Source: Bacteroidaceae bacterium (GTDB lineage Bacteria > Bacteroidota > Bacteroidia > Bacteroidales > Bacteroidaceae). From it: a DNA stretch of 52,414 bases. The notes below the pieces were generated by a model. The model had not been told where the DNA came from. It saw nothing but the letters and a program-made list of their open reading frames with translations, and ran no database searches. Shown piece by piece: positions 1 through 52,414 of this stretch (positions are counted from its first letter, which is position 1; each line of letters starts with the position of its first letter). Location: NCBI GenBank assembly GCA_017461345.1, contig JAFTYP010000006.1, positions 1-52,414 of the forward strand, in the 5' to 3' direction. A program made the translations under genes and the position numbers.

Positions 1-1
1 C

Positions 2-316
2 CTACACCAGTCGGAGTTAGAAGGCAAGGCAGAAGATGTCATCCTTGCTGTCCGTCAGTCCTCCACAGGCAAGAGGGACATGACTTCTGCCGAGTGGAAA
101 CAACTCTATCATGCCGTCGACGAGCTTTACCCGTCGTTCCGAGACAGGTTTCTCAAAGAGCTTGGCACCTTCACGGAACAACAGATGCAGGTCTGCTACC
201 TGATGTGCATCGGCCTCTCCAAGCCTCAGATTCAGAACATGACCAACCTTTCCCGCTCCACCGTCTGGCGCTGGGTCAATAAGTACGATTGGGTAAACAT
301 CACGGAAAGCAAATAA
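2..316 (+). CDS. C-terminal end of a helix-turn-helix regulator (5' end outside window)
   Basis: The reading frame is open from base 2, so the methionine at 80 is probably internal and this is the last ~104 residues of a longer protein. The final 45 residues read as a LuxR-like or resolvase-like helix-turn-helix: a helix around LGTFTEQQMQVCYLMCIG, then LSKPQIQNMTNLSRSTVWRW as turn and recognition helix. Bacteroidales have many regulators with a long N-terminal sensor or TPR part and such a C-terminal DNA-binding domain, but the sensor part cannot be seen here. The class is inferred from the HTH pattern only; the regulated genes are unknown. Confidence 0.7.
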   Translation, partial: LHQSELEGKAEDVILAVRQSSTGKRDMTSAEWKQLYHAVDELYPSFRDRFLKELGTFTEQQMQVCYLMCIGLSKPQIQNMTNLSRSTVWRWVNKYDWVNITESK

Positions 317-333
317 CCTCGCGGAAAAGAATA

Positions 334-357
334 ATTCTTCATTCTTCATTCTTCATT
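334..357. repeat. Short tandem repeat (ATTCTTC, three copies)
   Basis: Three direct 7-bp copies of ATTCTTC follow the stop codon of the regulator closely. Low-complexity repeats of this kind are common between genes in Bacteroidales. No function can be assigned. Confidence 0.8.
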
Positions 358-492
358 TTATTTCGTACCTTTGCAGGCAGAAACCAATAAAAAGAAGCGC
401 ATTATGACTACTGAGGAGTGGCTCACCTTCACTTGAGCCACGGATGTAGCACTCATGAGTGCTGCCATTATGATTGAGATTACCTTTTTCAT
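358..492 (-). pseudogene. Possible 5' remnant of a secreted-protein gene
   Basis: A 44-codon frame begins MKKVISIIMAALMSATSVAQ, a textbook signal peptide with an A-Q cleavage site. After about ten more residues it loses protein-like character and stops. On the opposite strand, a TAnnTTTG promoter box (366-373) is followed by an eleven-codon frame (403-435, MTTEEWLTFT). Two gene beginnings therefore point at each other with no bodies, as expected if the middle was deleted. It could instead be a real small secreted peptide; no homologue is known to me. Confidence 0.3.
366..373 (+). promoter_or_regulatory. Bacteroidota -7 box, orphan
   Basis: TACCTTTG matches TAnnTTTG. It would start a transcript near 380, but only an eleven-codon frame follows (403-435), so the promoter appears to have lost its gene. 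Confidence 0.4.
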
Positions 493-538
493 TGTCTTAT
501 TTCATTAGTCTTGTTGCCTGAGATATGCTGTCAAATTG

Positions 539-584
539 ATTGCACTTACATGTACATGCAATTGCACATACATGTAAGTACAAT
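539..584. repeat. 46-bp near-perfect palindrome
   Basis: The two 23-base halves meet at 561/562 and match at 20 of 23 positions. The centre is a perfect TGCAATTGCA, and each half carries a TACATGTA block. There is no spacer, so it is a true palindrome. No coding sequence overlaps it convincingly, and it lies downstream of both flanking transcription units. Confidence 0.85.
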
Positions 585-634
585 TGCATCTTCATGTAGC
601 AGCAAGGAAATGGACTTGTTGGGTATGACGAAAT

Positions 635-664
635 CTGCTGCTGCATTTCGCAACGCAGCAGCAG
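635..664. terminator. GC-rich hairpin after the sigma-factor operon
   Basis: CTGCTGCTGC (635-644) pairs perfectly with GCAGCAGCAG (655-664) around a ten-base loop. It lies 40 bp past the stop codon of the minus-strand gene at 704 and may end that operon's transcript. There is no U-tract, so intrinsic termination is doubtful. Confidence 0.35.
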
Positions 665-703
665 AAAGGCGCCATTTATTAACTTCTAAAACTTAACCTA
701 TTT

Positions 704-2371
704 TTATTGTTGTTCGTTTGCAGGAAGGTCGCCAACCCTTTCGAGTACAAAGTCGACGGCTGAAAGCCAACGCCCCGTGAATTGATGGCCTGTGAAGTCC
801 GGGTCGCAGGAAACGCCGTAGGTGAGTTTGCCGTCGCGGACCTCGATGCCGTCTATCACTACTTTGTTCCAGCCGTAACCCATTCCGCCGTTTGCCAGAG
901 CGATGCGAACGTCGTTGGGCGAGATTTGTAGTCCCTTCTCGTCTGCTTCCTTGACGCGAATGGCAGCGTCTCGCCAGATGTCGCCCCCGCGGTCGTCGCA
1001 GGCGGGAATTTCGCTCAAGAGCAGGTCTTCGGCCTTTGCAAAGATGAAGGCACCCGTGTTGCCCTGGTTGGAAGTTCTGGCAGCGGCGGTCAACTTGTAG
1101 ATGCCCGGCTTGAGGTTTGTCTCTTTGTGCTCGGCCGTGTATCTCAGTACGCCGTCCTCGTCGGCACAGGCATCGAGGTATTCCAACTCCTTATTGCCCG
1201 TGTAGTGCCTACCCGAAACGGCATAGTACCAGCGTCCGTTGTCGTTCCTTGTCACGGTGAAACCGATGTCGCGAAGGAACTGATGGCGTTTCGTGTCGTG
1301 ATGGCTCAGGCGGACAGACTCGTTGACCTTCCCCCTCAGGATGCTTTCTGCAGCCTTGAAATAGTTTTGTATCTGAGGGTCGCAGTGCTTTGCTTTGGAC
1401 TCCATGACGTAGAGTTCCTTCCATATCATTGCGAATTCTTCGGGTGAGAGAAGGCGTTCGTAGCGTGAGGCTTCACGTTTCAGTGCGAAACCAATCGAGG
1501 CGAATTGCGGATTGGGAGTAGCCTTGCAGTATGTGGCGAGCGCCTTTAACTTGCACAACAGGCAGTAAAATCCGTCGTAGAAGTCGGAGAAGTGGTCCAT
1601 TTGGCCCAACACATCCCGATGATACTTCGCGCTGACTGCCCATTTGCCGTCGATGTAGGTCGTGTCGATTTCCTGCTGCGGATTGTCTTTTAGCGTTTCG
1701 CCAACTTTGATGGCCGTGCGTACACTGTCCATCGTGATGCGGTTTTCGCTGGTTACGAGTGTTATGAGTTTGGGATTCTTGCCAATGAAACGGGACAGAT
1801 AGCCAGTCTTGCTGCCGTCGGGCAAATCGTCCCATGCAAGGAAGAAGCCATTGTCGTTGCCGTCTTTGTCCTCGAAAGTGAGCACATACACATTTTTGTG
1901 GTTGCCTGTCAGCACAAGAGTTGCTTCCATGTTGTCTAACCGCAATCCCTTCCAAGGCTCGGTCTTTGGATGAAATTCATCTGTGCAGTAGAAAAAAGAA
2001 GTGTTTTTGAGGTGTCCCATTAACTCTTTCCAGAGGCATGTCACCAGTTCGCCGTCCGTGCATGTGAAATCAACACCCCAGTCAGTTTCCTTGACGTTGA
2101 TGCTTTTCTTGTCAATAGGTTGGCCTCGCGCAATGATACGTGGGTCGGTCAGAGATACGCTTTTGTCGTTGATGAAGCATTTCAAGGCGTTCTCCAGTTC
2201 CTTTATGTCCGTGTCCCATTCCTTTATGTCCGTGTCCCATTCCTTTATGTCCGTGTCCCATTCCTTTATGTCCGTGTCCCATTCCTTTATGTCCGTGTCC
2301 CATTTCGCGGAAAGCGACAAAGCCAAGAACAAGCCGAGAAGCAAAATGCTGAGTTGTGTAAGTCTTTTCAT
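704..2371 (-). CDS. Secreted protein with five tandem KEWDTDI repeats, function unknown
   Basis: 555 residues. It starts with a signal peptide (MKRLTQLSILLLGLFLALSLSA). Mature residues ~23-58 are five copies of a seven-residue WDTDIKE repeat encoded by identical 21-bp units. The rest is a globular region I do not recognise. Residues ~350-480 include an aromatic- and glycine-rich segment (GIYKLTAAARTS, GAFIFAKAEDLL) that looks like a beta-sandwich or carbohydrate-binding fold, but this is only an impression. It is the last gene of a three-gene operon, 23 bp behind the anti-sigma-like gene, so it may be the main target or an accessory of that ECF system. The repeat is in frame, so copy-number change would alter length without breaking the protein. 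Confidence 0.8.
   Translation of the reverse strand: MKRLTQLSILLLGLFLALSLSAKWDTDIKEWDTDIKEWDTDIKEWDTDIKEWDTDIKELENALKCFINDKSVSLTDPRIIARGQPIDKKSINVKETDWGVDFTCTDGELVTCLWKELMGHLKNTSFFYCTDEFHPKTEPWKGLRLDNMEATLVLTGNHKNVYVLTFEDKDGNDNGFFLAWDDLPDGSKTGYLSRFIGKNPKLITLVTSENRITMDSVRTAIKVGETLKDNPQQEIDTTYIDGKWAVSAKYHRDVLGQMDHFSDFYDGFYCLLCKLKALATYCKATPNPQFASIGFALKREASRYERLLSPEEFAMIWKELYVMESKAKHCDPQIQNYFKAAESILRGKVNESVRLSHHDTKRHQFLRDIGFTVTRNDNGRWYYAVSGRHYTGNKELEYLDACADEDGVLRYTAEHKETNLKPGIYKLTAAARTSNQGNTGAFIFAKAEDLLLSEIPACDDRGGDIWRDAAIRVKEADEKGLQISPNDVRIALANGGMGYGWNKVVIDGIEVRDGKLTYGVSCDPDFTGHQFTGRWLSAVDFVLERVGDLPANEQQ
2200..2304 (-). repeat. Perfect 21-bp tandem repeat, five copies, inside the 704-2371 gene
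   Basis: Five identical 21-bp units occupy 2200-2220, 2221-2241, 2242-2262, 2263-2283 and 2284-2304. Absence of even one silent difference points to recent expansion or ongoing slippage and recombination. Because the unit is a multiple of three, all frames stay open through it, which creates spurious repeat ORFs. Confidence 0.97.
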
Positions 2372-2394
2372 AGTGGTATGTGTTTTTGTTTGAT

Positions 2395-3114
2395 TTATAG
2401 TGGAATGTATCGTGTCGTGGTGTCTACGAGGTATTCCTCTTGGTAGGCGGTCTCCACTTGCTTGTGGATGATTTTGTTCACCAGGTCCTTGATGCGTTCG
2501 TCGGCTCGCATGAGGTCTGTCAACTCTGCCAGGCAGGTGTTGTCACTGCAGTCGCCCATCTGCTTCTCGAGTTGCGTGAGGTAGTAGTTGAGGCTGTCGG
2601 CAGCAGAGCCCCCCTCCAACCTCCCCCCGAGGAGGGATGCTTCTTTTCTCCCCTCTCCATGGAGAGGGGTAGGGGGTGAGGCTTTCTCTTCGGCAGACGT
2701 CGCTTGTGCCGTCTTCAAACTTCTCGTGTGAACTTTGGAAACTTCTCGTGTGAAGTTGGCCGACTTCTCGTGTGAACTTTGCGATTTACTCTCGTGTGGT
2801 TTTTCGATGACCTTAATGGTGTCTTTCTGCTCGACAGGCACTTCTTTCGTTTCGGCGAGTTGGGGCTGGCCTTGAGGCTTGAAGTCCCACCAGGCGAAGA
2901 GCGCAACGGCTGCAATAAGCACTGCGGCAGCGGCCAACAGCCCTCCTCTAAACCTCCTCGCGAGGAGGGGGGCTTTTGGGTTTTGAGCCAGTAGGGCGTC
3001 GAAGAGTGCCTCGTCTTGGTCGAGTTCGCTTTCAGAGGGGAGTCCCCACTTGTCTTGCTCTATCGGGCGTTTCCCATTGAGGTATTCGTCTATGAAGTGC
3101 TTTTTATCCATCAA
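2395..3114 (-). CDS. Single-pass membrane protein, probable anti-sigma factor
   Basis: 239 residues. A cytoplasmic N-terminal region of ~55 residues is followed by one membrane helix (residues ~57-76, AAAAVLIAAVALFAWW), a low-complexity charged linker (~80-172) and a C-terminal helical domain (~173-239) with cysteines at DCSDNTC. It starts 11 bp before the end of the ECF sigma gene, and this overlap plus the topology suggest an anti-sigma factor. Sequence similarity to a named anti-sigma family is not evident to me. The linker is built largely from foreign repeats: palindromes at 2607-2680 and 2941-2976 and a 22-bp-period array at 2717-2804, all read through as protein. The start could also be the second methionine. 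Confidence 0.75.
   Translation of the reverse strand: MMDKKHFIDEYLNGKRPIEQDKWGLPSESELDQDEALFDALLAQNPKAPLLARRFRGGLLAAAAVLIAAVALFAWWDFKPQGQPQLAETKEVPVEQKDTIKVIEKPHESKSQSSHEKSANFTREVSKVHTRSLKTAQATSAEEKASPPTPLHGEGRKEASLLGGRLEGGSAADSLNYYLTQLEKQMGDCSDNTCLAELTDLMRADERIKDLVNKIIHKQVETAYQEEYLVDTTTRYIPL
2607..2680. repeat. REP-like palindromic element inside the anti-sigma-like gene
   Basis: It contains a perfect 20-bp palindrome at 2650-2669 (CCCCTCTCCA and its complement) plus a second GC-rich inverted block near 2624-2637 built from CCTCC/GGAGG. It is translated as SPPTPLHGEG...LLGGRLEGG, a peptide typical of REP-like repeats read as protein in Bacteroidota. Confidence 0.7.
2717..2804. repeat. 22-bp-period array inside the anti-sigma-like gene (array I)
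   Basis: Units start at 2717, 2739, 2761 and 2783, exactly 22 bp apart. The first three share ACTTCTCGTGTGAA; the second forms the symmetric core ACTTC-N6-GAAGT. The fourth is degenerate. As 22 is not a multiple of three, successive units are read in different frames (HEKSANFTREVSKVHTRSL). The period, and the GCCGAC joint between units, match the intergenic array at 16387-16466. Confidence 0.85.
2941..2976. repeat. Second GC-rich palindrome in the same gene
   Basis: CCTCCTCGCGAGGAGG (2953-2968) is a perfect 16-bp palindrome flanked by CCTCC and GGGGGG tracts. It encodes PLLARRFRGGL immediately before the membrane helix. Confidence 0.75.
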
Positions 3115-3616
3115 TGTGTCCTCCTTCTTTTAATACATTATATATATGTCTGCGTGCGTGGCTCAACATCGAACTGACCGTCCTGACGTCGATGCCGGTT
3201 GCCATCGCTATTTCTTTCGGAGCCATTCCGGCTTCTGCAAACATCCGCCAAAGGCGTTGCTCGGAGCGTCGGAGCGTTAGTGTGGCATTGTGTATGGCAG
3301 TCCGGAGTTCGCTTTCTTCGAGCGTCCGCTCTTCATTCGAAGCGGGAAGTGCGATTTCGTGGCTGATGGTGAGCGATGAGTGAGGCTGCCGCTGTGCCTT
3401 TCTCCACACATTGATGCACTCGTGCTTGGCTATCCTGATGGCCAGCCTCTCTGCCTCCAGAGGCGAGGACAAAGTGCCCCAAGCCTTCCAAAGGCTAATC
3501 ATCGTTTCCTGCGCAATGTCTTCGGCCGTTTCTTCCTCCTTGAAGAAACCAAGACCGACGGCTCTTGCTTTTGAGCGCAGAATGTGTGAAAAATGTTCGA
3601 ACTCTGTGTGCTCCAT
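3104..3616 (-). CDS. ECF-type RNA polymerase sigma factor
   Basis: 170 residues, the usual size for this class. Region 2 is visible at ~28-48 (EEETAEDIAQETMISLWKAW) and region 4 at ~115-165, with the helix-turn-helix GMAPKEIAMATGIDVRTVSS followed by MLSHARRHIYNVL. It is the first gene of an operon with the anti-sigma-like gene (11-bp overlap) and the repeat-bearing secreted protein. No TAnnTTTG box is visible upstream on the minus strand, so the promoter may be read by this sigma factor itself, as is common for autoregulated ECF systems. The target genes cannot be inferred. Confidence 0.92.
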   Translation of the reverse strand: MEHTEFEHFSHILRSKARAVGLGFFKEEETAEDIAQETMISLWKAWGTLSSPLEAERLAIRIAKHECINVWRKAQRQPHSSLTISHEIALPASNEERTLEESELRTAIHNATLTLRRSEQRLWRMFAEAGMAPKEIAMATGIDVRTVSSMLSHARRHIYNVLKEGGHIDG

Positions 3617-3690
3617 ACACCACTATAACGTTAGAAAGTGCTCTATGTTATGCGAAGTTAAGAATTATTAACAAATTTTTCGTTCAATTC

Positions 3691-3721
3691 TTTGCTGTTT
3701 GGTCGAAAAAGCGTAACTTTG
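3691..3721 (+). promoter_or_regulatory. Consensus Bacteroidota promoter for tRNA-Leu
   Basis: TTTG at 3691-3694, exactly 19 bases, then TAACTTTG at 3714-3721. This is a full match to the -33/-7 consensus. Transcription should start around 3728, a few bases before the tRNA. Confidence 0.85.
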
Positions 3722-3733
3722 TGCCAACCAAAT

Positions 3734-3815
3734 GCGCTTGTGGTGGAATTGGTAGACACGCCAGACTTAGGATCTGGTGCCGCGAGGCGTGTAAGTTCGA
3801 GTCTTATCAGGCGTA
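3734..3815 (+). tRNA. tRNA-Leu (anticodon UAG)
   Basis: Cloverleaf read by eye. The acceptor GCGCTTG pairs with CAGGCGT (one G-U at the end), followed by discriminator A. The D-arm contains the conserved GGTAGACAC. The anticodon stem CCAGA/TCTGG encloses CTTAGGA, giving anticodon TAG. A long variable arm (TGCCGCGAGGCG) marks a class II tRNA, and the T-arm is GTAAG-TTCGAGT-CTTAT. CCA is not encoded. The 3' end is 55 bp before the fasciclin lipoprotein gene with no terminator in between. Confidence 0.95.
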
Positions 3816-3870
3816 CATTCTCTTCATGGAGGAGCGGTTGGATATAAAACCTAATTATAGAAATTGTAGT

Positions 3871-5985
3871 ATGGAAAACATGTGTAAGAAACTGAGATAT
3901 TCTTTCTTGCGAAACATCCTGTTGCCCTGTATCTCGTTGGCCACACTATTCATGGCTTGTACCGAACAAATCGATACCTCGGCACGCTATGTTTTCTCCG
4001 AACGCACCATTGCCAGTTATCTCGATGAACATTCGCAGTTCAGCGAGTATGTTCGCTTGATGAAAGAACAGCCCGTTAGCGAGGTGAGCCAGACAAGTGT
4101 CTATCAACTCATGACTGCCTACGGCTACTACACCTGCTTCGCTCCCACGAATGCAGCCATACAACTCTATCTTGACTCGCTCGTAATCAAGAAGATTATA
4201 CCGGAGGCAACATGGGATGCCTTTCCCAATGAACGCATGAAGGACAGCATACGCTCCGTCATTGTGCTCAACAGTATTCTCGACGGAACAAAGCGCGATA
4301 AGGCATACTTCACAGCCGAATTCCCCAAAACAAACGAGGAGTTTGAAATCAACACAATGGCCGATCGCAAGATTAGCGTTACCTACGACAAAACCGACAT
4401 GGACAGCCTGTCCATCGATGGCATATGCCCACTCTCCAAACGCAATCGCGACATCATAGCCATTAACGGATATATCCACGAAGTAGGCTATGTCATCAAC
4501 CCCAGTAACGAGACGCTTGGCAGTACACTGACCAAGTTCGCTACCGATTATTCGTCAAACCTCAGCGTCATGGCACGTCTGGTTGGAGCCTGCGGCCTTC
4601 TCGACACACTTACAAAGGTAAGAGACGAACGTTACGAAACACTATATAAGAATGGCGAACTCCTGGACTTCAACTGGCAATTGCGCCCTTGGCCAATACC
4701 ACCACCAGAACACCGTAAGTATGGATTCACACTCTTCGCAGAAAAAGACGAATTCTGGGAAAGAGAAATAGGTAAGGAACGTAAAGACATTACCATGGCA
4801 GACGTCATGGACTGGGTGGACAAGCAAGGTTTCTATCCCGATGCCGTCAAGGACGACAATTATAAGAACATCGACAATCTGCTCAACCAGTTTGTCACCT
4901 ATCACCTTCTGCCACAGCGCATCCCCGTCGATAAACTGGCTCTCCACTACAACGAGAAGGGTTACAACTACAAACTCCAAAACGCAGTTCCCACTGTACC
5001 CGTTTGGGCACACTACATCCCCTTCGGCAAGCGTCGCCTGTTGCGTATCTGGGAAAGTGCAGAAAGCGGAGGCCCATACCTCAACCGCTTCCCCAAACTC
5101 AACAACGGACGTCGTGAAGACTATCACGAAAAAGAATGTTCCGAAGAAAATAAAGGTATTAAGATCAATACAGACGAGTCGTCGGGCATCATAAAACTTA
5201 TCAACGCAATCATCTATCCCATCGACGAACCGATTGCTTATACCGAAGCCGTTCGCAATAACCTTGCAAAAGAACGTCTGCGTTTCGATGCTTTCGAATT
5301 CCAACCCGAAGCAATGAATAACGACATGCGTCTCGTCAGCAAAACTGATGCCTGCTGGTATTTCTCCAGCGACCCCGATAAGCAGTATTTCGATAATCTT
5401 ACGGTCAATAGTAAGGAAACACTCTTCATGCTATTGAGCGGACGTGACCAGAATTGGCCGAACTACCATGGCGACGAGGTATTGGCAGAAGGCCTTTACG
5501 ACATCACCCTCACACTGCCTCCCGTACCTAAATATGGCATCTACGAAATCCGTTTGGGCGTATCTACTTATAGTGGTACCCGTGGCATCTGCCAGATTTA
5601 CTGGGGCTCACGCAAAGACCAACTCGCCCCTCAAGGCATTCCCGTTAACATGCAACTTGGCGGACAAGACCCGATGCTTGGTTGGGAGAAGGACACAGAC
5701 GACGACGACTACAATGCCGAAGTTGATAAGAAGATGCGTAACAATGGTTTCATGAAGGGACCTGAATACATCGTTGCCAATGCAGGCGGCAGAGAAACCA
5801 ACCGACTCAGTTCCGGCTCAACCCGACGCATTATTGTCCGCGAACCGATGTCGCCCGACGTTACATATTATCTGCGCTTTAAGACTGTGCAGGAGAACCG
5901 TCAGAAGCAACTCTTTGTGGACTACCTCGAATGGTGTCCGAAAGAAGTTTACGACAATCCTGTTACGCCCGAAGATATTTGGTAA
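3871..5985 (+). CDS. Fasciclin-domain lipoprotein
   Basis: 704 residues from ATG 3871. This start gives a lipoprotein signal peptide ending LATLFMACTEQ, with the cysteine as lipidation site; ATG 3880 is also possible, while longer versions run back through the tRNA. Two fasciclin-like stretches are visible: residues ~45-205 (TIASYLDEHSQFSEYVRLMK, CFAPTNAAIQLYLDSL, INGYIHEVGYVI) and a more divergent one at ~210-450 (MADVMDWVDKQGFYPDAV, TYHLLP). The last ~180 residues look like a beta-rich ligand-binding domain. Such proteins usually belong to SusC/SusD nutrient-uptake loci, but here there is no such neighbour. It is probably co-transcribed with the upstream tRNA-Leu. Confidence 0.82.
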   Translation: MENMCKKLRYSFLRNILLPCISLATLFMACTEQIDTSARYVFSERTIASYLDEHSQFSEYVRLMKEQPVSEVSQTSVYQLMTAYGYYTCFAPTNAAIQLYLDSLVIKKIIPEATWDAFPNERMKDSIRSVIVLNSILDGTKRDKAYFTAEFPKTNEEFEINTMADRKISVTYDKTDMDSLSIDGICPLSKRNRDIIAINGYIHEVGYVINPSNETLGSTLTKFATDYSSNLSVMARLVGACGLLDTLTKVRDERYETLYKNGELLDFNWQLRPWPIPPPEHRKYGFTLFAEKDEFWEREIGKERKDITMADVMDWVDKQGFYPDAVKDDNYKNIDNLLNQFVTYHLLPQRIPVDKLALHYNEKGYNYKLQNAVPTVPVWAHYIPFGKRRLLRIWESAESGGPYLNRFPKLNNGRREDYHEKECSEENKGIKINTDESSGIIKLINAIIYPIDEPIAYTEAVRNNLAKERLRFDAFEFQPEAMNNDMRLVSKTDACWYFSSDPDKQYFDNLTVNSKETLFMLLSGRDQNWPNYHGDEVLAEGLYDITLTLPPVPKYGIYEIRLGVSTYSGTRGICQIYWGSRKDQLAPQGIPVNMQLGGQDPMLGWEKDTDDDDYNAEVDKKMRNNGFMKGPEYIVANAGGRETNRLSSGSTRRIIVREPMSPDVTYYLRFKTVQENRQKQLFVDYLEWCPKEVYDNPVTPEDIW

Positions 5986-6030
5986 CTATTTGAGTAGAGA
6001 AATACATCTAATATAAAGGTCATACAAAGG

Positions 6031-6060
6031 AAGCCTCTTCAGCATTTGAAGAGGCTTTTT
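6031..6060. terminator. Bidirectional intrinsic terminator
   Basis: AAGCCTCTTCA pairs perfectly with TGAAGAGGCTT and is followed by a T-tract. Read from the other strand it begins with an A-tract. It serves the convergent pair 3871-5985 (+) and 6074-7177 (-). Confidence 0.9.
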
Positions 6061-6073
6061 GTTTGCCAAAGGC

Positions 6074-7177
6074 TCAACCATTCAGCACCGAATCGACGAA
6101 GCCTCGCATTTCAGCATAGTGCTTCTCGATACTCAACAGCAAATGTAATTGGTTATTGGCTCTGACGAAATTGTGGTCGGGATACTGACACTTCCAATAC
6201 TTGTCACCGTTCAGGTAATCCCACAGGAAGCGCACGCATTGCATATAGGGGAAGAGGGCTGTGGCGTAAAGTAGGTTGTCTGTCTCAATAGGCAAGAGAA
6301 AATTCTTTGCACTCTTGAGATAGCCTTCCGTAAATGCTTTGAATATATCCATACGGAACTGTACCTTTTCCATTTCAGGGCAATCTTCAGCAACCGTGTT
6401 TGCTGCTGTCCGCAAGAAGTCGCCGTAGTCGGAGAAGATGAAGTTGGGCATTACAGTGTCAAGGTCAATTATGCATAGCACTTTACCTTCTTTGTCGAAC
6501 ATCATGTTGTTGACCTTTGTGTCGCAATGGCAGACACGTTTCGGTAGTTTCCCTTCCCGTCCCAGCCGTTCCGCTTTGCACATCTCTTCTGCTCGAGCCT
6601 CTATTTCTGCAAGCATTTTTTGTACACGTTCTTCCTTGACTCTGCCGATGGGATCTTGTTTGACGACATCGTAGAGTTGTTCAAGCCGGAACTCCATGTT
6701 GTGAAAATTCTTGATGGTTTCACCTAACGTAACTGGAATGTCTGCAAGCATTTTCTGGAAGTTACCAATGGCTCGACCTGCTTCACGACTATTCTCAGGG
6801 TCAATGTTTTGCTTAGTTATGGCATTGTCGATGTAGATCATTAAGCGCCAATAGGTGCCGTCGTCCATCATCGTATAGAGTTTTCCGTCGTTTTTTGTGG
6901 GGAGAAAACGTAGAACGCGTCGGTCGATGTCGGGTGTCTTGTTGGCAGCGAGGTTATTCCTTATGTGGGAAGTCACTGCGTCGATGTTGTGCATCACCAT
7001 TTCTATGTTGGGGAAGATGTGGTGGTTGATGCGCTGAAGGACATAGTCGGGTTTGTCTGTTTCGGCAGTCTTTACTTTATATGTGTCGTTGATGAGGCCT
7101 TCGCCCAATGGTTTGATTTCGCAGATTGTACCTTCGAAGTCAAATCGCTCCGTTATGTTTGTCAGTTTAGAACTCAT
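6074..7177 (-). CDS. N-acetylhexosamine 1-kinase-like phosphotransferase
   Basis: 367 residues, APH/choline-kinase fold. From memory of the Bifidobacterium NahK sequence the resemblance runs along the whole length: LGEGLINDTYKV (nucleotide loop), YVLQRINHHIFPN, the catalytic loop RVCHCDTKVNNMMFD with its HxDxxxxN-type pattern, and the metal-binding IDLDTVMPNFIFSDYGD. NahK phosphorylates GlcNAc or GalNAc at C1, which would feed host-glycan sugars into UDP-HexNAc; glmM and nagA are also in this window. Known NahK has CxN in place of the second catalytic-loop residue, so substrate identity is inference. It is a single-gene unit with its own promoter (TATATTTG at 7215-7222, minus). Confidence 0.78.
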   Translation of the reverse strand: MSSKLTNITERFDFEGTICEIKPLGEGLINDTYKVKTAETDKPDYVLQRINHHIFPNIEMVMHNIDAVTSHIRNNLAANKTPDIDRRVLRFLPTKNDGKLYTMMDDGTYWRLMIYIDNAITKQNIDPENSREAGRAIGNFQKMLADIPVTLGETIKNFHNMEFRLEQLYDVVKQDPIGRVKEERVQKMLAEIEARAEEMCKAERLGREGKLPKRVCHCDTKVNNMMFDKEGKVLCIIDLDTVMPNFIFSDYGDFLRTAANTVAEDCPEMEKVQFRMDIFKAFTEGYLKSAKNFLLPIETDNLLYATALFPYMQCVRFLWDYLNGDKYWKCQYPDHNFVRANNQLHLLLSIEKHYAEMRGFVDSVLNG

Positions 7178-7214
7178 GGTATGTCGTTTTATATCATATT
7201 ATTATGTAAAGATA

Positions 7215-7222
7215 CAAATATA
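7215..7222 (-). promoter_or_regulatory. -7 box of the kinase gene
   Basis: The minus strand reads TATATTTG, 38 bp before the ATG at 7177. It matches TAnnTTTG. Confidence 0.6.
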
Positions 7223-7257
7223 AAATGACAGAAAGACTATAATTGTGAATTATTTTA

Positions 7258-7265
7258 TAACTTTG
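7258..7265 (+). promoter_or_regulatory. -7 box of the 7296 gene
   Basis: TAACTTTG lies 30 bp before ATG 7296. A TTG element at the ideal 19-base spacing is not seen. Confidence 0.6.
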
Positions 7266-7295
7266 TGCACATAAACAAATAAAATCAGGGATAAC

Positions 7296-10181
7296 ATGAA
7301 ACGGCTGGTCTTTCTTTTTTTCTTTTCTTGTGTCTTTTTCTTTTCCGCTTTAGCGCAGCAGGCGGCGACACCTACCACTCTCGAAGGTTGGGCGAACCGC
7401 CTTGAGACTTTCGGCAAGTCCATTCCGCAGGAACAGGTGTTTGTTCATATGGACAATACGTGTTATTTCTTAGGAGATACCATATATTATAAGGCATATG
7501 TACGCCGTGGCGATACCGGAACTCCGAGCCGATTGAGTGGTGTTCTCTATGCGGAGTTGTTCAATCAGGACGGCTTTCTTGTGGAGCGGCAACAGTTGGA
7601 ATTGCGCAATGGTCAGGTGCATGGCAGTTTTGTTTTGCAGGATACGCTCTATGGCGGCTACTATGAGTTGAGGGCTTATACGCGTTGGCAACTCAACTGG
7701 GGTGTTACGGAGCATCCGCACAATAAGGTTTCCGAGCAATGGTTCTTTAATAAACGGATGGCCAAGGAGTTCTATCGTGACTATGAGAAACTTTACAGCA
7801 GGGTTTTTCCTGTGTTTGACAAACCGGATGTGCCTGGCGATTTCTATCACGAGATGACCTTACGCCCTCTCCGTCGTCAGTCGAAAATAGACGAGACATC
7901 GCCCAAACCGAGATTACAACTCTTTCCGGAGGGCGGAAACCTTGTGGCAGGTGTCCCCAATCGTATTGCCTTCGAAGCGACAAGCAACGAGGGTTTGCAT
8001 TTGGATGGAAAGGTGACGGTGGCCGATGGCTCTGGCAATGTGGTTGCCGAGGCAGACGTCGAGCAACGGGGGCGTGGCTCATTTGTGTTCACGCCTCAAA
8101 GCGGAAAGACATATTCCGTGACCTATACCGGCAAGAAGGGTACGGCAAAAGAGAAACTTCCAAGCCCCGATGTGGATGGTGTGGCACTGCAAGTCATGAA
8201 CAATGGGGCAGGGAATCGACAGGTAGAGATTAGGGCGGTGGGCAGTGCGGCCACCGAAGAACTTGGCATGACTGTGATGCACAATGGCGTTATGCTCGAC
8301 TTCCTGACTGTTCCGGCCGGCACTTCTGCAACGCTTGCCCTTGATGAGGCTAAACTGAAAACCGGTGTTTGCCAAGTTACCATATACAATAATGTGGGGC
8401 GTGTCTATGCCGACAGACTCTTTTTCTGTCGCAAGGACGAATTCGCTGCGAGCAATCTCCGCTTCGGTGGCTTGGGTAAGCAGCCTGCAGAGCCTTTTGC
8501 GCCTGTCAGTTTTGCTGTGGAAGGTGGTACGCCTGGTGCTACGGTCAGTGTTTCTGTCTGCGATGCTACACATTCCGAGTACCTCTACGACAATGGGAAT
8601 ATCCTGACGGAGATGCTTTTGTCGAGTGAGATACGTGGTTTTGTGGAGAACCCCGGTTACTTTTTTGAGAAGGATGATGATGAACGCCGCCGTGCTCTTG
8701 ATCTTTTGTTGATGATACAAGGCTGGCGTCGTTACGATTGGCATACGATGACGATGCCTGGGGCTTTTGTCCTTAACCATAAGCCCGAGCAGACTCCTCT
8801 GTTTGTTGGTGAGGTAAATAGTTATATGGCTTCGGAGCAGGAGTCTTTGTTTGCCGACAATTTCCACTCTATAAGTGCTGGCTCTGCTACTTTTGAGTCT
8901 GTCAGTTTGACTGGCGAACAGCAGGTGGCTACCAATATGGACAGCGATACGAAGGAGGCCGAAGATGGTGGCAGTGTGACGGCTTCGCGTCAACTTACAG
9001 AGACAACTGGTCCGGAGGTGACTACGCCTCGCGACGAGTTGGCTCGCTTCTCTCAAGGGGAGAAGTTCCTGAAGCATGAACTTTTGGTCAGGGCTCGCTT
9101 TGCAAAGCCTGGTGCCGATCAGGGTGTTGTTGGTGAGATGCTGACCGAAGGGCATTCGTTCTCCATTCCTTCACCGCGTTTCTACGAGGGTTGCATCTTT
9201 CATCTTTCTGCCAGCGACAGCACCAAGTGGAAGGAGGGCAAGAGCCATGTCTGGGAGTATCCCAGTACGGACCGCAACGACAAGTTGAACTATCCGGAGT
9301 TTTATGTTCGCCTGCGTCCTTTCTTTCCCCGTTTTGTCAAGCCGTACAACTGGTATCAGTGTCATCTGGCACCTGCGCCCAAGGGCTCTGCCATTTCGCA
9401 GGAATGGGTGATGGACGGTTCGCGTTTGCTCGACGAGGTGACTGTCAGAGTCAATCGTGCAAGGCTTGGCAGGTTCGACCCCACTAAGCCGGCTTATGTC
9501 ATCGATGCCTATGAGGCTTTCAACGAAGTTTGTGATGCCGGTTTCTGCCCGGGCATTTACTATGGTTACAATCGCTTTGTACGTGACATCTCCCGTACTT
9601 TCATTGGCGACATGAACTTGTCTCGCGACTATGTCCTTGACTTGCGTCTGGACGACAAGAAGGAATCCAACATGTCGATCGTCGAGCAGAACCGTATTTC
9701 TACAGGCATAGAGGGTGGCGGAATGCCAAAAGAAACGTTCAATATCTCTTCTCATGAAAAGGACAAGTACAATCTGCTGAAGAACTTGGGCAAGGTTTAT
9801 ATCTTTACGGACTATTCTCCTCGCAGGGAGGGCAATTCGCTTTACGATGGCGAGGATATTCCTACGGTGACTGTTTCTCTGCACCTCATTGACAACAACG
9901 ACACGCACCGTTCTACTTCTCGCGACCGCCGTTACATTCTTCCCGGTTTCTCTGCTCCGGAGGAGTTCTATCAGCCAGACTATTCCAACAAGCCTCTGCC
10001 CGAGGTGAAGGACTATCGTCGCACGCTTTACTGGAACCCCGACCTCAAACTCGACGAGAATGGCAGAGCGGAGATCCGCTTCTTCGGCAACGGAAGGCAG
10101 ACGCATCTCGGCGTCCGTGCCGAGGGACTTGCCAACGACGGCACGCTCCTTACGGGCAAGAGTTTGCCGGAAGACAGATAG
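7296..10181 (+). CDS. Large secreted MG2-like protein with plug-like segment
   Basis: 961 residues with a signal peptide ending SALAQQ. The N-terminal part (residues ~40-140, QEQVFVHMDNTCYFLGDTIYYKAYV...YGGYYELRAYTRW) is the alpha-2-macroglobulin MG2 pattern, an Ig-like domain that packs chains in the cell envelope. A series of beta-sandwich segments follows. Residues ~710-800 (LLDEVTVRVNRARL...YVIDAYEAFNEV) resemble the TonB-receptor plug domain often found at the end of this Bacteroidota family. No thioester motif or barrel is present, so it is neither a full macroglobulin nor a TonB receptor. The role is unknown; a periplasmic or outer-membrane location is likely. The whole gene uses mainly T- and G-ending codons, unlike both neighbours. 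Confidence 0.75.
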   Translation: MKRLVFLFFFSCVFFFSALAQQAATPTTLEGWANRLETFGKSIPQEQVFVHMDNTCYFLGDTIYYKAYVRRGDTGTPSRLSGVLYAELFNQDGFLVERQQLELRNGQVHGSFVLQDTLYGGYYELRAYTRWQLNWGVTEHPHNKVSEQWFFNKRMAKEFYRDYEKLYSRVFPVFDKPDVPGDFYHEMTLRPLRRQSKIDETSPKPRLQLFPEGGNLVAGVPNRIAFEATSNEGLHLDGKVTVADGSGNVVAEADVEQRGRGSFVFTPQSGKTYSVTYTGKKGTAKEKLPSPDVDGVALQVMNNGAGNRQVEIRAVGSAATEELGMTVMHNGVMLDFLTVPAGTSATLALDEAKLKTGVCQVTIYNNVGRVYADRLFFCRKDEFAASNLRFGGLGKQPAEPFAPVSFAVEGGTPGATVSVSVCDATHSEYLYDNGNILTEMLLSSEIRGFVENPGYFFEKDDDERRRALDLLLMIQGWRRYDWHTMTMPGAFVLNHKPEQTPLFVGEVNSYMASEQESLFADNFHSISAGSATFESVSLTGEQQVATNMDSDTKEAEDGGSVTASRQLTETTGPEVTTPRDELARFSQGEKFLKHELLVRARFAKPGADQGVVGEMLTEGHSFSIPSPRFYEGCIFHLSASDSTKWKEGKSHVWEYPSTDRNDKLNYPEFYVRLRPFFPRFVKPYNWYQCHLAPAPKGSAISQEWVMDGSRLLDEVTVRVNRARLGRFDPTKPAYVIDAYEAFNEVCDAGFCPGIYYGYNRFVRDISRTFIGDMNLSRDYVLDLRLDDKKESNMSIVEQNRISTGIEGGGMPKETFNISSHEKDKYNLLKNLGKVYIFTDYSPRREGNSLYDGEDIPTVTVSLHLIDNNDTHRSTSRDRRYILPGFSAPEEFYQPDYSNKPLPEVKDYRRTLYWNPDLKLDENGRAEIRFFGNGRQTHLGVRAEGLANDGTLLTGKSLPEDR

Positions 10182-10223
10182 GGCCTCATTGCAGGTATTG
10201 CAGACAGGCGTACCCCTTCGCTC

Positions 10224-10309
10224 GGAAAGGTTAAGCATTATGCCAATAATGCTTAACCTTTCCGGCCATAATGCTTAACCTTTTTGGTCATAATGGTTAA
10301 CCTTTTTTT
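10224..10309. repeat. 22-bp phased array A (four units)
   Basis: Cores at 10229-10236 (GGTTAAGC), 10251-10258 (GCTTAACC), 10273-10280 (GCTTAACC) and 10295-10302 (GGTTAACC), each exactly 22 bp apart. Units 1 and 2 are reverse complements over 16 bp (10224-10239 with 10248-10263), and the array ends in seven T. It starts 42 bp after the stop of the 7296 gene. No separate terminator is visible here, so the array may serve as one. Confidence 0.93.
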
Positions 10310-10403
10310 GTAGAGAGGCTGTGCCTTGTTTGTTAACTACTGCTTCAGGGCGTTTTTCTTCCCTTTTTCAATGGCAAAGTTTCATGGTTAGAAAAAATAA
10401 TTG

Positions 10404-10411
10404 TACCTTTG
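10404..10411 (+). promoter_or_regulatory. -7 box of the CotH gene
   Basis: TACCTTTG lies 23 bp before ATG 10435. It matches TAnnTTTG. Confidence 0.7.
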
Positions 10412-10434
10412 CAGACAAAATAATATGAACGTCG

Positions 10435-12627
10435 ATGCGTAAAAGGTTATTATTGTGTCTGTTTGCAATCTCCATGCTTTTCGGAGTGGTCTGTGCGGAG
10501 ACTCCGGAATTTGGCGTGCCCCATGGCATCTATAATGCAACCTTCCGCCTTTCCATAACCTCGCCGGTTCCCGGTGCAACCATCTATTTCACCGACGACG
10601 GCAGCGACCCTCGCCAGAATGGAATGCTTTACGACGGGGCGTTCAGCATCAGTCGCACTTCGGTCATTCGTTCGGCATATCTACATTCCGACACCGTCTG
10701 GAGCGACGTCAAGACAGCAACTTACATCTTCCCACAAAGCCTGCTGACGCAAGGCAACAGGCCCTACGGATACCCCACCTACTGGGGGAAGTACTGCGAA
10801 ATATCGGGAACAGCCATCGCCGACTACGAGATGGACCCCGAAATAACCGGCCACGAAACATATTCCGCCTATGTCACCGAAGGCATAACCACCCTGCCCA
10901 TCGTCTCCCTCGTTACCGACAAGGGCAACTTCTTCAATAACGTGGCAGACGAAAAGACGGGCGGCATCTACATCTTCACCGGCTGCCCCGTAGGCGACGG
11001 CACAGGAAGAGGGTGGGAGAGACCCGTCAGTTTCGAACTCATAGGCGGAGAAGAGAACCACGACCTCACAGTGGATTGCTGCATCAAACTGCACGGCGGA
11101 CACGGACGCCTGCCCGAAAAGAACCCGAAACACGCCTTCCGCCTCCACTTTAAAAGCGAGTACGGACCCAAGAAACTCAAGTACCCCGTCTTCGGAGACA
11201 GCGGACCGAAGAAGTTCAACGCACTCGTTCTTCGCACATTCTTCGGATATTCATGGCAACATTGGGACAGCAATCAGCGCAACAAGGCACAGTATACGCG
11301 CGATCTTTGGGCACGTGCCACACAAGCAAAGATGGGCGACCCCATCAGCAAGGCACAGTATGTCCATCTCTATCTCAATGGAATGTACTGGGGAATGTAT
11401 AACCTGTGCGAACGCGTAAACGACGATTTCTGCGCACAAAACTTTGGCGGCTCGGAAGAAGACTGGGACGTGACAGAAGTTGACGGCGGCGCCGGACAGT
11501 ATCATGCCGCAATACCCACATACGGCACCATCGACGCATGGAACGCCATGGCAGACCTCATCTACGACCTCCCCAACCATTCGAGTTATATGCACCTCAT
11601 CGGGTGCGGCTCCGACGGCAAGCCAAACGTAAAGTATCCACCTCTGCTCGACGTCGACAACTTCATCCACTACATGCTCATCAACCTCTACGGAGGCAAT
11701 ACCGACTGGGACCACCACAACTGGTACGCATACAGAAACCGCATCTGGGCAGACCAAGGCTTCCGCTTCATTTGCTGGGACACAGAAAACATCCTCGTCT
11801 CGCCCTCGGAAAACCTTACGAACAAAAACAACCGCGGCTGCCCAACAGGCTTCCTCAACCGTCTGATGAAACAAGGCATCTTCGCTCATCGTTTCCACGA
11901 AGAAGCACAACGTGCACTCACACACGGAGGCCCCCTGTCGCCCGAAACAGCAGAAGCCACATGGGACAGCCTAAGCAATGTTATACGACTGGCATTGTGG
12001 GACGAAGCCGCACGCTGGGGCGATTACCGTCGCGACATTCATCCCTACACCACAAAAGGCGCCCTCTACAAACCCGACGGAGCCTATGAAGCAGAACGCC
12101 TGCGTCTTCAAAAACAATACTTCCCCGTCCGTACAGACAACTTCATAAAGCAACTCCGCGAACGTGGCTGGTTCCCCTACACAGAAGCACCTGCCATCTA
12201 TGTCGACGACACCGAAATAGGATACGGAATCCACCCATTCTCTACACAAAGCACCCTCACCATGACGGGCACAGACATCTATTATACACTCGATGGCACA
12301 GCACCGGTCAACTGGTTCAAGAACGATGCCGGGGCAATTTCATCATCGGCAATACAATACACAGAAGGCGAAAACATACTCTCAAGGTTCAGCGGGTCAG
12401 TCATCCCCGACACCATTACATTGCGGGCCATCTGCAGAGAAAATGACGAATGGAGTCCCATAATGAGCGTAAAACTTGCAACCTACGACCCAGACTTTGT
12501 TTCCTTGCCAAAAGAGAACAAGCCCAAAATGGAAGGACTGTTTGACCTCCATGGCCGACGCATCACTGCTCGCGACCTGCGTCGAGGCATCTTCATCGTC
12601 AACGGAAAGAAGGTCCTTAAGAAATGA
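10435..12627 (+). CDS. Secreted CotH-family protein with chitobiase-like and type IX tail segments
   Basis: 730 residues with a signal peptide (LFGVVCAE). Residues ~30-100 and ~590-690 are chitobiase/FN3-like beta-sandwich segments (GATIYFTDDGSDPRQNG; TDIYYTLDGTAPVN). The central ~150-560 region is a CotH kinase-like domain: KLHGGHGRLPEKNPKHAFRL, YVHLYLNGMYWGMYNLCERV, IHYMLINLYGGNTDWDHHNW and FRFICWDTEN. Bacterial CotH proteins are protein kinases or structural surface proteins; activity here is unproven. The C-terminus FDLHGRRI...GIFIVNGKKV is the tail shared by three proteins in this window and resembles a type IX sorting signal. It overlaps the methyltransferase gene by four bases (ATGA), so the two are co-translated. 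Confidence 0.88.
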   Translation: MRKRLLLCLFAISMLFGVVCAETPEFGVPHGIYNATFRLSITSPVPGATIYFTDDGSDPRQNGMLYDGAFSISRTSVIRSAYLHSDTVWSDVKTATYIFPQSLLTQGNRPYGYPTYWGKYCEISGTAIADYEMDPEITGHETYSAYVTEGITTLPIVSLVTDKGNFFNNVADEKTGGIYIFTGCPVGDGTGRGWERPVSFELIGGEENHDLTVDCCIKLHGGHGRLPEKNPKHAFRLHFKSEYGPKKLKYPVFGDSGPKKFNALVLRTFFGYSWQHWDSNQRNKAQYTRDLWARATQAKMGDPISKAQYVHLYLNGMYWGMYNLCERVNDDFCAQNFGGSEEDWDVTEVDGGAGQYHAAIPTYGTIDAWNAMADLIYDLPNHSSYMHLIGCGSDGKPNVKYPPLLDVDNFIHYMLINLYGGNTDWDHHNWYAYRNRIWADQGFRFICWDTENILVSPSENLTNKNNRGCPTGFLNRLMKQGIFAHRFHEEAQRALTHGGPLSPETAEATWDSLSNVIRLALWDEAARWGDYRRDIHPYTTKGALYKPDGAYEAERLRLQKQYFPVRTDNFIKQLRERGWFPYTEAPAIYVDDTEIGYGIHPFSTQSTLTMTGTDIYYTLDGTAPVNWFKNDAGAISSSAIQYTEGENILSRFSGSVIPDTITLRAICRENDEWSPIMSVKLATYDPDFVSLPKENKPKMEGLFDLHGRRITARDLRRGIFIVNGKKVLKK

Positions 12628-13448
12628 ACTGCATAGAAATCACATCGCTTGAAGACCAAGGTCTGGAAGTTTACGGCACACTTACCGAAGCACAACTGCG
12701 CAATAAACTCGAACCCGAAAAAGGCATCTTCATAGCCGAAAGCCCAAAAGTCATCAATGTCGCACTCGATGCAGGCTTTGAACCAGTATCACTTCTTTGC
12801 GAACGCAAACATATCGATGGCGATGCCCGTAACATTATCGAACGATGTCCTGCCGAAATGCCTGTCTATACCGGTAGCCGTGAACTGTTGGCGCAGTTGA
12901 CAGGCTATACTCTGACACGCGGAGTGCTCTGTGCTATGCGTCGTCCCAAACCACTTTCGCCGGAAGAAATCTGCAAGGATGCACATCGAATCGTTGTCCT
13001 TCATGGCGTTGTCGACACAACCAATGTAGGTGCAATCTTCCGTTCGGCAGCAGCACTAGGAGTAGATGCAGTGCTGATGACACGCAACTCGTGCGACCCT
13101 CTGAACCGCAGGGCAGTTCGTGTCTCGATGGGCAGTGTGTTTCTTGTGCCCTGGACGTGGCTCGATGCAGAAGACGGAACAGCAGCCGGCACCATTCACA
13201 AACTGCAGGAAATAGGCTTTACTACTGCTGCAATGGCTTTAAGAAAGGATGATATCAGTATTGATTCCCCACGTCTGAAGGCAACGGAACGCTTGGCTCT
13301 AATCATGGGGACAGAGGGTGATGGCCTGCCCGATGCTGTTATCGATGCAGCAGACCTCGTTGTGAAAATTCCAATGCATCATGGAGTTGACAGCCTTAAT
13401 GTAGGAAATGCTGCTGCAATCGCTTTCTGGGAACTGAGAAAGCATTAG
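12624..13448 (+). CDS. SpoU/TrmH-family RNA 2'-O-methyltransferase
   Basis: 274 residues. An N-terminal substrate-binding part (~15-100, PEKGIFIAESPKVINVALDAG) precedes the SPOUT knot domain. All three family motifs are visible: VVDTTNVGAIFRSAAALG (motif 1), LALIMGTEGDGLPD (motif 2) and DSLNVGNAAAIAFWE (motif 3). It transfers a methyl group from S-adenosylmethionine to a ribose 2'-OH in tRNA or rRNA; the target base cannot be told from sequence. It is coupled to the CotH gene by a four-base overlap, an odd partner, and lacks its own promoter box. It ends seven bases from the convergent DUF4954 gene, with no room for a terminator. Confidence 0.93.
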   Translation: MNCIEITSLEDQGLEVYGTLTEAQLRNKLEPEKGIFIAESPKVINVALDAGFEPVSLLCERKHIDGDARNIIERCPAEMPVYTGSRELLAQLTGYTLTRGVLCAMRRPKPLSPEEICKDAHRIVVLHGVVDTTNVGAIFRSAAALGVDAVLMTRNSCDPLNRRAVRVSMGSVFLVPWTWLDAEDGTAAGTIHKLQEIGFTTAAMALRKDDISIDSPRLKATERLALIMGTEGDGLPDAVIDAADLVVKIPMHHGVDSLNVGNAAAIAFWELRKH

Positions 13449-13455
13449 CAGTCTT

Positions 13456-15246
13456 CTACATATCGTACTTCAGGTTCTCCCATTCGGTTTCCTGATCAAG
13501 TTGTGCCATAAAGTCGTTCAGCACACTCTCCTCTACGTCGCCAAGTTCAAACTCCTTCAAGGCATCTTTACGAATCTCGGCAATCCAGGCGCGACGGGCT
13601 TGGACATAGTCTTCATGGACCTTTGCTGCGGTCTCTTCTGTTATTTCGTTGATGCCATAATATTCGCAGATGAGGCGGTAACTCCATGCCCATCGGTACT
13701 CGGAATAATTGTCGTTTGCCCGAATGAACTCTTCTCGGATGGCTGGAATGCTGTTGATTGTTCCGTCTTTTATTGCTGCAACAATGCGTTGTTCTTCGCT
13801 CAAGGGGATTAACAAGCCACTCAGGTCGCTCCATTTTCCTGTGCCGACAGACGAGGCAGGGCGTTCCAAACGATGTCGTTTCATGACGGCTCCCATGTAG
13901 ATACGAAGGGCTATGTCGTAGTATTTGATGCCTTTTTTGAGTGAAGAGTTCTTTATGACATAGTCATGAAAGTTGTATGTTGCGACGTCGCCCGACACTT
14001 CTCGCAGTGCTTCGAGTGTTCGTTTTGCAACGACAATGCCACCTACTGAGTAGGGAGAGAGCCAGTCGAAATTGATGATGGAGCTCTTTCCGTTGTTTTG
14101 ACGTTTGTCTCGTTTTGGCCATTTGCGTATGTCGCGGTACAGTCCGACGGTGGTCAGATTGCGTCCGGGCACAAGATACATGTCGTCGCCGTAGGCAATG
14201 AGGTATGAGAAGGGCAGTTTTCTGGTGTCGGGATGGTGCATGAGTTTGCCGAAGCAGACGCTGTAGGTGCCTATTTGGGCTGGCATCAGGATGTAACTTC
14301 CGCTGGCGGTTTTTGTTCCTCGCTCTAATACTCCCCAGTGCAAAGGCCCCATTTTGTAGGCATGATTAGAGAAGTTTGTTCCGGAACCTGCATTGTAGAA
14401 GGAGAACATGCCACCGATGAGGAGCGAACTTTTATGGTGTGATGCTGAGAAGGGGCCGCAGAAGGCAGCGCACGCTTCGCCGTTGCTCATGTAGCAATTT
14501 GCGAAGAAGAGGCTGTTTTCGGCGGTGAATCCGTCGGTTATCTCACAGGCTTCGCCTACGAAGCAGTTTTTTAGTTTGGCGGAATTGGTAATGGTTGAGC
14601 CGTTGTAGATGACGGAGTTTTGGCAGATAACGCCGACGCCTATTGTGACGCAGGCTTCGGGGATGCTCTTGAGGGTGCAGTCGCGTAGCCGTAATGCGCC
14701 GTCGATGATGGAGCCATCGTTGATGTGGCAGTTTGTGATGTCGTGGGTTGCGTTGATGCGTACATCGTTGCCGATGGTGGTGATGGGTAGGCTGTGTTCG
14801 GCAATGCTTTTCTTGACGAGTTGGTGAACAATGTCTGTGAAGGCTTTGTCCTGCTCGTATTTTATCATGAGGGTAGCGAGTTGCGAGTGGAGACCGTCGA
14901 ATATCATGACGTTTCCGTTGCCCACTTCGTTGAGGACCGGTATGATGCGTCCTTCGCCGAAGCAGGCGTCGGGTGTGGTGTTGATGCATCCTACGTCTTC
15001 GATGAGGCAATCGTTGCCGATGATGCAGTTGCGCAGTGTGGCGCGCCGTATGCCGCTGTGTTTGAAGAAGCCTTCGTTTATTTCTATTATTTTGCGGAAG
15101 GTTCCGAGTGTTACCTCTCCGTAGAAGTTTGTTTGATGTATGTGTTCTGTGCGGAAATCGTCGGCTACGGTGATGTCGAGCCAGTTTTCTGCCGTGCATC
15201 CTTGTTTTTTGAGTGCGTCGATTTCGTGTTCGTTCAGTTTCCTCAT
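13456..15246 (-). CDS. DUF4954 family protein (left-handed beta-helix, nucleotidyltransferase-like)
   Basis: 596 residues. I recognise the Bacteroidota family DUF4954. Residues ~40-290 have the spaced hydrophobic pattern of hexapeptide repeats (CIIGNDCLIEDVGCINTT, GNDVRINATHDITNCHIN, CEITDGFTAENSLFFANC), consistent with a left-handed beta-helix. The family has no established function. It has its own promoter (TATATTTG at 15282-15289, minus) and stands back to back with the queuosine genes. A and C are favoured at third codon positions, which makes long arginine/histidine-rich shadow frames on the same strand that are not genes. Confidence 0.85.
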   Translation of the reverse strand: MRKLNEHEIDALKKQGCTAENWLDITVADDFRTEHIHQTNFYGEVTLGTFRKIIEINEGFFKHSGIRRATLRNCIIGNDCLIEDVGCINTTPDACFGEGRIIPVLNEVGNGNVMIFDGLHSQLATLMIKYEQDKAFTDIVHQLVKKSIAEHSLPITTIGNDVRINATHDITNCHINDGSIIDGALRLRDCTLKSIPEACVTIGVGVICQNSVIYNGSTITNSAKLKNCFVGEACEITDGFTAENSLFFANCYMSNGEACAAFCGPFSASHHKSSLLIGGMFSFYNAGSGTNFSNHAYKMGPLHWGVLERGTKTASGSYILMPAQIGTYSVCFGKLMHHPDTRKLPFSYLIAYGDDMYLVPGRNLTTVGLYRDIRKWPKRDKRQNNGKSSIINFDWLSPYSVGGIVVAKRTLEALREVSGDVATYNFHDYVIKNSSLKKGIKYYDIALRIYMGAVMKRHRLERPASSVGTGKWSDLSGLLIPLSEEQRIVAAIKDGTINSIPAIREEFIRANDNYSEYRWAWSYRLICEYYGINEITEETAAKVHEDYVQARRAWIAEIRKDALKEFELGDVEESVLNDFMAQLDQETEWENLKYDM

Positions 15247-15281
15247 AACATTATCTTTTTCCCTTGTATGCTTTCAAATTG

Positions 15282-15289
15282 CAAATATA
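15282..15289 (-). promoter_or_regulatory. -7 box of the DUF4954 gene
   Basis: The minus strand reads TATATTTG, 36 bp before ATG 15246. Confidence 0.65.
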
Positions 15290-15333
15290 CGAAAAAAGGA
15301 CTTACTCTAAATGGTGTATTGTGAATTAATTTG

Positions 15334-15341
15334 TATCTTTG
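15334..15341 (+). promoter_or_regulatory. -7 box of queD-queE
   Basis: TATCTTTG lies 17 bp before ATG 15359. It argues for that start and against the upstream ATG at 15311, which would lie before the transcript. Confidence 0.7.
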
Positions 15342-15358
15342 CAAAAAGTTTTCACATT

Positions 15359-15691
15359 ATGTATTATATCAGTAAAAGGCTGGTTATATCTGCCAGCCAT
15401 CATTTAGAGTTGTCGTATCCCAGCAAGTGCAGTCAGTTGCATGGCCACAACTGGACCATCACGGTTTACTGTAAGGCTCGCGAACTTAATGAGGACGGAA
15501 TGGTTGTTGACTTCAAACTCATCAAGGAACGCATCGAGTCGCAACTGGACCATGCCAACCTCAACGAGGTGCTTCCCTGCAACCCAACTGCCGAAAACAT
15601 TGCGAAGTGGATATGCGATCAGTTGCCCCAGTGCTATCGTGTCGATGTGCAGGAGAGCGAGGGCAACATGGCTACTTACGAGGAGGAATGA
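15359..15691 (+). CDS. queD: 6-carboxy-5,6,7,8-tetrahydropterin synthase QueD
   Basis: 110 residues from ATG 15359, the start that fits the promoter box just upstream. PTPS fold: the zinc-binding histidines are in ISASHHLE and LHGHNW, the catalytic cysteine in PSKCSQLHGH, and the acidic end in VQESEGNMATYEEE. It converts 7,8-dihydroneopterin triphosphate to 6-carboxytetrahydropterin, the step before QueE in queuosine (preQ0) synthesis. The stop overlaps the start of queE by four bases (ATGA), and a strong AGGAGG ribosome site for queE lies inside its last codons. It is short for the family, but all motifs are present. Confidence 0.93.
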   Translation: MYYISKRLVISASHHLELSYPSKCSQLHGHNWTITVYCKARELNEDGMVVDFKLIKERIESQLDHANLNEVLPCNPTAENIAKWICDQLPQCYRVDVQESEGNMATYEEE

Positions 15692-16251
15692 GGGTAAACG
15701 AGACTTTTCTGTCGTTGCAGGGCGAGGGACGCTTCACGGGGACGCCTGTCTTCTTTCTGCGTTTGTCCGGATGTAACCTGCAATGTCCGTTTTGCGACAC
15801 CAACCATCAGGGTTACAAGGAGATGTCTGAGGACGAGATTGTGCAGGAGGCTTGCCTGCATGAGCCTCGCCATATTGTCATCACGGGCGGAGAACCTGCC
15901 ATGCAACTCACGCAATCGTTGATTGACAAATTGCACGAAGCCGGCTTTTTCGTTCAGGTGGAGACGAACGGGACAATGCCTTTGCCCGAAGGCATCGACT
16001 GGGTGACGTGTTCGCCAAAGGGGCAAACTGTCCTCGAATCGGTGGATGAGTTGAAGGTGCTTTACGAGGGGAATGGTACAGACCTGAGCATTGCCGACGT
16101 TGTCCGTGCGAAGGAGTATCGTTTGCAGCCGCTCGATACGGGCGACGACATGCGCAACCGCATGATTCTTCGCGATACGATTTCCTACATCATGCAGCAC
16201 CCCAGGTGGTCGTTGTCCTTGCAGACCCACAAACTGCTCGGCATAAAATAA
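15688..16251 (+). CDS. queE: 7-carboxy-7-deazaguanine synthase QueE (radical SAM)
   Basis: 187 residues. ATG 15688 was chosen because it overlaps the queD stop, follows AGGAGGA and starts exactly at the conserved VNETFLSLQGEG. The radical-SAM cluster motif CNLQCPFC (CxxxCxxC) binds the 4Fe-4S cluster; ITGGEPAMQ is the SAM-binding GGE motif. It contracts 6-carboxytetrahydropterin to 7-carboxy-7-deazaguanine. The short form lacking large insertions is normal in this phylum. QueC and QueF are not in the window. Confidence 0.95.
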   Translation: MRVNETFLSLQGEGRFTGTPVFFLRLSGCNLQCPFCDTNHQGYKEMSEDEIVQEACLHEPRHIVITGGEPAMQLTQSLIDKLHEAGFFVQVETNGTMPLPEGIDWVTCSPKGQTVLESVDELKVLYEGNGTDLSIADVVRAKEYRLQPLDTGDDMRNRMILRDTISYIMQHPRWSLSLQTHKLLGIK

Positions 16252-16386
16252 ACTGCTCGGTGTTATACAAATGACATCGGAAAGTGCCATTTCGGTTTCT
16301 TTTTGCTACTTCGATTTTTGTCTTGAAATAGAGTGAAATAGAAAAAGAAACGGCTCAAAAACTCATCCCATTGCAGTAGTTTTCAG

Positions 16387-16466
16387 ACTTGGCATGGGAT
16401 GTTGGAAAACTCGACAGGCGAAGTTTGCCGACATGGCACGTTAAGTCTGCCGAAAACCTTAACCCA
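16387..16466. repeat. 22-bp phased array E (different core)
   Basis: Units start with ACTTGGCA at 16387, ACTCGACA at 16409, ACATGGCA at 16431 and AAAACCTTAACC at 16453, exactly 22 bp apart, with TTTGCCG or TCTGCCG at the joints. The third unit contains GGCACGTTAAGT, whose complement ACTTAACGTGCC occurs in register in array D. It lies between convergent genes, 136 bp after the queE stop. Confidence 0.75.
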
Positions 16467-16487
16467 ATTTCCCTTCAAGGCATACGA

Positions 16488-16522
16488 AAATTGCCCTTTT
16501 CCCATGCGGAAAAGGGCAATTT
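16488..16522. terminator. Strong bidirectional hairpin
   Basis: A perfect 15-bp stem (AAATTGCCCTTTTCC, 16488-16502, with 16508-16522) closes a five-base loop. It sits in the 446-bp gap between queE and the PurF-like gene. The remaining 16523-16697 holds nothing I recognise. Confidence 0.8.
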
Positions 16523-16697
16523 CTATGTTTGTCTTGTTCGTTTCGGTTCGTATGTTGCAGTCCGTCAGCCTGTTGCGAATCCTCGCAAAATTCTGGAATA
16601 TCCGTACAGGGGTACAGCCCTAACATTTCGACGCCATTCTCAGCGAGTACGCAAAATACAGTTTGTAAGCAGAATTGCTGTTTTGCCTGACAGAATG

Positions 16698-18125
16698 TTA
16701 CTTGTTCTCTTCCTCGAGCGTGTAGGTCGAACTGCCGTCGAAGCAGTGCGTGCAAATACATTCCTTCGGTAGGCCGATGGCATTCACGAGCGTCTCGAGT
16801 TTGGAGAAGCGCAGCGAATCGAGGTTCAGACGGCGGGCTATTTCGTCCACCATGCGCTTGTATTCGGGGCTGTCGGTGCGTGTGTATGCCTCAAGATTCT
16901 TGTTCTCGTCGCCCTCGAACTCCTTAATGATGCGGCGAGTGATGAGTTCTAAATCGCTTTTGCTCGCACTGTAATTGACGAAAGGACAACTGTAAACCAG
17001 CGGCGGACAACCAATTCGCATGTGAATCTCCTTGGCACCAAGTTCGTGCAACTCTTTCGTGTTGTCGCGCAACTGCGTGCCTCTGACAATACTGTCGTCA
17101 CAGAAAAGAACACGCTTGCCTTGCAGCACATCTTTGTTGGCGATGAGTTTCATCTTGGCAACAAGGCTTCGCATCTCCGGATTGCTCGGCGTAAAAGAAC
17201 GCGGCCAAGTGGGCGTGTACTTGCTGATAGCACGCATGTACGGACATCCATGCCCCTGAGCATAACCGACAGCCATGCCGATTCCGCTGTCAGGAATGCC
17301 ACATGCACAGTCCACCTCCGTCTTGTCTTCCTCACCCATTATCCTGCCACACTCGTGGCGCACCATTTCCGTGTTCTTGCCCTCGTAGTTGCTGGTGGGG
17401 AAACCATAGTAAACCCATAGGAAAGAACAGACTTGCTTGCGCGGATTGGCAGGGCGCAGCACCTCCATCTGCTCCGCATTGATGCGGACAATCTCGCCCG
17501 GACCTATATAATACGTAGTCTCAAAACCCAGATTCGGGAAGGCCGTCGTCTCGCTCGTTACAGCCATCGCACCTTCTTTCCTGCCGACCACAATAGGCGT
17601 CCTGCCCCAAGAGTCGCGAGCCGCAATGATGCCGTTCTCCGTGAGTAGCAGCATCGAACACGAACCCTTGATGTGCTTGTAGACATATTCAATGCCGTCA
17701 ACAAAATCCTTACCTTTTATAATAAGAAGCGCAACAAGTTCTGTGGGATTGATTTTACCGCTGCTGAACTCGCTGAGGTGTCCGCCTTCGTCGAGCAACT
17801 GCTGTGCAAGTTCCTCCTGATTGATGATTTTCGCAACCGTCACCAGCGCAAAACGGCCAAGATGGCTGTTCATGAGCATCGGTTGAGCATCAGTGTCACT
17901 GATCACGCCAATGCCCGACATACCTTGAAACTTGTCCAGCTCTGGCTCGAATCGAGTGCGGAAATAGGTGTTTTCAAGATTGTGAATACTCCTGAGGAAC
18001 TCGCCCGTGTCGCTAAGGGTTGTCATACCGCCACGTTTTGTCCCAAGATGCGATTGATAGTCTGTGCCGTAAAAAAGGTCAGTAACACACTTCTGTTTCT
18101 GTACTGTACCAAAGAATCCACCCAT
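16698..18125 (-). CDS. PurF-like amidotransferase paralogue lacking the catalytic cysteine
   Basis: 475 residues. An N-terminal Ntn-hydrolase glutaminase-like domain (~1-230) is followed by a type I phosphoribosyltransferase domain (~240-430). The PRPP loop is intact (VLFCDDSIVRGTQLRDNT), as is IPDSGIGMAVGYA. Genuine PurF begins MCGIxG and cuts off Met to expose the nucleophilic Cys; here the start is MGGFFG, so glutamine hydrolysis by that route is impossible. Cysteines at QVCSFLWVY, PLVYSCPF and CICTHCFDG occupy places like the Fe-S ligands of B. subtilis PurF. I recall similar MGGFFG proteins in other anaerobes, annotated as amidophosphoribosyltransferase. It stands alone, with no purine genes nearby. 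Confidence 0.85.
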   Translation of the reverse strand: MGGFFGTVQKQKCVTDLFYGTDYQSHLGTKRGGMTTLSDTGEFLRSIHNLENTYFRTRFEPELDKFQGMSGIGVISDTDAQPMLMNSHLGRFALVTVAKIINQEELAQQLLDEGGHLSEFSSGKINPTELVALLIIKGKDFVDGIEYVYKHIKGSCSMLLLTENGIIAARDSWGRTPIVVGRKEGAMAVTSETTAFPNLGFETTYYIGPGEIVRINAEQMEVLRPANPRKQVCSFLWVYYGFPTSNYEGKNTEMVRHECGRIMGEEDKTEVDCACGIPDSGIGMAVGYAQGHGCPYMRAISKYTPTWPRSFTPSNPEMRSLVAKMKLIANKDVLQGKRVLFCDDSIVRGTQLRDNTKELHELGAKEIHMRIGCPPLVYSCPFVNYSASKSDLELITRRIIKEFEGDENKNLEAYTRTDSPEYKRMVDEIARRLNLDSLRFSKLETLVNAIGLPKECICTHCFDGSSTYTLEEENK

Positions 18126-18202
18126 TGTCTTATAGTTAATGTTGTGAGCAGAGTGTCAAAGGTTCAATATTGCCTTGGCAATCCCTCTGCTCAAGTCAAG
18201 TG

Positions 18203-18210
18203 CAAAAGTA
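18203..18210 (-). promoter_or_regulatory. -7 box of the PurF-like gene
   Basis: The minus strand reads TACTTTTG, matching TAnnTTTG, 78 bp before ATG 18125. Confidence 0.5.
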
Positions 18211-18289
18211 CTGCAAATCGTGCTTTCCTGCAACTTTTTCCTATCATTTTTTTCTGTATAAAAGCAAAAAAAGTACAGAAGAGGCCTTG

Positions 18290-20515
18290 TTAGTTAGGGT
18301 TGATGAGTTTGAAGTCAAGTTGCTTCCTATAGAGGTCTGCTCTGGCAACCTGTATCTTTACGCTGTCTCCGAGGTTGTAGCAGTGGTGATGACGACGGCC
18401 TTTCAGACAATAATTCTTCTCGTCGAAGTCGTAATAGTCACCCTCCAGGTCGCGCAGAGGTATCATACCTTCGCACTTGTTCTCGTCGATTTCCACGTAA
18501 AGGCCGAACTCGGTGACACCGGAAATTGTGCCTTGGAAGGTCTCGCCCAAGTGGTCGTTCATGAATTCCACCTGCTTATACTTGATGCTTGCCCTTTCTG
18601 CCTGCGCTGCGGTCTGTTCCATGTCGCTGCAATGCTCGCAGAGTTCTTCGTATTTCAACTGGAAGACATTACGTCCGCCCTCTGCGTAACGGGTGAGAAG
18701 CCTGTGCACCAGAAGGTCGGGATATCGGCGTATGGGCGATGTGAAGTGTGTGTAGTAGTCGAACGCCAAACCGTAGTGACCGACATTGTGTGTGCTGTAT
18801 TTGGCTTTCATCATGGCTCTGAGGGTTATCATCTCGATGACATTTTGCTCGCGTTTGCCTTTGATGTCGCTGAGCAGGCGGTTGAGGTTGCGGCTGATGT
18901 CGTTTCGATTGCCAGTTGCTTTCAGTCGATGTCCGAACTTTTTCACGAAGTCGGCGAGGTTTAGGAGCTTTTGCGGGTCGGGATTTTCATGGATGCGATA
19001 GGGCAGAACCTTGGGCTTTTGGTTCTTGGGGACTTTGCCAATGCTTTCTGCTACTGTGCGATTGGCGAGGAGCATGAACTCTTCGATGAGTTTGTTGGCG
19101 TCTTTTGCTACTTTGAAATATACGCCTATGGGGTGTCCGTCGGGTTCGATTTTGAATCGTACTTCGCACCTGTCGAAGTCGACTGCTCCGGCGTTGAAGC
19201 GTTTTTGGCGCAGTTGTTTTGCTATTCGGTTGAGGATGATGAGTGGTTGGGCGAAGTCTTCTGCCGGTTTTGCATTGATGCTGTCGGGTGCGGGCATTGG
19301 TGCTGAGTCGCCTGGGGCTTTGTAGTCTGCTTCGCTTGCTTCGTGATGGTCTTCCAGTACTTTCTGTACTTCTTCGTATGTGAAGCGTCTGTCGCTGCGG
19401 ATTACTGTGTGGGCGAGTTGCCAATACTTGACTTCTGCTTTTTCGTTGATGTGGAAGATGACGGAATAGGTCAGTTTTTCTTCGTCGGGACGGAGTGAGC
19501 AGATGAAGTTGCAGAGCCGTTCGGGCAGCATGGGTACTGTGCGGTCTACGAGGTAGACGCTTGTTGCGCGTTTGAATGCTTCTTTGTCTATGATGGAGCC
19601 TTCTGTGACGTAGTGGCTTACGTCGGCTATGTGGACGCCTACTTCCCAGAGTCCTTCTTTGAGTGGTCGGATGCTGAGTGCGTCGTCGAAGTCTTTGGCG
19701 TCGTATGGGTCGATGGTGAAGGTGAGTACGTCTCGCATGTCGAGTCGGCGTGCTATTTCTTCTTCGGTGATGCCTGGTGTGAGTTTTTCGGCTGCTTTTT
19801 CTACGTTTTTCGGGTAGGTGTATGGCAGTCCGTATTCGGCAAGGATGGCGTGCATTTCGGCGTTGTTTTCTCCTGTTTTGCCGAGTATGTCGATGACTTT
19901 GCCGATTGGGTTCTTGGCTCTTTCGGGCCATTCTATGATGCGTACGACGGCTTTGTCGCCTGTTTTGCCTTTTTTGAGGTTGTCTTTGGGGATGAATATG
20001 TCGTTGGCGAGGGTGCGGTCTTCTGTCAGGAGGTAGGCATAGCCTTTTTGCACTTGCAGTGTTCCTACGAAGGTTTTTTCGCTTCGCTTGATGATTTCGG
20101 TGACTGCTGCTTCGCGGACGTGGTGTTTTCTGCGGGCGAGCAGTGTGACTTGCACGGTGTCGCCGTCCATGGCGTGCAGGCTGTTTCGTTCGGCTACGAG
20201 GATTGGTTCGCCGCCTTCTTCGGGCTGGAAGGTGTTTTTGCCGTTTGCTTTTCGGCGGAAGGTGCCGGTCATTACTTGCGAGGGCATGTTCAGGGTGTAG
20301 TGTCCGCGCGGCTGTTCTTTGATGAAGTCGTCCATTAGCATGCCGTCGAGCACGTCGACGAGGAGCATTTTTGCTTGGCTTGTGCGCAGATGGAGTTGTT
20401 TGCAGATGCTTTTCAGGGGAAAGGTTACGGCCGGATTCTCCTGAAAGAAATCAATCACGGTGTGTTCTAAGTCGCTCTTTCGCAGTGTTCGGCTGCCGGT
20501 TTTCTTCTTGCCCAT
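18290..20515 (-). CDS. rnr: Ribonuclease R
   Basis: 741 residues from the ATG at 20515 (MGKKKTGSRTL). An upstream in-frame ATG at 20539 lies within the promoter box and is rejected. Order: winged-helix N-terminus (~5-80), two cold-shock domains (~85-230), the RNB catalytic domain (~255-600) with the metal-binding stretch TIDPYDAKDFDDALS, the completing TSPIRRYPDLLVHRL, and a C-terminal S1 domain (~650-735, GTISGVTEFGLYVEIDENKC). It is a processive 3'-5' exoribonuclease for structured RNA. The N-terminal half favours A- and C-ending codons more strongly than the C-terminal part. Confidence 0.96.
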   Translation of the reverse strand: MGKKKTGSRTLRKSDLEHTVIDFFQENPAVTFPLKSICKQLHLRTSQAKMLLVDVLDGMLMDDFIKEQPRGHYTLNMPSQVMTGTFRRKANGKNTFQPEEGGEPILVAERNSLHAMDGDTVQVTLLARRKHHVREAAVTEIIKRSEKTFVGTLQVQKGYAYLLTEDRTLANDIFIPKDNLKKGKTGDKAVVRIIEWPERAKNPIGKVIDILGKTGENNAEMHAILAEYGLPYTYPKNVEKAAEKLTPGITEEEIARRLDMRDVLTFTIDPYDAKDFDDALSIRPLKEGLWEVGVHIADVSHYVTEGSIIDKEAFKRATSVYLVDRTVPMLPERLCNFICSLRPDEEKLTYSVIFHINEKAEVKYWQLAHTVIRSDRRFTYEEVQKVLEDHHEASEADYKAPGDSAPMPAPDSINAKPAEDFAQPLIILNRIAKQLRQKRFNAGAVDFDRCEVRFKIEPDGHPIGVYFKVAKDANKLIEEFMLLANRTVAESIGKVPKNQKPKVLPYRIHENPDPQKLLNLADFVKKFGHRLKATGNRNDISRNLNRLLSDIKGKREQNVIEMITLRAMMKAKYSTHNVGHYGLAFDYYTHFTSPIRRYPDLLVHRLLTRYAEGGRNVFQLKYEELCEHCSDMEQTAAQAERASIKYKQVEFMNDHLGETFQGTISGVTEFGLYVEIDENKCEGMIPLRDLEGDYYDFDEKNYCLKGRRHHHCYNLGDSVKIQVARADLYRKQLDFKLINPN

Positions 20516-20536
20516 AGTTCGTATGTTTGTTCCCTG

Positions 20537-20544
20537 CAAATATA
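20537..20544 (-). promoter_or_regulatory. -7 box of rnr
   Basis: The minus strand reads TATATTTG, 21 bp before ATG 20515. This fixes the start choice. Confidence 0.7.
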
Positions 20545-20679
20545 CGCAGAAAATGGTAATTGTGTGTTATGAGGGGGAAAATATGTGGGAGTTGCCTCTT
20601 TATTTTTGTATTTTTTCTGCTCTACAGCAGGAAATGGTGGTGCCGTGGGCGGCATGTGTTGTGGTGTGTGCTGAAAATA

Positions 20680-20783
20680 CCTTAATCGTGTTCGGCAGAA
20701 TGGTTAAGCATTATTGCTGGAAAGGTTAACCTTTCCGGCCAAATAGGTTAACCTTTTTGGGGCAAAGGGTTAACCTGTTTTTG
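20680..20783. repeat. 22-bp phased array B (four units plus one degenerate)
   Basis: Cores at 20702-20709 (GGTTAAGC), 20724-20731, 20746-20753 and 20768-20775 (GGTTAACC), all 22 bp apart. A degenerate TTAA sits exactly one period earlier (20682-20685). The array begins 35 bp beyond the stop of the minus-strand GTPase gene. Its T-tract is on the strand antisense to both flanking genes, so it is not a simple terminator for them. Confidence 0.92.
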
Positions 20784-20817
20784 TTGTGTGCCGGAGGTGT
20801 TTGGAAATCAGGGTGTT

Positions 20818-22023
20818 CTATTCTGCCAGACAGCCGTCGAGCAATGCGGCGATTGCCTTCTTGTCGAGGTTCTGCCCGATGAAGACAAGTTTCTGCATAC
20901 GGTCGCCGTAGCGGTCGTCCCAGTCGCGGCGGAGGTTTGCATCGCGCTGCTTCATGGCTTCCAGTTCTGCGGGCGGCATGGTGGCGTACCATTGCCCGAT
21001 GTTTTGCAACTTGACCTGTTTGCCTGCTTGCTCAAAGAGGTAGCAGAAATCTTCTTCGCCCCGGAAGTAGCATATGCCTTTGGCACGGATGATGTTTTTG
21101 GGCCAGAGTCGTGCCACAAACTGGTCGAACTCGCCCAGGTCCATTGGCTCGCGACGGTAATAGACGTAGGTGCCGATGCCGTATTCTTCGGCTTCTCCCT
21201 CGTGGTGGTCGTGGTCGTGATGATGATGGCAGTGGTGGTGGCAGTGCTCATCGTGATGGTGGTGTTCGTCGTCGTGCTCATCGTGATGGTGATGGCCCTC
21301 CAGTTCTTCTATCCAGGTGGCAGATGTGGCAACATCCTTGTAGTCGAAGAGGTCGGTGTTCAGCAACCTGTCGAGTTCCACATCGCCATAGTTGCAGGGA
21401 ATAATCTGTGCCTTTGGCTGCAATCCGCGTATGATTTGGCGTATGCGTCCCAGTTCGTTTGCCTCCACATCGTCGGCCTTGTTGAGCAGAATGATGTTGC
21501 AGAATTCAATCTGCTGAATGACAAGATTCTCGATGTCCTCTTCGCCGATATTCTTTTTCGTAAGGCCGCTGCCGCAATCGAACTCGTCCTTCAGGCGCAG
21601 AGCGTCAACCACGGTGACAATACAGTCCACATAAGGCACCCCGTACTTCGTTACCTCCGGCGCCATGTCTGCCATGGAACAAATCGTCTGCGCTATGGGC
21701 TCCGGCTCACAAATGCCACTGGCTTCGATGACAATGTAGTCGAACTTCTGCATCGCCATGATGTCTCGCAGCTGTTCCACCAGGTCCATCTTCAGCGTAC
21801 AGCAGATGCAACCGTTCTGCAAGGCAATCAGACTGTCGTCCTCTCCACCGACGATGCCACCCTTCTGGATGAGTTCGGCGTCGATGTTCACCTCGCCAAT
21901 GTCATTCACAATAACAGCAAAACGAATGCCACGACGGTTCGAAAGAATACGGTTCAAAAGTGTTGTCTTTCCACTACCCAGATAACCGGTGAGCAACAGC
22001 ACAGGAATATGATATCTTGTCAT
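20818..22023 (-). CDS. CobW/COG0523-family GTPase (probable metal chaperone)
   Basis: 401 residues. Walker A GYLGSGKTT at ~13-21, the family signature GCICC at ~71-75 (CxCC metal site), IEASGICEP as the switch/Walker B region, and NKAD for guanine recognition. A histidine/aspartate-rich loop (~245-277) with more than a dozen histidines is a likely zinc-binding store. The C-terminal CobW_C domain follows (~280-395, IIRAKGICYFRGEED). These GTPases deliver zinc, cobalt or other metals to client enzymes. The partner is unknown, and no zinc-uptake genes are adjacent. It has its own promoter box at 22053-22060 (minus). Confidence 0.92.
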   Translation of the reverse strand: MTRYHIPVLLLTGYLGSGKTTLLNRILSNRRGIRFAVIVNDIGEVNIDAELIQKGGIVGGEDDSLIALQNGCICCTLKMDLVEQLRDIMAMQKFDYIVIEASGICEPEPIAQTICSMADMAPEVTKYGVPYVDCIVTVVDALRLKDEFDCGSGLTKKNIGEEDIENLVIQQIEFCNIILLNKADDVEANELGRIRQIIRGLQPKAQIIPCNYGDVELDRLLNTDLFDYKDVATSATWIEELEGHHHHDEHDDEHHHHDEHCHHHCHHHHDHDHHEGEAEEYGIGTYVYYRREPMDLGEFDQFVARLWPKNIIRAKGICYFRGEEDFCYLFEQAGKQVKLQNIGQWYATMPPAELEAMKQRDANLRRDWDDRYGDRMQKLVFIGQNLDKKAIAALLDGCLAE

Positions 22024-22052
22024 AAAGCAAAATGTTTAATAATTAACAACTG

Positions 22053-22060
22053 CAAAGATA
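22053..22060 (-). promoter_or_regulatory. -7 box of the CobW-like gene
   Basis: The minus strand reads TATCTTTG, 30 bp before ATG 22023. Confidence 0.7.
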
Positions 22061-22166
22061 CTGCTTTCTGCCAAATTAGACTCCTCCGAAGAAAGAAAAA
22101 TACACAAAAAAGAACCCGTAGAGAACACATTGCGAACAGAAAAGAATTTTTCTCACACATAAGATG

Positions 22167-22196
22167 TTGTAATAACACAGAAAAATACTAACTTTG
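22167..22196 (+). promoter_or_regulatory. Consensus promoter of the 22229 gene
   Basis: TTG at 22167-22169, exactly 19 bases, then TAACTTTG at 22189-22196. Transcription should start near 22203. Confidence 0.8.
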
Positions 22197-22228
22197 CGTG
22201 AAAATTATACATAAATAATAATATAACA

Positions 22229-25200
22229 ATGAACAAAATCAAGTTATTCTTCCTGTTCGCTGCCATGCTTGTGGCAACAACACTGCAAGCACAAAACCCC
22301 GACTACTTTGTGCCTTACAAGCAGATAGCACTCCGCATGCCCAGTGTTCCCCTGCTTGTCAACGACCCCTACTTCTCCTTCTGGTCGCCCTACAACAACC
22401 TCAACGACGGAACCACCAAGCATTGGGGCGACCGCCAGAAGGCAATGGACGGCCTCCTGCGAGTAGATGGCCAAGTCTATCGCTTTATGGGTTCTACACG
22501 ATCCACAAAACTTCTCTCCATCGCACCCATGGGAAACAAGGGCGGCTATACAGCAAAAGTACGCACCTCTATGCCCTCCTCGCTCATAGACACATGGATG
22601 AACCTCGACATCTCCGAGTCCGGATGGGCAAATCAAACAGGCCCATGGGGCACAAAAGGCGAATATCCCAACATACAAACATCATGGGACGGTGGCAACA
22701 CCGACCGCTATATCCGCCGACACGTTAACCTCACAGCCGAAGACCTTAAGTGCGACCTCTGGATTGTCTATTCTCACGACGACATATGCGAGGCCTACAT
22801 CAACGGCGTGAAGATAATCGAAACAAAAGAAGAATGGCGTCAGAATGTCAAAGTCCACTTGACGGGAGCAGCACGCGAAGCACTCGTCGAAGGAGATAAC
22901 GTCATTGCATTCCACGTTCACAACACCTCGGGCGGTGCCTTGGCAGACATAGGTCTCTACAAGAACGACCTTGGATTCCATCCGGGCTATCGTGCTATTG
23001 CAGGAATGGCAGACGAAGGTCCATGGGAAGCTAAGGTGAAGAAGGTCGCAATGAGTGGCACAACCTGGACACAGGAAGACTATAACGACGAAAGTTGGGA
23101 AACAGAAATGGGCGCATTCGGTACGAAAGGCGAGTATCCCAACGTCAATACGAACTGGACAGCAACAGGCAGTGACTATTACATCCGTCGCTATATTACC
23201 CTTACGGCAGAGGATTTGAAGAAAGAACTTGCTCTCATCTATTCTCACGACGATGTTTGTCAGGCTTATATCAACGGCCGTCGCGTGGTTAGTGTTGGCA
23301 ATTCTTGGCATCAGAATGTTGTTTATGACCTTACGGCCGACGACAAGGCGGTGCTCCACGAAGGCACAAACGTCATTGCTTTCCATGTTCATAACACGAC
23401 GGGCGGTGCCTTGGCAGACATTGGCCTTTACGAAAACATCAGGAATGAAGCGAAGGCTGTCCAGAAGTCTGTTGACGTTTTGGCAACAAACACGTTCTAT
23501 ACGTTCCAGTGTGGCGGTGTTGATTTGGATGTTGTCTTCACTGCTCCGTTCCTTATGGACGACGTTGAGTTGATGTCCACTCCGGTGAATTACATCTCTT
23601 ATCAGGTTCGTTCTAATGATGGGGAAGAGCATGATGTGCAGTTCTACTTTGGTACTACTCCGGAATTGACGGTTGACAACAACAGCCAGGCTACTGTTTC
23701 TTCCATTGTTAATGTTGGTGGTCGTTCTTACATCAAGAGCGGAAGCCGGGACCAGAAGGTTCTAGGCCGTGCGGGCGACAATATTTCCATCGATTGGGGC
23801 TACCTCTATTTGCCCAATGTGAACGGCTCTATCTCTGTGGCCGACCAGGATCTTACGACTACTACTTTTGCCTCGACGGGTGCTTTGCCTGAGAGTTCTG
23901 TGCCGTTTACGAGTTCGGAGGAGGGCGAGATGCCGCAACTTTCTTATGTTCACGACTTCGGCAAGGTGTCGCAGGCCAGCAGTTATATGATGTTTGGCTA
24001 TGATGAGGTTTACGATATGCGTTACATGGATGTCAACTACAAGGGCTATTGGGCGCGTAACGGCAAGACTATTTTCCAGGCGTTTGCCGAGTTCCAGGAG
24101 AATTATGACGACATTATGGTGCGTTGTCAGGAGCAGGATCGCATTATTTATGACGATGGTTTGGCAGCCGGCAACAGCAAGTATGCCGAGGTTCTTTGTG
24201 CTTCTTACCGTCAGTGTATTGCCGCGCATAAGATTTTCGAGGACAACAAGGGCAATCTTCTCTTCTTCTCTAAGGAGAATAACTCTAATGGTTGTGTCAA
24301 TACGGTTGACCTTACTTATCCTTCTGCTCCGCTGTTCTTGCTTTACAATACGGAGTTGATGAAGGGTATGTGTACTTCTATTTTCGATTATTGCGAGAGC
24401 AGTCGTTGGGGTTTCGACTTCGCTGCTCATGATTTGGGTACTTATCCTCATGCCAACAATCAGGTTTATGCTCAGCGTTTCCCGGGTTCTAATGGTGAGT
24501 TCGGTGGCAATATGCCTATCGAGGAGAGTGCCAATATGGTCATCTTGGCTGCGGCCATTTCCATTTCCGATGGCAATGCCGACTGGGCCGGCCGTTATTG
24601 GAAGACGCTCACTACGTGGACGGAGTATCTTGCCGAGAATGGTACCGACCCGGAGAACCAACTTTGTACCGACGACTTTGCCGGACACTTGGCTCACAAT
24701 GCCAACCTTGCCGTGAAGGCTATTATGGGTGTGGCTGCTTATGCCCAACTCTGTTTCATGCGTGGCGATGTGGATGGCTACAATTCTTATATGGCTAAGG
24801 CGAAGCAGATGGCCACCGATTGGGCAAAACTTGCCAAGGATGGCACTCACTACAAACTGGCCTATGACCGCAGTGGCACCTGGAGCCAGAAGTACAACAT
24901 GGTTTGGGACAAGGCTTGGGGCACTAATCTCTTCCCCGAGACTATAAAGAGACAGGAGTATAACTACTACATGACCAAACTGAATACTTATGGTCTGCCC
25001 CTTGACAGCCGTGCTACGTATACCAAGAGTGACTGGGAATATTGGACAGCATCGTTGGCTTCCAGCAATACCAACTTCCTCAAGATTTCCAACCTCCTCT
25101 GGAAGTATGCCAACGAGACTCCGAGCCGTGTGCCTTTCTCCGACTGGTATTCTACCGACGGCAATGGCAGCTGGGTAAGTTTCCGTGCACGAAGCGTTGT

Positions 25201-25402
25201 GGGTGGCCACTGGATGAAGGTCTATATGGACAAGATTCTCAGTGGAGAGATTGGCACTGCCATCGCTCCTATCCGTGCCGACGAGGTCGGCAACAAGGCG
25301 TCGAAGTACATCAACGGCTGGTATAATCTCAGCGGCCAGAAGATAGACGAACCCGTTCAGCGCGGCATATACATCAAGGATGGCAAGACTATCGTAAAAT
25401 AA
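22229..25402 (+). CDS. Glutaminase-like DUF4964/DUF5127/DUF4965/DUF1793 protein with duplicated domain and type IX-like tail
   Basis: 1057 residues with a signal peptide (AMLVATTLQAQ). The N-terminus (VPLLVNDPYFSFWSPYNNLN...MDGLLRVDGQVYRFMG) matches DUF4964. Residues ~115-255 and ~270-410 are two copies of one beta-sandwich domain (shared SHDD, AYINGR/V and NVIAFHVHNT). DUF5127 follows (~420-640), then the alpha-helical DUF4965/DUF1793 region (~640-1020, FLLYNTELMKGMCTSIFDY, DLGTYPHANNQVY). Family members are called glutaminase A-like or putative glycosidases; the substrate is unknown. The tail YNLSGQKI...GIYIKDGKTIVK is shared with two other proteins here. Codon choice changes from C/A-ending to T/G-ending near 23250, inside the second repeat. 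Confidence 0.85.
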   Translation: MNKIKLFFLFAAMLVATTLQAQNPDYFVPYKQIALRMPSVPLLVNDPYFSFWSPYNNLNDGTTKHWGDRQKAMDGLLRVDGQVYRFMGSTRSTKLLSIAPMGNKGGYTAKVRTSMPSSLIDTWMNLDISESGWANQTGPWGTKGEYPNIQTSWDGGNTDRYIRRHVNLTAEDLKCDLWIVYSHDDICEAYINGVKIIETKEEWRQNVKVHLTGAAREALVEGDNVIAFHVHNTSGGALADIGLYKNDLGFHPGYRAIAGMADEGPWEAKVKKVAMSGTTWTQEDYNDESWETEMGAFGTKGEYPNVNTNWTATGSDYYIRRYITLTAEDLKKELALIYSHDDVCQAYINGRRVVSVGNSWHQNVVYDLTADDKAVLHEGTNVIAFHVHNTTGGALADIGLYENIRNEAKAVQKSVDVLATNTFYTFQCGGVDLDVVFTAPFLMDDVELMSTPVNYISYQVRSNDGEEHDVQFYFGTTPELTVDNNSQATVSSIVNVGGRSYIKSGSRDQKVLGRAGDNISIDWGYLYLPNVNGSISVADQDLTTTTFASTGALPESSVPFTSSEEGEMPQLSYVHDFGKVSQASSYMMFGYDEVYDMRYMDVNYKGYWARNGKTIFQAFAEFQENYDDIMVRCQEQDRIIYDDGLAAGNSKYAEVLCASYRQCIAAHKIFEDNKGNLLFFSKENNSNGCVNTVDLTYPSAPLFLLYNTELMKGMCTSIFDYCESSRWGFDFAAHDLGTYPHANNQVYAQRFPGSNGEFGGNMPIEESANMVILAAAISISDGNADWAGRYWKTLTTWTEYLAENGTDPENQLCTDDFAGHLAHNANLAVKAIMGVAAYAQLCFMRGDVDGYNSYMAKAKQMATDWAKLAKDGTHYKLAYDRSGTWSQKYNMVWDKAWGTNLFPETIKRQEYNYYMTKLNTYGLPLDSRATYTKSDWEYWTASLASSNTNFLKISNLLWKYANETPSRVPFSDWYSTDGNGSWVSFRARSVVGGHWMKVYMDKILSGEIGTAIAPIRADEVGNKASKYINGWYNLSGQKIDEPVQRGIYIKDGKTIVK

Positions 25403-25488
25403 TGGTTAACCTATTTTGCAATAATGCTTAACCATTCCGGCCATAATGGTTAACCTAATCGACCAAAAGGGTTAACCTTTCCGGCAAG
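25401..25488. repeat. 22-bp phased array C (four units), overlapping a stop codon
   Basis: Cores at 25404-25411 (GGTTAACC), 25426-25433 (GCTTAACC), 25448-25455 and 25470-25477 (GGTTAACC), all 22 bp apart. The first unit shares two bases with the stop codon of the 22229 gene, and the last runs into the stem of the following terminator. Confidence 0.93.
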
Positions 25489-25536
25489 CACCCCTCGGCT
25501 GTAGAAAAACATCGGCCGAGGGGTGCTCCTTTTTTG
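25487..25536 (+). terminator. Intrinsic terminator of the 22229 gene
   Basis: A 15-bp stem (25487-25501 with 25513-25527; AGCACCCCTCGGC and its complement, one G-U) encloses an eleven-base loop, followed by CCTTTTTT. The stretch 25537-25652, up to the convergent gldH, has no gene or clear signal. Confidence 0.92.
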
Positions 25537-25652
25537 CCGCACTGCGTCGAAGGGAAAGACGAGGAAAGGGGGCAGTCGAAGGCGCATTTGGCACGGTAAA
25601 GAGAAAGGCGGAACTGCCGAAAAGCAGTCCCGCCTTGTCCGTATGTCAGTAT

Positions 25653-26123
25653 TCAGTCTTCGTCGTTTCTTATCCTGATTCCGACTTCAGTAATGCCCGG
25701 AATGGTCTCTCTCGTCATGAGATGATAGATGCGCACACAGCCTTTCCGGTCCTTCTCCATACGGAACGGAACAAATTGCGTCTCGTACTGATGGGAATTG
25801 ACACCGCTCGTCAGCGCATCACCCTCGCTGTCCGTCAGAGGATAGCGGACCGTATCGCGCCGGACGACGAAGGCATCGGAATCACATTGTTCAACGGCAA
25901 GCACAATGTCCCTTATGGCAACGCCCGTTTTCGTGCGAAGCCCCACGGTGAGAGTCCCGCAGATGTCCTCCACATGCCCGGGCAGGTCGAAACAAACCGT
26001 GTCGTGCCTCGCCCAACCATCGGCAGGCAACGTCGCATAACGATGCACCAATGTGTCGCCGGCACACGATGCCGTCAGCAGGCCTCCCAAAGCCAAAGCA
26101 TACAAAAGGGTGCGGCGTGTCAT
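25653..26123 (-). CDS. gldH: GldH-family lipoprotein
   Basis: 156 residues. Lipoprotein signal LALGGLLTASCAGD, lipidation at the Cys. The mature part has the GldH pattern: HRYATLPADGW near the start, DTVCFDLPGHVE, and the family end GITEVGIRIRN. GldH is an outer-membrane-associated lipoprotein named for gliding motility, but it is widespread in non-gliding Bacteroidales, where its role is unclear. It overlaps ricT by four bases (ATGA) in the conserved order holB-ricT-gldH, which supports the call. Confidence 0.87.
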   Translation of the reverse strand: MTRRTLLYALALGGLLTASCAGDTLVHRYATLPADGWARHDTVCFDLPGHVEDICGTLTVGLRTKTGVAIRDIVLAVEQCDSDAFVVRRDTVRYPLTDSEGDALTSGVNSHQYETQFVPFRMEKDRKGCVRIYHLMTRETIPGITEVGIRIRNDED

Positions 26124-27238
26124 TCGGAACGGCGTTCGCCTTTGTGCGACTTGCTCTTGTGCTTCTTCTTGCGCCTCTTTTTGTCGAAGCGGTTAAGGTC
26201 TTCCTGCGTCGCCAAATCAACAGGACGCTCCGGCTCCTTATGGCCACCCTCTTCAAGCGAAACAGGCTTCTCGCCGCGCTGGTTCATCTCGATGATAGCC
26301 TTCGCACGCTCAGCACTGATGGTGACAAGGTTGGCCGGAGTACGCTTGTCGGTAGAATAAGTGACAAGTTGCGACAGAATGTCCGCCTTGAAATAATAGT
26401 AGTCCGCATCCTGCGTGTAAAGAATCATGTTGCGGGCAGGCAGCATACGGGAAGCCTCCACATACTGGTCCACCTCATAGTTCATGCAACACTTCAACTT
26501 CGCACACTGGCCGGCAAGTTTCTGAGGGTTGAGGCTCAAATCCTGAAAACGGGCAGCCCCCGTCCCCACACTCTGGAAGTTCTTAAGCCAGCCGGCACAG
26601 CAAAGTTCGCGCCCACAAGGACCGAAACCGCCAATGCGACCAGCCTCCTGGCGCGCACCAATCTGCTTCATCTCAATGCGAACATGGAAAGTGTCGGCCA
26701 AAACCTTGATGAGTTGACGGAAATCCACACGCCCGTCGGCAATATAATAAAAGATAGCCTTGTTGCCGTCGCCCTGGTATTCCACATCGCCAATCTTCAT
26801 CTCCAGCCCAAGGTCCTTGGCAATCTGTCGGCTCTGAATCATCGTAGCATGCTCACGGGCCTTAGCCTCCTCATAACGCTCCATGTCATTCTCCCGAGCC
26901 AAACGATAAATCTTGCGAATCTCCTCGTTGGCTTTCAGGTTCGCATGCTTCATCTGTAAAGGCACAAGTTTGCCCGTCAGCGACACAACACCAATGTCAT
27001 GCCCCGGATTAGACTCTACAGCCACAATGTCGCCCTTCTTCAAAGGCAGATTCTCACAGTTGTGATAATAACCCTTACGCGTGTTCTTGAACTGAACCTC
27101 CACAAGGTCAGTCACCTCATTATTACCTGGAATGTCTGCCAGATAATCGTAGGTATTGAGTTGAGCGTAATGGCCAGTGTTGGCACTTTGAGCAGCAAAA
27201 CCATGCCCGCGGTCGCCACTGAGATATTGTTTGTCCAT
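26120..27238 (-). CDS. PSP1-domain protein RicT-like
   Basis: 372 residues. The PSP1 core (~45-200) includes VEVQFKNTRKGYY and KGDIVAVESNPGHDIGVVSL. Cysteine motifs GPCGRELCCAGWL and CAKLKCCMNYE (~220-265) match the conserved cluster of RicT-type proteins, which in Bacillus form a Fe-S-bearing Ric complex affecting RNA processing. A lysine/arginine-rich tail (KKRRKKKHKSKSHKG) may bind nucleic acid. It lies between holB (16-bp gap) and gldH (4-bp overlap). A role in this phylum is not established. Confidence 0.9.
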   Translation of the reverse strand: MDKQYLSGDRGHGFAAQSANTGHYAQLNTYDYLADIPGNNEVTDLVEVQFKNTRKGYYHNCENLPLKKGDIVAVESNPGHDIGVVSLTGKLVPLQMKHANLKANEEIRKIYRLARENDMERYEEAKAREHATMIQSRQIAKDLGLEMKIGDVEYQGDGNKAIFYYIADGRVDFRQLIKVLADTFHVRIEMKQIGARQEAGRIGGFGPCGRELCCAGWLKNFQSVGTGAARFQDLSLNPQKLAGQCAKLKCCMNYEVDQYVEASRMLPARNMILYTQDADYYYFKADILSQLVTYSTDKRTPANLVTISAERAKAIIEMNQRGEKPVSLEEGGHKEPERPVDLATQEDLNRFDKKRRKKKHKSKSHKGERRSE

Positions 27239-27254
27239 GTATATATCGTTCCGT

Positions 27255-28382
27255 TTAGTTCTTTTTTAACAAAACAATCATTTTCAAAGCAAGGTCAAAG
27301 AACACCATCCTGGCATTCGTGTTCTGCGAAATGTCTCTGCTCGCATCGCTCAACTCATCCATAATGCCAATGACATTACGCTCATTGATGAACGGAGCAA
27401 AGCGTTTACTGAAGTCCTCCTCCTCCCTGCCAAGGTAGTTTATCTCCGGTTGGTTGAAGTTGTATATGAAATTCTCTCGCAGTAAACCCTGGAAATAGTC
27501 AAGCATTCTCTTCTGCCTCTCACGCCCAAGTTCTGCAACAGCCAGTGCCCATTGGTGCATTTCCTTGATGCGACGAGCATAACTATGCCGCATAAGTTGC
27601 ACAAAAAGGTCAAAGAAGTGCTGCCTCTCCGAGTTCTGCTCCATGCGCCTCAACGCTTCTGTATAACTGCCTTGGGCAATGTGTGCCAGCAGATCAGCAT
27701 CTTCTTGCAACATGGAATGACGTTCCTGCAGAGCCTTGCTGATGATGCTTTCTGGCAAAGCAGGCACATTGATGCGTTGCACGCGGCTTTGTATCGTACC
27801 AAGAACGATGTCCGGTTCTTGGCTGACAAGCAGGAAATGTGTGCCAACAGGCGGTTCCTCGATGAGTTTAAGGAGTTTGTTTCCAGTTTGTTCATTCATG
27901 CGTTCCGGCAGCCAGAGGACAACCACTTTACGTCCGCCCTGACTTGATTTCAGTGCTAATTTCCTTTGGAGGTTGTCGCTTTCCTGTACATAGATTGTCA
28001 GTTGCTGGTTTTCTGCTCCTATGATTTCAAGCCAATCTTCTGTGTCGAAGTATGGCGAACGGCTGAGTTGTTCGCGCCAGGGTGTGAGATAATCATCGGA
28101 AGTGGGGTGCTCGCTGCTCTTTGCCTTGTAGACAGGGAAGGTGAAATGCAGGTCGGGATGTGCCCATGGGAATGTCATATGACAGTCGGAGCATGTGCCG
28201 CAGGCTCCGTTTTCGTTGGGATTTTGGCAAAGAAGCATTTGTGCATAGGCTAATGCCAGTGCCAATTTGCCTGCACCTTTTGGGCCGCAGAACATGATGG
28301 CATGTGGCACTTTGTTCTCTGCGAGGAGTTTTGTCAGGTGCTGTTTTATGCTTTCTTGTCCTATGATGTTGTCGAATGTCAT
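27255..28382 (-). CDS. holB: DNA polymerase III subunit delta' (clamp loader)
   Basis: 375 residues. AAA+ clamp-loader fold: FDNIIGQESIKQHL at the start, a P-loop-like GPKGAGKLALA (~33-43), the zinc module cysteines CQNPNENGACGTCSDC (~52-67), VVVLWLPERMNEQTGNKLLK (Walker B region) and EEPPVGTHFLLVS. The sensor SRC of tau/gamma subunits is replaced here by QSRVQRI, as expected for delta'. It is the first gene of holB-ricT-gldH and has a promoter box at 28428-28435. Confidence 0.93.
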   Translation of the reverse strand: MTFDNIIGQESIKQHLTKLLAENKVPHAIMFCGPKGAGKLALALAYAQMLLCQNPNENGACGTCSDCHMTFPWAHPDLHFTFPVYKAKSSEHPTSDDYLTPWREQLSRSPYFDTEDWLEIIGAENQQLTIYVQESDNLQRKLALKSSQGGRKVVVLWLPERMNEQTGNKLLKLIEEPPVGTHFLLVSQEPDIVLGTIQSRVQRINVPALPESIISKALQERHSMLQEDADLLAHIAQGSYTEALRRMEQNSERQHFFDLFVQLMRHSYARRIKEMHQWALAVAELGRERQKRMLDYFQGLLRENFIYNFNQPEINYLGREEEDFSKRFAPFINERNVIGIMDELSDASRDISQNTNARMVFFDLALKMIVLLKKN

Positions 28383-28387
28383 TTACA

Positions 28388-28420
28388 TATATTGACCATT
28401 GGCTGTTGAACACTGACCAT
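28388..28420. repeat. TGACCATT-type dispersed repeat
   Basis: Two imperfect copies of the TTGACCATTGG motif lie in the holB leader. The same repeat occurs at 31763-31793 and 33134-33166. Confidence 0.65.
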
Positions 28421-28427
28421 TTATTTG

Positions 28428-28435
28428 CAAAGGTA
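28428..28435 (-). promoter_or_regulatory. -7 box of the holB operon
   Basis: The minus strand reads TACCTTTG, 46 bp before ATG 28382. The TGACCATT repeat therefore lies in the 5' untranslated leader. Confidence 0.65.
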
Positions 28436-28479
28436 TGAAATAATTCTCAATTCTTAAATTATAATTCTTAATTTCTTCC

Positions 28480-28487
28480 TATCTTTG
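28480..28487 (+). promoter_or_regulatory. -7 box of the UDP-glucose dehydrogenase gene
   Basis: TATCTTTG ends 17 bp before ATG 28505, predicting a leader of only about ten bases. Confidence 0.65.
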
Positions 28488-28504
28488 CATGAAATGGAAA
28501 TACT

Positions 28505-29848
28505 ATGAAGGACTTTAGTGAACTCAGAATTGCTGTTGCTGGAACTGGTTATGTTGGCTTGTCGATTGCGATATTGCTTGCTCAGCATCATGAGGTGACG
28601 GCTGTGGATGTTGTTCCGGAGAAGGTGGACAGGATAAACAATGGGGTGTCGCCTATTCAGGATGAATATATTGAGAAGTATCTGGCTGAGAGGTCTCTTA
28701 GGCTCAGGGCGACGCTGGATGCTGCGTCGGCATACAGGGATGCCGACTTTGTTGTTATTGCTGCGCCGACGAATTACGACCCGGTAAGGAACTTTTTCGA
28801 CACGCATCATATTGAGGATGTCATCGACTTGGTGGTGAGTGTCAATCCGGATGCGGTGATGGTTATAAAGAGTACTATTCCTGTGGGCTATTGCAGGAGT
28901 CTTTATGCGAAGTATGCTTTGAAGTTCCTGTATAAGCCTGAGTTGAAGGGCAAGAAGTTCAATCTGTTGTTTTCGCCTGAATTTTTACGTGAGAGCAAGG
29001 CTTTGTATGACAATCTTTACCCGTCGAGAATTATTGTTGGCTACCCGAAAATTATTGAGATCGACGACAGTAATTTCACGGAGGAGAATGCTGCCATCAC
29101 TGCCATCGGCAACCCTGATGCCAGGTCTCATGCGGAAACTTTTGCAAGGCTCTTGCAGGAGGGGGCGGAGAAGCCGGACATCGATACGCTCTTCATGGGT
29201 ATGAAGGAGGCGGAGGCGGTGAAGTTGTTTGCCAACACGTACTTGGCTTTGCGTGTGAGTTACTTTAATGAACTGGACACTTATGCGGAGGTGAAGGGGC
29301 TCGACACGAAGGCTATCATCGAGGGTGTAGGGCTCGATCCGCGCATAGGGTCGCACTACAACAATCCTTCCTTCGGCTATGGCGGTTATTGTCTGCCGAA
29401 GGACACGAAGCAGTTGCTGGCCAACTATCAGGATGTGCCGCAGCAGATGATGACGGCCATCGTGGAGAGCAACCGTACCCGAAAGGACTATATTGCCGAT
29501 GCGGTGCTTCGCATGGCGGGTTATTACAGTGAGAATGCACAATGGAACAGCGAGAGCGAGCAGCATTGTGTGATAGGCATTTTCCGCTTGACCATGAAGA
29601 GTGGCAGCGACAACTTCCGCCAGTCTGCCATCCAGGGCATCATGAAGCGCATCAAGGCCAAAGGTGCCGAGGTGATTGTCTATGAGCCGACGTTGCAGGA
29701 CGGCGAGAGTTTCTTTGGTTCCAGGGTGGTCAACGACCTCGAAATCTTCAAGATGTTGTCCAGAGCCATTGTGGCAAACCGCTATGAGGCTTGCCTGGAC
29801 GATGTGAAGGATAAGGTCTATACGCGAGACATCTTCGGCTGCGATTAG
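28505..29848 (+). CDS. Nucleotide-sugar (UDP-glucose 6-) dehydrogenase
   Basis: 447 residues. Rossmann NAD-binding loop [12 protein letters not shown] (~10-21), then [10 protein letters not shown] and [10 protein letters not shown]. The central helix follows, and the catalytic cysteine lies in [15 protein letters not shown] (~293-307), the family GxxCxPKD signature. It oxidises UDP-glucose to UDP-glucuronate, or a related UDP-sugar to its acid, for surface polysaccharides. UDP-glucose is the most likely substrate but is not proven. It is a single gene with its own promoter and a strong terminator; the exopolysaccharide locus is 16 kb away. Confidence 0.9.
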
Positions 29849-29873
29849 GCGAAAGTTGTGCTTCTATATAAAA

Positions 29874-29914
29874 CGGCTGCAGCGAGGTTTCGGAGCCTCG
29901 CTGCAGTCGTTTTT
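29874..29914 (+). terminator. Intrinsic terminator after the dehydrogenase gene
   Basis: CGGCTGCAGCGAGG (29874-29887) pairs with CCTCGCTGCAGTCG (29896-29909) with one G-U, followed by five T. Confidence 0.92.
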
Positions 29915-29917
29915 CAG

Positions 29918-30019
29918 CATCTACTGTCGAGTTTGCCAAATAGGTGTACCTAATTGCCCGACTTAACGTGCCTTGTTGGCAATAATGGTTAACCTTTTTT
30001 GCCGACTTGGCAGTAGATG
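29918..30019. repeat. 22-bp phased array D with inverted flanks
   Basis: Core centres fall 22 bp apart: GGTGTACC (29943-29950), a unit with ACTTAACGTGCC (29961-29972), and GGTTAACC (29987-29994). The array is bounded by CATCTACTG (29918-29926) and its exact complement CAGTAGATG (30011-30019), with imperfect complementarity continuing inward (CGAGTTTGCCAAA against TTTTGCCGACTTGG). It lies between convergent genes. Confidence 0.82.
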
Positions 30020-30038
30020 TTTTCTTGTGAGCAGTATC

Positions 30039-31157
30039 TTACTGGAAGACAATCTCTTGTGCGTCGGTTGTCGGGCCCTCTACGGTGAGGATACCAGCCT
30101 CGTCGATGTTTATTTTGTCCATCAGCACAACACGCTCTTCGGGATTGTCTATCATGCGACCATGATAGACGCAGTAGCGGTTGCCGTCGGGCATAGTGAG
30201 CACCATGTTGTGGCCCGTGCCCATAACCTTGCCGCCCTTGCTCACGTTCTCCTCCAGCACAGGATTGTTTTCAGCCTTCTTGAAGGGGCCGAGAGGATTG
30301 TCGGCAGTGGCGTAACCTACGGCATAGTACTGTCCGCCATAGTGGTTCGCACTATACATTATATAATATGTGTCGCCTTCGCGGAACAGATAACTGCCCT
30401 CCGTCCAGCGACGGTTCACCTCGCCATGCGTTGCACTGCGGCTCTCCCATTCGCTCTGGCGGTCAGACAATTCCGTAGGCGGACAAAGCAGCAGAACGGG
30501 TTCGCCGATGACTCCGCTGAAGTCGGGCTTCAACTCTACACCGTAAACCCAACTCTCTTCAATCTCCTGGAAACTGCCGGCCTTGCGCAGACTGTCTGCA
30601 ATCTCACTCTCCACAGCATGCTTATAGCAGCAGCGGCTGAAGTAGAGGTAGCACTTGCCGTTCTCGTCGTCGAAGTAAACATTCGCATCGATAATGGGAT
30701 ATTCGGGATTGAAGACAGGCCTGTCGAACAAATCGACGAACGGACCGGCAGGAGAATCGCTGACAGCAACGCCAATCTTGAAGTTCTCGCCCTCGTTCGT
30801 GGGGTTCACCCTGTAGTTGGAACTATAGAAGAGGTAGTACTTGCCGTTGCGCTCGTACACCTCCGGAGCCCAGAAGCAGTCGAGGTTCCACTGCGCAGAG
30901 TCGCCGCCCTTATACACCTGGCCGCATGAATCCCACTGAACCAAGTCGTCGCTCACAAAGGCCTCGAAACCATCGCCGAGCGAGGTGCCGTACATATAGT
31001 AACGCCCGTCGCTGGCATGCAGCAGGAAGGGGTCGCCAAACTTCAGCGGAATAGGGTTAGTCACAGTGCTTGTCTTCGTCTCCACCTCCTCGCCCGTATT
31101 GCAAGCAAGGAAGCACAGGCACAAGAATGCCAAAGGGAAAAGAATTCTTTTCATCAT
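30039..31157 (-). CDS. GH43-family glycosidase lipoprotein
   Basis: 372 residues with lipoprotein signal LAFLCLCFLACNTG. Five-bladed beta-propeller of family GH43. The expected acidic residues are visible: GDPFLLHASDGRYYMYGT (catalytic base Asp), PIIDANVYFDD (pKa-modulating Asp) and RWTEGSYLF (general acid Glu), plus CFWAPEVYERNGKYYLFYS. Known members act on arabinan, xylan or galactan side chains. It is the last gene of an operon with a carbonic anhydrase-like and an aminopeptidase gene (6-bp gaps), an unexpected set of partners. The second methionine (31154) is an equally good start. Confidence 0.9.
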   Translation of the reverse strand: MMKRILFPLAFLCLCFLACNTGEEVETKTSTVTNPIPLKFGDPFLLHASDGRYYMYGTSLGDGFEAFVSDDLVQWDSCGQVYKGGDSAQWNLDCFWAPEVYERNGKYYLFYSSNYRVNPTNEGENFKIGVAVSDSPAGPFVDLFDRPVFNPEYPIIDANVYFDDENGKCYLYFSRCCYKHAVESEIADSLRKAGSFQEIEESWVYGVELKPDFSGVIGEPVLLLCPPTELSDRQSEWESRSATHGEVNRRWTEGSYLFREGDTYYIMYSANHYGGQYYAVGYATADNPLGPFKKAENNPVLEENVSKGGKVMGTGHNMVLTMPDGNRYCVYHGRMIDNPEERVVLMDKINIDEAGILTVEGPTTDAQEIVFQ

Positions 31158-31163
31158 TACTGA

Positions 31164-31751
31164 TTATTGATAATTGTTAACTTTATAGTCTTCGCTACAC
31201 GTTATGTTCTGCGTGTTTGCCGGGTTGCTGTCCGCCTCGCGGAACCAGTCGCTGTACTCGATGTAGTGTCGCGCATAAGTCTTGTTCAAGGCTTGAGCCT
31301 GCTCGGGGTCAACCTTCTTGATGAATTTAGCAGGCACACCGCCCCAAAGTTCACCGTCGCCAATCTGCGTATTGCTCAGCACGAGTGCCCCGGCAGCCAC
31401 GATTGCACCCTTGCCCACCACAGCATGGTCGAGCACAGTGGCACCCATCCCGACCAGCGCACCATCCCTCACCTCACAACCATGCAGCGTAACGCAGTGG
31501 CCGATGGTGACGTCGTCGCCCAGAATGCAAGGCGCTTTGCCGTTGAGAGTATGGATACAAGAGTTGTCTTGTACGTTCGTCCGATTGCCAATCTTCACGA
31601 AATGTACGTCGCCACGAATGACGGCATTGAACCAAACCGTGCAGTCGTCGCCCATTTCCACATCGCCCACTATCGCGGCACCCTCGCTGAAGTAGCAGTG
31701 TTTGCCGAATCGGGGAGCAGGCATCCCTTTGAGTGTCTTGATTATTGCCAT
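31164..31751 (-). CDS. Gamma-carbonic anhydrase-like hexapeptide protein
   Basis: 195 residues. A left-handed beta-helix of hexapeptide repeats (~18-140). The metal-binding histidines occur in NVQDNSCIH and GHCVTLHGC, as in the gamma-carbonic anhydrase/YrdA group; IRGDV and GGVPAKFIKKV are also typical. Many such proteins have no measurable anhydrase activity, so the enzyme name is tentative. It lies between aminopeptidase P and GH43 with 6 bp on each side. Confidence 0.9.
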   Translation of the reverse strand: MAIIKTLKGMPAPRFGKHCYFSEGAAIVGDVEMGDDCTVWFNAVIRGDVHFVKIGNRTNVQDNSCIHTLNGKAPCILGDDVTIGHCVTLHGCEVRDGALVGMGATVLDHAVVGKGAIVAAGALVLSNTQIGDGELWGGVPAKFIKKVDPEQAQALNKTYARHYIEYSDWFREADSNPANTQNITCSEDYKVNNYQ

Positions 31752-31757
31752 TTCTGT

Positions 31758-33479
31758 TTATTGAATATTGACCATTGAACATTGACGATTGAGCCACTCC
31801 TTGTCCTCTTCATCAAGGTAAGGCGATAGTTCGTCGCATACTTTCTTGTGATAGGTATTGAGGTAAGCCACCTCCTCAGGTGTCATCATTTCCCAGATGA
31901 CGGGTGTTAAGTCTATCGGACAAAGCGTGAGCGGCTCGAGACGCAGAAAGCGTCCGAACTCCGTTTCGCCGTCCTCGACGATGAGCATGGTGTTTTCAAT
32001 GCGCACGCCATGTTTGCCTTGTCGGTAGATGCCGGGCTCGTTGGTGACCGTCATGCCTGCATGGAGTGGGGCAGGTTTCCATGTGTGTCGTATCTGATGG
32101 GGTCCCTCGTGGACACACAAGTACGAGCCAACGCCGTGTCCGGTGCCGTGTCCGTAGTTGATGCCATGCTGCCACATTGCGTAGCGAGCCAGTGCATCTA
32201 TCTGTGTTCCGCTGATGCCGTCGGGGAAACGGGTGAGGGCCAAGCGGATATGTCCCTTGAGGACCAGGGTGTAGTCGAGTCGCTCTTCGTCTGTAAGGGC
32301 ACCCAGGGCGATGGTTCGTGTGATGTCTGTTGTGCCGTCTTGGTATTGGGCTCCGCTGTCCAACAGCAGCAAACCTTTCGGTTCGAGCATGGCATCTGTC
32401 TCGGGTGTTGCTTCGTAGTGGACGATGGCGCCATGCGGTCCGTAGGCTGCAATCGTGTCGAACGACAAACCTCTATACAGGTCTTGCTCTGCTCTCAAAG
32501 CCGTCAGTTTCCGGTCTATGCTGATTTCTGTCTGTCCGCCTGCTTCCACGGCGGGCTTCAGCCAATGCAGGAACTTCACCATTGCCACGCCATCTCGCAC
32601 CATTGCATTGCGGAAGCCTGCTATTTCGGCAGCGTTCTTGACGGATTTCATCGTTGGAATGGGGTTCACGGCCTTGCTTACGCAGGCCGGCCTTCCGTAG
32701 GGGCGAACCTTTACATTGATGCTTTCGAGATATTGCTTTACGTTTTCATCGAGTTTTTCGCTGTCGATGAAGAGTGTTACCTCGTTTTGTGTCAGCAAGA
32801 CATAACTGACGAAGACGGGGTTGCAATGCACGTCGGAACCTCGAAGATTGAGGAGCCAGGCTATTTCGTCCAGTTGTGAGATGACGATGCCGTCTTCTCC
32901 TTGTTCCCCAAGCGACTGCCTTACACGCTCTATCTTGCTTTCTGCCGACTCGCCGGCCAACTCCAGAGGTTGTATTCCCACCTTGTTCTTTGGAATGGGT
33001 GGGCGGTCTGTCCACAACGTTTCGGCAGGGTCCAGGTCCGTTCTGAGCAGTATGCCGGCCTTTGCAAAGGCAGACTGCATTTCTTCTATCTCGGTCTTGG
33101 TGAAGACTTCGCCATCGATGCCAACAATTTTATCATTGACCATTGGCCATTGACCATTGGCCATTTGATTCGTGAGCCACTCTGTGATGCTGGGCGTCTC
33201 GGCCAGTCCGTCCTTCATCAGCCGGAATGGTGTGCCGTTTAGTTGTTCTGCTGCAGCAATGAAGTAACGGCTGTCCGTCCAAAGAGCCGCATCGGTAAGG
33301 GTGACAACTGCTGTTCCGGCACTTCCGTCGAAGCCCGAAATCCACTGACGTGTCTGCCAATGTTCGGGCACATACTCGCCTTGATGCGGGTCTGTGCTTG
33401 GGAAGATGAAAGCACTCAGCCCGTTCTTCTGCAAGTATTCACGCAGTATGCCGACTCGTTTTACGATATCTTTTGCCAT
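31758..33479 (-). CDS. Aminopeptidase P family metallopeptidase (Xaa-Pro)
   Basis: 573 residues, the three-domain long form. Two N-terminal creatinase-like domains (~1-300) are followed by the pita-bread catalytic domain. Metal ligands: Asp in LLLLDSGAQY, Asp in GTTDITRT, His in GHGTGHGVGSYL, Glu in TNEPGIY and Glu in RIENTML. It removes N-terminal residues preceding proline. Two pieces are foreign repeat read as protein: NQMANGQWPMVND (~104-116) and the last residues CSMVNIQ, where the repeat even supplies the stop codon. First gene of the operon. Confidence 0.94.
   Translation of the reverse strand: MAKDIVKRVGILREYLQKNGLSAFIFPSTDPHQGEYVPEHWQTRQWISGFDGSAGTAVVTLTDAALWTDSRYFIAAAEQLNGTPFRLMKDGLAETPSITEWLTNQMANGQWPMVNDKIVGIDGEVFTKTEIEEMQSAFAKAGILLRTDLDPAETLWTDRPPIPKNKVGIQPLELAGESAESKIERVRQSLGEQGEDGIVISQLDEIAWLLNLRGSDVHCNPVFVSYVLLTQNEVTLFIDSEKLDENVKQYLESINVKVRPYGRPACVSKAVNPIPTMKSVKNAAEIAGFRNAMVRDGVAMVKFLHWLKPAVEAGGQTEISIDRKLTALRAEQDLYRGLSFDTIAAYGPHGAIVHYEATPETDAMLEPKGLLLLDSGAQYQDGTTDITRTIALGALTDEERLDYTLVLKGHIRLALTRFPDGISGTQIDALARYAMWQHGINYGHGTGHGVGSYLCVHEGPHQIRHTWKPAPLHAGMTVTNEPGIYRQGKHGVRIENTMLIVEDGETEFGRFLRLEPLTLCPIDLTPVIWEMMTPEEVAYLNTYHKKVCDELSPYLDEEDKEWLNRQCSMVNIQ
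31763..31793. repeat. TGACCATT-type repeat at the aminopeptidase 3' end
   Basis: ATTGACCATTGAACATTGACGATTG. is an imperfect direct repeat forming the last codons of the aminopeptidase gene and touching its stop. Confidence 0.65.
33134..33166. repeat. TGACCATT-type repeat inside the aminopeptidase gene
   Basis: Two perfect 14-bp copies of CATTGACCATTGGC (33134-33147 and 33148-33161) plus a partial third. It is translated in frame as NGQWPMVND within the second N-terminal domain. Confidence 0.85.
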
Positions 33480-33522
33480 TCTTTTCGTGTTATGTTGTCT
33501 GATGTCGCGTTAGTGTCTCTTT

Positions 33523-33588
33523 GAATGGTCATGATGCAACGATTGAATGGTCATGATGCAACGATTGAATGGTCATGACCATTTAATC
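33523..33588. repeat. 22-bp phased array H (core GGTCATGA)
   Basis: Three units start at 33523, 33545 and 33567. The first two are identical; the third diverges after GAATGGTCATGACC, where it forms the palindrome AATGGTCATGACCATT. The last unit overlaps the stop codon of the 33587-38125 gene by two bases. Confidence 0.85.
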
Positions 33589-36500
33589 ATCTTACCACTT
33601 TACGTCCGTTCATTATGTATATGCCTTGCATTGGTTTTCCATAGATGCGTCGGCCACTCAAGTCGTAGATTCCTGTCTTTTCCTGTTGTTTGTTTGTAAG
33701 TATATTGCCGATTCCGTCGGGGTCTTCATTGATGTATGTCCCCTCGTAGTACCAGACAGGCAGATGACGGTTGTCGGGCACGGGATGATAATCCTCGTTG
33801 AGCGTCTGGAACCAGGCTTGTTTTTCGCCCGTCCTGCCGGCATTGAGCAGGTAGCATAACTCGCCGCTTCTTGCACTTTGCTGGTCGGCACTCTTGGCAT
33901 CGTAGGGGATCTCTGCTCCCCAATCGCTGATATAATATGTGTCTTGGAGTATGGCTCGGCTGTTGTTGCGGCAGATGACGTCGCCACCATCCGAACTGAT
34001 GTTCATGTCGCCCATCATCAGACAATTCGAGATGAAACCCGTTGCCGTTGCCCATCCCACAAGACCGCCACAACTGTTGACGTTGCTGCCTTCAATCGAA
34101 CCGGCAAAGATGCAGTCCTGCAACTGAGTGATGTTGGAAGCCTCACTGATGAGACCTGTCAGGCCGCCATGTGTGCCGTCGCCGGAAATCGTGGCGATGA
34201 TGTCGATGTAACTTTGGCAACGGAGCAATGTGCCGCCAAACATTTCGCTGACCATGCCGGCATACTTGCTGTTTGTGCTAATCGTTCCGCGCACAATGAG
34301 GTCCTTCACCGTTCCGGACAAATGCCCGAATAGACCGGCATAGTCGGCTTCGCGAACCAAGGCAATGGTGATGGTGTGCCCGGCTCCGTCGAATGTTCCG
34401 CTGTAAGTCTTGCTGTTGCCTATCATCGTGGCAGGATAACCGGTGAAATCAATATCGTCGCCCAGCACACCGCAGATGCCTGTCTGGCCTTGTTCCACCA
34501 GTTGGGCAAAACTGTTCAGTGCTTCGGCCGAAGCAATAATGTAGTATCCGCGTTCGTCTTTCGGCATACTATTCATGTTCACATAACCGCAGACCTGACA
34601 TGTTCCGTGCTGGAATGTATGTTCGTCCTGCTTGTTGAGCGAGGCATTATTGGTATAGCCGTCGATTGAGGAGTATGGCGTTCCGTCGCAATGCAGGCGG
34701 GAGAAACAATACACAACATTGTGCGTAGTGTCCGGCACGGGCGTAGTGTCCGAGCCAAGCGTTTGTCTCCATGCGGTTGTTCCGGGTTGCTTGTTCTCGA
34801 GTAGGAAACATGCCTCACCATAGATCACCTGGTTTTCTGTCAGCGAAGAGACATCCCCGCAGTCGTTTGCAGCACCCCAATTTCCATAGAAGAAATTGTT
34901 GTGCGAAGTGACATTGCCGCTGTTGCGCGACAAGATGTCGCTGCCTTGTGTGCTGACTGTAAAGTTACTTGTGATAAGGCAGTTGGAGATGCTTGTGCTT
35001 CCACTTGCCCAACCTGATACGCCAGCACAACATTCGGTCTGGCTTCCCTGTATCGAACCACTGATAAGGCACTCCCGAACAACAGTGCCGGCATTAGAGA
35101 TACCCACAATGCCGCCGTGTGTTCCATCGCCCCCAATAGAACTGATAATGTTCACTCGGCTTTGGCAACGCTCAATAGTTGCATTCTCCGTCTGTCCGGC
35201 AATACCGCCTGCATACTTCGCTGAGGTCGTGATGTTGCCGGTTATGGTTAGGTCGTGTATGTAACCAGACAGGTTGCAGAACAAAGCAGCAAAGTCTGCC
35301 GTACGTCTCATGTCAAGTTTGATAGTGTGACCGGCACCATCGAACTCACCTTTATAGTTTGCCCCCGTACCTATCATGACATCCGGATAGGCCGTAAAGT
35401 CAATGTCGTTTTTCAGCACGGCACACAAGGAAATGCTTCCTGTGTTGACCTGCTGTGCGAAGTCTGCCAAGTCTTCAGCCGTAGCAATCTCAATGATTCT
35501 CTTATCTTCCCCCGCACCACTGTTGTTGATAAGGCGGTCGAGGAATTCAATTCTGTTTCCGATGAATTCCTTTAACCAGCCTACCTCGACCTCATACGAA
35601 CCGCCGGCTCGAGGATTAACCTGTACAAGTTGGTCCAATATGGGCCAGCGTATGAAATTAAGGCGCTGTGATTGCATGAGTTCTTGTGCTGTCGAATCGA
35701 TGTATGCTACGAGGCTTTCTGCCGTAATGCCTTGCTTCTCTCGGGCGGTGTTCCACATCGTTGTCATTGAATCGCAAAGCACTTGGTCGGTAAACAGCCT
35801 TTTGACTAAAGCCCTGAAGTTACCTGCTCCGCCATAAGTGAGCGAGAGGAAATTGTCTATATTGCAGGTGGGGAAGTAGCGATGGTCGTTGTCAAAAGCA
35901 ATATCAAAGTCCCATACAGGCCCTACACGAAACAGGTCTTCATTCCGCTCCTTAGTCATATAACAACTCCAGAACGCATCCGGATTGCTGGCAAGTTCTT
36001 CTGTTAAAAAGTATTTGAGGAAACTCTTTTCGTCAAGTCTTGAACGGAAACCCAATTCGGGGTCGGCAAAGTTGGAAGATAGGATTTTGGCTTCCATGAG
36101 ATTGAACTCGCGGCGTATGTATTGAGCTTGTTCCGTTGTTATGTCATCCTCGTTGGGGAACTTGATGGTTATAGGGTTTCCTGCGGCACTGCTAAACCAC
36201 GATACCTCTTGATCTGCATAGCCGTCAAGTTCGAGCAGATAACCTCCCGTCAGTGCTTCGCCTTCGATGTCGGTCGGTTCCATTTCGGTAATGCTGATAC
36301 GATTTTTGTCTAAAGTCAACTGATCGGTCAGTTGATAGCAGCCACGATATTCGCCATTGACGATAACATCTACAGGCTTGCTCCAAGGCACATAGTCGAA
36401 TCCCATGCGACGTGCAATCTCGTAGGCTACGAGATTACGCATCAAAGTTTTGTCGCTGTAGTTGTTGATGAGCGTCCATTTCTTTGCTTTTGCCTTAGAA

Positions 36501-38125
36501 CGCATATCGGAGCCCTTGAACAGCCGCGACGAAGTATCCAATTTTATTCGATAAGGTTTCTTGGGATGTGCCAGCGAAGCATTGCCACGAAGCCGTGTTG
36601 TGCCCGATTCCTCCTGAATTTTTGTTCCATTATCATATATAAATGTAATGGAAGAGACTATGTCGTCAACCTTATTATAAGGGTCGATGTTGTCTTGAGT
36701 ACGAAAGGAGACGGTTGGAAGGTTCGTCAGTTGGTAAAATATACTGTCGTTTCCAATACCTGCATGACCATAGAACTCTACTTCAGCCACATTGCATCGT
36801 GCATCCGAAGGGCCAACATATCGAACATAACGAAAGCCTCTTGAGACATTGACGTCTGCGTAACTTCTCTCACCAATCGTTCCTTCTTTGTCTATGATGT
36901 ATAGGGGAACGGCATCCATAAAGTTTGGATCGTTTGCACCTTCAAAGAGTGCAAGTAGAACGCGCTTCGGTCCGTACCCATCATTGCGTGGCGACCAGCC
37001 AACACGTGTAATGATATGTGGTTCTCCGAGGTCAAGGCCTACCCATGTTTTGCTTCGTTCGTATGATGCAAAGAATGTGGATAGATTGCCATCGAATGCG
37101 TTTGCAGCAGTATTTACCGTTGTGCTGGATTGCCCGGTGGAATAGTCAACACTTTGCTTTGTGCCAATTATAGTTCCGTAAAGGAGTTGGTCTTGTGCAT
37201 TTGCTTTTAGGGTAAAACATTGTATCAGGGCAAATAGTATCAGCGATAGAGCAGTGTTGCTCTTGGTGTGTGTGCTTTCAGTTTCTTGCTTTAGTCCGCA
37301 GAAAGAGCAAAAATGGTCTTCCTCTGAGAGTGGCGAACCACATTCTGCACAGGTTTTCTTCTTGTTTTTGGGCTTGTGATCATGTACCATTTGTGCACTG
37401 ACGATGCCCGTTGGGACAGCCAAGATGGTATAACCCATGAGCATTATTATAGCGCTGAGTATTCGCCCAGGTAATGTTATGGGTGCAATGTCGCCATATC
37501 CTACGGTTGACATCGTAACGATGGCCCAGTATATGCTTGTTGGTATGTCGGTGAATGGCGTGTTGGGAATGTTTCCTTCTACAATATACATGAGTGTTCC
37601 CATGCTGATAACCATGATAAGCATGAAGAGGAAGAATACGGCTATCTTGGGTGCGCTGAAGATAATGGAACGCATGAGGATGTCGCCTTCTTTTAGGAAA
37701 CTGAAGAGTTTGAATACGCGAAATACACGAATAAGGCGGAATGTACGTGCAATCATCAAATAGCGTGCGGGCCCGAAGAACCAGCCTATGTAGAGCGGTA
37801 GTGTGCTTAAGAGGTCAATAATGCCAAAGAAACTCAGGGCATACTTGCGGGGATTTTCGGAACAATAGAGTCTGCACAGGTATTCTATGGTGAAGAAGAA
37901 AGTGAGAATGTATTCGAGGATGGTGAATGCCAACTTGGCTTTTGGCGGGAGAGCCTGCATGCTTTCTATGACGACGAGCAATATGCTTATTACTATGCAC
38001 CACAACAACGCTACATCGAAGGCTTTTCCCAGTGGTGTGTCGCTTTGGAAAATTATGATACGCAACTTCTTTCGAAGTTCGTTATTATCCATTGCTTTCT
38101 GCCATAAGCGTTGTATGGTATTCAT
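33587..38125 (-). CDS. Fusion: voltage-gated-type K+ channel + zinc ribbon + secreted discoidin/CotH/GLUG protein
   Basis: 1512 residues in one frame. Residues 1-250 are a six-helix channel: S4 with regularly spaced arginines (RTFRLIRVFRVF, ~127-138) and the selectivity filter TVGYGD (207-212). Residues 259-277 are a zinc ribbon (CAEC...CSFC), the usual end of this channel type. The next stretch, KSNTALSLILFALIQCFTLK plus ANA (~288-310), is a perfect signal peptide with no Met. Then come a discoidin-like domain (~315-455), a CotH domain (~470-860), two GLUG-repeat regions (~900-1080, ~1210-1400) and the type IX-like tail IYDLSGRRI...GIYIMNGRKVV. No ATG precedes the second part, so the fusion is real in this sequence. 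Six bp behind it lies nagA, upstream in transcription order. Confidence 0.85.
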   Translation of the reverse strand: MNTIQRLWQKAMDNNELRKKLRIIIFQSDTPLGKAFDVALLWCIVISILLVVIESMQALPPKAKLAFTILEYILTFFFTIEYLCRLYCSENPRKYALSFFGIIDLLSTLPLYIGWFFGPARYLMIARTFRLIRVFRVFKLFSFLKEGDILMRSIIFSAPKIAVFFLFMLIMVISMGTLMYIVEGNIPNTPFTDIPTSIYWAIVTMSTVGYGDIAPITLPGRILSAIIMLMGYTILAVPTGIVSAQMVHDHKPKNKKKTCAECGSPLSEEDHFCSFCGLKQETESTHTKSNTALSLILFALIQCFTLKANAQDQLLYGTIIGTKQSVDYSTGQSSTTVNTAANAFDGNLSTFFASYERSKTWVGLDLGEPHIITRVGWSPRNDGYGPKRVLLALFEGANDPNFMDAVPLYIIDKEGTIGERSYADVNVSRGFRYVRYVGPSDARCNVAEVEFYGHAGIGNDSIFYQLTNLPTVSFRTQDNIDPYNKVDDIVSSITFIYDNGTKIQEESGTTRLRGNASLAHPKKPYRIKLDTSSRLFKGSDMRSKAKAKKWTLINNYSDKTLMRNLVAYEIARRMGFDYVPWSKPVDVIVNGEYRGCYQLTDQLTLDKNRISITEMEPTDIEGEALTGGYLLELDGYADQEVSWFSSAAGNPITIKFPNEDDITTEQAQYIRREFNLMEAKILSSNFADPELGFRSRLDEKSFLKYFLTEELASNPDAFWSCYMTKERNEDLFRVGPVWDFDIAFDNDHRYFPTCNIDNFLSLTYGGAGNFRALVKRLFTDQVLCDSMTTMWNTAREKQGITAESLVAYIDSTAQELMQSQRLNFIRWPILDQLVQVNPRAGGSYEVEVGWLKEFIGNRIEFLDRLINNSGAGEDKRIIEIATAEDLADFAQQVNTGSISLCAVLKNDIDFTAYPDVMIGTGANYKGEFDGAGHTIKLDMRRTADFAALFCNLSGYIHDLTITGNITTSAKYAGGIAGQTENATIERCQSRVNIISSIGGDGTHGGIVGISNAGTVVRECLISGSIQGSQTECCAGVSGWASGSTSISNCLITSNFTVSTQGSDILSRNSGNVTSHNNFFYGNWGAANDCGDVSSLTENQVIYGEACFLLENKQPGTTAWRQTLGSDTTPVPDTTHNVVYCFSRLHCDGTPYSSIDGYTNNASLNKQDEHTFQHGTCQVCGYVNMNSMPKDERGYYIIASAEALNSFAQLVEQGQTGICGVLGDDIDFTGYPATMIGNSKTYSGTFDGAGHTITIALVREADYAGLFGHLSGTVKDLIVRGTISTNSKYAGMVSEMFGGTLLRCQSYIDIIATISGDGTHGGLTGLISEASNITQLQDCIFAGSIEGSNVNSCGGLVGWATATGFISNCLMMGDMNISSDGGDVICRNNSRAILQDTYYISDWGAEIPYDAKSADQQSARSGELCYLLNAGRTGEKQAWFQTLNEDYHPVPDNRHLPVWYYEGTYINEDPDGIGNILTNKQQEKTGIYDLSGRRIYGKPMQGIYIMNGRKVVR

Positions 38126-38131
38126 AGTTCG

Positions 38132-39295
38132 TCAGAAAAGTGAGTTTTCAATAATTTTACCCATCTGCCATACGCAGCGCACCTTGAGTTTTTCGTCGAG
38201 GATGAGGACGTCGGCATCCTTGCCTCGTGACAGTGCTCCCTTGCGTCCGGAAACGCCCATGATGTGTGCCGGTGTTTCACTTGCCATGCGCACTGCGTCT
38301 TCCAAGGGTACTTCTGCTTGCTGTACCATTGTGCGAACGAGTCGGTCGGTAGTGGCTATTGAACCTGCCAGGGCACTGCGGTCGGCCAGTTTGCATACGC
38401 CGTCTTCGATGATGACGCGTTCGTCGAAGGCTTTGGCGTCGGGTCCGCTTGCTGCAACGGCTAAGGCGTCTGTGATGACTGCCATGCGTTCTACGCCTTT
38501 AATCTTGTATGCCATTCGCAGGATTGTTGGTGGAACGTGTATGCCGTCGGCAATACATTCGATGGTCATGTCGTCGATGAGATAGACGCTTTCTACTGTG
38601 CCTTCGTATTTGTAGCCCATCTTGTTGTGGAATCCCGGCATGGCGTTGTAGAAGTGTGTGACATGGGTAAAGCCGGCTTCGAAGGCGGCTTTGACATCTT
38701 CGTATTCGGCATTGGTGTGTCCGATGCTGGGCAGGACGCCTTTTTCGGCGCAGTATCTGCCGAACTGCAGTGCGCCGGGAAGTTCGGGGGCTGCGTCCCA
38801 TCGTGTAAGGCAGTCTGAGTGTTCTACGATGGGGATGTATTCGTTGGGGTCGGGATTCTTTATCCAATCGTGTATTTGTGCTCCGGCTTTGTTATGATTG
38901 ATGTAGTGTCCTTCGAGATGAAGGCCGAGGATGGGTGAATCCTTTTCTTTCATCAGTTTGGAACATGTCTCTACTGCTCTTTCTATCATGGGCACGGTGC
39001 TGCTGCTCAGTGTTGGGAAGATGCTGGTGGTTCCGTGTTTTGCATGGGCGGCGACTGCTGTGCGGAATGCGTCTTCGGTGCCTTCCTGGAAGTCTCTTCC
39101 TCCGCCTCCGTGGACGTGCATGTCGATGAATCCGGGTACGACGTACATGCCTTTTGCGTCGACTATATTGGCTCCGATGATGGCGAGGTCGCAGTTTGTG
39201 ACTTCAAGGATTTTTCCATCGCGCAGGATGATGCTGCCGTTTTTGAGCCATCCTTGTGGTGTGAGAATCTTGCCGTTGATGATTTGGGTTAACAT
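38132..39295 (-). CDS. nagA: N-acetylglucosamine-6-phosphate deacetylase
   Basis: 387 residues. Amidohydrolase barrel: PGFIDMHVHGGGGRDF (first metal-site motif), HLEGHYIN (metal-binding Glu; many homologues have HLEGP, so the His is a variant), the later histidines in SIGHTNAEYEDV and HVTHFYNAM, and the catalytic Asp in VITDALAVAASG. It deacetylates GlcNAc-6-phosphate to glucosamine-6-phosphate, linking chitin, mucin or cell-wall amino sugars to glycolysis or, through the neighbour glmM, back to UDP-GlcNAc. Between glmM (57 bp upstream) and the channel fusion (6 bp downstream), same strand. Confidence 0.95.
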   Translation of the reverse strand: MLTQIINGKILTPQGWLKNGSIILRDGKILEVTNCDLAIIGANIVDAKGMYVVPGFIDMHVHGGGGRDFQEGTEDAFRTAVAAHAKHGTTSIFPTLSSSTVPMIERAVETCSKLMKEKDSPILGLHLEGHYINHNKAGAQIHDWIKNPDPNEYIPIVEHSDCLTRWDAAPELPGALQFGRYCAEKGVLPSIGHTNAEYEDVKAAFEAGFTHVTHFYNAMPGFHNKMGYKYEGTVESVYLIDDMTIECIADGIHVPPTILRMAYKIKGVERMAVITDALAVAASGPDAKAFDERVIIEDGVCKLADRSALAGSIATTDRLVRTMVQQAEVPLEDAVRMASETPAHIMGVSGRKGALSRGKDADVLILDEKLKVRCVWQMGKIIENSLF

Positions 39296-39352
39296 GGTAT
39301 GTGTGTTGTTAGTTTGTTGTCTGCGTGTGTGGATGGATTGTTTGGAGTGTGA

Positions 39353-40738
39353 TTAGGCCATGCTGTAGACGACGTCCATGATTTTCTTGCCGATGGCATC
39401 GGCTTCTTCCATTGTGCCGGCTTCGCTATAGACGCGGATGATGGGTTCTGTATTGCTTTTGCGCAGGTGTACCCATTTGTTGGGGAAGTCTATCTTGACG
39501 CCGTCGATGTCGTTCACTTCTTCGTTGGCATACATTTCTTTTACCTTTTTCAGTATTGCGTCTACGTCTGTTTCGGGACTCAGGTCGATGCGGTTCTTTG
39601 CGATGAAGTAGGGTGGGTAGGTGGCACGCAGTTGGCTGGCTGTCATTCCTTGTTTTGCGAGATAGGTGAGGATGAGGGCGATGCCTACAAGGGCGTCGCG
39701 TCCGTAGTGTGCTGCCGGGTAGATGACGCCGCCGTTGCCTTCGCCTCCGATGACTGCGTTTGTTTCTTTCATCTTTGTTACTACGTTGACTTCGCCTACG
39801 GCTGCAGCGTTGTATTCGCAACCGTACTTTTGTGTGACGTCGCGGAGTGCGCGTGTGGAACTGAGGTTGCTGACGGTGTTGCCGGGTGTGTGCTGCAGGA
39901 TGTAGTCGGCCACTGTGACGAGTGTGTATTCTTCGCCGTACATTGTGCCGTCTTCGCAGAAGAGGGCGAGGCGGTCCACGTCGGGGTCGACGACGAATGC
40001 GATGTCGTGCTGGCCTTTTTGCATCAGTGTTTTTATGTCGGCGAGGTTCTTTTCGAGTGGTTCGGGGTTGTGCTGGAAGTCGCCGGTGGGTTCGGTGAAG
40101 AGTCCGGTGACGGTCTTTACGCCGAGTTGTTCGAGCAGTTTGGGCAGGATGACTCCGCCTACGCTATTGACGCTGTCGAAGGCGACGCGGAAGTTTGCCT
40201 TACGGATGGCTTCGGCATCCACGAGGTCGAGTCCGAGCACGAGGTCGATGTGTCTCTGGTCGTAGGTGTTGTCTTCGCGGTAGGAGCCAAGGTGGTCGAC
40301 GTCGGCATACTCGAAGTCTTCGGCTTCGGCGATGCGGAGCACTTCGTTGCCTTCCTCGCTGTTGAGGAATTCGCCTTGTGAGTTGAGCAGTTTCAGGGCG
40401 TTCCACATTCGTGGGTTATGGCTGGCAGTGATGATGATGCCGCCGCAGGCTTCTTCCATTGTGACGGCGATTTCTGTGGTGGGTGTAGTGGCGAGTCCGA
40501 TGTTGACGACGTCGAAACCCATGCCCACAAGTGTGCCGCAGACGATGTCTTTTACCATTGGTCCGGAGATGCGTGCGTCTCTGCCCACTACAATCTTGTT
40601 GCTCTTGGCTGTTGTGGTGCGGCGGATGAGTGTGGCATATGCCGATGTGAACTTCACGATGTCGAGCGGATTGAGCGTATCGCCGGCCCTGCCGCCTATG
40701 GTGCCTCGGATGCCCGAGATGGATTTGATGAGTGTCAT
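39353..40738 (-). CDS. glmM: Phosphoglucosamine mutase
   Basis: 461 residues from ATG 40738 (MTLIKSISGIRGT). A longer frame from 40810 starts outside the conserved region and runs into repeat array F, so it is rejected. Phosphohexomutase signatures: the phosphoserine loop TASHNPRMWNALK (~92-104), the metal loop DPDVDRLAL, the sugar loop GGEGNGGVI and the phosphate-binding SNTEPIIRVYSEA. It converts glucosamine-6-phosphate to glucosamine-1-phosphate for UDP-GlcNAc; the sister activity phosphomannomutase cannot be excluded. Gene order glmM-nagA groups synthesis and recycling of the same intermediate. Confidence 0.92.
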   Translation of the reverse strand: MTLIKSISGIRGTIGGRAGDTLNPLDIVKFTSAYATLIRRTTTAKSNKIVVGRDARISGPMVKDIVCGTLVGMGFDVVNIGLATTPTTEIAVTMEEACGGIIITASHNPRMWNALKLLNSQGEFLNSEEGNEVLRIAEAEDFEYADVDHLGSYREDNTYDQRHIDLVLGLDLVDAEAIRKANFRVAFDSVNSVGGVILPKLLEQLGVKTVTGLFTEPTGDFQHNPEPLEKNLADIKTLMQKGQHDIAFVVDPDVDRLALFCEDGTMYGEEYTLVTVADYILQHTPGNTVSNLSSTRALRDVTQKYGCEYNAAAVGEVNVVTKMKETNAVIGGEGNGGVIYPAAHYGRDALVGIALILTYLAKQGMTASQLRATYPPYFIAKNRIDLSPETDVDAILKKVKEMYANEEVNDIDGVKIDFPNKWVHLRKSNTEPIIRVYSEAGTMEEADAIGKKIMDVVYSMA

Positions 40739-40785
40739 GTCTGATATGTTTTTCTGTGTTTTTTGTTTCCGTTGTTGTCTTCTGT

Positions 40786-40872
40786 CAGATAGGTTAACCA
40801 TTATTGTCAAATAGGTTAACCATTATCGTCGGAAAGGTTAAGCATTATGGCAAGAATGGTTAACCTTTTTTG
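40786..40872. repeat. 22-bp phased array F (four units)
   Basis: Cores at 40792-40799 and 40814-40821 (GGTTAACC), 40836-40843 (GGTTAAGC) and 40858-40865 (GGTTAACC), all 22 bp apart. It ends with six T. Both flanking genes run on the minus strand; the array lies 29 bp past the GH43 stop and 47 bp upstream of glmM. Confidence 0.93.
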
Positions 40873-40901
40873 TGCATGGGTTCAGGGGGCGTCCCGACGC
40901 C

Positions 40902-41876
40902 TTACTGGGGCTTGCCGCCTTCCACGTATGGCCAGCCCTCTTTGTCCCATTTAATTTGGGCGATGAAGAAGGGGCGGCTGTTGCGGTTGCGACTGCCTTC
41001 CACGTGGCAATGGTAGAAGATGTATTCCTTTTTGTCTTTCCCTTTGAATATCTCGCCGCAGTGTCCGGGGCCATAGAAACGGTCGCCCTTGTCGCTGTGC
41101 AGTACGGTGGTGGCGTATCCCTCCTTCATGGGGCGGCCTTCTCTGTCGACGAAAGTGCCGGTCAGTTTCTTGGCTCTGCCCACCTGGAGTTTGTAAGTGT
41201 GGTCAGAATAAAAGCCGGAACTGACGAAGAGGTACCAGTATTTGCCGTGCTTGTGCAGGTAGGCTCCCTCGAACACCTTGGAGCGACCGGGGTTCTGCTC
41301 AACCTTCAAGCCTGCCACATGCTCGTATTTTGCACCCTCCTTCAGGGAGAGTCCGTCCTTGTTCAACTCGATGCGATGTATGCCCCCCACAGAACCGAAG
41401 AAGAGCCACACTTTGCCCGTCTTGGGGTCGGTAACCACTTCCGGGTCGATGGTATCGTGGATGCCCGTCTCTTTGCCGCTGGTCACAATGCCTGCATAGC
41501 GGAACTGGCCCAGAGCAACCTCCTGCAATACGCCGATATTGCTGTCCTCTGCACTATTGTAAAGCGAGATATAGAGATTCCTCTTGCCGCCCTTGAGGGT
41601 AGCCACATCAGGAGCCCAGAAGTGTTTGCTTACGGCTCTCATCTTCTCCCACGAAGCCTCGTCTATAGGTGCCACATCGCTCATGCTCCAATTGAAAAGG
41701 TCGTCGCTGACAATAGAACGCCTCGGATTGGTGGCAACACAATGGTAACGCCCGTCCTCGCCCAACCATACAGTAGGATCCGGCCAGTCGCGAGGCCATA
41801 CAGGGTTCGTAAACTCTTGTGCTAAAGCGAAGCTCGAATGAATCAAAGCCAGTACAAATAAAAGAAAGTAACGCAT
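40902..41876 (-). CDS. Secreted GH43-family glycosidase
   Basis: 324 residues from ATG 41876 (MRYFLLFVLALIHSSFALAQ), which gives a clean signal peptide just inside a promoter box at 41911-41918; a longer frame starts far upstream of it. GH43 residues: WPDPTVWLGEDGRYH (base Asp), DTIDPEVVTDPKTGKVWLFF (modulating Asp) and KVFEGAYLHKHGKYWYLFVS (acid Glu). The FWAPDVATLKGGKRNLYIS segment is also typical. Likely an arabinosidase, xylosidase or arabinanase in the periplasm. It is transcribed away from the GH31 gene, sharing a 206-bp control region. Confidence 0.92.
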   Translation of the reverse strand: MRYFLLFVLALIHSSFALAQEFTNPVWPRDWPDPTVWLGEDGRYHCVATNPRRSIVSDDLFNWSMSDVAPIDEASWEKMRAVSKHFWAPDVATLKGGKRNLYISLYNSAEDSNIGVLQEVALGQFRYAGIVTSGKETGIHDTIDPEVVTDPKTGKVWLFFGSVGGIHRIELNKDGLSLKEGAKYEHVAGLKVEQNPGRSKVFEGAYLHKHGKYWYLFVSSGFYSDHTYKLQVGRAKKLTGTFVDREGRPMKEGYATTVLHSDKGDRFYGPGHCGEIFKGKDKKEYIFYHCHVEGSRNRNSRPFFIAQIKWDKEGWPYVEGGKPQ

Positions 41877-41910
41877 AAACCTATAATCTTCCAAGTGTAT
41901 ATTTGATGCA

Positions 41911-41918
41911 CAAAGGTA
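41911..41918 (-). promoter_or_regulatory. -7 box of the GH43 gene
   Basis: The minus strand reads TACCTTTG, 35 bp before ATG 41876. Confidence 0.65.
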
Positions 41919-42033
41919 AGAGTTTTCCCCGAAATCTACAAACAAAGACACCGAAAAAGAGTGAGCCAAACCCCATCCCAGTACGAAAAATGTATTTAAA
42001 TGCTTTTTTTTTGCGGACAAAAAGAAAAAATAA

Positions 42034-42041
42034 TATCTTTG
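42034..42041 (+). promoter_or_regulatory. -7 box of the GH31 operon
   Basis: TATCTTTG lies 42 bp before ATG 42083. Confidence 0.65.
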
Positions 42042-42082
42042 CAAGCAAAATACCATTAGAAACAAAGATTAAACCATTATCT

Positions 42083-44431
42083 ATGAATAAAAAGTTTATG
42101 TCCTTTTCCCACGTTAAGGGAATCCTCGCATTGCTCTGCACGATATTGGCAACAACGCAGAACCTCCGAGCCCAGGACGAACTCAATCCGCAGGCAGATC
42201 CTGCAGCAGTCGTCACCTCTGGCAATGCACGATTCACCGTCCTCACCAGCCGAATGATACGCATTCAGTACAGCCAGACGGCACAATTCGAAGACCGCGC
42301 CACCTTCGCCATCGTTAATCGTCGGCTGCCGGTGCCAGAGTTTACCACAGAATCAGCCGGCGGCTACCTCTATATTCGCACAAACGACCTGACACTTCGC
42401 TACAAAGAAGGCAGCGCCATCAATGCCGCCGACAAGAAACCCGACAACCTGATGGTCAGTTTCCAAATGAGCGGACGAACCAACATCTGGTACCCCGGAA
42501 AAGACGACGCACTGAATCTCATGGGCACAAACCGTACCCTCGACCAAGCATGGGGCGACAACGCACGCCATAAACTCGAGAAAGGACTCCTCTCACGCTC
42601 AGGCTGGAGCATCATAGACGAAAGCCCGTCTGCCACACGAGGCGACGGAAGTTCCTCATACGTCCTTGAACCTCGCGAAGAAGGCATAACCTGGTGGGCA
42701 AACCACGTTGACAAAAGTGCCATCGATTGGTATTTCCTCGGCTACGGACACAAGTACAAAGAATGTCTCGGAGACTACATAAAAGTAGGCGGACGCGTAC
42801 CAATGCCCCCCAAATACATCTTGGGATACTGGTACAGCCGCTACTGGGCATACACACAAAACGAGTTCATACAGATAGTTCGCGACGTCGAAGCAAACGA
42901 CATCCCCATGGACGTGCTCATTATGGACATGGATTGGCACAAAAGTGGCTGGACAGGATGGAGCTGGAACACATCGCGAATCCCCAATCCAAGAACACTT
43001 ATCAACTTCATGCACCAGCATGGCCTTCGCACAGCCCTCAACCTTCATCCATCCGATGGAATAGGAACTCACGAAGACGCCTACAAAGATCTTGCAAGAG
43101 ACCTTGGCGACAATTCCGGACAAACCATCAAATGGAAAGTGGAAGACTATACCTTCATGAAGAACTTTTTCAAGGATGTCATCCGTCCTCACGAGCAAGA
43201 AGGCGTCGACTTCTGGTGGCTCGACTGGCAACAGGCTCTGACCGTAGGCAAACATGGCGAAGAGAAAAACTATACGCCTGCTGCCGGGTCGGAGAACTTA
43301 GGCGAGACTTTTTGGTGTAATCACACGTTCTTCGAGGATATGCAGAAGAACCGTCCCGACCGTCGCCCTGTCATTTATCACCGTTGGGGCGGACTTGGTT
43401 CGCACCGTTATCCAATCTGTTTCTCGGGCGACGCATGGGCTGCGTGGTCAACTCTTGGTTATGAAATCTTCTTTACCAGCACGGCAAGCAATGTGCTCTA
43501 CGACTATTGGGGACACGATCTCGGCGGACATCAGGGCGGAAACAACGACCCGGAACTCATGCTCCGCTGGCTTCAGTTCGGTGCATATACACCAATCTTC
43601 CGCACACATGCTACGAATGACAGCAAATTGGAACGTCGCATCTGGAAGTATCCTAACTTCGAACAACTGCGCGAGGCAGTCCGTATGCGTTATCAACTCT
43701 TTCCTTATCTCTATACTGCCGCACGCGAAACCTACGATACGGGTGTTGGTATGAACCGACCTCTCTATTATGATTATCCGGAAGACGGCAATGCTTATCT
43801 TTATGAGGATGAGTATATGTTTGGCAATGACATGCTGGTTGCGCCTATTTATACGCCGAGCAAGAATGGAATGTCTGGCCGAATGATATGGTATCCAGAG
43901 GGACAATGGTGGGATGTGACGCGCTCATGCATGGTGAAGGGCGGTCAGGCTTTCTATACTGTCTATACGCTCGACCAGTTCCCTGTGTTCTATCGTGCAG
44001 GAAGTGTCATTCCGTTCTATCCGGTTCGCCGTACTGTTGTGAACGATCCGGGTGAGATTATCCTTAAGGTTGTGCCTGGTGCCGACGGTACAGGCAAGTT
44101 CTATGAGGACAGCGGCGACAGCCAGGATTACAAGACAGACCAGTGGGCCATGACGACTTTCACGCAGACTCGTACGGAAAGTAATGTCTCGTTGACTATC
44201 GGCAAACGTCAGGGTAGTTTCGAGGGTATGCCTACCGAAAGGAAATGGACGGTACAGTTCCTTGGCATGCCTGCCACTTTCATTGCAGAGGGCATTATGG
44301 TCAATGGCAATCCTATCGACGCTAAGGACGTCCAGTATGATGCCAAAACGGGCATTCTTACGGTGAGCGTCAGCACAACCGACCTTTCTCAGTCAATAAC
44401 CATCAATGTGCCTTTGAGCGTAATGGCATGA
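42083..44431 (+). CDS. GH31-family alpha-glucosidase, secreted
   Basis: 782 residues from ATG 42083, which yields a signal peptide (ILATTQNLRAQ) after the promoter box; the longer frame from 41903 spans that promoter. Beta-sandwich N-terminus (~35-230), then the barrel: YILGYWYSRYWAYTQNE, DVLIMDMDWH, DFWWLDWQQ with the nucleophile Asp381, SGDAWAAW with acid/base Asp450, and GHDLGGHQGG. A C-terminal sandwich follows (MLVAPIYTP, FYRAGSVIPFYP). It cleaves terminal alpha-glucose or alpha-xylose from oligosaccharides. The SusE/F-like gene next door points to alpha-glucans. Codon choice changes from C/A-ending to T/G-ending near 43270. Confidence 0.93.
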   Translation: MNKKFMSFSHVKGILALLCTILATTQNLRAQDELNPQADPAAVVTSGNARFTVLTSRMIRIQYSQTAQFEDRATFAIVNRRLPVPEFTTESAGGYLYIRTNDLTLRYKEGSAINAADKKPDNLMVSFQMSGRTNIWYPGKDDALNLMGTNRTLDQAWGDNARHKLEKGLLSRSGWSIIDESPSATRGDGSSSYVLEPREEGITWWANHVDKSAIDWYFLGYGHKYKECLGDYIKVGGRVPMPPKYILGYWYSRYWAYTQNEFIQIVRDVEANDIPMDVLIMDMDWHKSGWTGWSWNTSRIPNPRTLINFMHQHGLRTALNLHPSDGIGTHEDAYKDLARDLGDNSGQTIKWKVEDYTFMKNFFKDVIRPHEQEGVDFWWLDWQQALTVGKHGEEKNYTPAAGSENLGETFWCNHTFFEDMQKNRPDRRPVIYHRWGGLGSHRYPICFSGDAWAAWSTLGYEIFFTSTASNVLYDYWGHDLGGHQGGNNDPELMLRWLQFGAYTPIFRTHATNDSKLERRIWKYPNFEQLREAVRMRYQLFPYLYTAARETYDTGVGMNRPLYYDYPEDGNAYLYEDEYMFGNDMLVAPIYTPSKNGMSGRMIWYPEGQWWDVTRSCMVKGGQAFYTVYTLDQFPVFYRAGSVIPFYPVRRTVVNDPGEIILKVVPGADGTGKFYEDSGDSQDYKTDQWAMTTFTQTRTESNVSLTIGKRQGSFEGMPTERKWTVQFLGMPATFIAEGIMVNGNPIDAKDVQYDAKTGILTVSVSTTDLSQSITINVPLSVMA

Positions 44432-44493
44432 TATGATGGTACGATAAGCAGTATTTGACATAAATATCAATAGAATATAGTTATAAGATAGAT

Positions 44494-45513
44494 ATGAAGC
44501 ATCGAATTCTCCTTTTAATACTCTTGGTCCTTGCACCTTGTTCTCTGCAGATTCTGCAGGCCCAGTCACGCCTTTATATACGTGGTTCTGCTGTGCCCGG
44601 CGGTGTTCAGCAGCTGACACGCTTCTCTACGAGCACTACGGGCAAGTACTCATTCAAGTTCCATGGCCGGCTGCTTCCGGGCAATCTCTACATTACAACG
44701 ACCGATTCGCCCAAGGCCACTTCGCGTTACTATGCGCCCAAGTTGGTGGATACCAATATTGTTAATGAGGGAACGGCTTATTCCTCCAAGACAGACAGCC
44801 TGGGCGCAGAGTGGGCAGTCTTGATAGGTGCAGACAATTATCGTTTTACTGTTGATGTTACGAACAAGCAAGTGACTGGAGAACTCTTCAATCGTTGGTA
44901 CGAAGCCTGGATATGTGGCGGTTGCGTGGAGGACGAACAGGGCAAGAACATTGAGGGGCAGAATGGCCATTGGCAGATAACAGCCGGCAAGCAGATGGAG
45001 CAAAGCTGGGATGACCCCAATGTGTTCGAGTGGACAGGCCTGCTTAAGGCTTATAGCTACAATCAGGAACCCAAGCGATTCAAAATAAATGGTCAGTACG
45101 GTTGGAGCCCGAAAGTGTTGCATCCCTTTACGCAGGATGCCTCTATACTGACTGCCAAGCAAGTGTGGTATAATGGTTCGCAGGACTACAAGTGGTCCAT
45201 TGTCAGGGATGGCTATTATCGTATTAAGATAAATGTCTTTCTGGAAACCATCGAAGCGGAATACCTCGGCACGGAATTGCCCGATGGAATCCTTCTGACG
45301 CCTGAGGTGGAGACCGACATCAAGGTCAGTGGCCGCCAGATAGCATTGCAATCGAAGGAGGCTTTGACCGTCAAACTTTACTCAACCGACGGCAGCCTGC
45401 GCGATACAGCCTACGGCACAGATGTCACTCTGACCGCACCCACTGCAGGCATATATGTGCTCACTGCCAGCAATGGTCATCAAGGCATCACAAGAAAGAT
45501 AATCGTCCGCTGA
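44494..45513 (+). CDS. SusE/SusF-like outer-surface protein with type IX C-terminal domain
   Basis: 339 residues with a signal peptide (LAPCSLQILQAQ). Two SusE/F-type starch-binding-like sandwiches are suggested: ~22-130 (LYIRGSAVPGG, YSFKFHGRLLPGNLYIT) and ~130-255 (WYEAWICGGCVEDE, VFEWTGLLKAYSY). The last ~75 residues form a sorting domain (VKLYSTDGSLRDT...AGIYVLTASNGHQGITRKIIV), the classic type IX pattern. Family members bind starch at the surface. Only 62 bp follow the GH31 stop, with no terminator, so the two genes probably form an operon. SusC and SusD partners are missing. Confidence 0.8.
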   Translation: MKHRILLLILLVLAPCSLQILQAQSRLYIRGSAVPGGVQQLTRFSTSTTGKYSFKFHGRLLPGNLYITTTDSPKATSRYYAPKLVDTNIVNEGTAYSSKTDSLGAEWAVLIGADNYRFTVDVTNKQVTGELFNRWYEAWICGGCVEDEQGKNIEGQNGHWQITAGKQMEQSWDDPNVFEWTGLLKAYSYNQEPKRFKINGQYGWSPKVLHPFTQDASILTAKQVWYNGSQDYKWSIVRDGYYRIKINVFLETIEAEYLGTELPDGILLTPEVETDIKVSGRQIALQSKEALTVKLYSTDGSLRDTAYGTDVTLTAPTAGIYVLTASNGHQGITRKIIVR

Positions 45514-45535
45514 TAAAGCAAGGCAGAGCATGCCG

Positions 45536-45621
45536 AAAAAAGGTTAACCTATTTGCCTGAATAGGTTAACCTTTCTGTTTATAATGGTTAACCTAATTTG
45601 CAATAATGGTTAACCTTTATT
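45536..45621. repeat. 22-bp phased array G (four units)
   Basis: Perfect GGTTAACC cores at 45542-45549, 45564-45571, 45586-45593 and 45608-45615, all 22 bp apart; the spacers differ. It lies between convergent genes, 22 bp after the SusE/F-like stop, where I see no other terminator. Confidence 0.95.
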
Positions 45622-45666
45622 CTCCCCGTCTACGAAGCCCCTGTTTCTGTGGTTTATTTTCCCCTG

Positions 45667-46785
45667 TCAAAGCAACTCTTCGTACAGGCCCATCATCACA
45701 GCCACGGCTTTCTCTTTCGTGAAGTTCTCTTCTATGCGTCTTTTGGCGGCTGCAGCGTAACGATTGCAGAGGTTCTGGTCCGTGTTTAGAGTATCGATGG
45801 CATTTGCAAAGGCTTTGACATCGTTCAAAGGCACAACGATTCCCGTTTCCTTATTGATTGAAACCCAATTGACACCAGAGCCTTCAATGGTATGGCAAAC
45901 GGGAGTGCAGCCACAATACATGGCTTCGGCCAATGCAATGCCGAATGCCTCTGCCTTCGTATTCGAGGGGAATGCAAAGATGTCTGCAGCATAGAGGTGC
46001 TGACGCAGTGTGTCGTCCTCCAATCGTCCGAGGAACTTGATTCTTTCGGAGCAGGGCATAGCCTTCAACTCCTTGTCAATGGGACCCTTGCCGCCAATTA
46101 GTATGACGCAGTCGCTTTGAATAAAAGCATCGGCCTTAATAAGGTTGTCCAGACCTTTGTATGGAATATGTCGTCCGCAGGTGAAGACAATCTTCTTGCC
46201 CTTATATCGTTCGCGTATCTCCTGTATCTTCTTTTCGTCGCTCTTCACAAGGTTGAAGCGCTCGGTGATAAGTCCATTTTGCGCGATTCGAACTTTCCCG
46301 ATGTGTTTTTGCAAGGGCTTGGAGTCGGGGATGTAATTGGGCGATGTGGAGATTACGAGGTCGGCACGACGGAGTATAGCCGTTTCGAAAGGTTTGACTA
46401 TGTGATACATCAGCCCCTTGGAAAGAATGTCCGAATGCCAATGCAATACAACCTTTGTTTCCTTCCCGACACACATGCATACCAGAGGATAGACAAATGG
46501 GTTTGGGCAGTGCACGTGCACGGCGTCTGGGCTCTCCTGCTTGATTACTTGTCGTAGTATCTTAGAGTAGGAGAGAGCAACCGCTTGACTCATAAACGAG
46601 AAGTTTACGGGCACACGATACACCTTCACACCACGAATATCCTCTTCACTATAAATGCCGTCAGTTGCAAAACAAATGACGACATTGCGGTATGCAGTCA
46701 TCCCTTCGGCCAGGTACATGGCAACAGTTTCAATGCCCCCCAGGTCGGGATAGTAGTATTTAGAGATGTGTAGAATAGTCTTCAT
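45667..46785 (-). CDS. Glycosyltransferase family 4
   Basis: 372 residues, GT-B fold. The N-terminal domain opens with ISKYYYPDLGGIETVAMYLAE; the C-terminal domain contains FTCGRHIPYKGLDNLIKA, the sugar-nucleotide loop and the EAFGIALAEAMYCGCTPV motif (EX7E). It transfers a sugar from a nucleotide donor while retaining its configuration. It is the last visible gene of the polysaccharide operon and abuts the acetyltransferase gene with no spacer. Donor and acceptor are unknown. Confidence 0.92.
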   Translation of the reverse strand: MKTILHISKYYYPDLGGIETVAMYLAEGMTAYRNVVICFATDGIYSEEDIRGVKVYRVPVNFSFMSQAVALSYSKILRQVIKQESPDAVHVHCPNPFVYPLVCMCVGKETKVVLHWHSDILSKGLMYHIVKPFETAILRRADLVISTSPNYIPDSKPLQKHIGKVRIAQNGLITERFNLVKSDEKKIQEIRERYKGKKIVFTCGRHIPYKGLDNLIKADAFIQSDCVILIGGKGPIDKELKAMPCSERIKFLGRLEDDTLRQHLYAADIFAFPSNTKAEAFGIALAEAMYCGCTPVCHTIEGSGVNWVSINKETGIVVPLNDVKAFANAIDTLNTDQNLCNRYAAAAKRRIEENFTKEKAVAVMMGLYEELL

Positions 46786-47298
46786 TCAGTCTTTTGTTAT
46801 GATGCGTGCTTTAGGTCCAACTACCGTTGCATTGTCCGGAACATCGTCTACAACAATAGCACCTGCACCTATTTTTACATTATCGCCAATGCGTATTCTT
46901 CCTATTATCTTAGCACCTGCGCCAATAGTTACATTGTCGCCTATCGTTGGTGCATCAAATTCACCTCGTCCGTAATCCCCTAATGTCACTTGATGAAATA
47001 TCTTTGCATTTCGCCCTATTACGCAGTTAGGGTTTATGATGATACCATTAAGGCCATGAGGAAGATCAGGAATCGATGCAAAGCGTGCACCCCGCCCAAT
47101 ATCAGTGCCGAGCGAAGCATTATTGTATGCATCGCACCACTTGACATACATCAGTCTGATATAGTTCATGGCAAGGGCAAACTTGCCATTTGTCGGTGCC
47201 ATGACTTTGTCACGATAACGCCAATAGCGTTCAGGGTCGTAGTGCTGTATTAAGCACTGTAGGAAATGTATGACAGGGTTGCGTTTGTTTACTTTCAT
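46786..47298 (-). CDS. Serine acetyltransferase-like hexapeptide acetyltransferase
   Basis: 170 residues. The left-handed helix at ~75-165 has clear hexapeptide repeats (INPNCVIGRNAKIFHQVTLG, IGDNVTIGAGAKIIGRIRIG, VKIGAGAIVVDDVP), and HGLNG resembles the active site of CysE-type enzymes. In a polysaccharide operon it more likely O-acetylates a sugar than serine. It starts 30 bp past the GT2 stop. Confidence 0.88.
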   Translation of the reverse strand: MKVNKRNPVIHFLQCLIQHYDPERYWRYRDKVMAPTNGKFALAMNYIRLMYVKWCDAYNNASLGTDIGRGARFASIPDLPHGLNGIIINPNCVIGRNAKIFHQVTLGDYGRGEFDAPTIGDNVTIGAGAKIIGRIRIGDNVKIGAGAIVVDDVPDNATVVGPKARIITKD

Positions 47299-47328
47299 TG
47301 GGAGACTATGAAATGTTTCACATAATGT

Positions 47329-48114
47329 TTACTTCTTCCCGTATCTCAACATTTGGGCGAAGTTCTTGCCGAAGACAGAAAGCATTTTCTTTACGACTTG
47401 TGTTGCAACCACGAACAGGTAATACGACCATGCCTGCAAACTGCTGCCTCCATTCTTCTTGATCATGTATATTATGTCTTTCCTTTTCTTGAAAATACTG
47501 TTGCTGTTAGTCGTTCCTCCACTCATGAAAATCGCCGTGTCAATGTCACAGTATTTGAACTTGCCGCCTCTAAGGTAAACACGCATGAGAAACTCCAAAT
47601 CCATAGGCCAACGCAGGTTAATGTCGTATAGCCCATACCTGTTGTAACACTCGCTGCTAATGTATGCGCCTTGATGTGCTACATGACGGCAGAAAGGCAT
47701 CAGAGGGAAAGTGGTTGATGGTACTTCTCTGCACTCGTATCCCGTATCGCAGTCCTTCATGATGACGTTTGTGGAGAAAATATCAACACCGGGCTCCCAA
47801 GCTTGTGCCACTTTTGACAACGCATCAGGCAATAGGATATCGTCGGAATTGATTAGAACAATAATATCGCCACTCGCACGTGTGATACCTTTGTTGAATG
47901 CATCGCTGATACCTTTGTCTTTCTCCGAAATTATAACATCAATTTGTTTGCTGTATTTGTTAACAATACTCAAAGTGTTATCCGTAGAGAGTCCGTCTAC
48001 GATGATATATTCTCGATTGGTGTAGTCCTGCTCTACAATGCTTTGTATAGTCTTCTCAATAGTCTGAGCACTATTGTAGCAAATGGTTATGATGCTTATC
48101 TTGGGTTGAAACAT
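47329..48114 (-). CDS. Glycosyltransferase family 2
   Basis: 261 residues, GT-A fold. SIITICYNSAQTIEKTIQSI at the start, EYIIVDGLSTDNTL for the nucleotide, the metal-binding INSDD (DXD-type), and MDLEFLMRVYLRGG in place of the usual ED catalytic segment. It is followed by a hydrophobic C-terminus (SYYLFVVATQVVKKML). Resembles WcaA/colanic-acid-type transferases. Fifteen bp behind the DUF5672 gene, same operon. Confidence 0.92.
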   Translation of the reverse strand: MFQPKISIITICYNSAQTIEKTIQSIVEQDYTNREYIIVDGLSTDNTLSIVNKYSKQIDVIISEKDKGISDAFNKGITRASGDIIVLINSDDILLPDALSKVAQAWEPGVDIFSTNVIMKDCDTGYECREVPSTTFPLMPFCRHVAHQGAYISSECYNRYGLYDINLRWPMDLEFLMRVYLRGGKFKYCDIDTAIFMSGGTTNSNSIFKKRKDIIYMIKKNGGSSLQAWSYYLFVVATQVVKKMLSVFGKNFAQMLRYGKK

Positions 48115-48129
48115 AAGTTGCCGCAGTGT

Positions 48130-48990
48130 TTAGTCTATCTTTATATGTTTTTTCCAGAAACTTTCGTACTCCCACTTCTCGAAAGCGTGGCAGCCAAAGG
48201 GCAGTTGCTTCCCAACCTTATTGTAAAGGTATTCTGGATTTACTTCCAAGGAGAAACGTGCAGCCATCTTTTCATCGGGCACCCGACATGTCTGTCCCCA
48301 TGCATTCTTAGCCCAAACGGAGAAAATCATATCTTCTTCGCAACCTGTCTTCCGGAACTGTGCAATTGTGTTGCGGAAACCAAAAACTTTAAGCAAGAAG
48401 AGAGGGAGAAGTCCCAAGCGTTTTAAGATGTTGTTCTTGTATTCCTCGTTATACAGGAAGGCATACCAGTATATTTTTGCAAGCATACTGGGCTTGAGGA
48501 ATGTTGTATGCCAATCAGATCTAATGACGTTTAGGCAGTGTTCTATTCTGCGCAGGCAGAAACCTCCATTGCCAACGCCATAGAATATGCGTGTAAACTT
48601 CTTCGGATTATATGGAAAGAATATCGGGGCTCCAATAAAGTCATAGCCTTGATTGCACCAATAATCCAACTCATCTCGAAACACCCATGCGTCAGGTTGA
48701 CAGATAAGCATATACTCGTATTCACAAAAACGCAGATAGAAATCCTCCGAAAAGCAAAGGTCACTGTAGTGTGCAGTAGAGTCAAAGTAGCCTTTGTCAA
48801 AGAATTCTGTCCGCATTACCGCCCCTTCGCCGGTAACAATCTTTTGATATTCGTCCAGTAAACAGCCTTGATGTGTGATAAAAACAATGTCATTTTTTCC
48901 CAGGATGTGAAATGTCTGGCGAATAGATGCACTTTCTACACGGGAAGGTGCATCTTTATATATTGGTATAACAATAACACAACTCATCAA
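48130..48990 (-). CDS. DUF5672 family protein, putative glycosyltransferase
   Basis: 286 residues. VIVIPIYKD at the start, LICQPDAWVFRDELDYWC (a possible DxxxF donor loop), YDFIGAPIF and GVGNGGFCLRRIEHCL are the recognisable DUF5672 features. A basic hydrophobic segment lies near 195-215, and CEEDMIFSVW follows. The family is predicted to transfer sugars in capsule and exopolysaccharide loci; no specificity is known. Located between GT2 and the secreted glycosidase-like gene. Confidence 0.83.
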   Translation of the reverse strand: MMSCVIVIPIYKDAPSRVESASIRQTFHILGKNDIVFITHQGCLLDEYQKIVTGEGAVMRTEFFDKGYFDSTAHYSDLCFSEDFYLRFCEYEYMLICQPDAWVFRDELDYWCNQGYDFIGAPIFFPYNPKKFTRIFYGVGNGGFCLRRIEHCLNVIRSDWHTTFLKPSMLAKIYWYAFLYNEEYKNNILKRLGLLPLFLLKVFGFRNTIAQFRKTGCEEDMIFSVWAKNAWGQTCRVPDEKMAARFSLEVNPEYLYNKVGKQLPFGCHAFEKWEYESFWKKHIKID

Positions 48991-48998
48991 CAGAGAGA

Positions 48999-50141
48999 TT
49001 ATTTGTTACTTAAAATCAACATATCACCGGCAGAGAGTACATATTTTGATCTGACATTCTCTGTTTGCAGGTTTTTGAGTACCCTGTGAGCGTATTGCCG
49101 GGTGCGTATATTGACCGTTACGTTTTCTTCTGCACTTTTGTTGACGTAACAGGTATATTTTTTATTTCCTTTTCTGAAGTGCGATACAACAACTTCTCCA
49201 TCAATGCATTTTTGGTGTTCAATATCAATGATTTCACTCTCCCAGAAGAGTGTGGCCACAGACTTGAGTTCTGCGTTCATTCTTTTTACCAAATCATATG
49301 TGTTACTTTTCTTGCCGTTGCGCAAGAGAGGACCATCATGAAAATCAAATTGTTTTGTTGGTTGAGGTGTTGCATAAGCAAAATACTGTATGCCTTGTGC
49401 GCCGTATGCCAAGTTGATATAGCATTGCAAACGAAGGTGCCCTATTGTGGGCATTGGATAAATGTGATGTGGGACACATAACACAAATGCCCAGAAAGGC
49501 TTTCCGGTACGACGGCTTTCATTACGAATGTCTTCTAAGATACTATACCATTTTGCACCTTGCATCCCGTTTTTCAGAACGGGATAATAATCGTATGATA
49601 TTTGTGGCTGTTCTATTTTGCTGTATTCTCTTAGGTAGTCTGGATAGCGACTCAGACCTATCGATCTTAATACCTCTCTACTGCTATTAGGCAATAGATT
49701 GATGTAGCATTGAGCTTCAGAGTCTACTTTTTTTATACGCTCTTGTAGGTTCTTCAGTTTTTCCCAACGCTTCATCGTTGGTTCGTCAGCCAGGAGGTAT
49801 TGCCAGAGTGCTTCGTGGTCCTTGATTAAAGGAACAGTTAGTTCTGGATTATCAACAATCATGTCACTATACATGATTACCTTCATGCCATGATATTGTG
49901 CATGGTTAAGAGCATCTTGCATTTTTTGAGGTGTACGGCACCAGCATAGGCAAGCATTAAAACCTGCTTTGTGAATATCCCGGAATCGAGGAGCATCATA
50001 AAGTTCTGTATGCATAATACATGCAATAATTGGAAATTCTTGTGGACCTTCTGCATGTGTAAGGTTAAAAGGTAATAATGCAAGAGAGACAATAAAGCAT
50101 TTTACCCAGGAACTAATTTTATGTGTGGTTTCTTCTTTCAT
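48999..50141 (-). CDS. Secreted glycosidase-like TIM-barrel protein in the polysaccharide locus
   Basis: 380 residues with a signal peptide (CFIVSLALLPFNLTHAEG). It looks like a (beta/alpha)8 barrel: FRDIHKAGFNACLCWC, HGMKVIMYSD, LLADEPTMKRWEKL (possible acid Glu), QISYDYYPVLKNGMQG, FWAFVLCVPHHIYP and INLAYGAQGIQYFAYATP. A C-terminal beta-sandwich ends AGDMLILSN. It resembles uncharacterised Bacteroidota glycoside hydrolases. An exported hydrolase inside a synthesis operon could trim or release the polymer, as seen in other exopolysaccharide systems; this is inference. Confidence 0.7.
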   Translation of the reverse strand: MKEETTHKISSWVKCFIVSLALLPFNLTHAEGPQEFPIIACIMHTELYDAPRFRDIHKAGFNACLCWCRTPQKMQDALNHAQYHGMKVIMYSDMIVDNPELTVPLIKDHEALWQYLLADEPTMKRWEKLKNLQERIKKVDSEAQCYINLLPNSSREVLRSIGLSRYPDYLREYSKIEQPQISYDYYPVLKNGMQGAKWYSILEDIRNESRRTGKPFWAFVLCVPHHIYPMPTIGHLRLQCYINLAYGAQGIQYFAYATPQPTKQFDFHDGPLLRNGKKSNTYDLVKRMNAELKSVATLFWESEIIDIEHQKCIDGEVVVSHFRKGNKKYTCYVNKSAEENVTVNIRTRQYAHRVLKNLQTENVRSKYVLSAGDMLILSNK

Positions 50142-50144
50142 GGT

Positions 50145-51188
50145 TTATCCAAAGTATGGGTGGGTGTTCATCTGAATAAAATAAAATATCAGACAGAATA
50201 GGGCAAGTCCGATTCTTACTACATATTTTGGCTTGATACAATACATACAACAGGTATATGCTATTACATTAAATATACCAAATAATTCATGAAGGCGAGC
50301 ACCAAGCACTGGAATCTCAGCAAATACAATCATACATGCCATCTCAAACACTAAAATCTTCACAATTATAGGTGCATACTTACAGTGTTTCTCTATGGTG
50401 TCATAGAAGTAAAGGAAGATATATAATAATGTGAATTCGGCCAGGAATGGGATCTGTTTGTACGGCACATATTCTTCCCAGCCACCTCTTTCGCTAGTCT
50501 CTTTGTAAAGATCAAGTTTCCCTTCTATAACAGATTCTGGTATGAGTGATACTGCTCCAATATTTACAAGATATAGTGCTAAACAGATTGGGATAGTTAC
50601 TCCTAATAAGTATTTCCAGTATCTAGTTATTTTAATGTTTCCTACTAAAAGTATAGGTATAAAGGCTAAGCTTGAATAGTGAAACAGTGTCGCAATAATC
50701 GTTAACATTATCGCTTTTAAATACTGCCTTTTGTTCAAGGGTACTAAAGCCCAAAGTAGAAAACCTGAAGCGACGCCACAGCGTATCTGCACCACGTCTT
50801 GAAGAGGGTAGTATATACCTATATATACTATCATTGCAGTAAAGATGTATGGTGCAGTTCTCCATAAAGCTGTAAATTTCAATGGTATTGCAATTAATGC
50901 ATAGATAAAGAATAATACAACAACTTCACCTCCAAAGGAAAGAATAAGTCGGCTTAAATGGATATATGTGGGCTCGGTTGCTAATTCGACAATTAGATTA
51001 TCATTATCATAGAAGTAGTATTCGTATGTCCTAGCGTCTGTAGTCGACATTGGTTTAAATGTAGCAATGGCTATAAGCGCAATGCCAATAGTCATCAGTA
51101 TTAATACCTTTTGCCACGATTGCATATAATCCTCCATAAAGGACAGGATGACTACAATCGTGAATATGGACAAAATGAGTATATCCAT
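50145..51188 (-). CDS. EpsG/Wzy-like polysaccharide polymerase
   Basis: 347 residues and about ten hydrophobic helices. The EpsG-family features include TTDARTYEYYFYD in the first outer loop, EPTYIHLSRLILSF, and IRCGVASGFLLWAL after the fifth helix (the usual QxxR segment). It would polymerise lipid-linked repeat units on the outer face of the inner membrane, with chain length set by the adjacent Wzz. Bases here are distinctly AT-richer than in the rest of the window, as is common for horizontally exchanged capsule genes. Confidence 0.85.
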   Translation of the reverse strand: MDILILSIFTIVVILSFMEDYMQSWQKVLILMTIGIALIAIATFKPMSTTDARTYEYYFYDNDNLIVELATEPTYIHLSRLILSFGGEVVVLFFIYALIAIPLKFTALWRTAPYIFTAMIVYIGIYYPLQDVVQIRCGVASGFLLWALVPLNKRQYLKAIMLTIIATLFHYSSLAFIPILLVGNIKITRYWKYLLGVTIPICLALYLVNIGAVSLIPESVIEGKLDLYKETSERGGWEEYVPYKQIPFLAEFTLLYIFLYFYDTIEKHCKYAPIIVKILVFEMACMIVFAEIPVLGARLHELFGIFNVIAYTCCMYCIKPKYVVRIGLALFCLIFYFIQMNTHPYFG

Positions 51189-51209
51189 GTAAACCGTGAG
51201 AAGGAACTT

Positions 51210-52259
51210 TTATTTTTTTGCGTTTTTGCTTGTTACAATTATATATATGGAACATGCAAAGCACGAAAATACAATTAGAAAAAGGGTAATAAATACGCGC
51301 TTAGGACCAGCTGGCTTTTGAGGTACAGATGCTCCTTGTAATACTGTTGTGACGGGGGTCGCTTCCTGCAACTTTGCTTTAGCCGCTTCTAATTTCTGTG
51401 ATGCAGCGGCAAATGTTTGGTACTTTATTGTCTTAACATTATTAAGAGCTTCTAACTTTGCTTTGGCAGTTTCGTTTATGATGTCCCAATTTGCATCGAC
51501 TGCGTCAACATATCGATTGTTGTATTCTTCGTACTCAGTCTTTGTCTGTTCATGTATGAGTATCGCATAATCCAATTCATTGCGTGCTTTTTTTGTACGA
51601 TAGTCCATAATAAAGTCCTGCAAACGGTTGCTGACAGTGTCTGCAATAAGAGCACACACAAGCGGGTCAAGGTCATTGACGGTTACGGATATGACACCGG
51701 TTTTTTTATCATAGTTATATTGAATTTTACTCGAGATACTTCCAACGATATTGTGTTGATCTTCGTTTAGTATGAAACCTGGCGAAACCTCTTTCCCTTT
51801 GATACTTTCTTCATTGATATTGGTCTTGTTTTTTGGTTTTATCACATTTTTTATCTTTCCAAGAAGACTTATATACCATGGGTTTTTCCCATGATGAAGC
51901 AAATAGTCATAGTATGTTGTGGTCAGTTTGCCATCCATCGTCGTTATTTCAACGGGGAACAGCGATACAATGAAATCCTTCGAATTCATAAGTTCTGGAT
52001 AGAGATTGGGCGATATGGCATCGTTGCTCCCTTGTGAATCTCCGAATCCGAATGAACTTAATAAGGAGTTCATGCCTGTACCATTTGTAGCCTCAGGGGC
52101 AAGCATAACTTGGCAGGCATAGTATCGTGGAATTGTAAAGATGAATATCAGTGAGAAAGCGATGGCACCTATTATGCAAAATAGATATAATTTCCATCTT
52201 TTTAATAGCATCGGAACGATGACAGTCAGATCCAATATGTTTTCTTTCTTGTCTTCCAT
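51210..52259 (-). CDS. Wzz-family chain length determinant
   Basis: 349 residues. Two membrane helices, ~23-43 (LYLFCIIGAIAFSLIFIFTI) and ~325-343 (VFITLFLIVFSCFACSIYII), flank a long periplasmic coiled-coil-rich part (ARNELDYAILIHEQTKTEYEEY...). A proline-rich PQKPAGPKR precedes the second helix, as in Wzz. It lacks a cytoplasmic tyrosine kinase domain. It controls polymer length with the EpsG-like polymerase 21 bp downstream. Starts 48 bp after the export protein. Confidence 0.92.
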   Translation of the reverse strand: MEDKKENILDLTVIVPMLLKRWKLYLFCIIGAIAFSLIFIFTIPRYYACQVMLAPEATNGTGMNSLLSSFGFGDSQGSNDAISPNLYPELMNSKDFIVSLFPVEITTMDGKLTTTYYDYLLHHGKNPWYISLLGKIKNVIKPKNKTNINEESIKGKEVSPGFILNEDQHNIVGSISSKIQYNYDKKTGVISVTVNDLDPLVCALIADTVSNRLQDFIMDYRTKKARNELDYAILIHEQTKTEYEEYNNRYVDAVDANWDIINETAKAKLEALNNVKTIKYQTFAAASQKLEAAKAKLQEATPVTTVLQGASVPQKPAGPKRVFITLFLIVFSCFACSIYIIVTSKNAKK

Positions 52260-52307
52260 GTGTTTAATCTACGTTTAATTTTGTCTGAGTGTTGTTTTGT
52301 TGTGGCA

Positions 52308-52414
52308 TTATCTTCTCAATGCACTAATAATGACAGCACCGACGGTAGAAAGGGTGCTTATAGCAGCCATAATCATAGATACTTTTTGCGTATCAGCTTG
52401 TTTCTCAGGCTTCG
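52308..52414 (-). CDS. C-terminal end of a probable polysaccharide export protein (5' end outside window)
   Basis: The last 34 codons run off the window end. The visible part is a charged stretch (KPEKQADTQK) followed by one membrane helix (VSMIMAAISTLSTVGAVIIS) and a basic end ALRR. This is the usual tail of Wza-like outer-membrane export lipoproteins that precede Wzz in Bacteroidales capsule operons. With only the tail visible, the call rests mainly on position. Confidence 0.5.
   Translation of the reverse strand, partial: KPEKQADTQKVSMIMAAISTLSTVGAVIISALRR

What the first reader, a model, noticed from the sequence alone, without database searches (positions are those of the whole stretch)
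10224..45621. A dispersed family of 22-bp-phased palindromic arrays at gene 3' ends
Seen directly: arrays at 10224-10309, 20680-20783, 25401-25488, 40786-40872 and 45536-45621 each hold four cores of GGTTAACC, GGTTAAGC or GCTTAACC. Within each array the cores are exactly 22 bp apart (20 core positions checked by counting), while the bases between cores vary. Each array begins 0-45 bp beyond a stop codon of a flanking gene, and none lies in a divergent promoter region. The fixed period with free spacer sequence means the register is what is conserved. Twenty-two bp is about two helical turns, so all cores face one side of the DNA. Possible roles (inference): a cooperative binding platform for a nucleoid or termination protein, a 3'-end RNA structure, or a self-amplifying repeat. 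I know of no described family that fits.
Basis: partly seen in the sequence, partly recalled or inferred. Interest (0 to 1): 0.9.

Follow-up and report, generated by a model that had tools for sequence, protein, structure and literature searches.

The report
22-bp palindrome arrays at gene ends
In a group of uncultured gut bacteria of ruminants, many genes end in short DNA arrays whose palindromic words sit exactly 22 base pairs apart; the words differ from species to species but the spacing does not, which hints at an undescribed way of marking the ends of genes.

Summary
In 302 kb of the 2.07-Mb genome I found 29 arrays, 18 with exactly four strict cores. The genome has 317 core pairs at 22 bp and none for the reversed control.

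Arrays lie between genes, a median of about 42 bp from flanking gene 3' ends. In a sister genome (93% identical) all 13 comparable loci carry the array: TTAA changed at 0 of 200 positions, the spacer centre at 57 of 296. So the core is under selection. Spacers are not free: AAW/WTT flank each core, and halves are combined so that hairpins are weaker than in swapped controls.

The family is one case of a larger class. At three gene ends, 22-bp repeats of many different cores occur in 31 of 88 loci; each other period from 14 to 40 in at most one. At convergent gene ends arrays partly replace ordinary terminators.

Best reading, not proven: double-stranded DNA sites for sequence-specific proteins, acting as boundary or terminator elements. 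A selfish extragenic repeat is the main rival. No binding protein was identified.

The parts
10229..10302 (.). Array 1: cores GGTTAAGC, GCTTAACC, GCTTAACC, GGTTAACC at 22 bp; 47 bp past the stop of the + gene 7296-10181, co-directional gap
20702..20775 (.). Array 2: GGTTAAGC then 3 x GGTTAACC; 42 bp past the stop of the cobW-like - gene 20818-22023, co-directional gap
25404..25477 (.). Array 3: GGTTAACC, GCTTAACC, GGTTAACC, GGTTAACC; 1 bp after the stop of the + gene 22229-25402, convergent gap; an ordinary terminator hairpin follows
29943..29994 (.).
40792..40865 (.). Array 4: GGTTAACC, GGTTAACC, GGTTAAGC, GGTTAACC; 36 bp past the stop of the - gene 40902-42065, co-directional gap
45542..45615 (.). 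Array 5: 4 x GGTTAACC; 28 bp past the stop of the + gene 44494-45513, convergent gap
539..598 (.). 22-bp array of another core family (TACATGTA)
   Evidence: a similar core in G026 and G091
33521..33578 (.). 22-bp array of another core family (AATGGTCATGA)
   Evidence: a similar core in G087

Best explanation
The arrays are double-stranded DNA operator arrays. Each holds about four dyad sites (AAWGGTTAACCWTT here), two helical turns apart, so that a sequence-specific DNA-binding protein can load side by side on one face of the helix. They sit just past gene 3' ends and act as direction-independent boundary elements that stop or insulate transcription by a protein roadblock, taking over part of the work of hairpin terminators. 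Within the genus the core word, and presumably the binding protein, changes while the 22-bp phase and the gene-end position persist. Shown: the phase, the gene-end position, selection on the cores, folding weaker than in swapped controls, shortage of ordinary terminators at convergent ends with arrays, and different cores at the same gene end in different species. Inferred: the protein, loading on one face, and the roadblock.
For: Core constraint between two genomes: TTAA 0/200 and the whole core 5/400 substitutions, AA/TT positions beside it 1/148, spacer centre 57/296, 40-bp flanks 127/1008 (13 loci). Exact phase. Inside no gene (0 of 49), median about 42 bp from flanking 3' ends; nearer the 3' end in 12 of 13 co-directional gaps of G000. 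Both ends of an array are T-rich outward whatever the direction of transcription (distal against proximal p=0.93). Convergent gene ends with an array have an ordinary terminator outside it in 4 of 19 cases, against 24 of 31 without (p=0.0001). RNA folding is weaker than in all 100 module-swapped sets (17 arrays), so a hairpin is not what is conserved. Phase and place outlive the core sequence: 31 of 88 loci.
Against: No binding protein was identified and no binding or termination was measured. Different cores in different species would need several co-evolving proteins. At co-directional gene ends the terminator shortage is not significant (2 of 14 against 12 of 48). Seven of 48 classified arrays lie in divergent gaps, and occupancy of convergent plus co-directional against divergent gaps in G000 is not significant (p=0.12). 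Masking the array leaves less sequence in which to find a terminator (median 129 against 210 bp). With the array left in, 10 of 18 convergent and 3 of 14 co-directional ends scored a terminator-like hairpin in the first scan, and outward flanks of arrays have somewhat stronger hairpins than shuffled flanks (11.4 against 9.3).
Confidence: 0.4

Rival explanations
1. A selfish or by-product extragenic repeat: 22-bp palindromic units multiply by tandem duplication and dispersal, and persist near gene 3' ends because insertions are tolerated there. It would work like REP/BIME elements or a minisatellite and have no host function.
For: One family reached about 135 arrays here (estimate from 317 pairs) and is rare elsewhere: 5 of 139 genomes of the genus, own included, none of 294 other genomes sampled in the order. 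Two relatives differ in unit number at the cobW-like gene end (G087 three units, G084 one, by eye) and at the second gene end (G087 an array, G084 none by the criterion). Neighbouring units in one array resemble each other more than random ones. Nearby arrays share whole stretches (L027:12937 and 16039).
Against: All 13 comparable loci are occupied in the sister genome, with cores held constant and spacers diverged, which dead copies would not show. No shared terminal sequence was seen in the flanks (by eye). No Y1 (RAYT-type) transposase was found in the three genomes richest in this core, which are 73-86% complete. No exact hit of the triple pattern in viral contigs.
Confidence: 0.35
2. RNA-level 3'-end elements: neighbouring cores pair in the transcript as hairpins followed by U-rich stretches, giving bidirectional intrinsic terminators or transcript stabilisers.
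For: Outward T-runs at both ends; shortage of other terminators at convergent ends; some arrays score as terminator-like hairpins; some cores in other species, such as CCTATAGG, look able to pair strongly (not folded).
Against: Facing halves are less complementary than random pairings in G000 and G049 and across cores in G033 (p=0.006; across spacers p=0.26 there). Folding energy is -30.3 against -36.0 +/- 1.3 for module swaps, with the other strand alike, and the same holds in 19 G049 arrays. Halves of a core vary independently. Arrays of other cores were not tested for folding.
Confidence: 0.15
3. A recognition signal for DNA itself (uptake, segregation or nucleoid organisation) placed at gene ends only because space is free there.
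For: Many dispersed copies, one dominant word in this genome, two-strand symmetry.
Against: Different words at the same gene end in different species and several families within one genome do not suit a single species-wide signal. GGTTAACC is not depleted in coding sequence (1 found, 1.0 expected).
Confidence: 0.1

Closest known systems
REP/BIME elements with RAYT transposases (recalled, plus abstract openings in the listings)
   Same: Short palindromic extragenic repeats, often clustered, near gene 3' ends, many copies per genome, imperfect symmetry.
   Different: No Y1 transposase found in G000, G049 or G033; phase locked at 22 bp; core of 8-14 bp; usually four units per array; no common GTAG or CGTC tag.
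BrickBuilt MITE of Porphyromonas gingivalis (PMC4596501, passages seen)
   Same: Bacteroidales (recalled), intergenic, head-to-tail short units of similar length (23 nt). The same paper mentions 22-nt tandem direct repeats in strain W83 without locations.
   Different: BrickBuilt has leader and tail subunits with small inverted-repeat ends, units without spacers, and 19 copies. Here the flanks share no sequence by eye and only the core is constant.
Plasmid iterons (recalled)
   Same: Repeats near 22 bp, about two helical turns, that load a protein on one face of the DNA.
   Different: Dispersed at about a hundred gene ends rather than at one origin; palindromic rather than directional cores.
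Intrinsic terminators (recalled)
   Same: Position after stop codons and T-rich ends.
   Different: Folding is weaker than in swapped controls rather than selected.

Membership tests
REP/BIME with RAYT | Y1 (RAYT-type) transposase in the same genome | tested here: not met
   PF01797 in 0 of the 3 genomes richest in GGTTAACC arrays (73-86% complete), in 5 of 14 genomes examined in the genus; one of these five, G036, holds a single GGTTAACC pair
REP/BIME with RAYT | 20-40 bp palindrome with a GTAG or CGTC tag (title and abstract opening of PMC3733652; rest recalled) | tested here: not met
   GTAG (either strand) in the body of 3 of 49 arrays, CGTC in 11 of 49; no common tag
REP/BIME with RAYT | extragenic, near gene 3' ends | tested here: met
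BrickBuilt MITE | 23-nt units, leader and tail with inverted ends | tested here: not met
   period 22; outward flanks of 86 ends show no shared leader or tail (by eye)
MITE or other transposon | presence/absence between close relatives with target-site duplication | tested here: inconclusive
   13 of 13 comparable loci occupied in both G000 and G049; no empty site seen; target duplications not searched
Intrinsic terminator | hairpin maintained by selection | tested here: not met
   pairing and folding weaker than in swapped controls (G000, G049; G033 in part)
Intrinsic terminator | ends transcription of the upstream gene | not testable with these tools
   no transcript data; indirect: shortage of other terminators at convergent ends
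CRISPR array | acquired unrelated spacers of about 30 bp (recalled) | tested here: not met
   spacers are 14 bp, built from a limited set of half-words, and differ mostly by substitutions at orthologous loci
CRISPR array | cas genes nearby | not tested
   no search for cas genes was made
Plasmid iterons | clustered at one replication origin next to an initiator gene | tested here: not met
   dispersed at many gene ends; initiator genes were not searched

The most novel reading that the evidence does not exclude
A genus-wide system of gene-end boundary elements in which dedicated DNA-binding proteins fill 22-bp-phased operator arrays and stop transcription from both sides without RNA hairpins. 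The words are rewritten as species diverge, while the two-helical-turn phase and the place at gene ends stay.
Probability: 0.3. Interest if true: 0.92.

Novelty: new variant of a known kind. Interest (0 to 1): 0.77.

Why it matters
If the arrays stop or insulate transcription through bound protein, bacteria would have a genome-wide, hairpin-free way to end genes. A fixed phase with changing words would also be a test bed for co-evolution of DNA-binding proteins and their sites. If they are selfish instead, they are an unusual repeat that keeps its phase and core under selection while its word differs between species. Either way, annotation of gene ends and terminators in this group is incomplete.

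Tried and rejected
RNA hairpin as the conserved feature: rejected for G000 and G049, with weaker support in G033 (across cores p=0.006, across spacers p=0.26). Not tested on arrays of other cores.

Within-core compensation (dimer symmetry restored by paired changes): none seen.

T-runs as a mark of transcription direction: not so, both ends alike.

Dyad symmetry as special to period 22: not so. 24 of 42 period-22 arrays outside G000, 22 of 32 in G000, and 19 of 38 arrays of all other periods pass p<0.05. In one search I noted two dyads 11 bp apart in each family; this follows from circular arithmetic and is not evidence. The 14 arrays were hand-picked.

First terminator scan (loops up to 9) gave 1 of 18 against 23 of 32 at convergent ends. 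It missed the long-loop terminator after array 3 and is replaced.

Avoidance of GGTTAACC in genes: 1 found in 357 kb of coding sequence, 1.0 expected. Rejected.

A third gene end was meant as a control without an array. It turned out to hold a degenerate array in G000, and 12 of 30 loci there carry 22-bp repeats, so there is no true negative control among the gene ends. The first and third gene lie in the window, the second in L029; the first two were chosen because they carry an array in G000.

Shared leader or tail sequence, Rfam on the window (only a tRNA), viral contigs (0), RAYT and literature gave nothing that explains the arrays. Outside the genus period-22 arrays are rare in the stretches read: 1 in about 60 kb intergenic (same family, 4 genomes) and 1 in about 70 kb (same order, 12 stretches from 11 genomes, one too short and skipped).
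Full report
Handles: G000 is the window's own genome (2,074,583 bases, 32 contigs, 72.75% complete). The sample of G000 is the window plus L017-L029, 302 kb of 2,075 kb, picked around listed hits, so densities are not unbiased.

OBSERVATION. Twenty of the 21 G[GC]TTAA[GC]C matches in the window lie in the five arrays at exact 22-bp steps. The genome has 317 SSTTAASS pairs at 22 bp and no match for the reversed control. Of 51 array entries in the window and L017-L036, 35 span exactly four positions, 7 two, 6 three and 3 five; one array with a 23-bp step was counted there as two entries (L024). Counting strict cores only, with that array joined, 18 of 29 G000 arrays have exactly four. Several shorter ones have degenerate cores such as GGTGTACC or GGTTAGCC in register (by eye). 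From 68 strict pairs in the 29 sampled arrays and 317 pairs in the genome, about 135 arrays are expected; this is an estimate.

ANATOMY. Each unit reads AAWGGTTAACCWTT plus about eight variable bases. The 11-bp halves come from a limited set of words. The two halves of a core vary independently. Halves that face each other across a spacer or a core are less complementary than random pairings in G000 (p about 0.001 and 0.004) and G049 (about 0.003 and 0.0005), mainly at two positions; G000 and G049 share ancestry, so these are not independent. In G033, with other spacer words, the across-core test gives p=0.006 and the across-spacer test p=0.26 (7 arrays). Folding of 17 four-core G000 arrays gives a mean of -30.3 kcal/mol against -36.0 (SD 1.3) for sets with half-modules swapped between arrays. 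All 100 swapped sets were more stable, and the other strand behaved the same way. The result repeats in 19 G049 arrays (60 sets) and, in G000, under swaps of whole core units or whole spacer units.

SELECTION. Of 29 G000 arrays, 13 were aligned to syntenic DNA in the G049 stretches I had; one more with only one matched flank was left out and 15 had no counterpart in those stretches. All 13 loci hold an array in G049. Twelve keep their cores in register; at L028:16673 a length difference affects one core. Substitutions: TTAA 0/200, core 5/400, the AA and TT positions 1/148, spacer centre 57/296, 40-bp flanks 127/1008. The spacer centre changes faster than the flanks. The one 20-kb piece compared directly is 93% identical.

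PLACE. With my own hexamer gene caller (starts are approximate and tend to be late, which lengthens 5' distances), 49 arrays in the G000 and G049 samples fall inside no gene: 15 convergent, 26 co-directional, 7 divergent, 1 at a stretch end. The median distance to flanking gene 3' ends is 41.5 bp (56 distances) and to flanking 5' ends 168.5 bp (40 distances). In G000 alone arrays occupy 9 of 18 convergent, 13 of 42 co-directional and 4 of 24 divergent gaps of 120 bp or more; convergent against divergent p=0.04, convergent plus co-directional against divergent p=0.12. In co-directional gaps the array is nearer the 3' end in 12 of 13 (p=0.003). T-runs at both outer ends exceed those of inner spacers and do not depend on direction. 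Ordinary hairpin terminators outside the array: convergent ends 4 of 19 with an array against 24 of 31 without (score 22, p=0.0001; at score 18, 6 of 19 against 24 of 31, p=0.0025); co-directional ends 2 of 14 against 12 of 48, not significant. Outward flanks of 86 array ends have somewhat stronger hairpins than shuffled flanks (11.4 against 9.3).

A WIDER CLASS. Stretches of other genomes of the genus hold 22-bp arrays of other cores, such as CTCGAG, CATATG, CTTAAG, ACATGT and CCTTAGG. I ran four settings of a scan for palindromic triples over periods 14-40; period 22 against all others together gave 25 to 3, 28 to 11, 1 to 7 and 42 to 6. The 1-to-7 setting used 11-base windows; in the last, 27 of the 42 come from G000 and G049. 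A scan blind to symmetry, outside G000 and G049, finds 42 intergenic triple repeats at period 22 and 1 within genes, against 15 intergenic at period 21 and at most 5 at any other from 16 to 40. Three gene ends were then read across the genus, taking the 30 best loci of each search (113, 125 and 121 of 139 genomes had a match). The criterion was 20 of 30 bases matching at one lag within 200 bp of the stop. CobW-like gene: 8 of 29 loci; second gene: 11 of 29; third gene: 12 of 30; one locus without a clear frame and one with a short downstream end were dropped. That is 31 of 88, or 27 of 82 without G000 and G049; each other period from 14 to 40 appears in at most one locus. The weakest cases (20-22 of 30) may be two-unit repeats. 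Cores differ between species at the same gene end: GGTTAACC, TACATGTA, GGTCATGA, CACGTG, CCTATAGG, ACTAGT and others. In the relatives I compared by eye (G057, G093 and G053; G087 and G084) the third gene end carries nearly the same array, while G087 and G084 differ in unit number at the CobW-like gene. GGTTAACC itself is in 5 of 139 genomes of the genus, own included: 112, 105 and 17 pairs in G000, G049 and G033 and one pair each in two others. It is in none of 294 other genomes sampled in the order. A triple pattern also hits single loci in a Tannerella sp., a Prevotellaceae and a Chitinophagaceae MAG, the last with eight strict cores and at least two degenerate ones in register between convergent frames.

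READING. Constancy of the core across loci, weak hairpins, two-strand symmetry and the gene-end position fit sites for a DNA-binding protein better than an RNA element. The shortage of ordinary terminators at convergent ends suggests that arrays do some of their work. Both steps to mechanism, a protein and a roadblock, are inference. The selfish-repeat reading remains close behind, because one family has spread to many loci and cores differ between species.

LITERATURE. Full-text searches in the held library listed nothing that I recognised as describing such arrays; long result lists were capped at 15-20 rows (for example 27,354 papers and 302). I saw passages of PMC4596501 and PMC5771137 and one passage of PMC12306157; PMC3733652 was seen only in a search listing. 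Most subscription journals are absent, so this is not proof of novelty.

Noticed in passing
window 539-598: Small 22-bp array with TACATGTA cores, a core also seen in other species of the genus.
   Followed up: partly
window 33521-33578: 22-bp array with GGTCATGA cores between two - strand genes.
   Followed up: partly
window 2716-2798: 22-bp repeats with ACTTCTCGTGTGAA cores inside an open reading frame (2395-3114, -) next to a sigma-70-family (region 2 and 4) gene, an exception to the intergenic rule.
   Followed up: partly
window 2198-2304: Five perfect copies of a 21-bp unit inside open reading frame 704-2371 (-), which would be a seven-residue protein repeat.
   Followed up: no
window 33587-38125 (-): One 1512-aa frame with ion-channel, F5/8 type C and CotH kinase domains, an unusual combination.
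   Followed up: no
L129 6491-6696: A Chitinophagaceae MAG, from outside the Bacteroidales, has a long 22-bp array of GGTTAACC cores, eight strict and two degenerate, between convergent frames.
   Followed up: partly
L031 5120 and L032 10012, outward flanks: Next to some arrays, degenerate outer cores (GGTACACC/GGTGTACC, GGCATACC/GGTATGCC) look able to pair as hairpins (by eye).
   Followed up: no
genomes of the genus, e.g. L048, L051, L052: Separate tandem repeats with periods 14, 21, 28 and 35 (7-bp units) recur in the genus.
   Followed up: no
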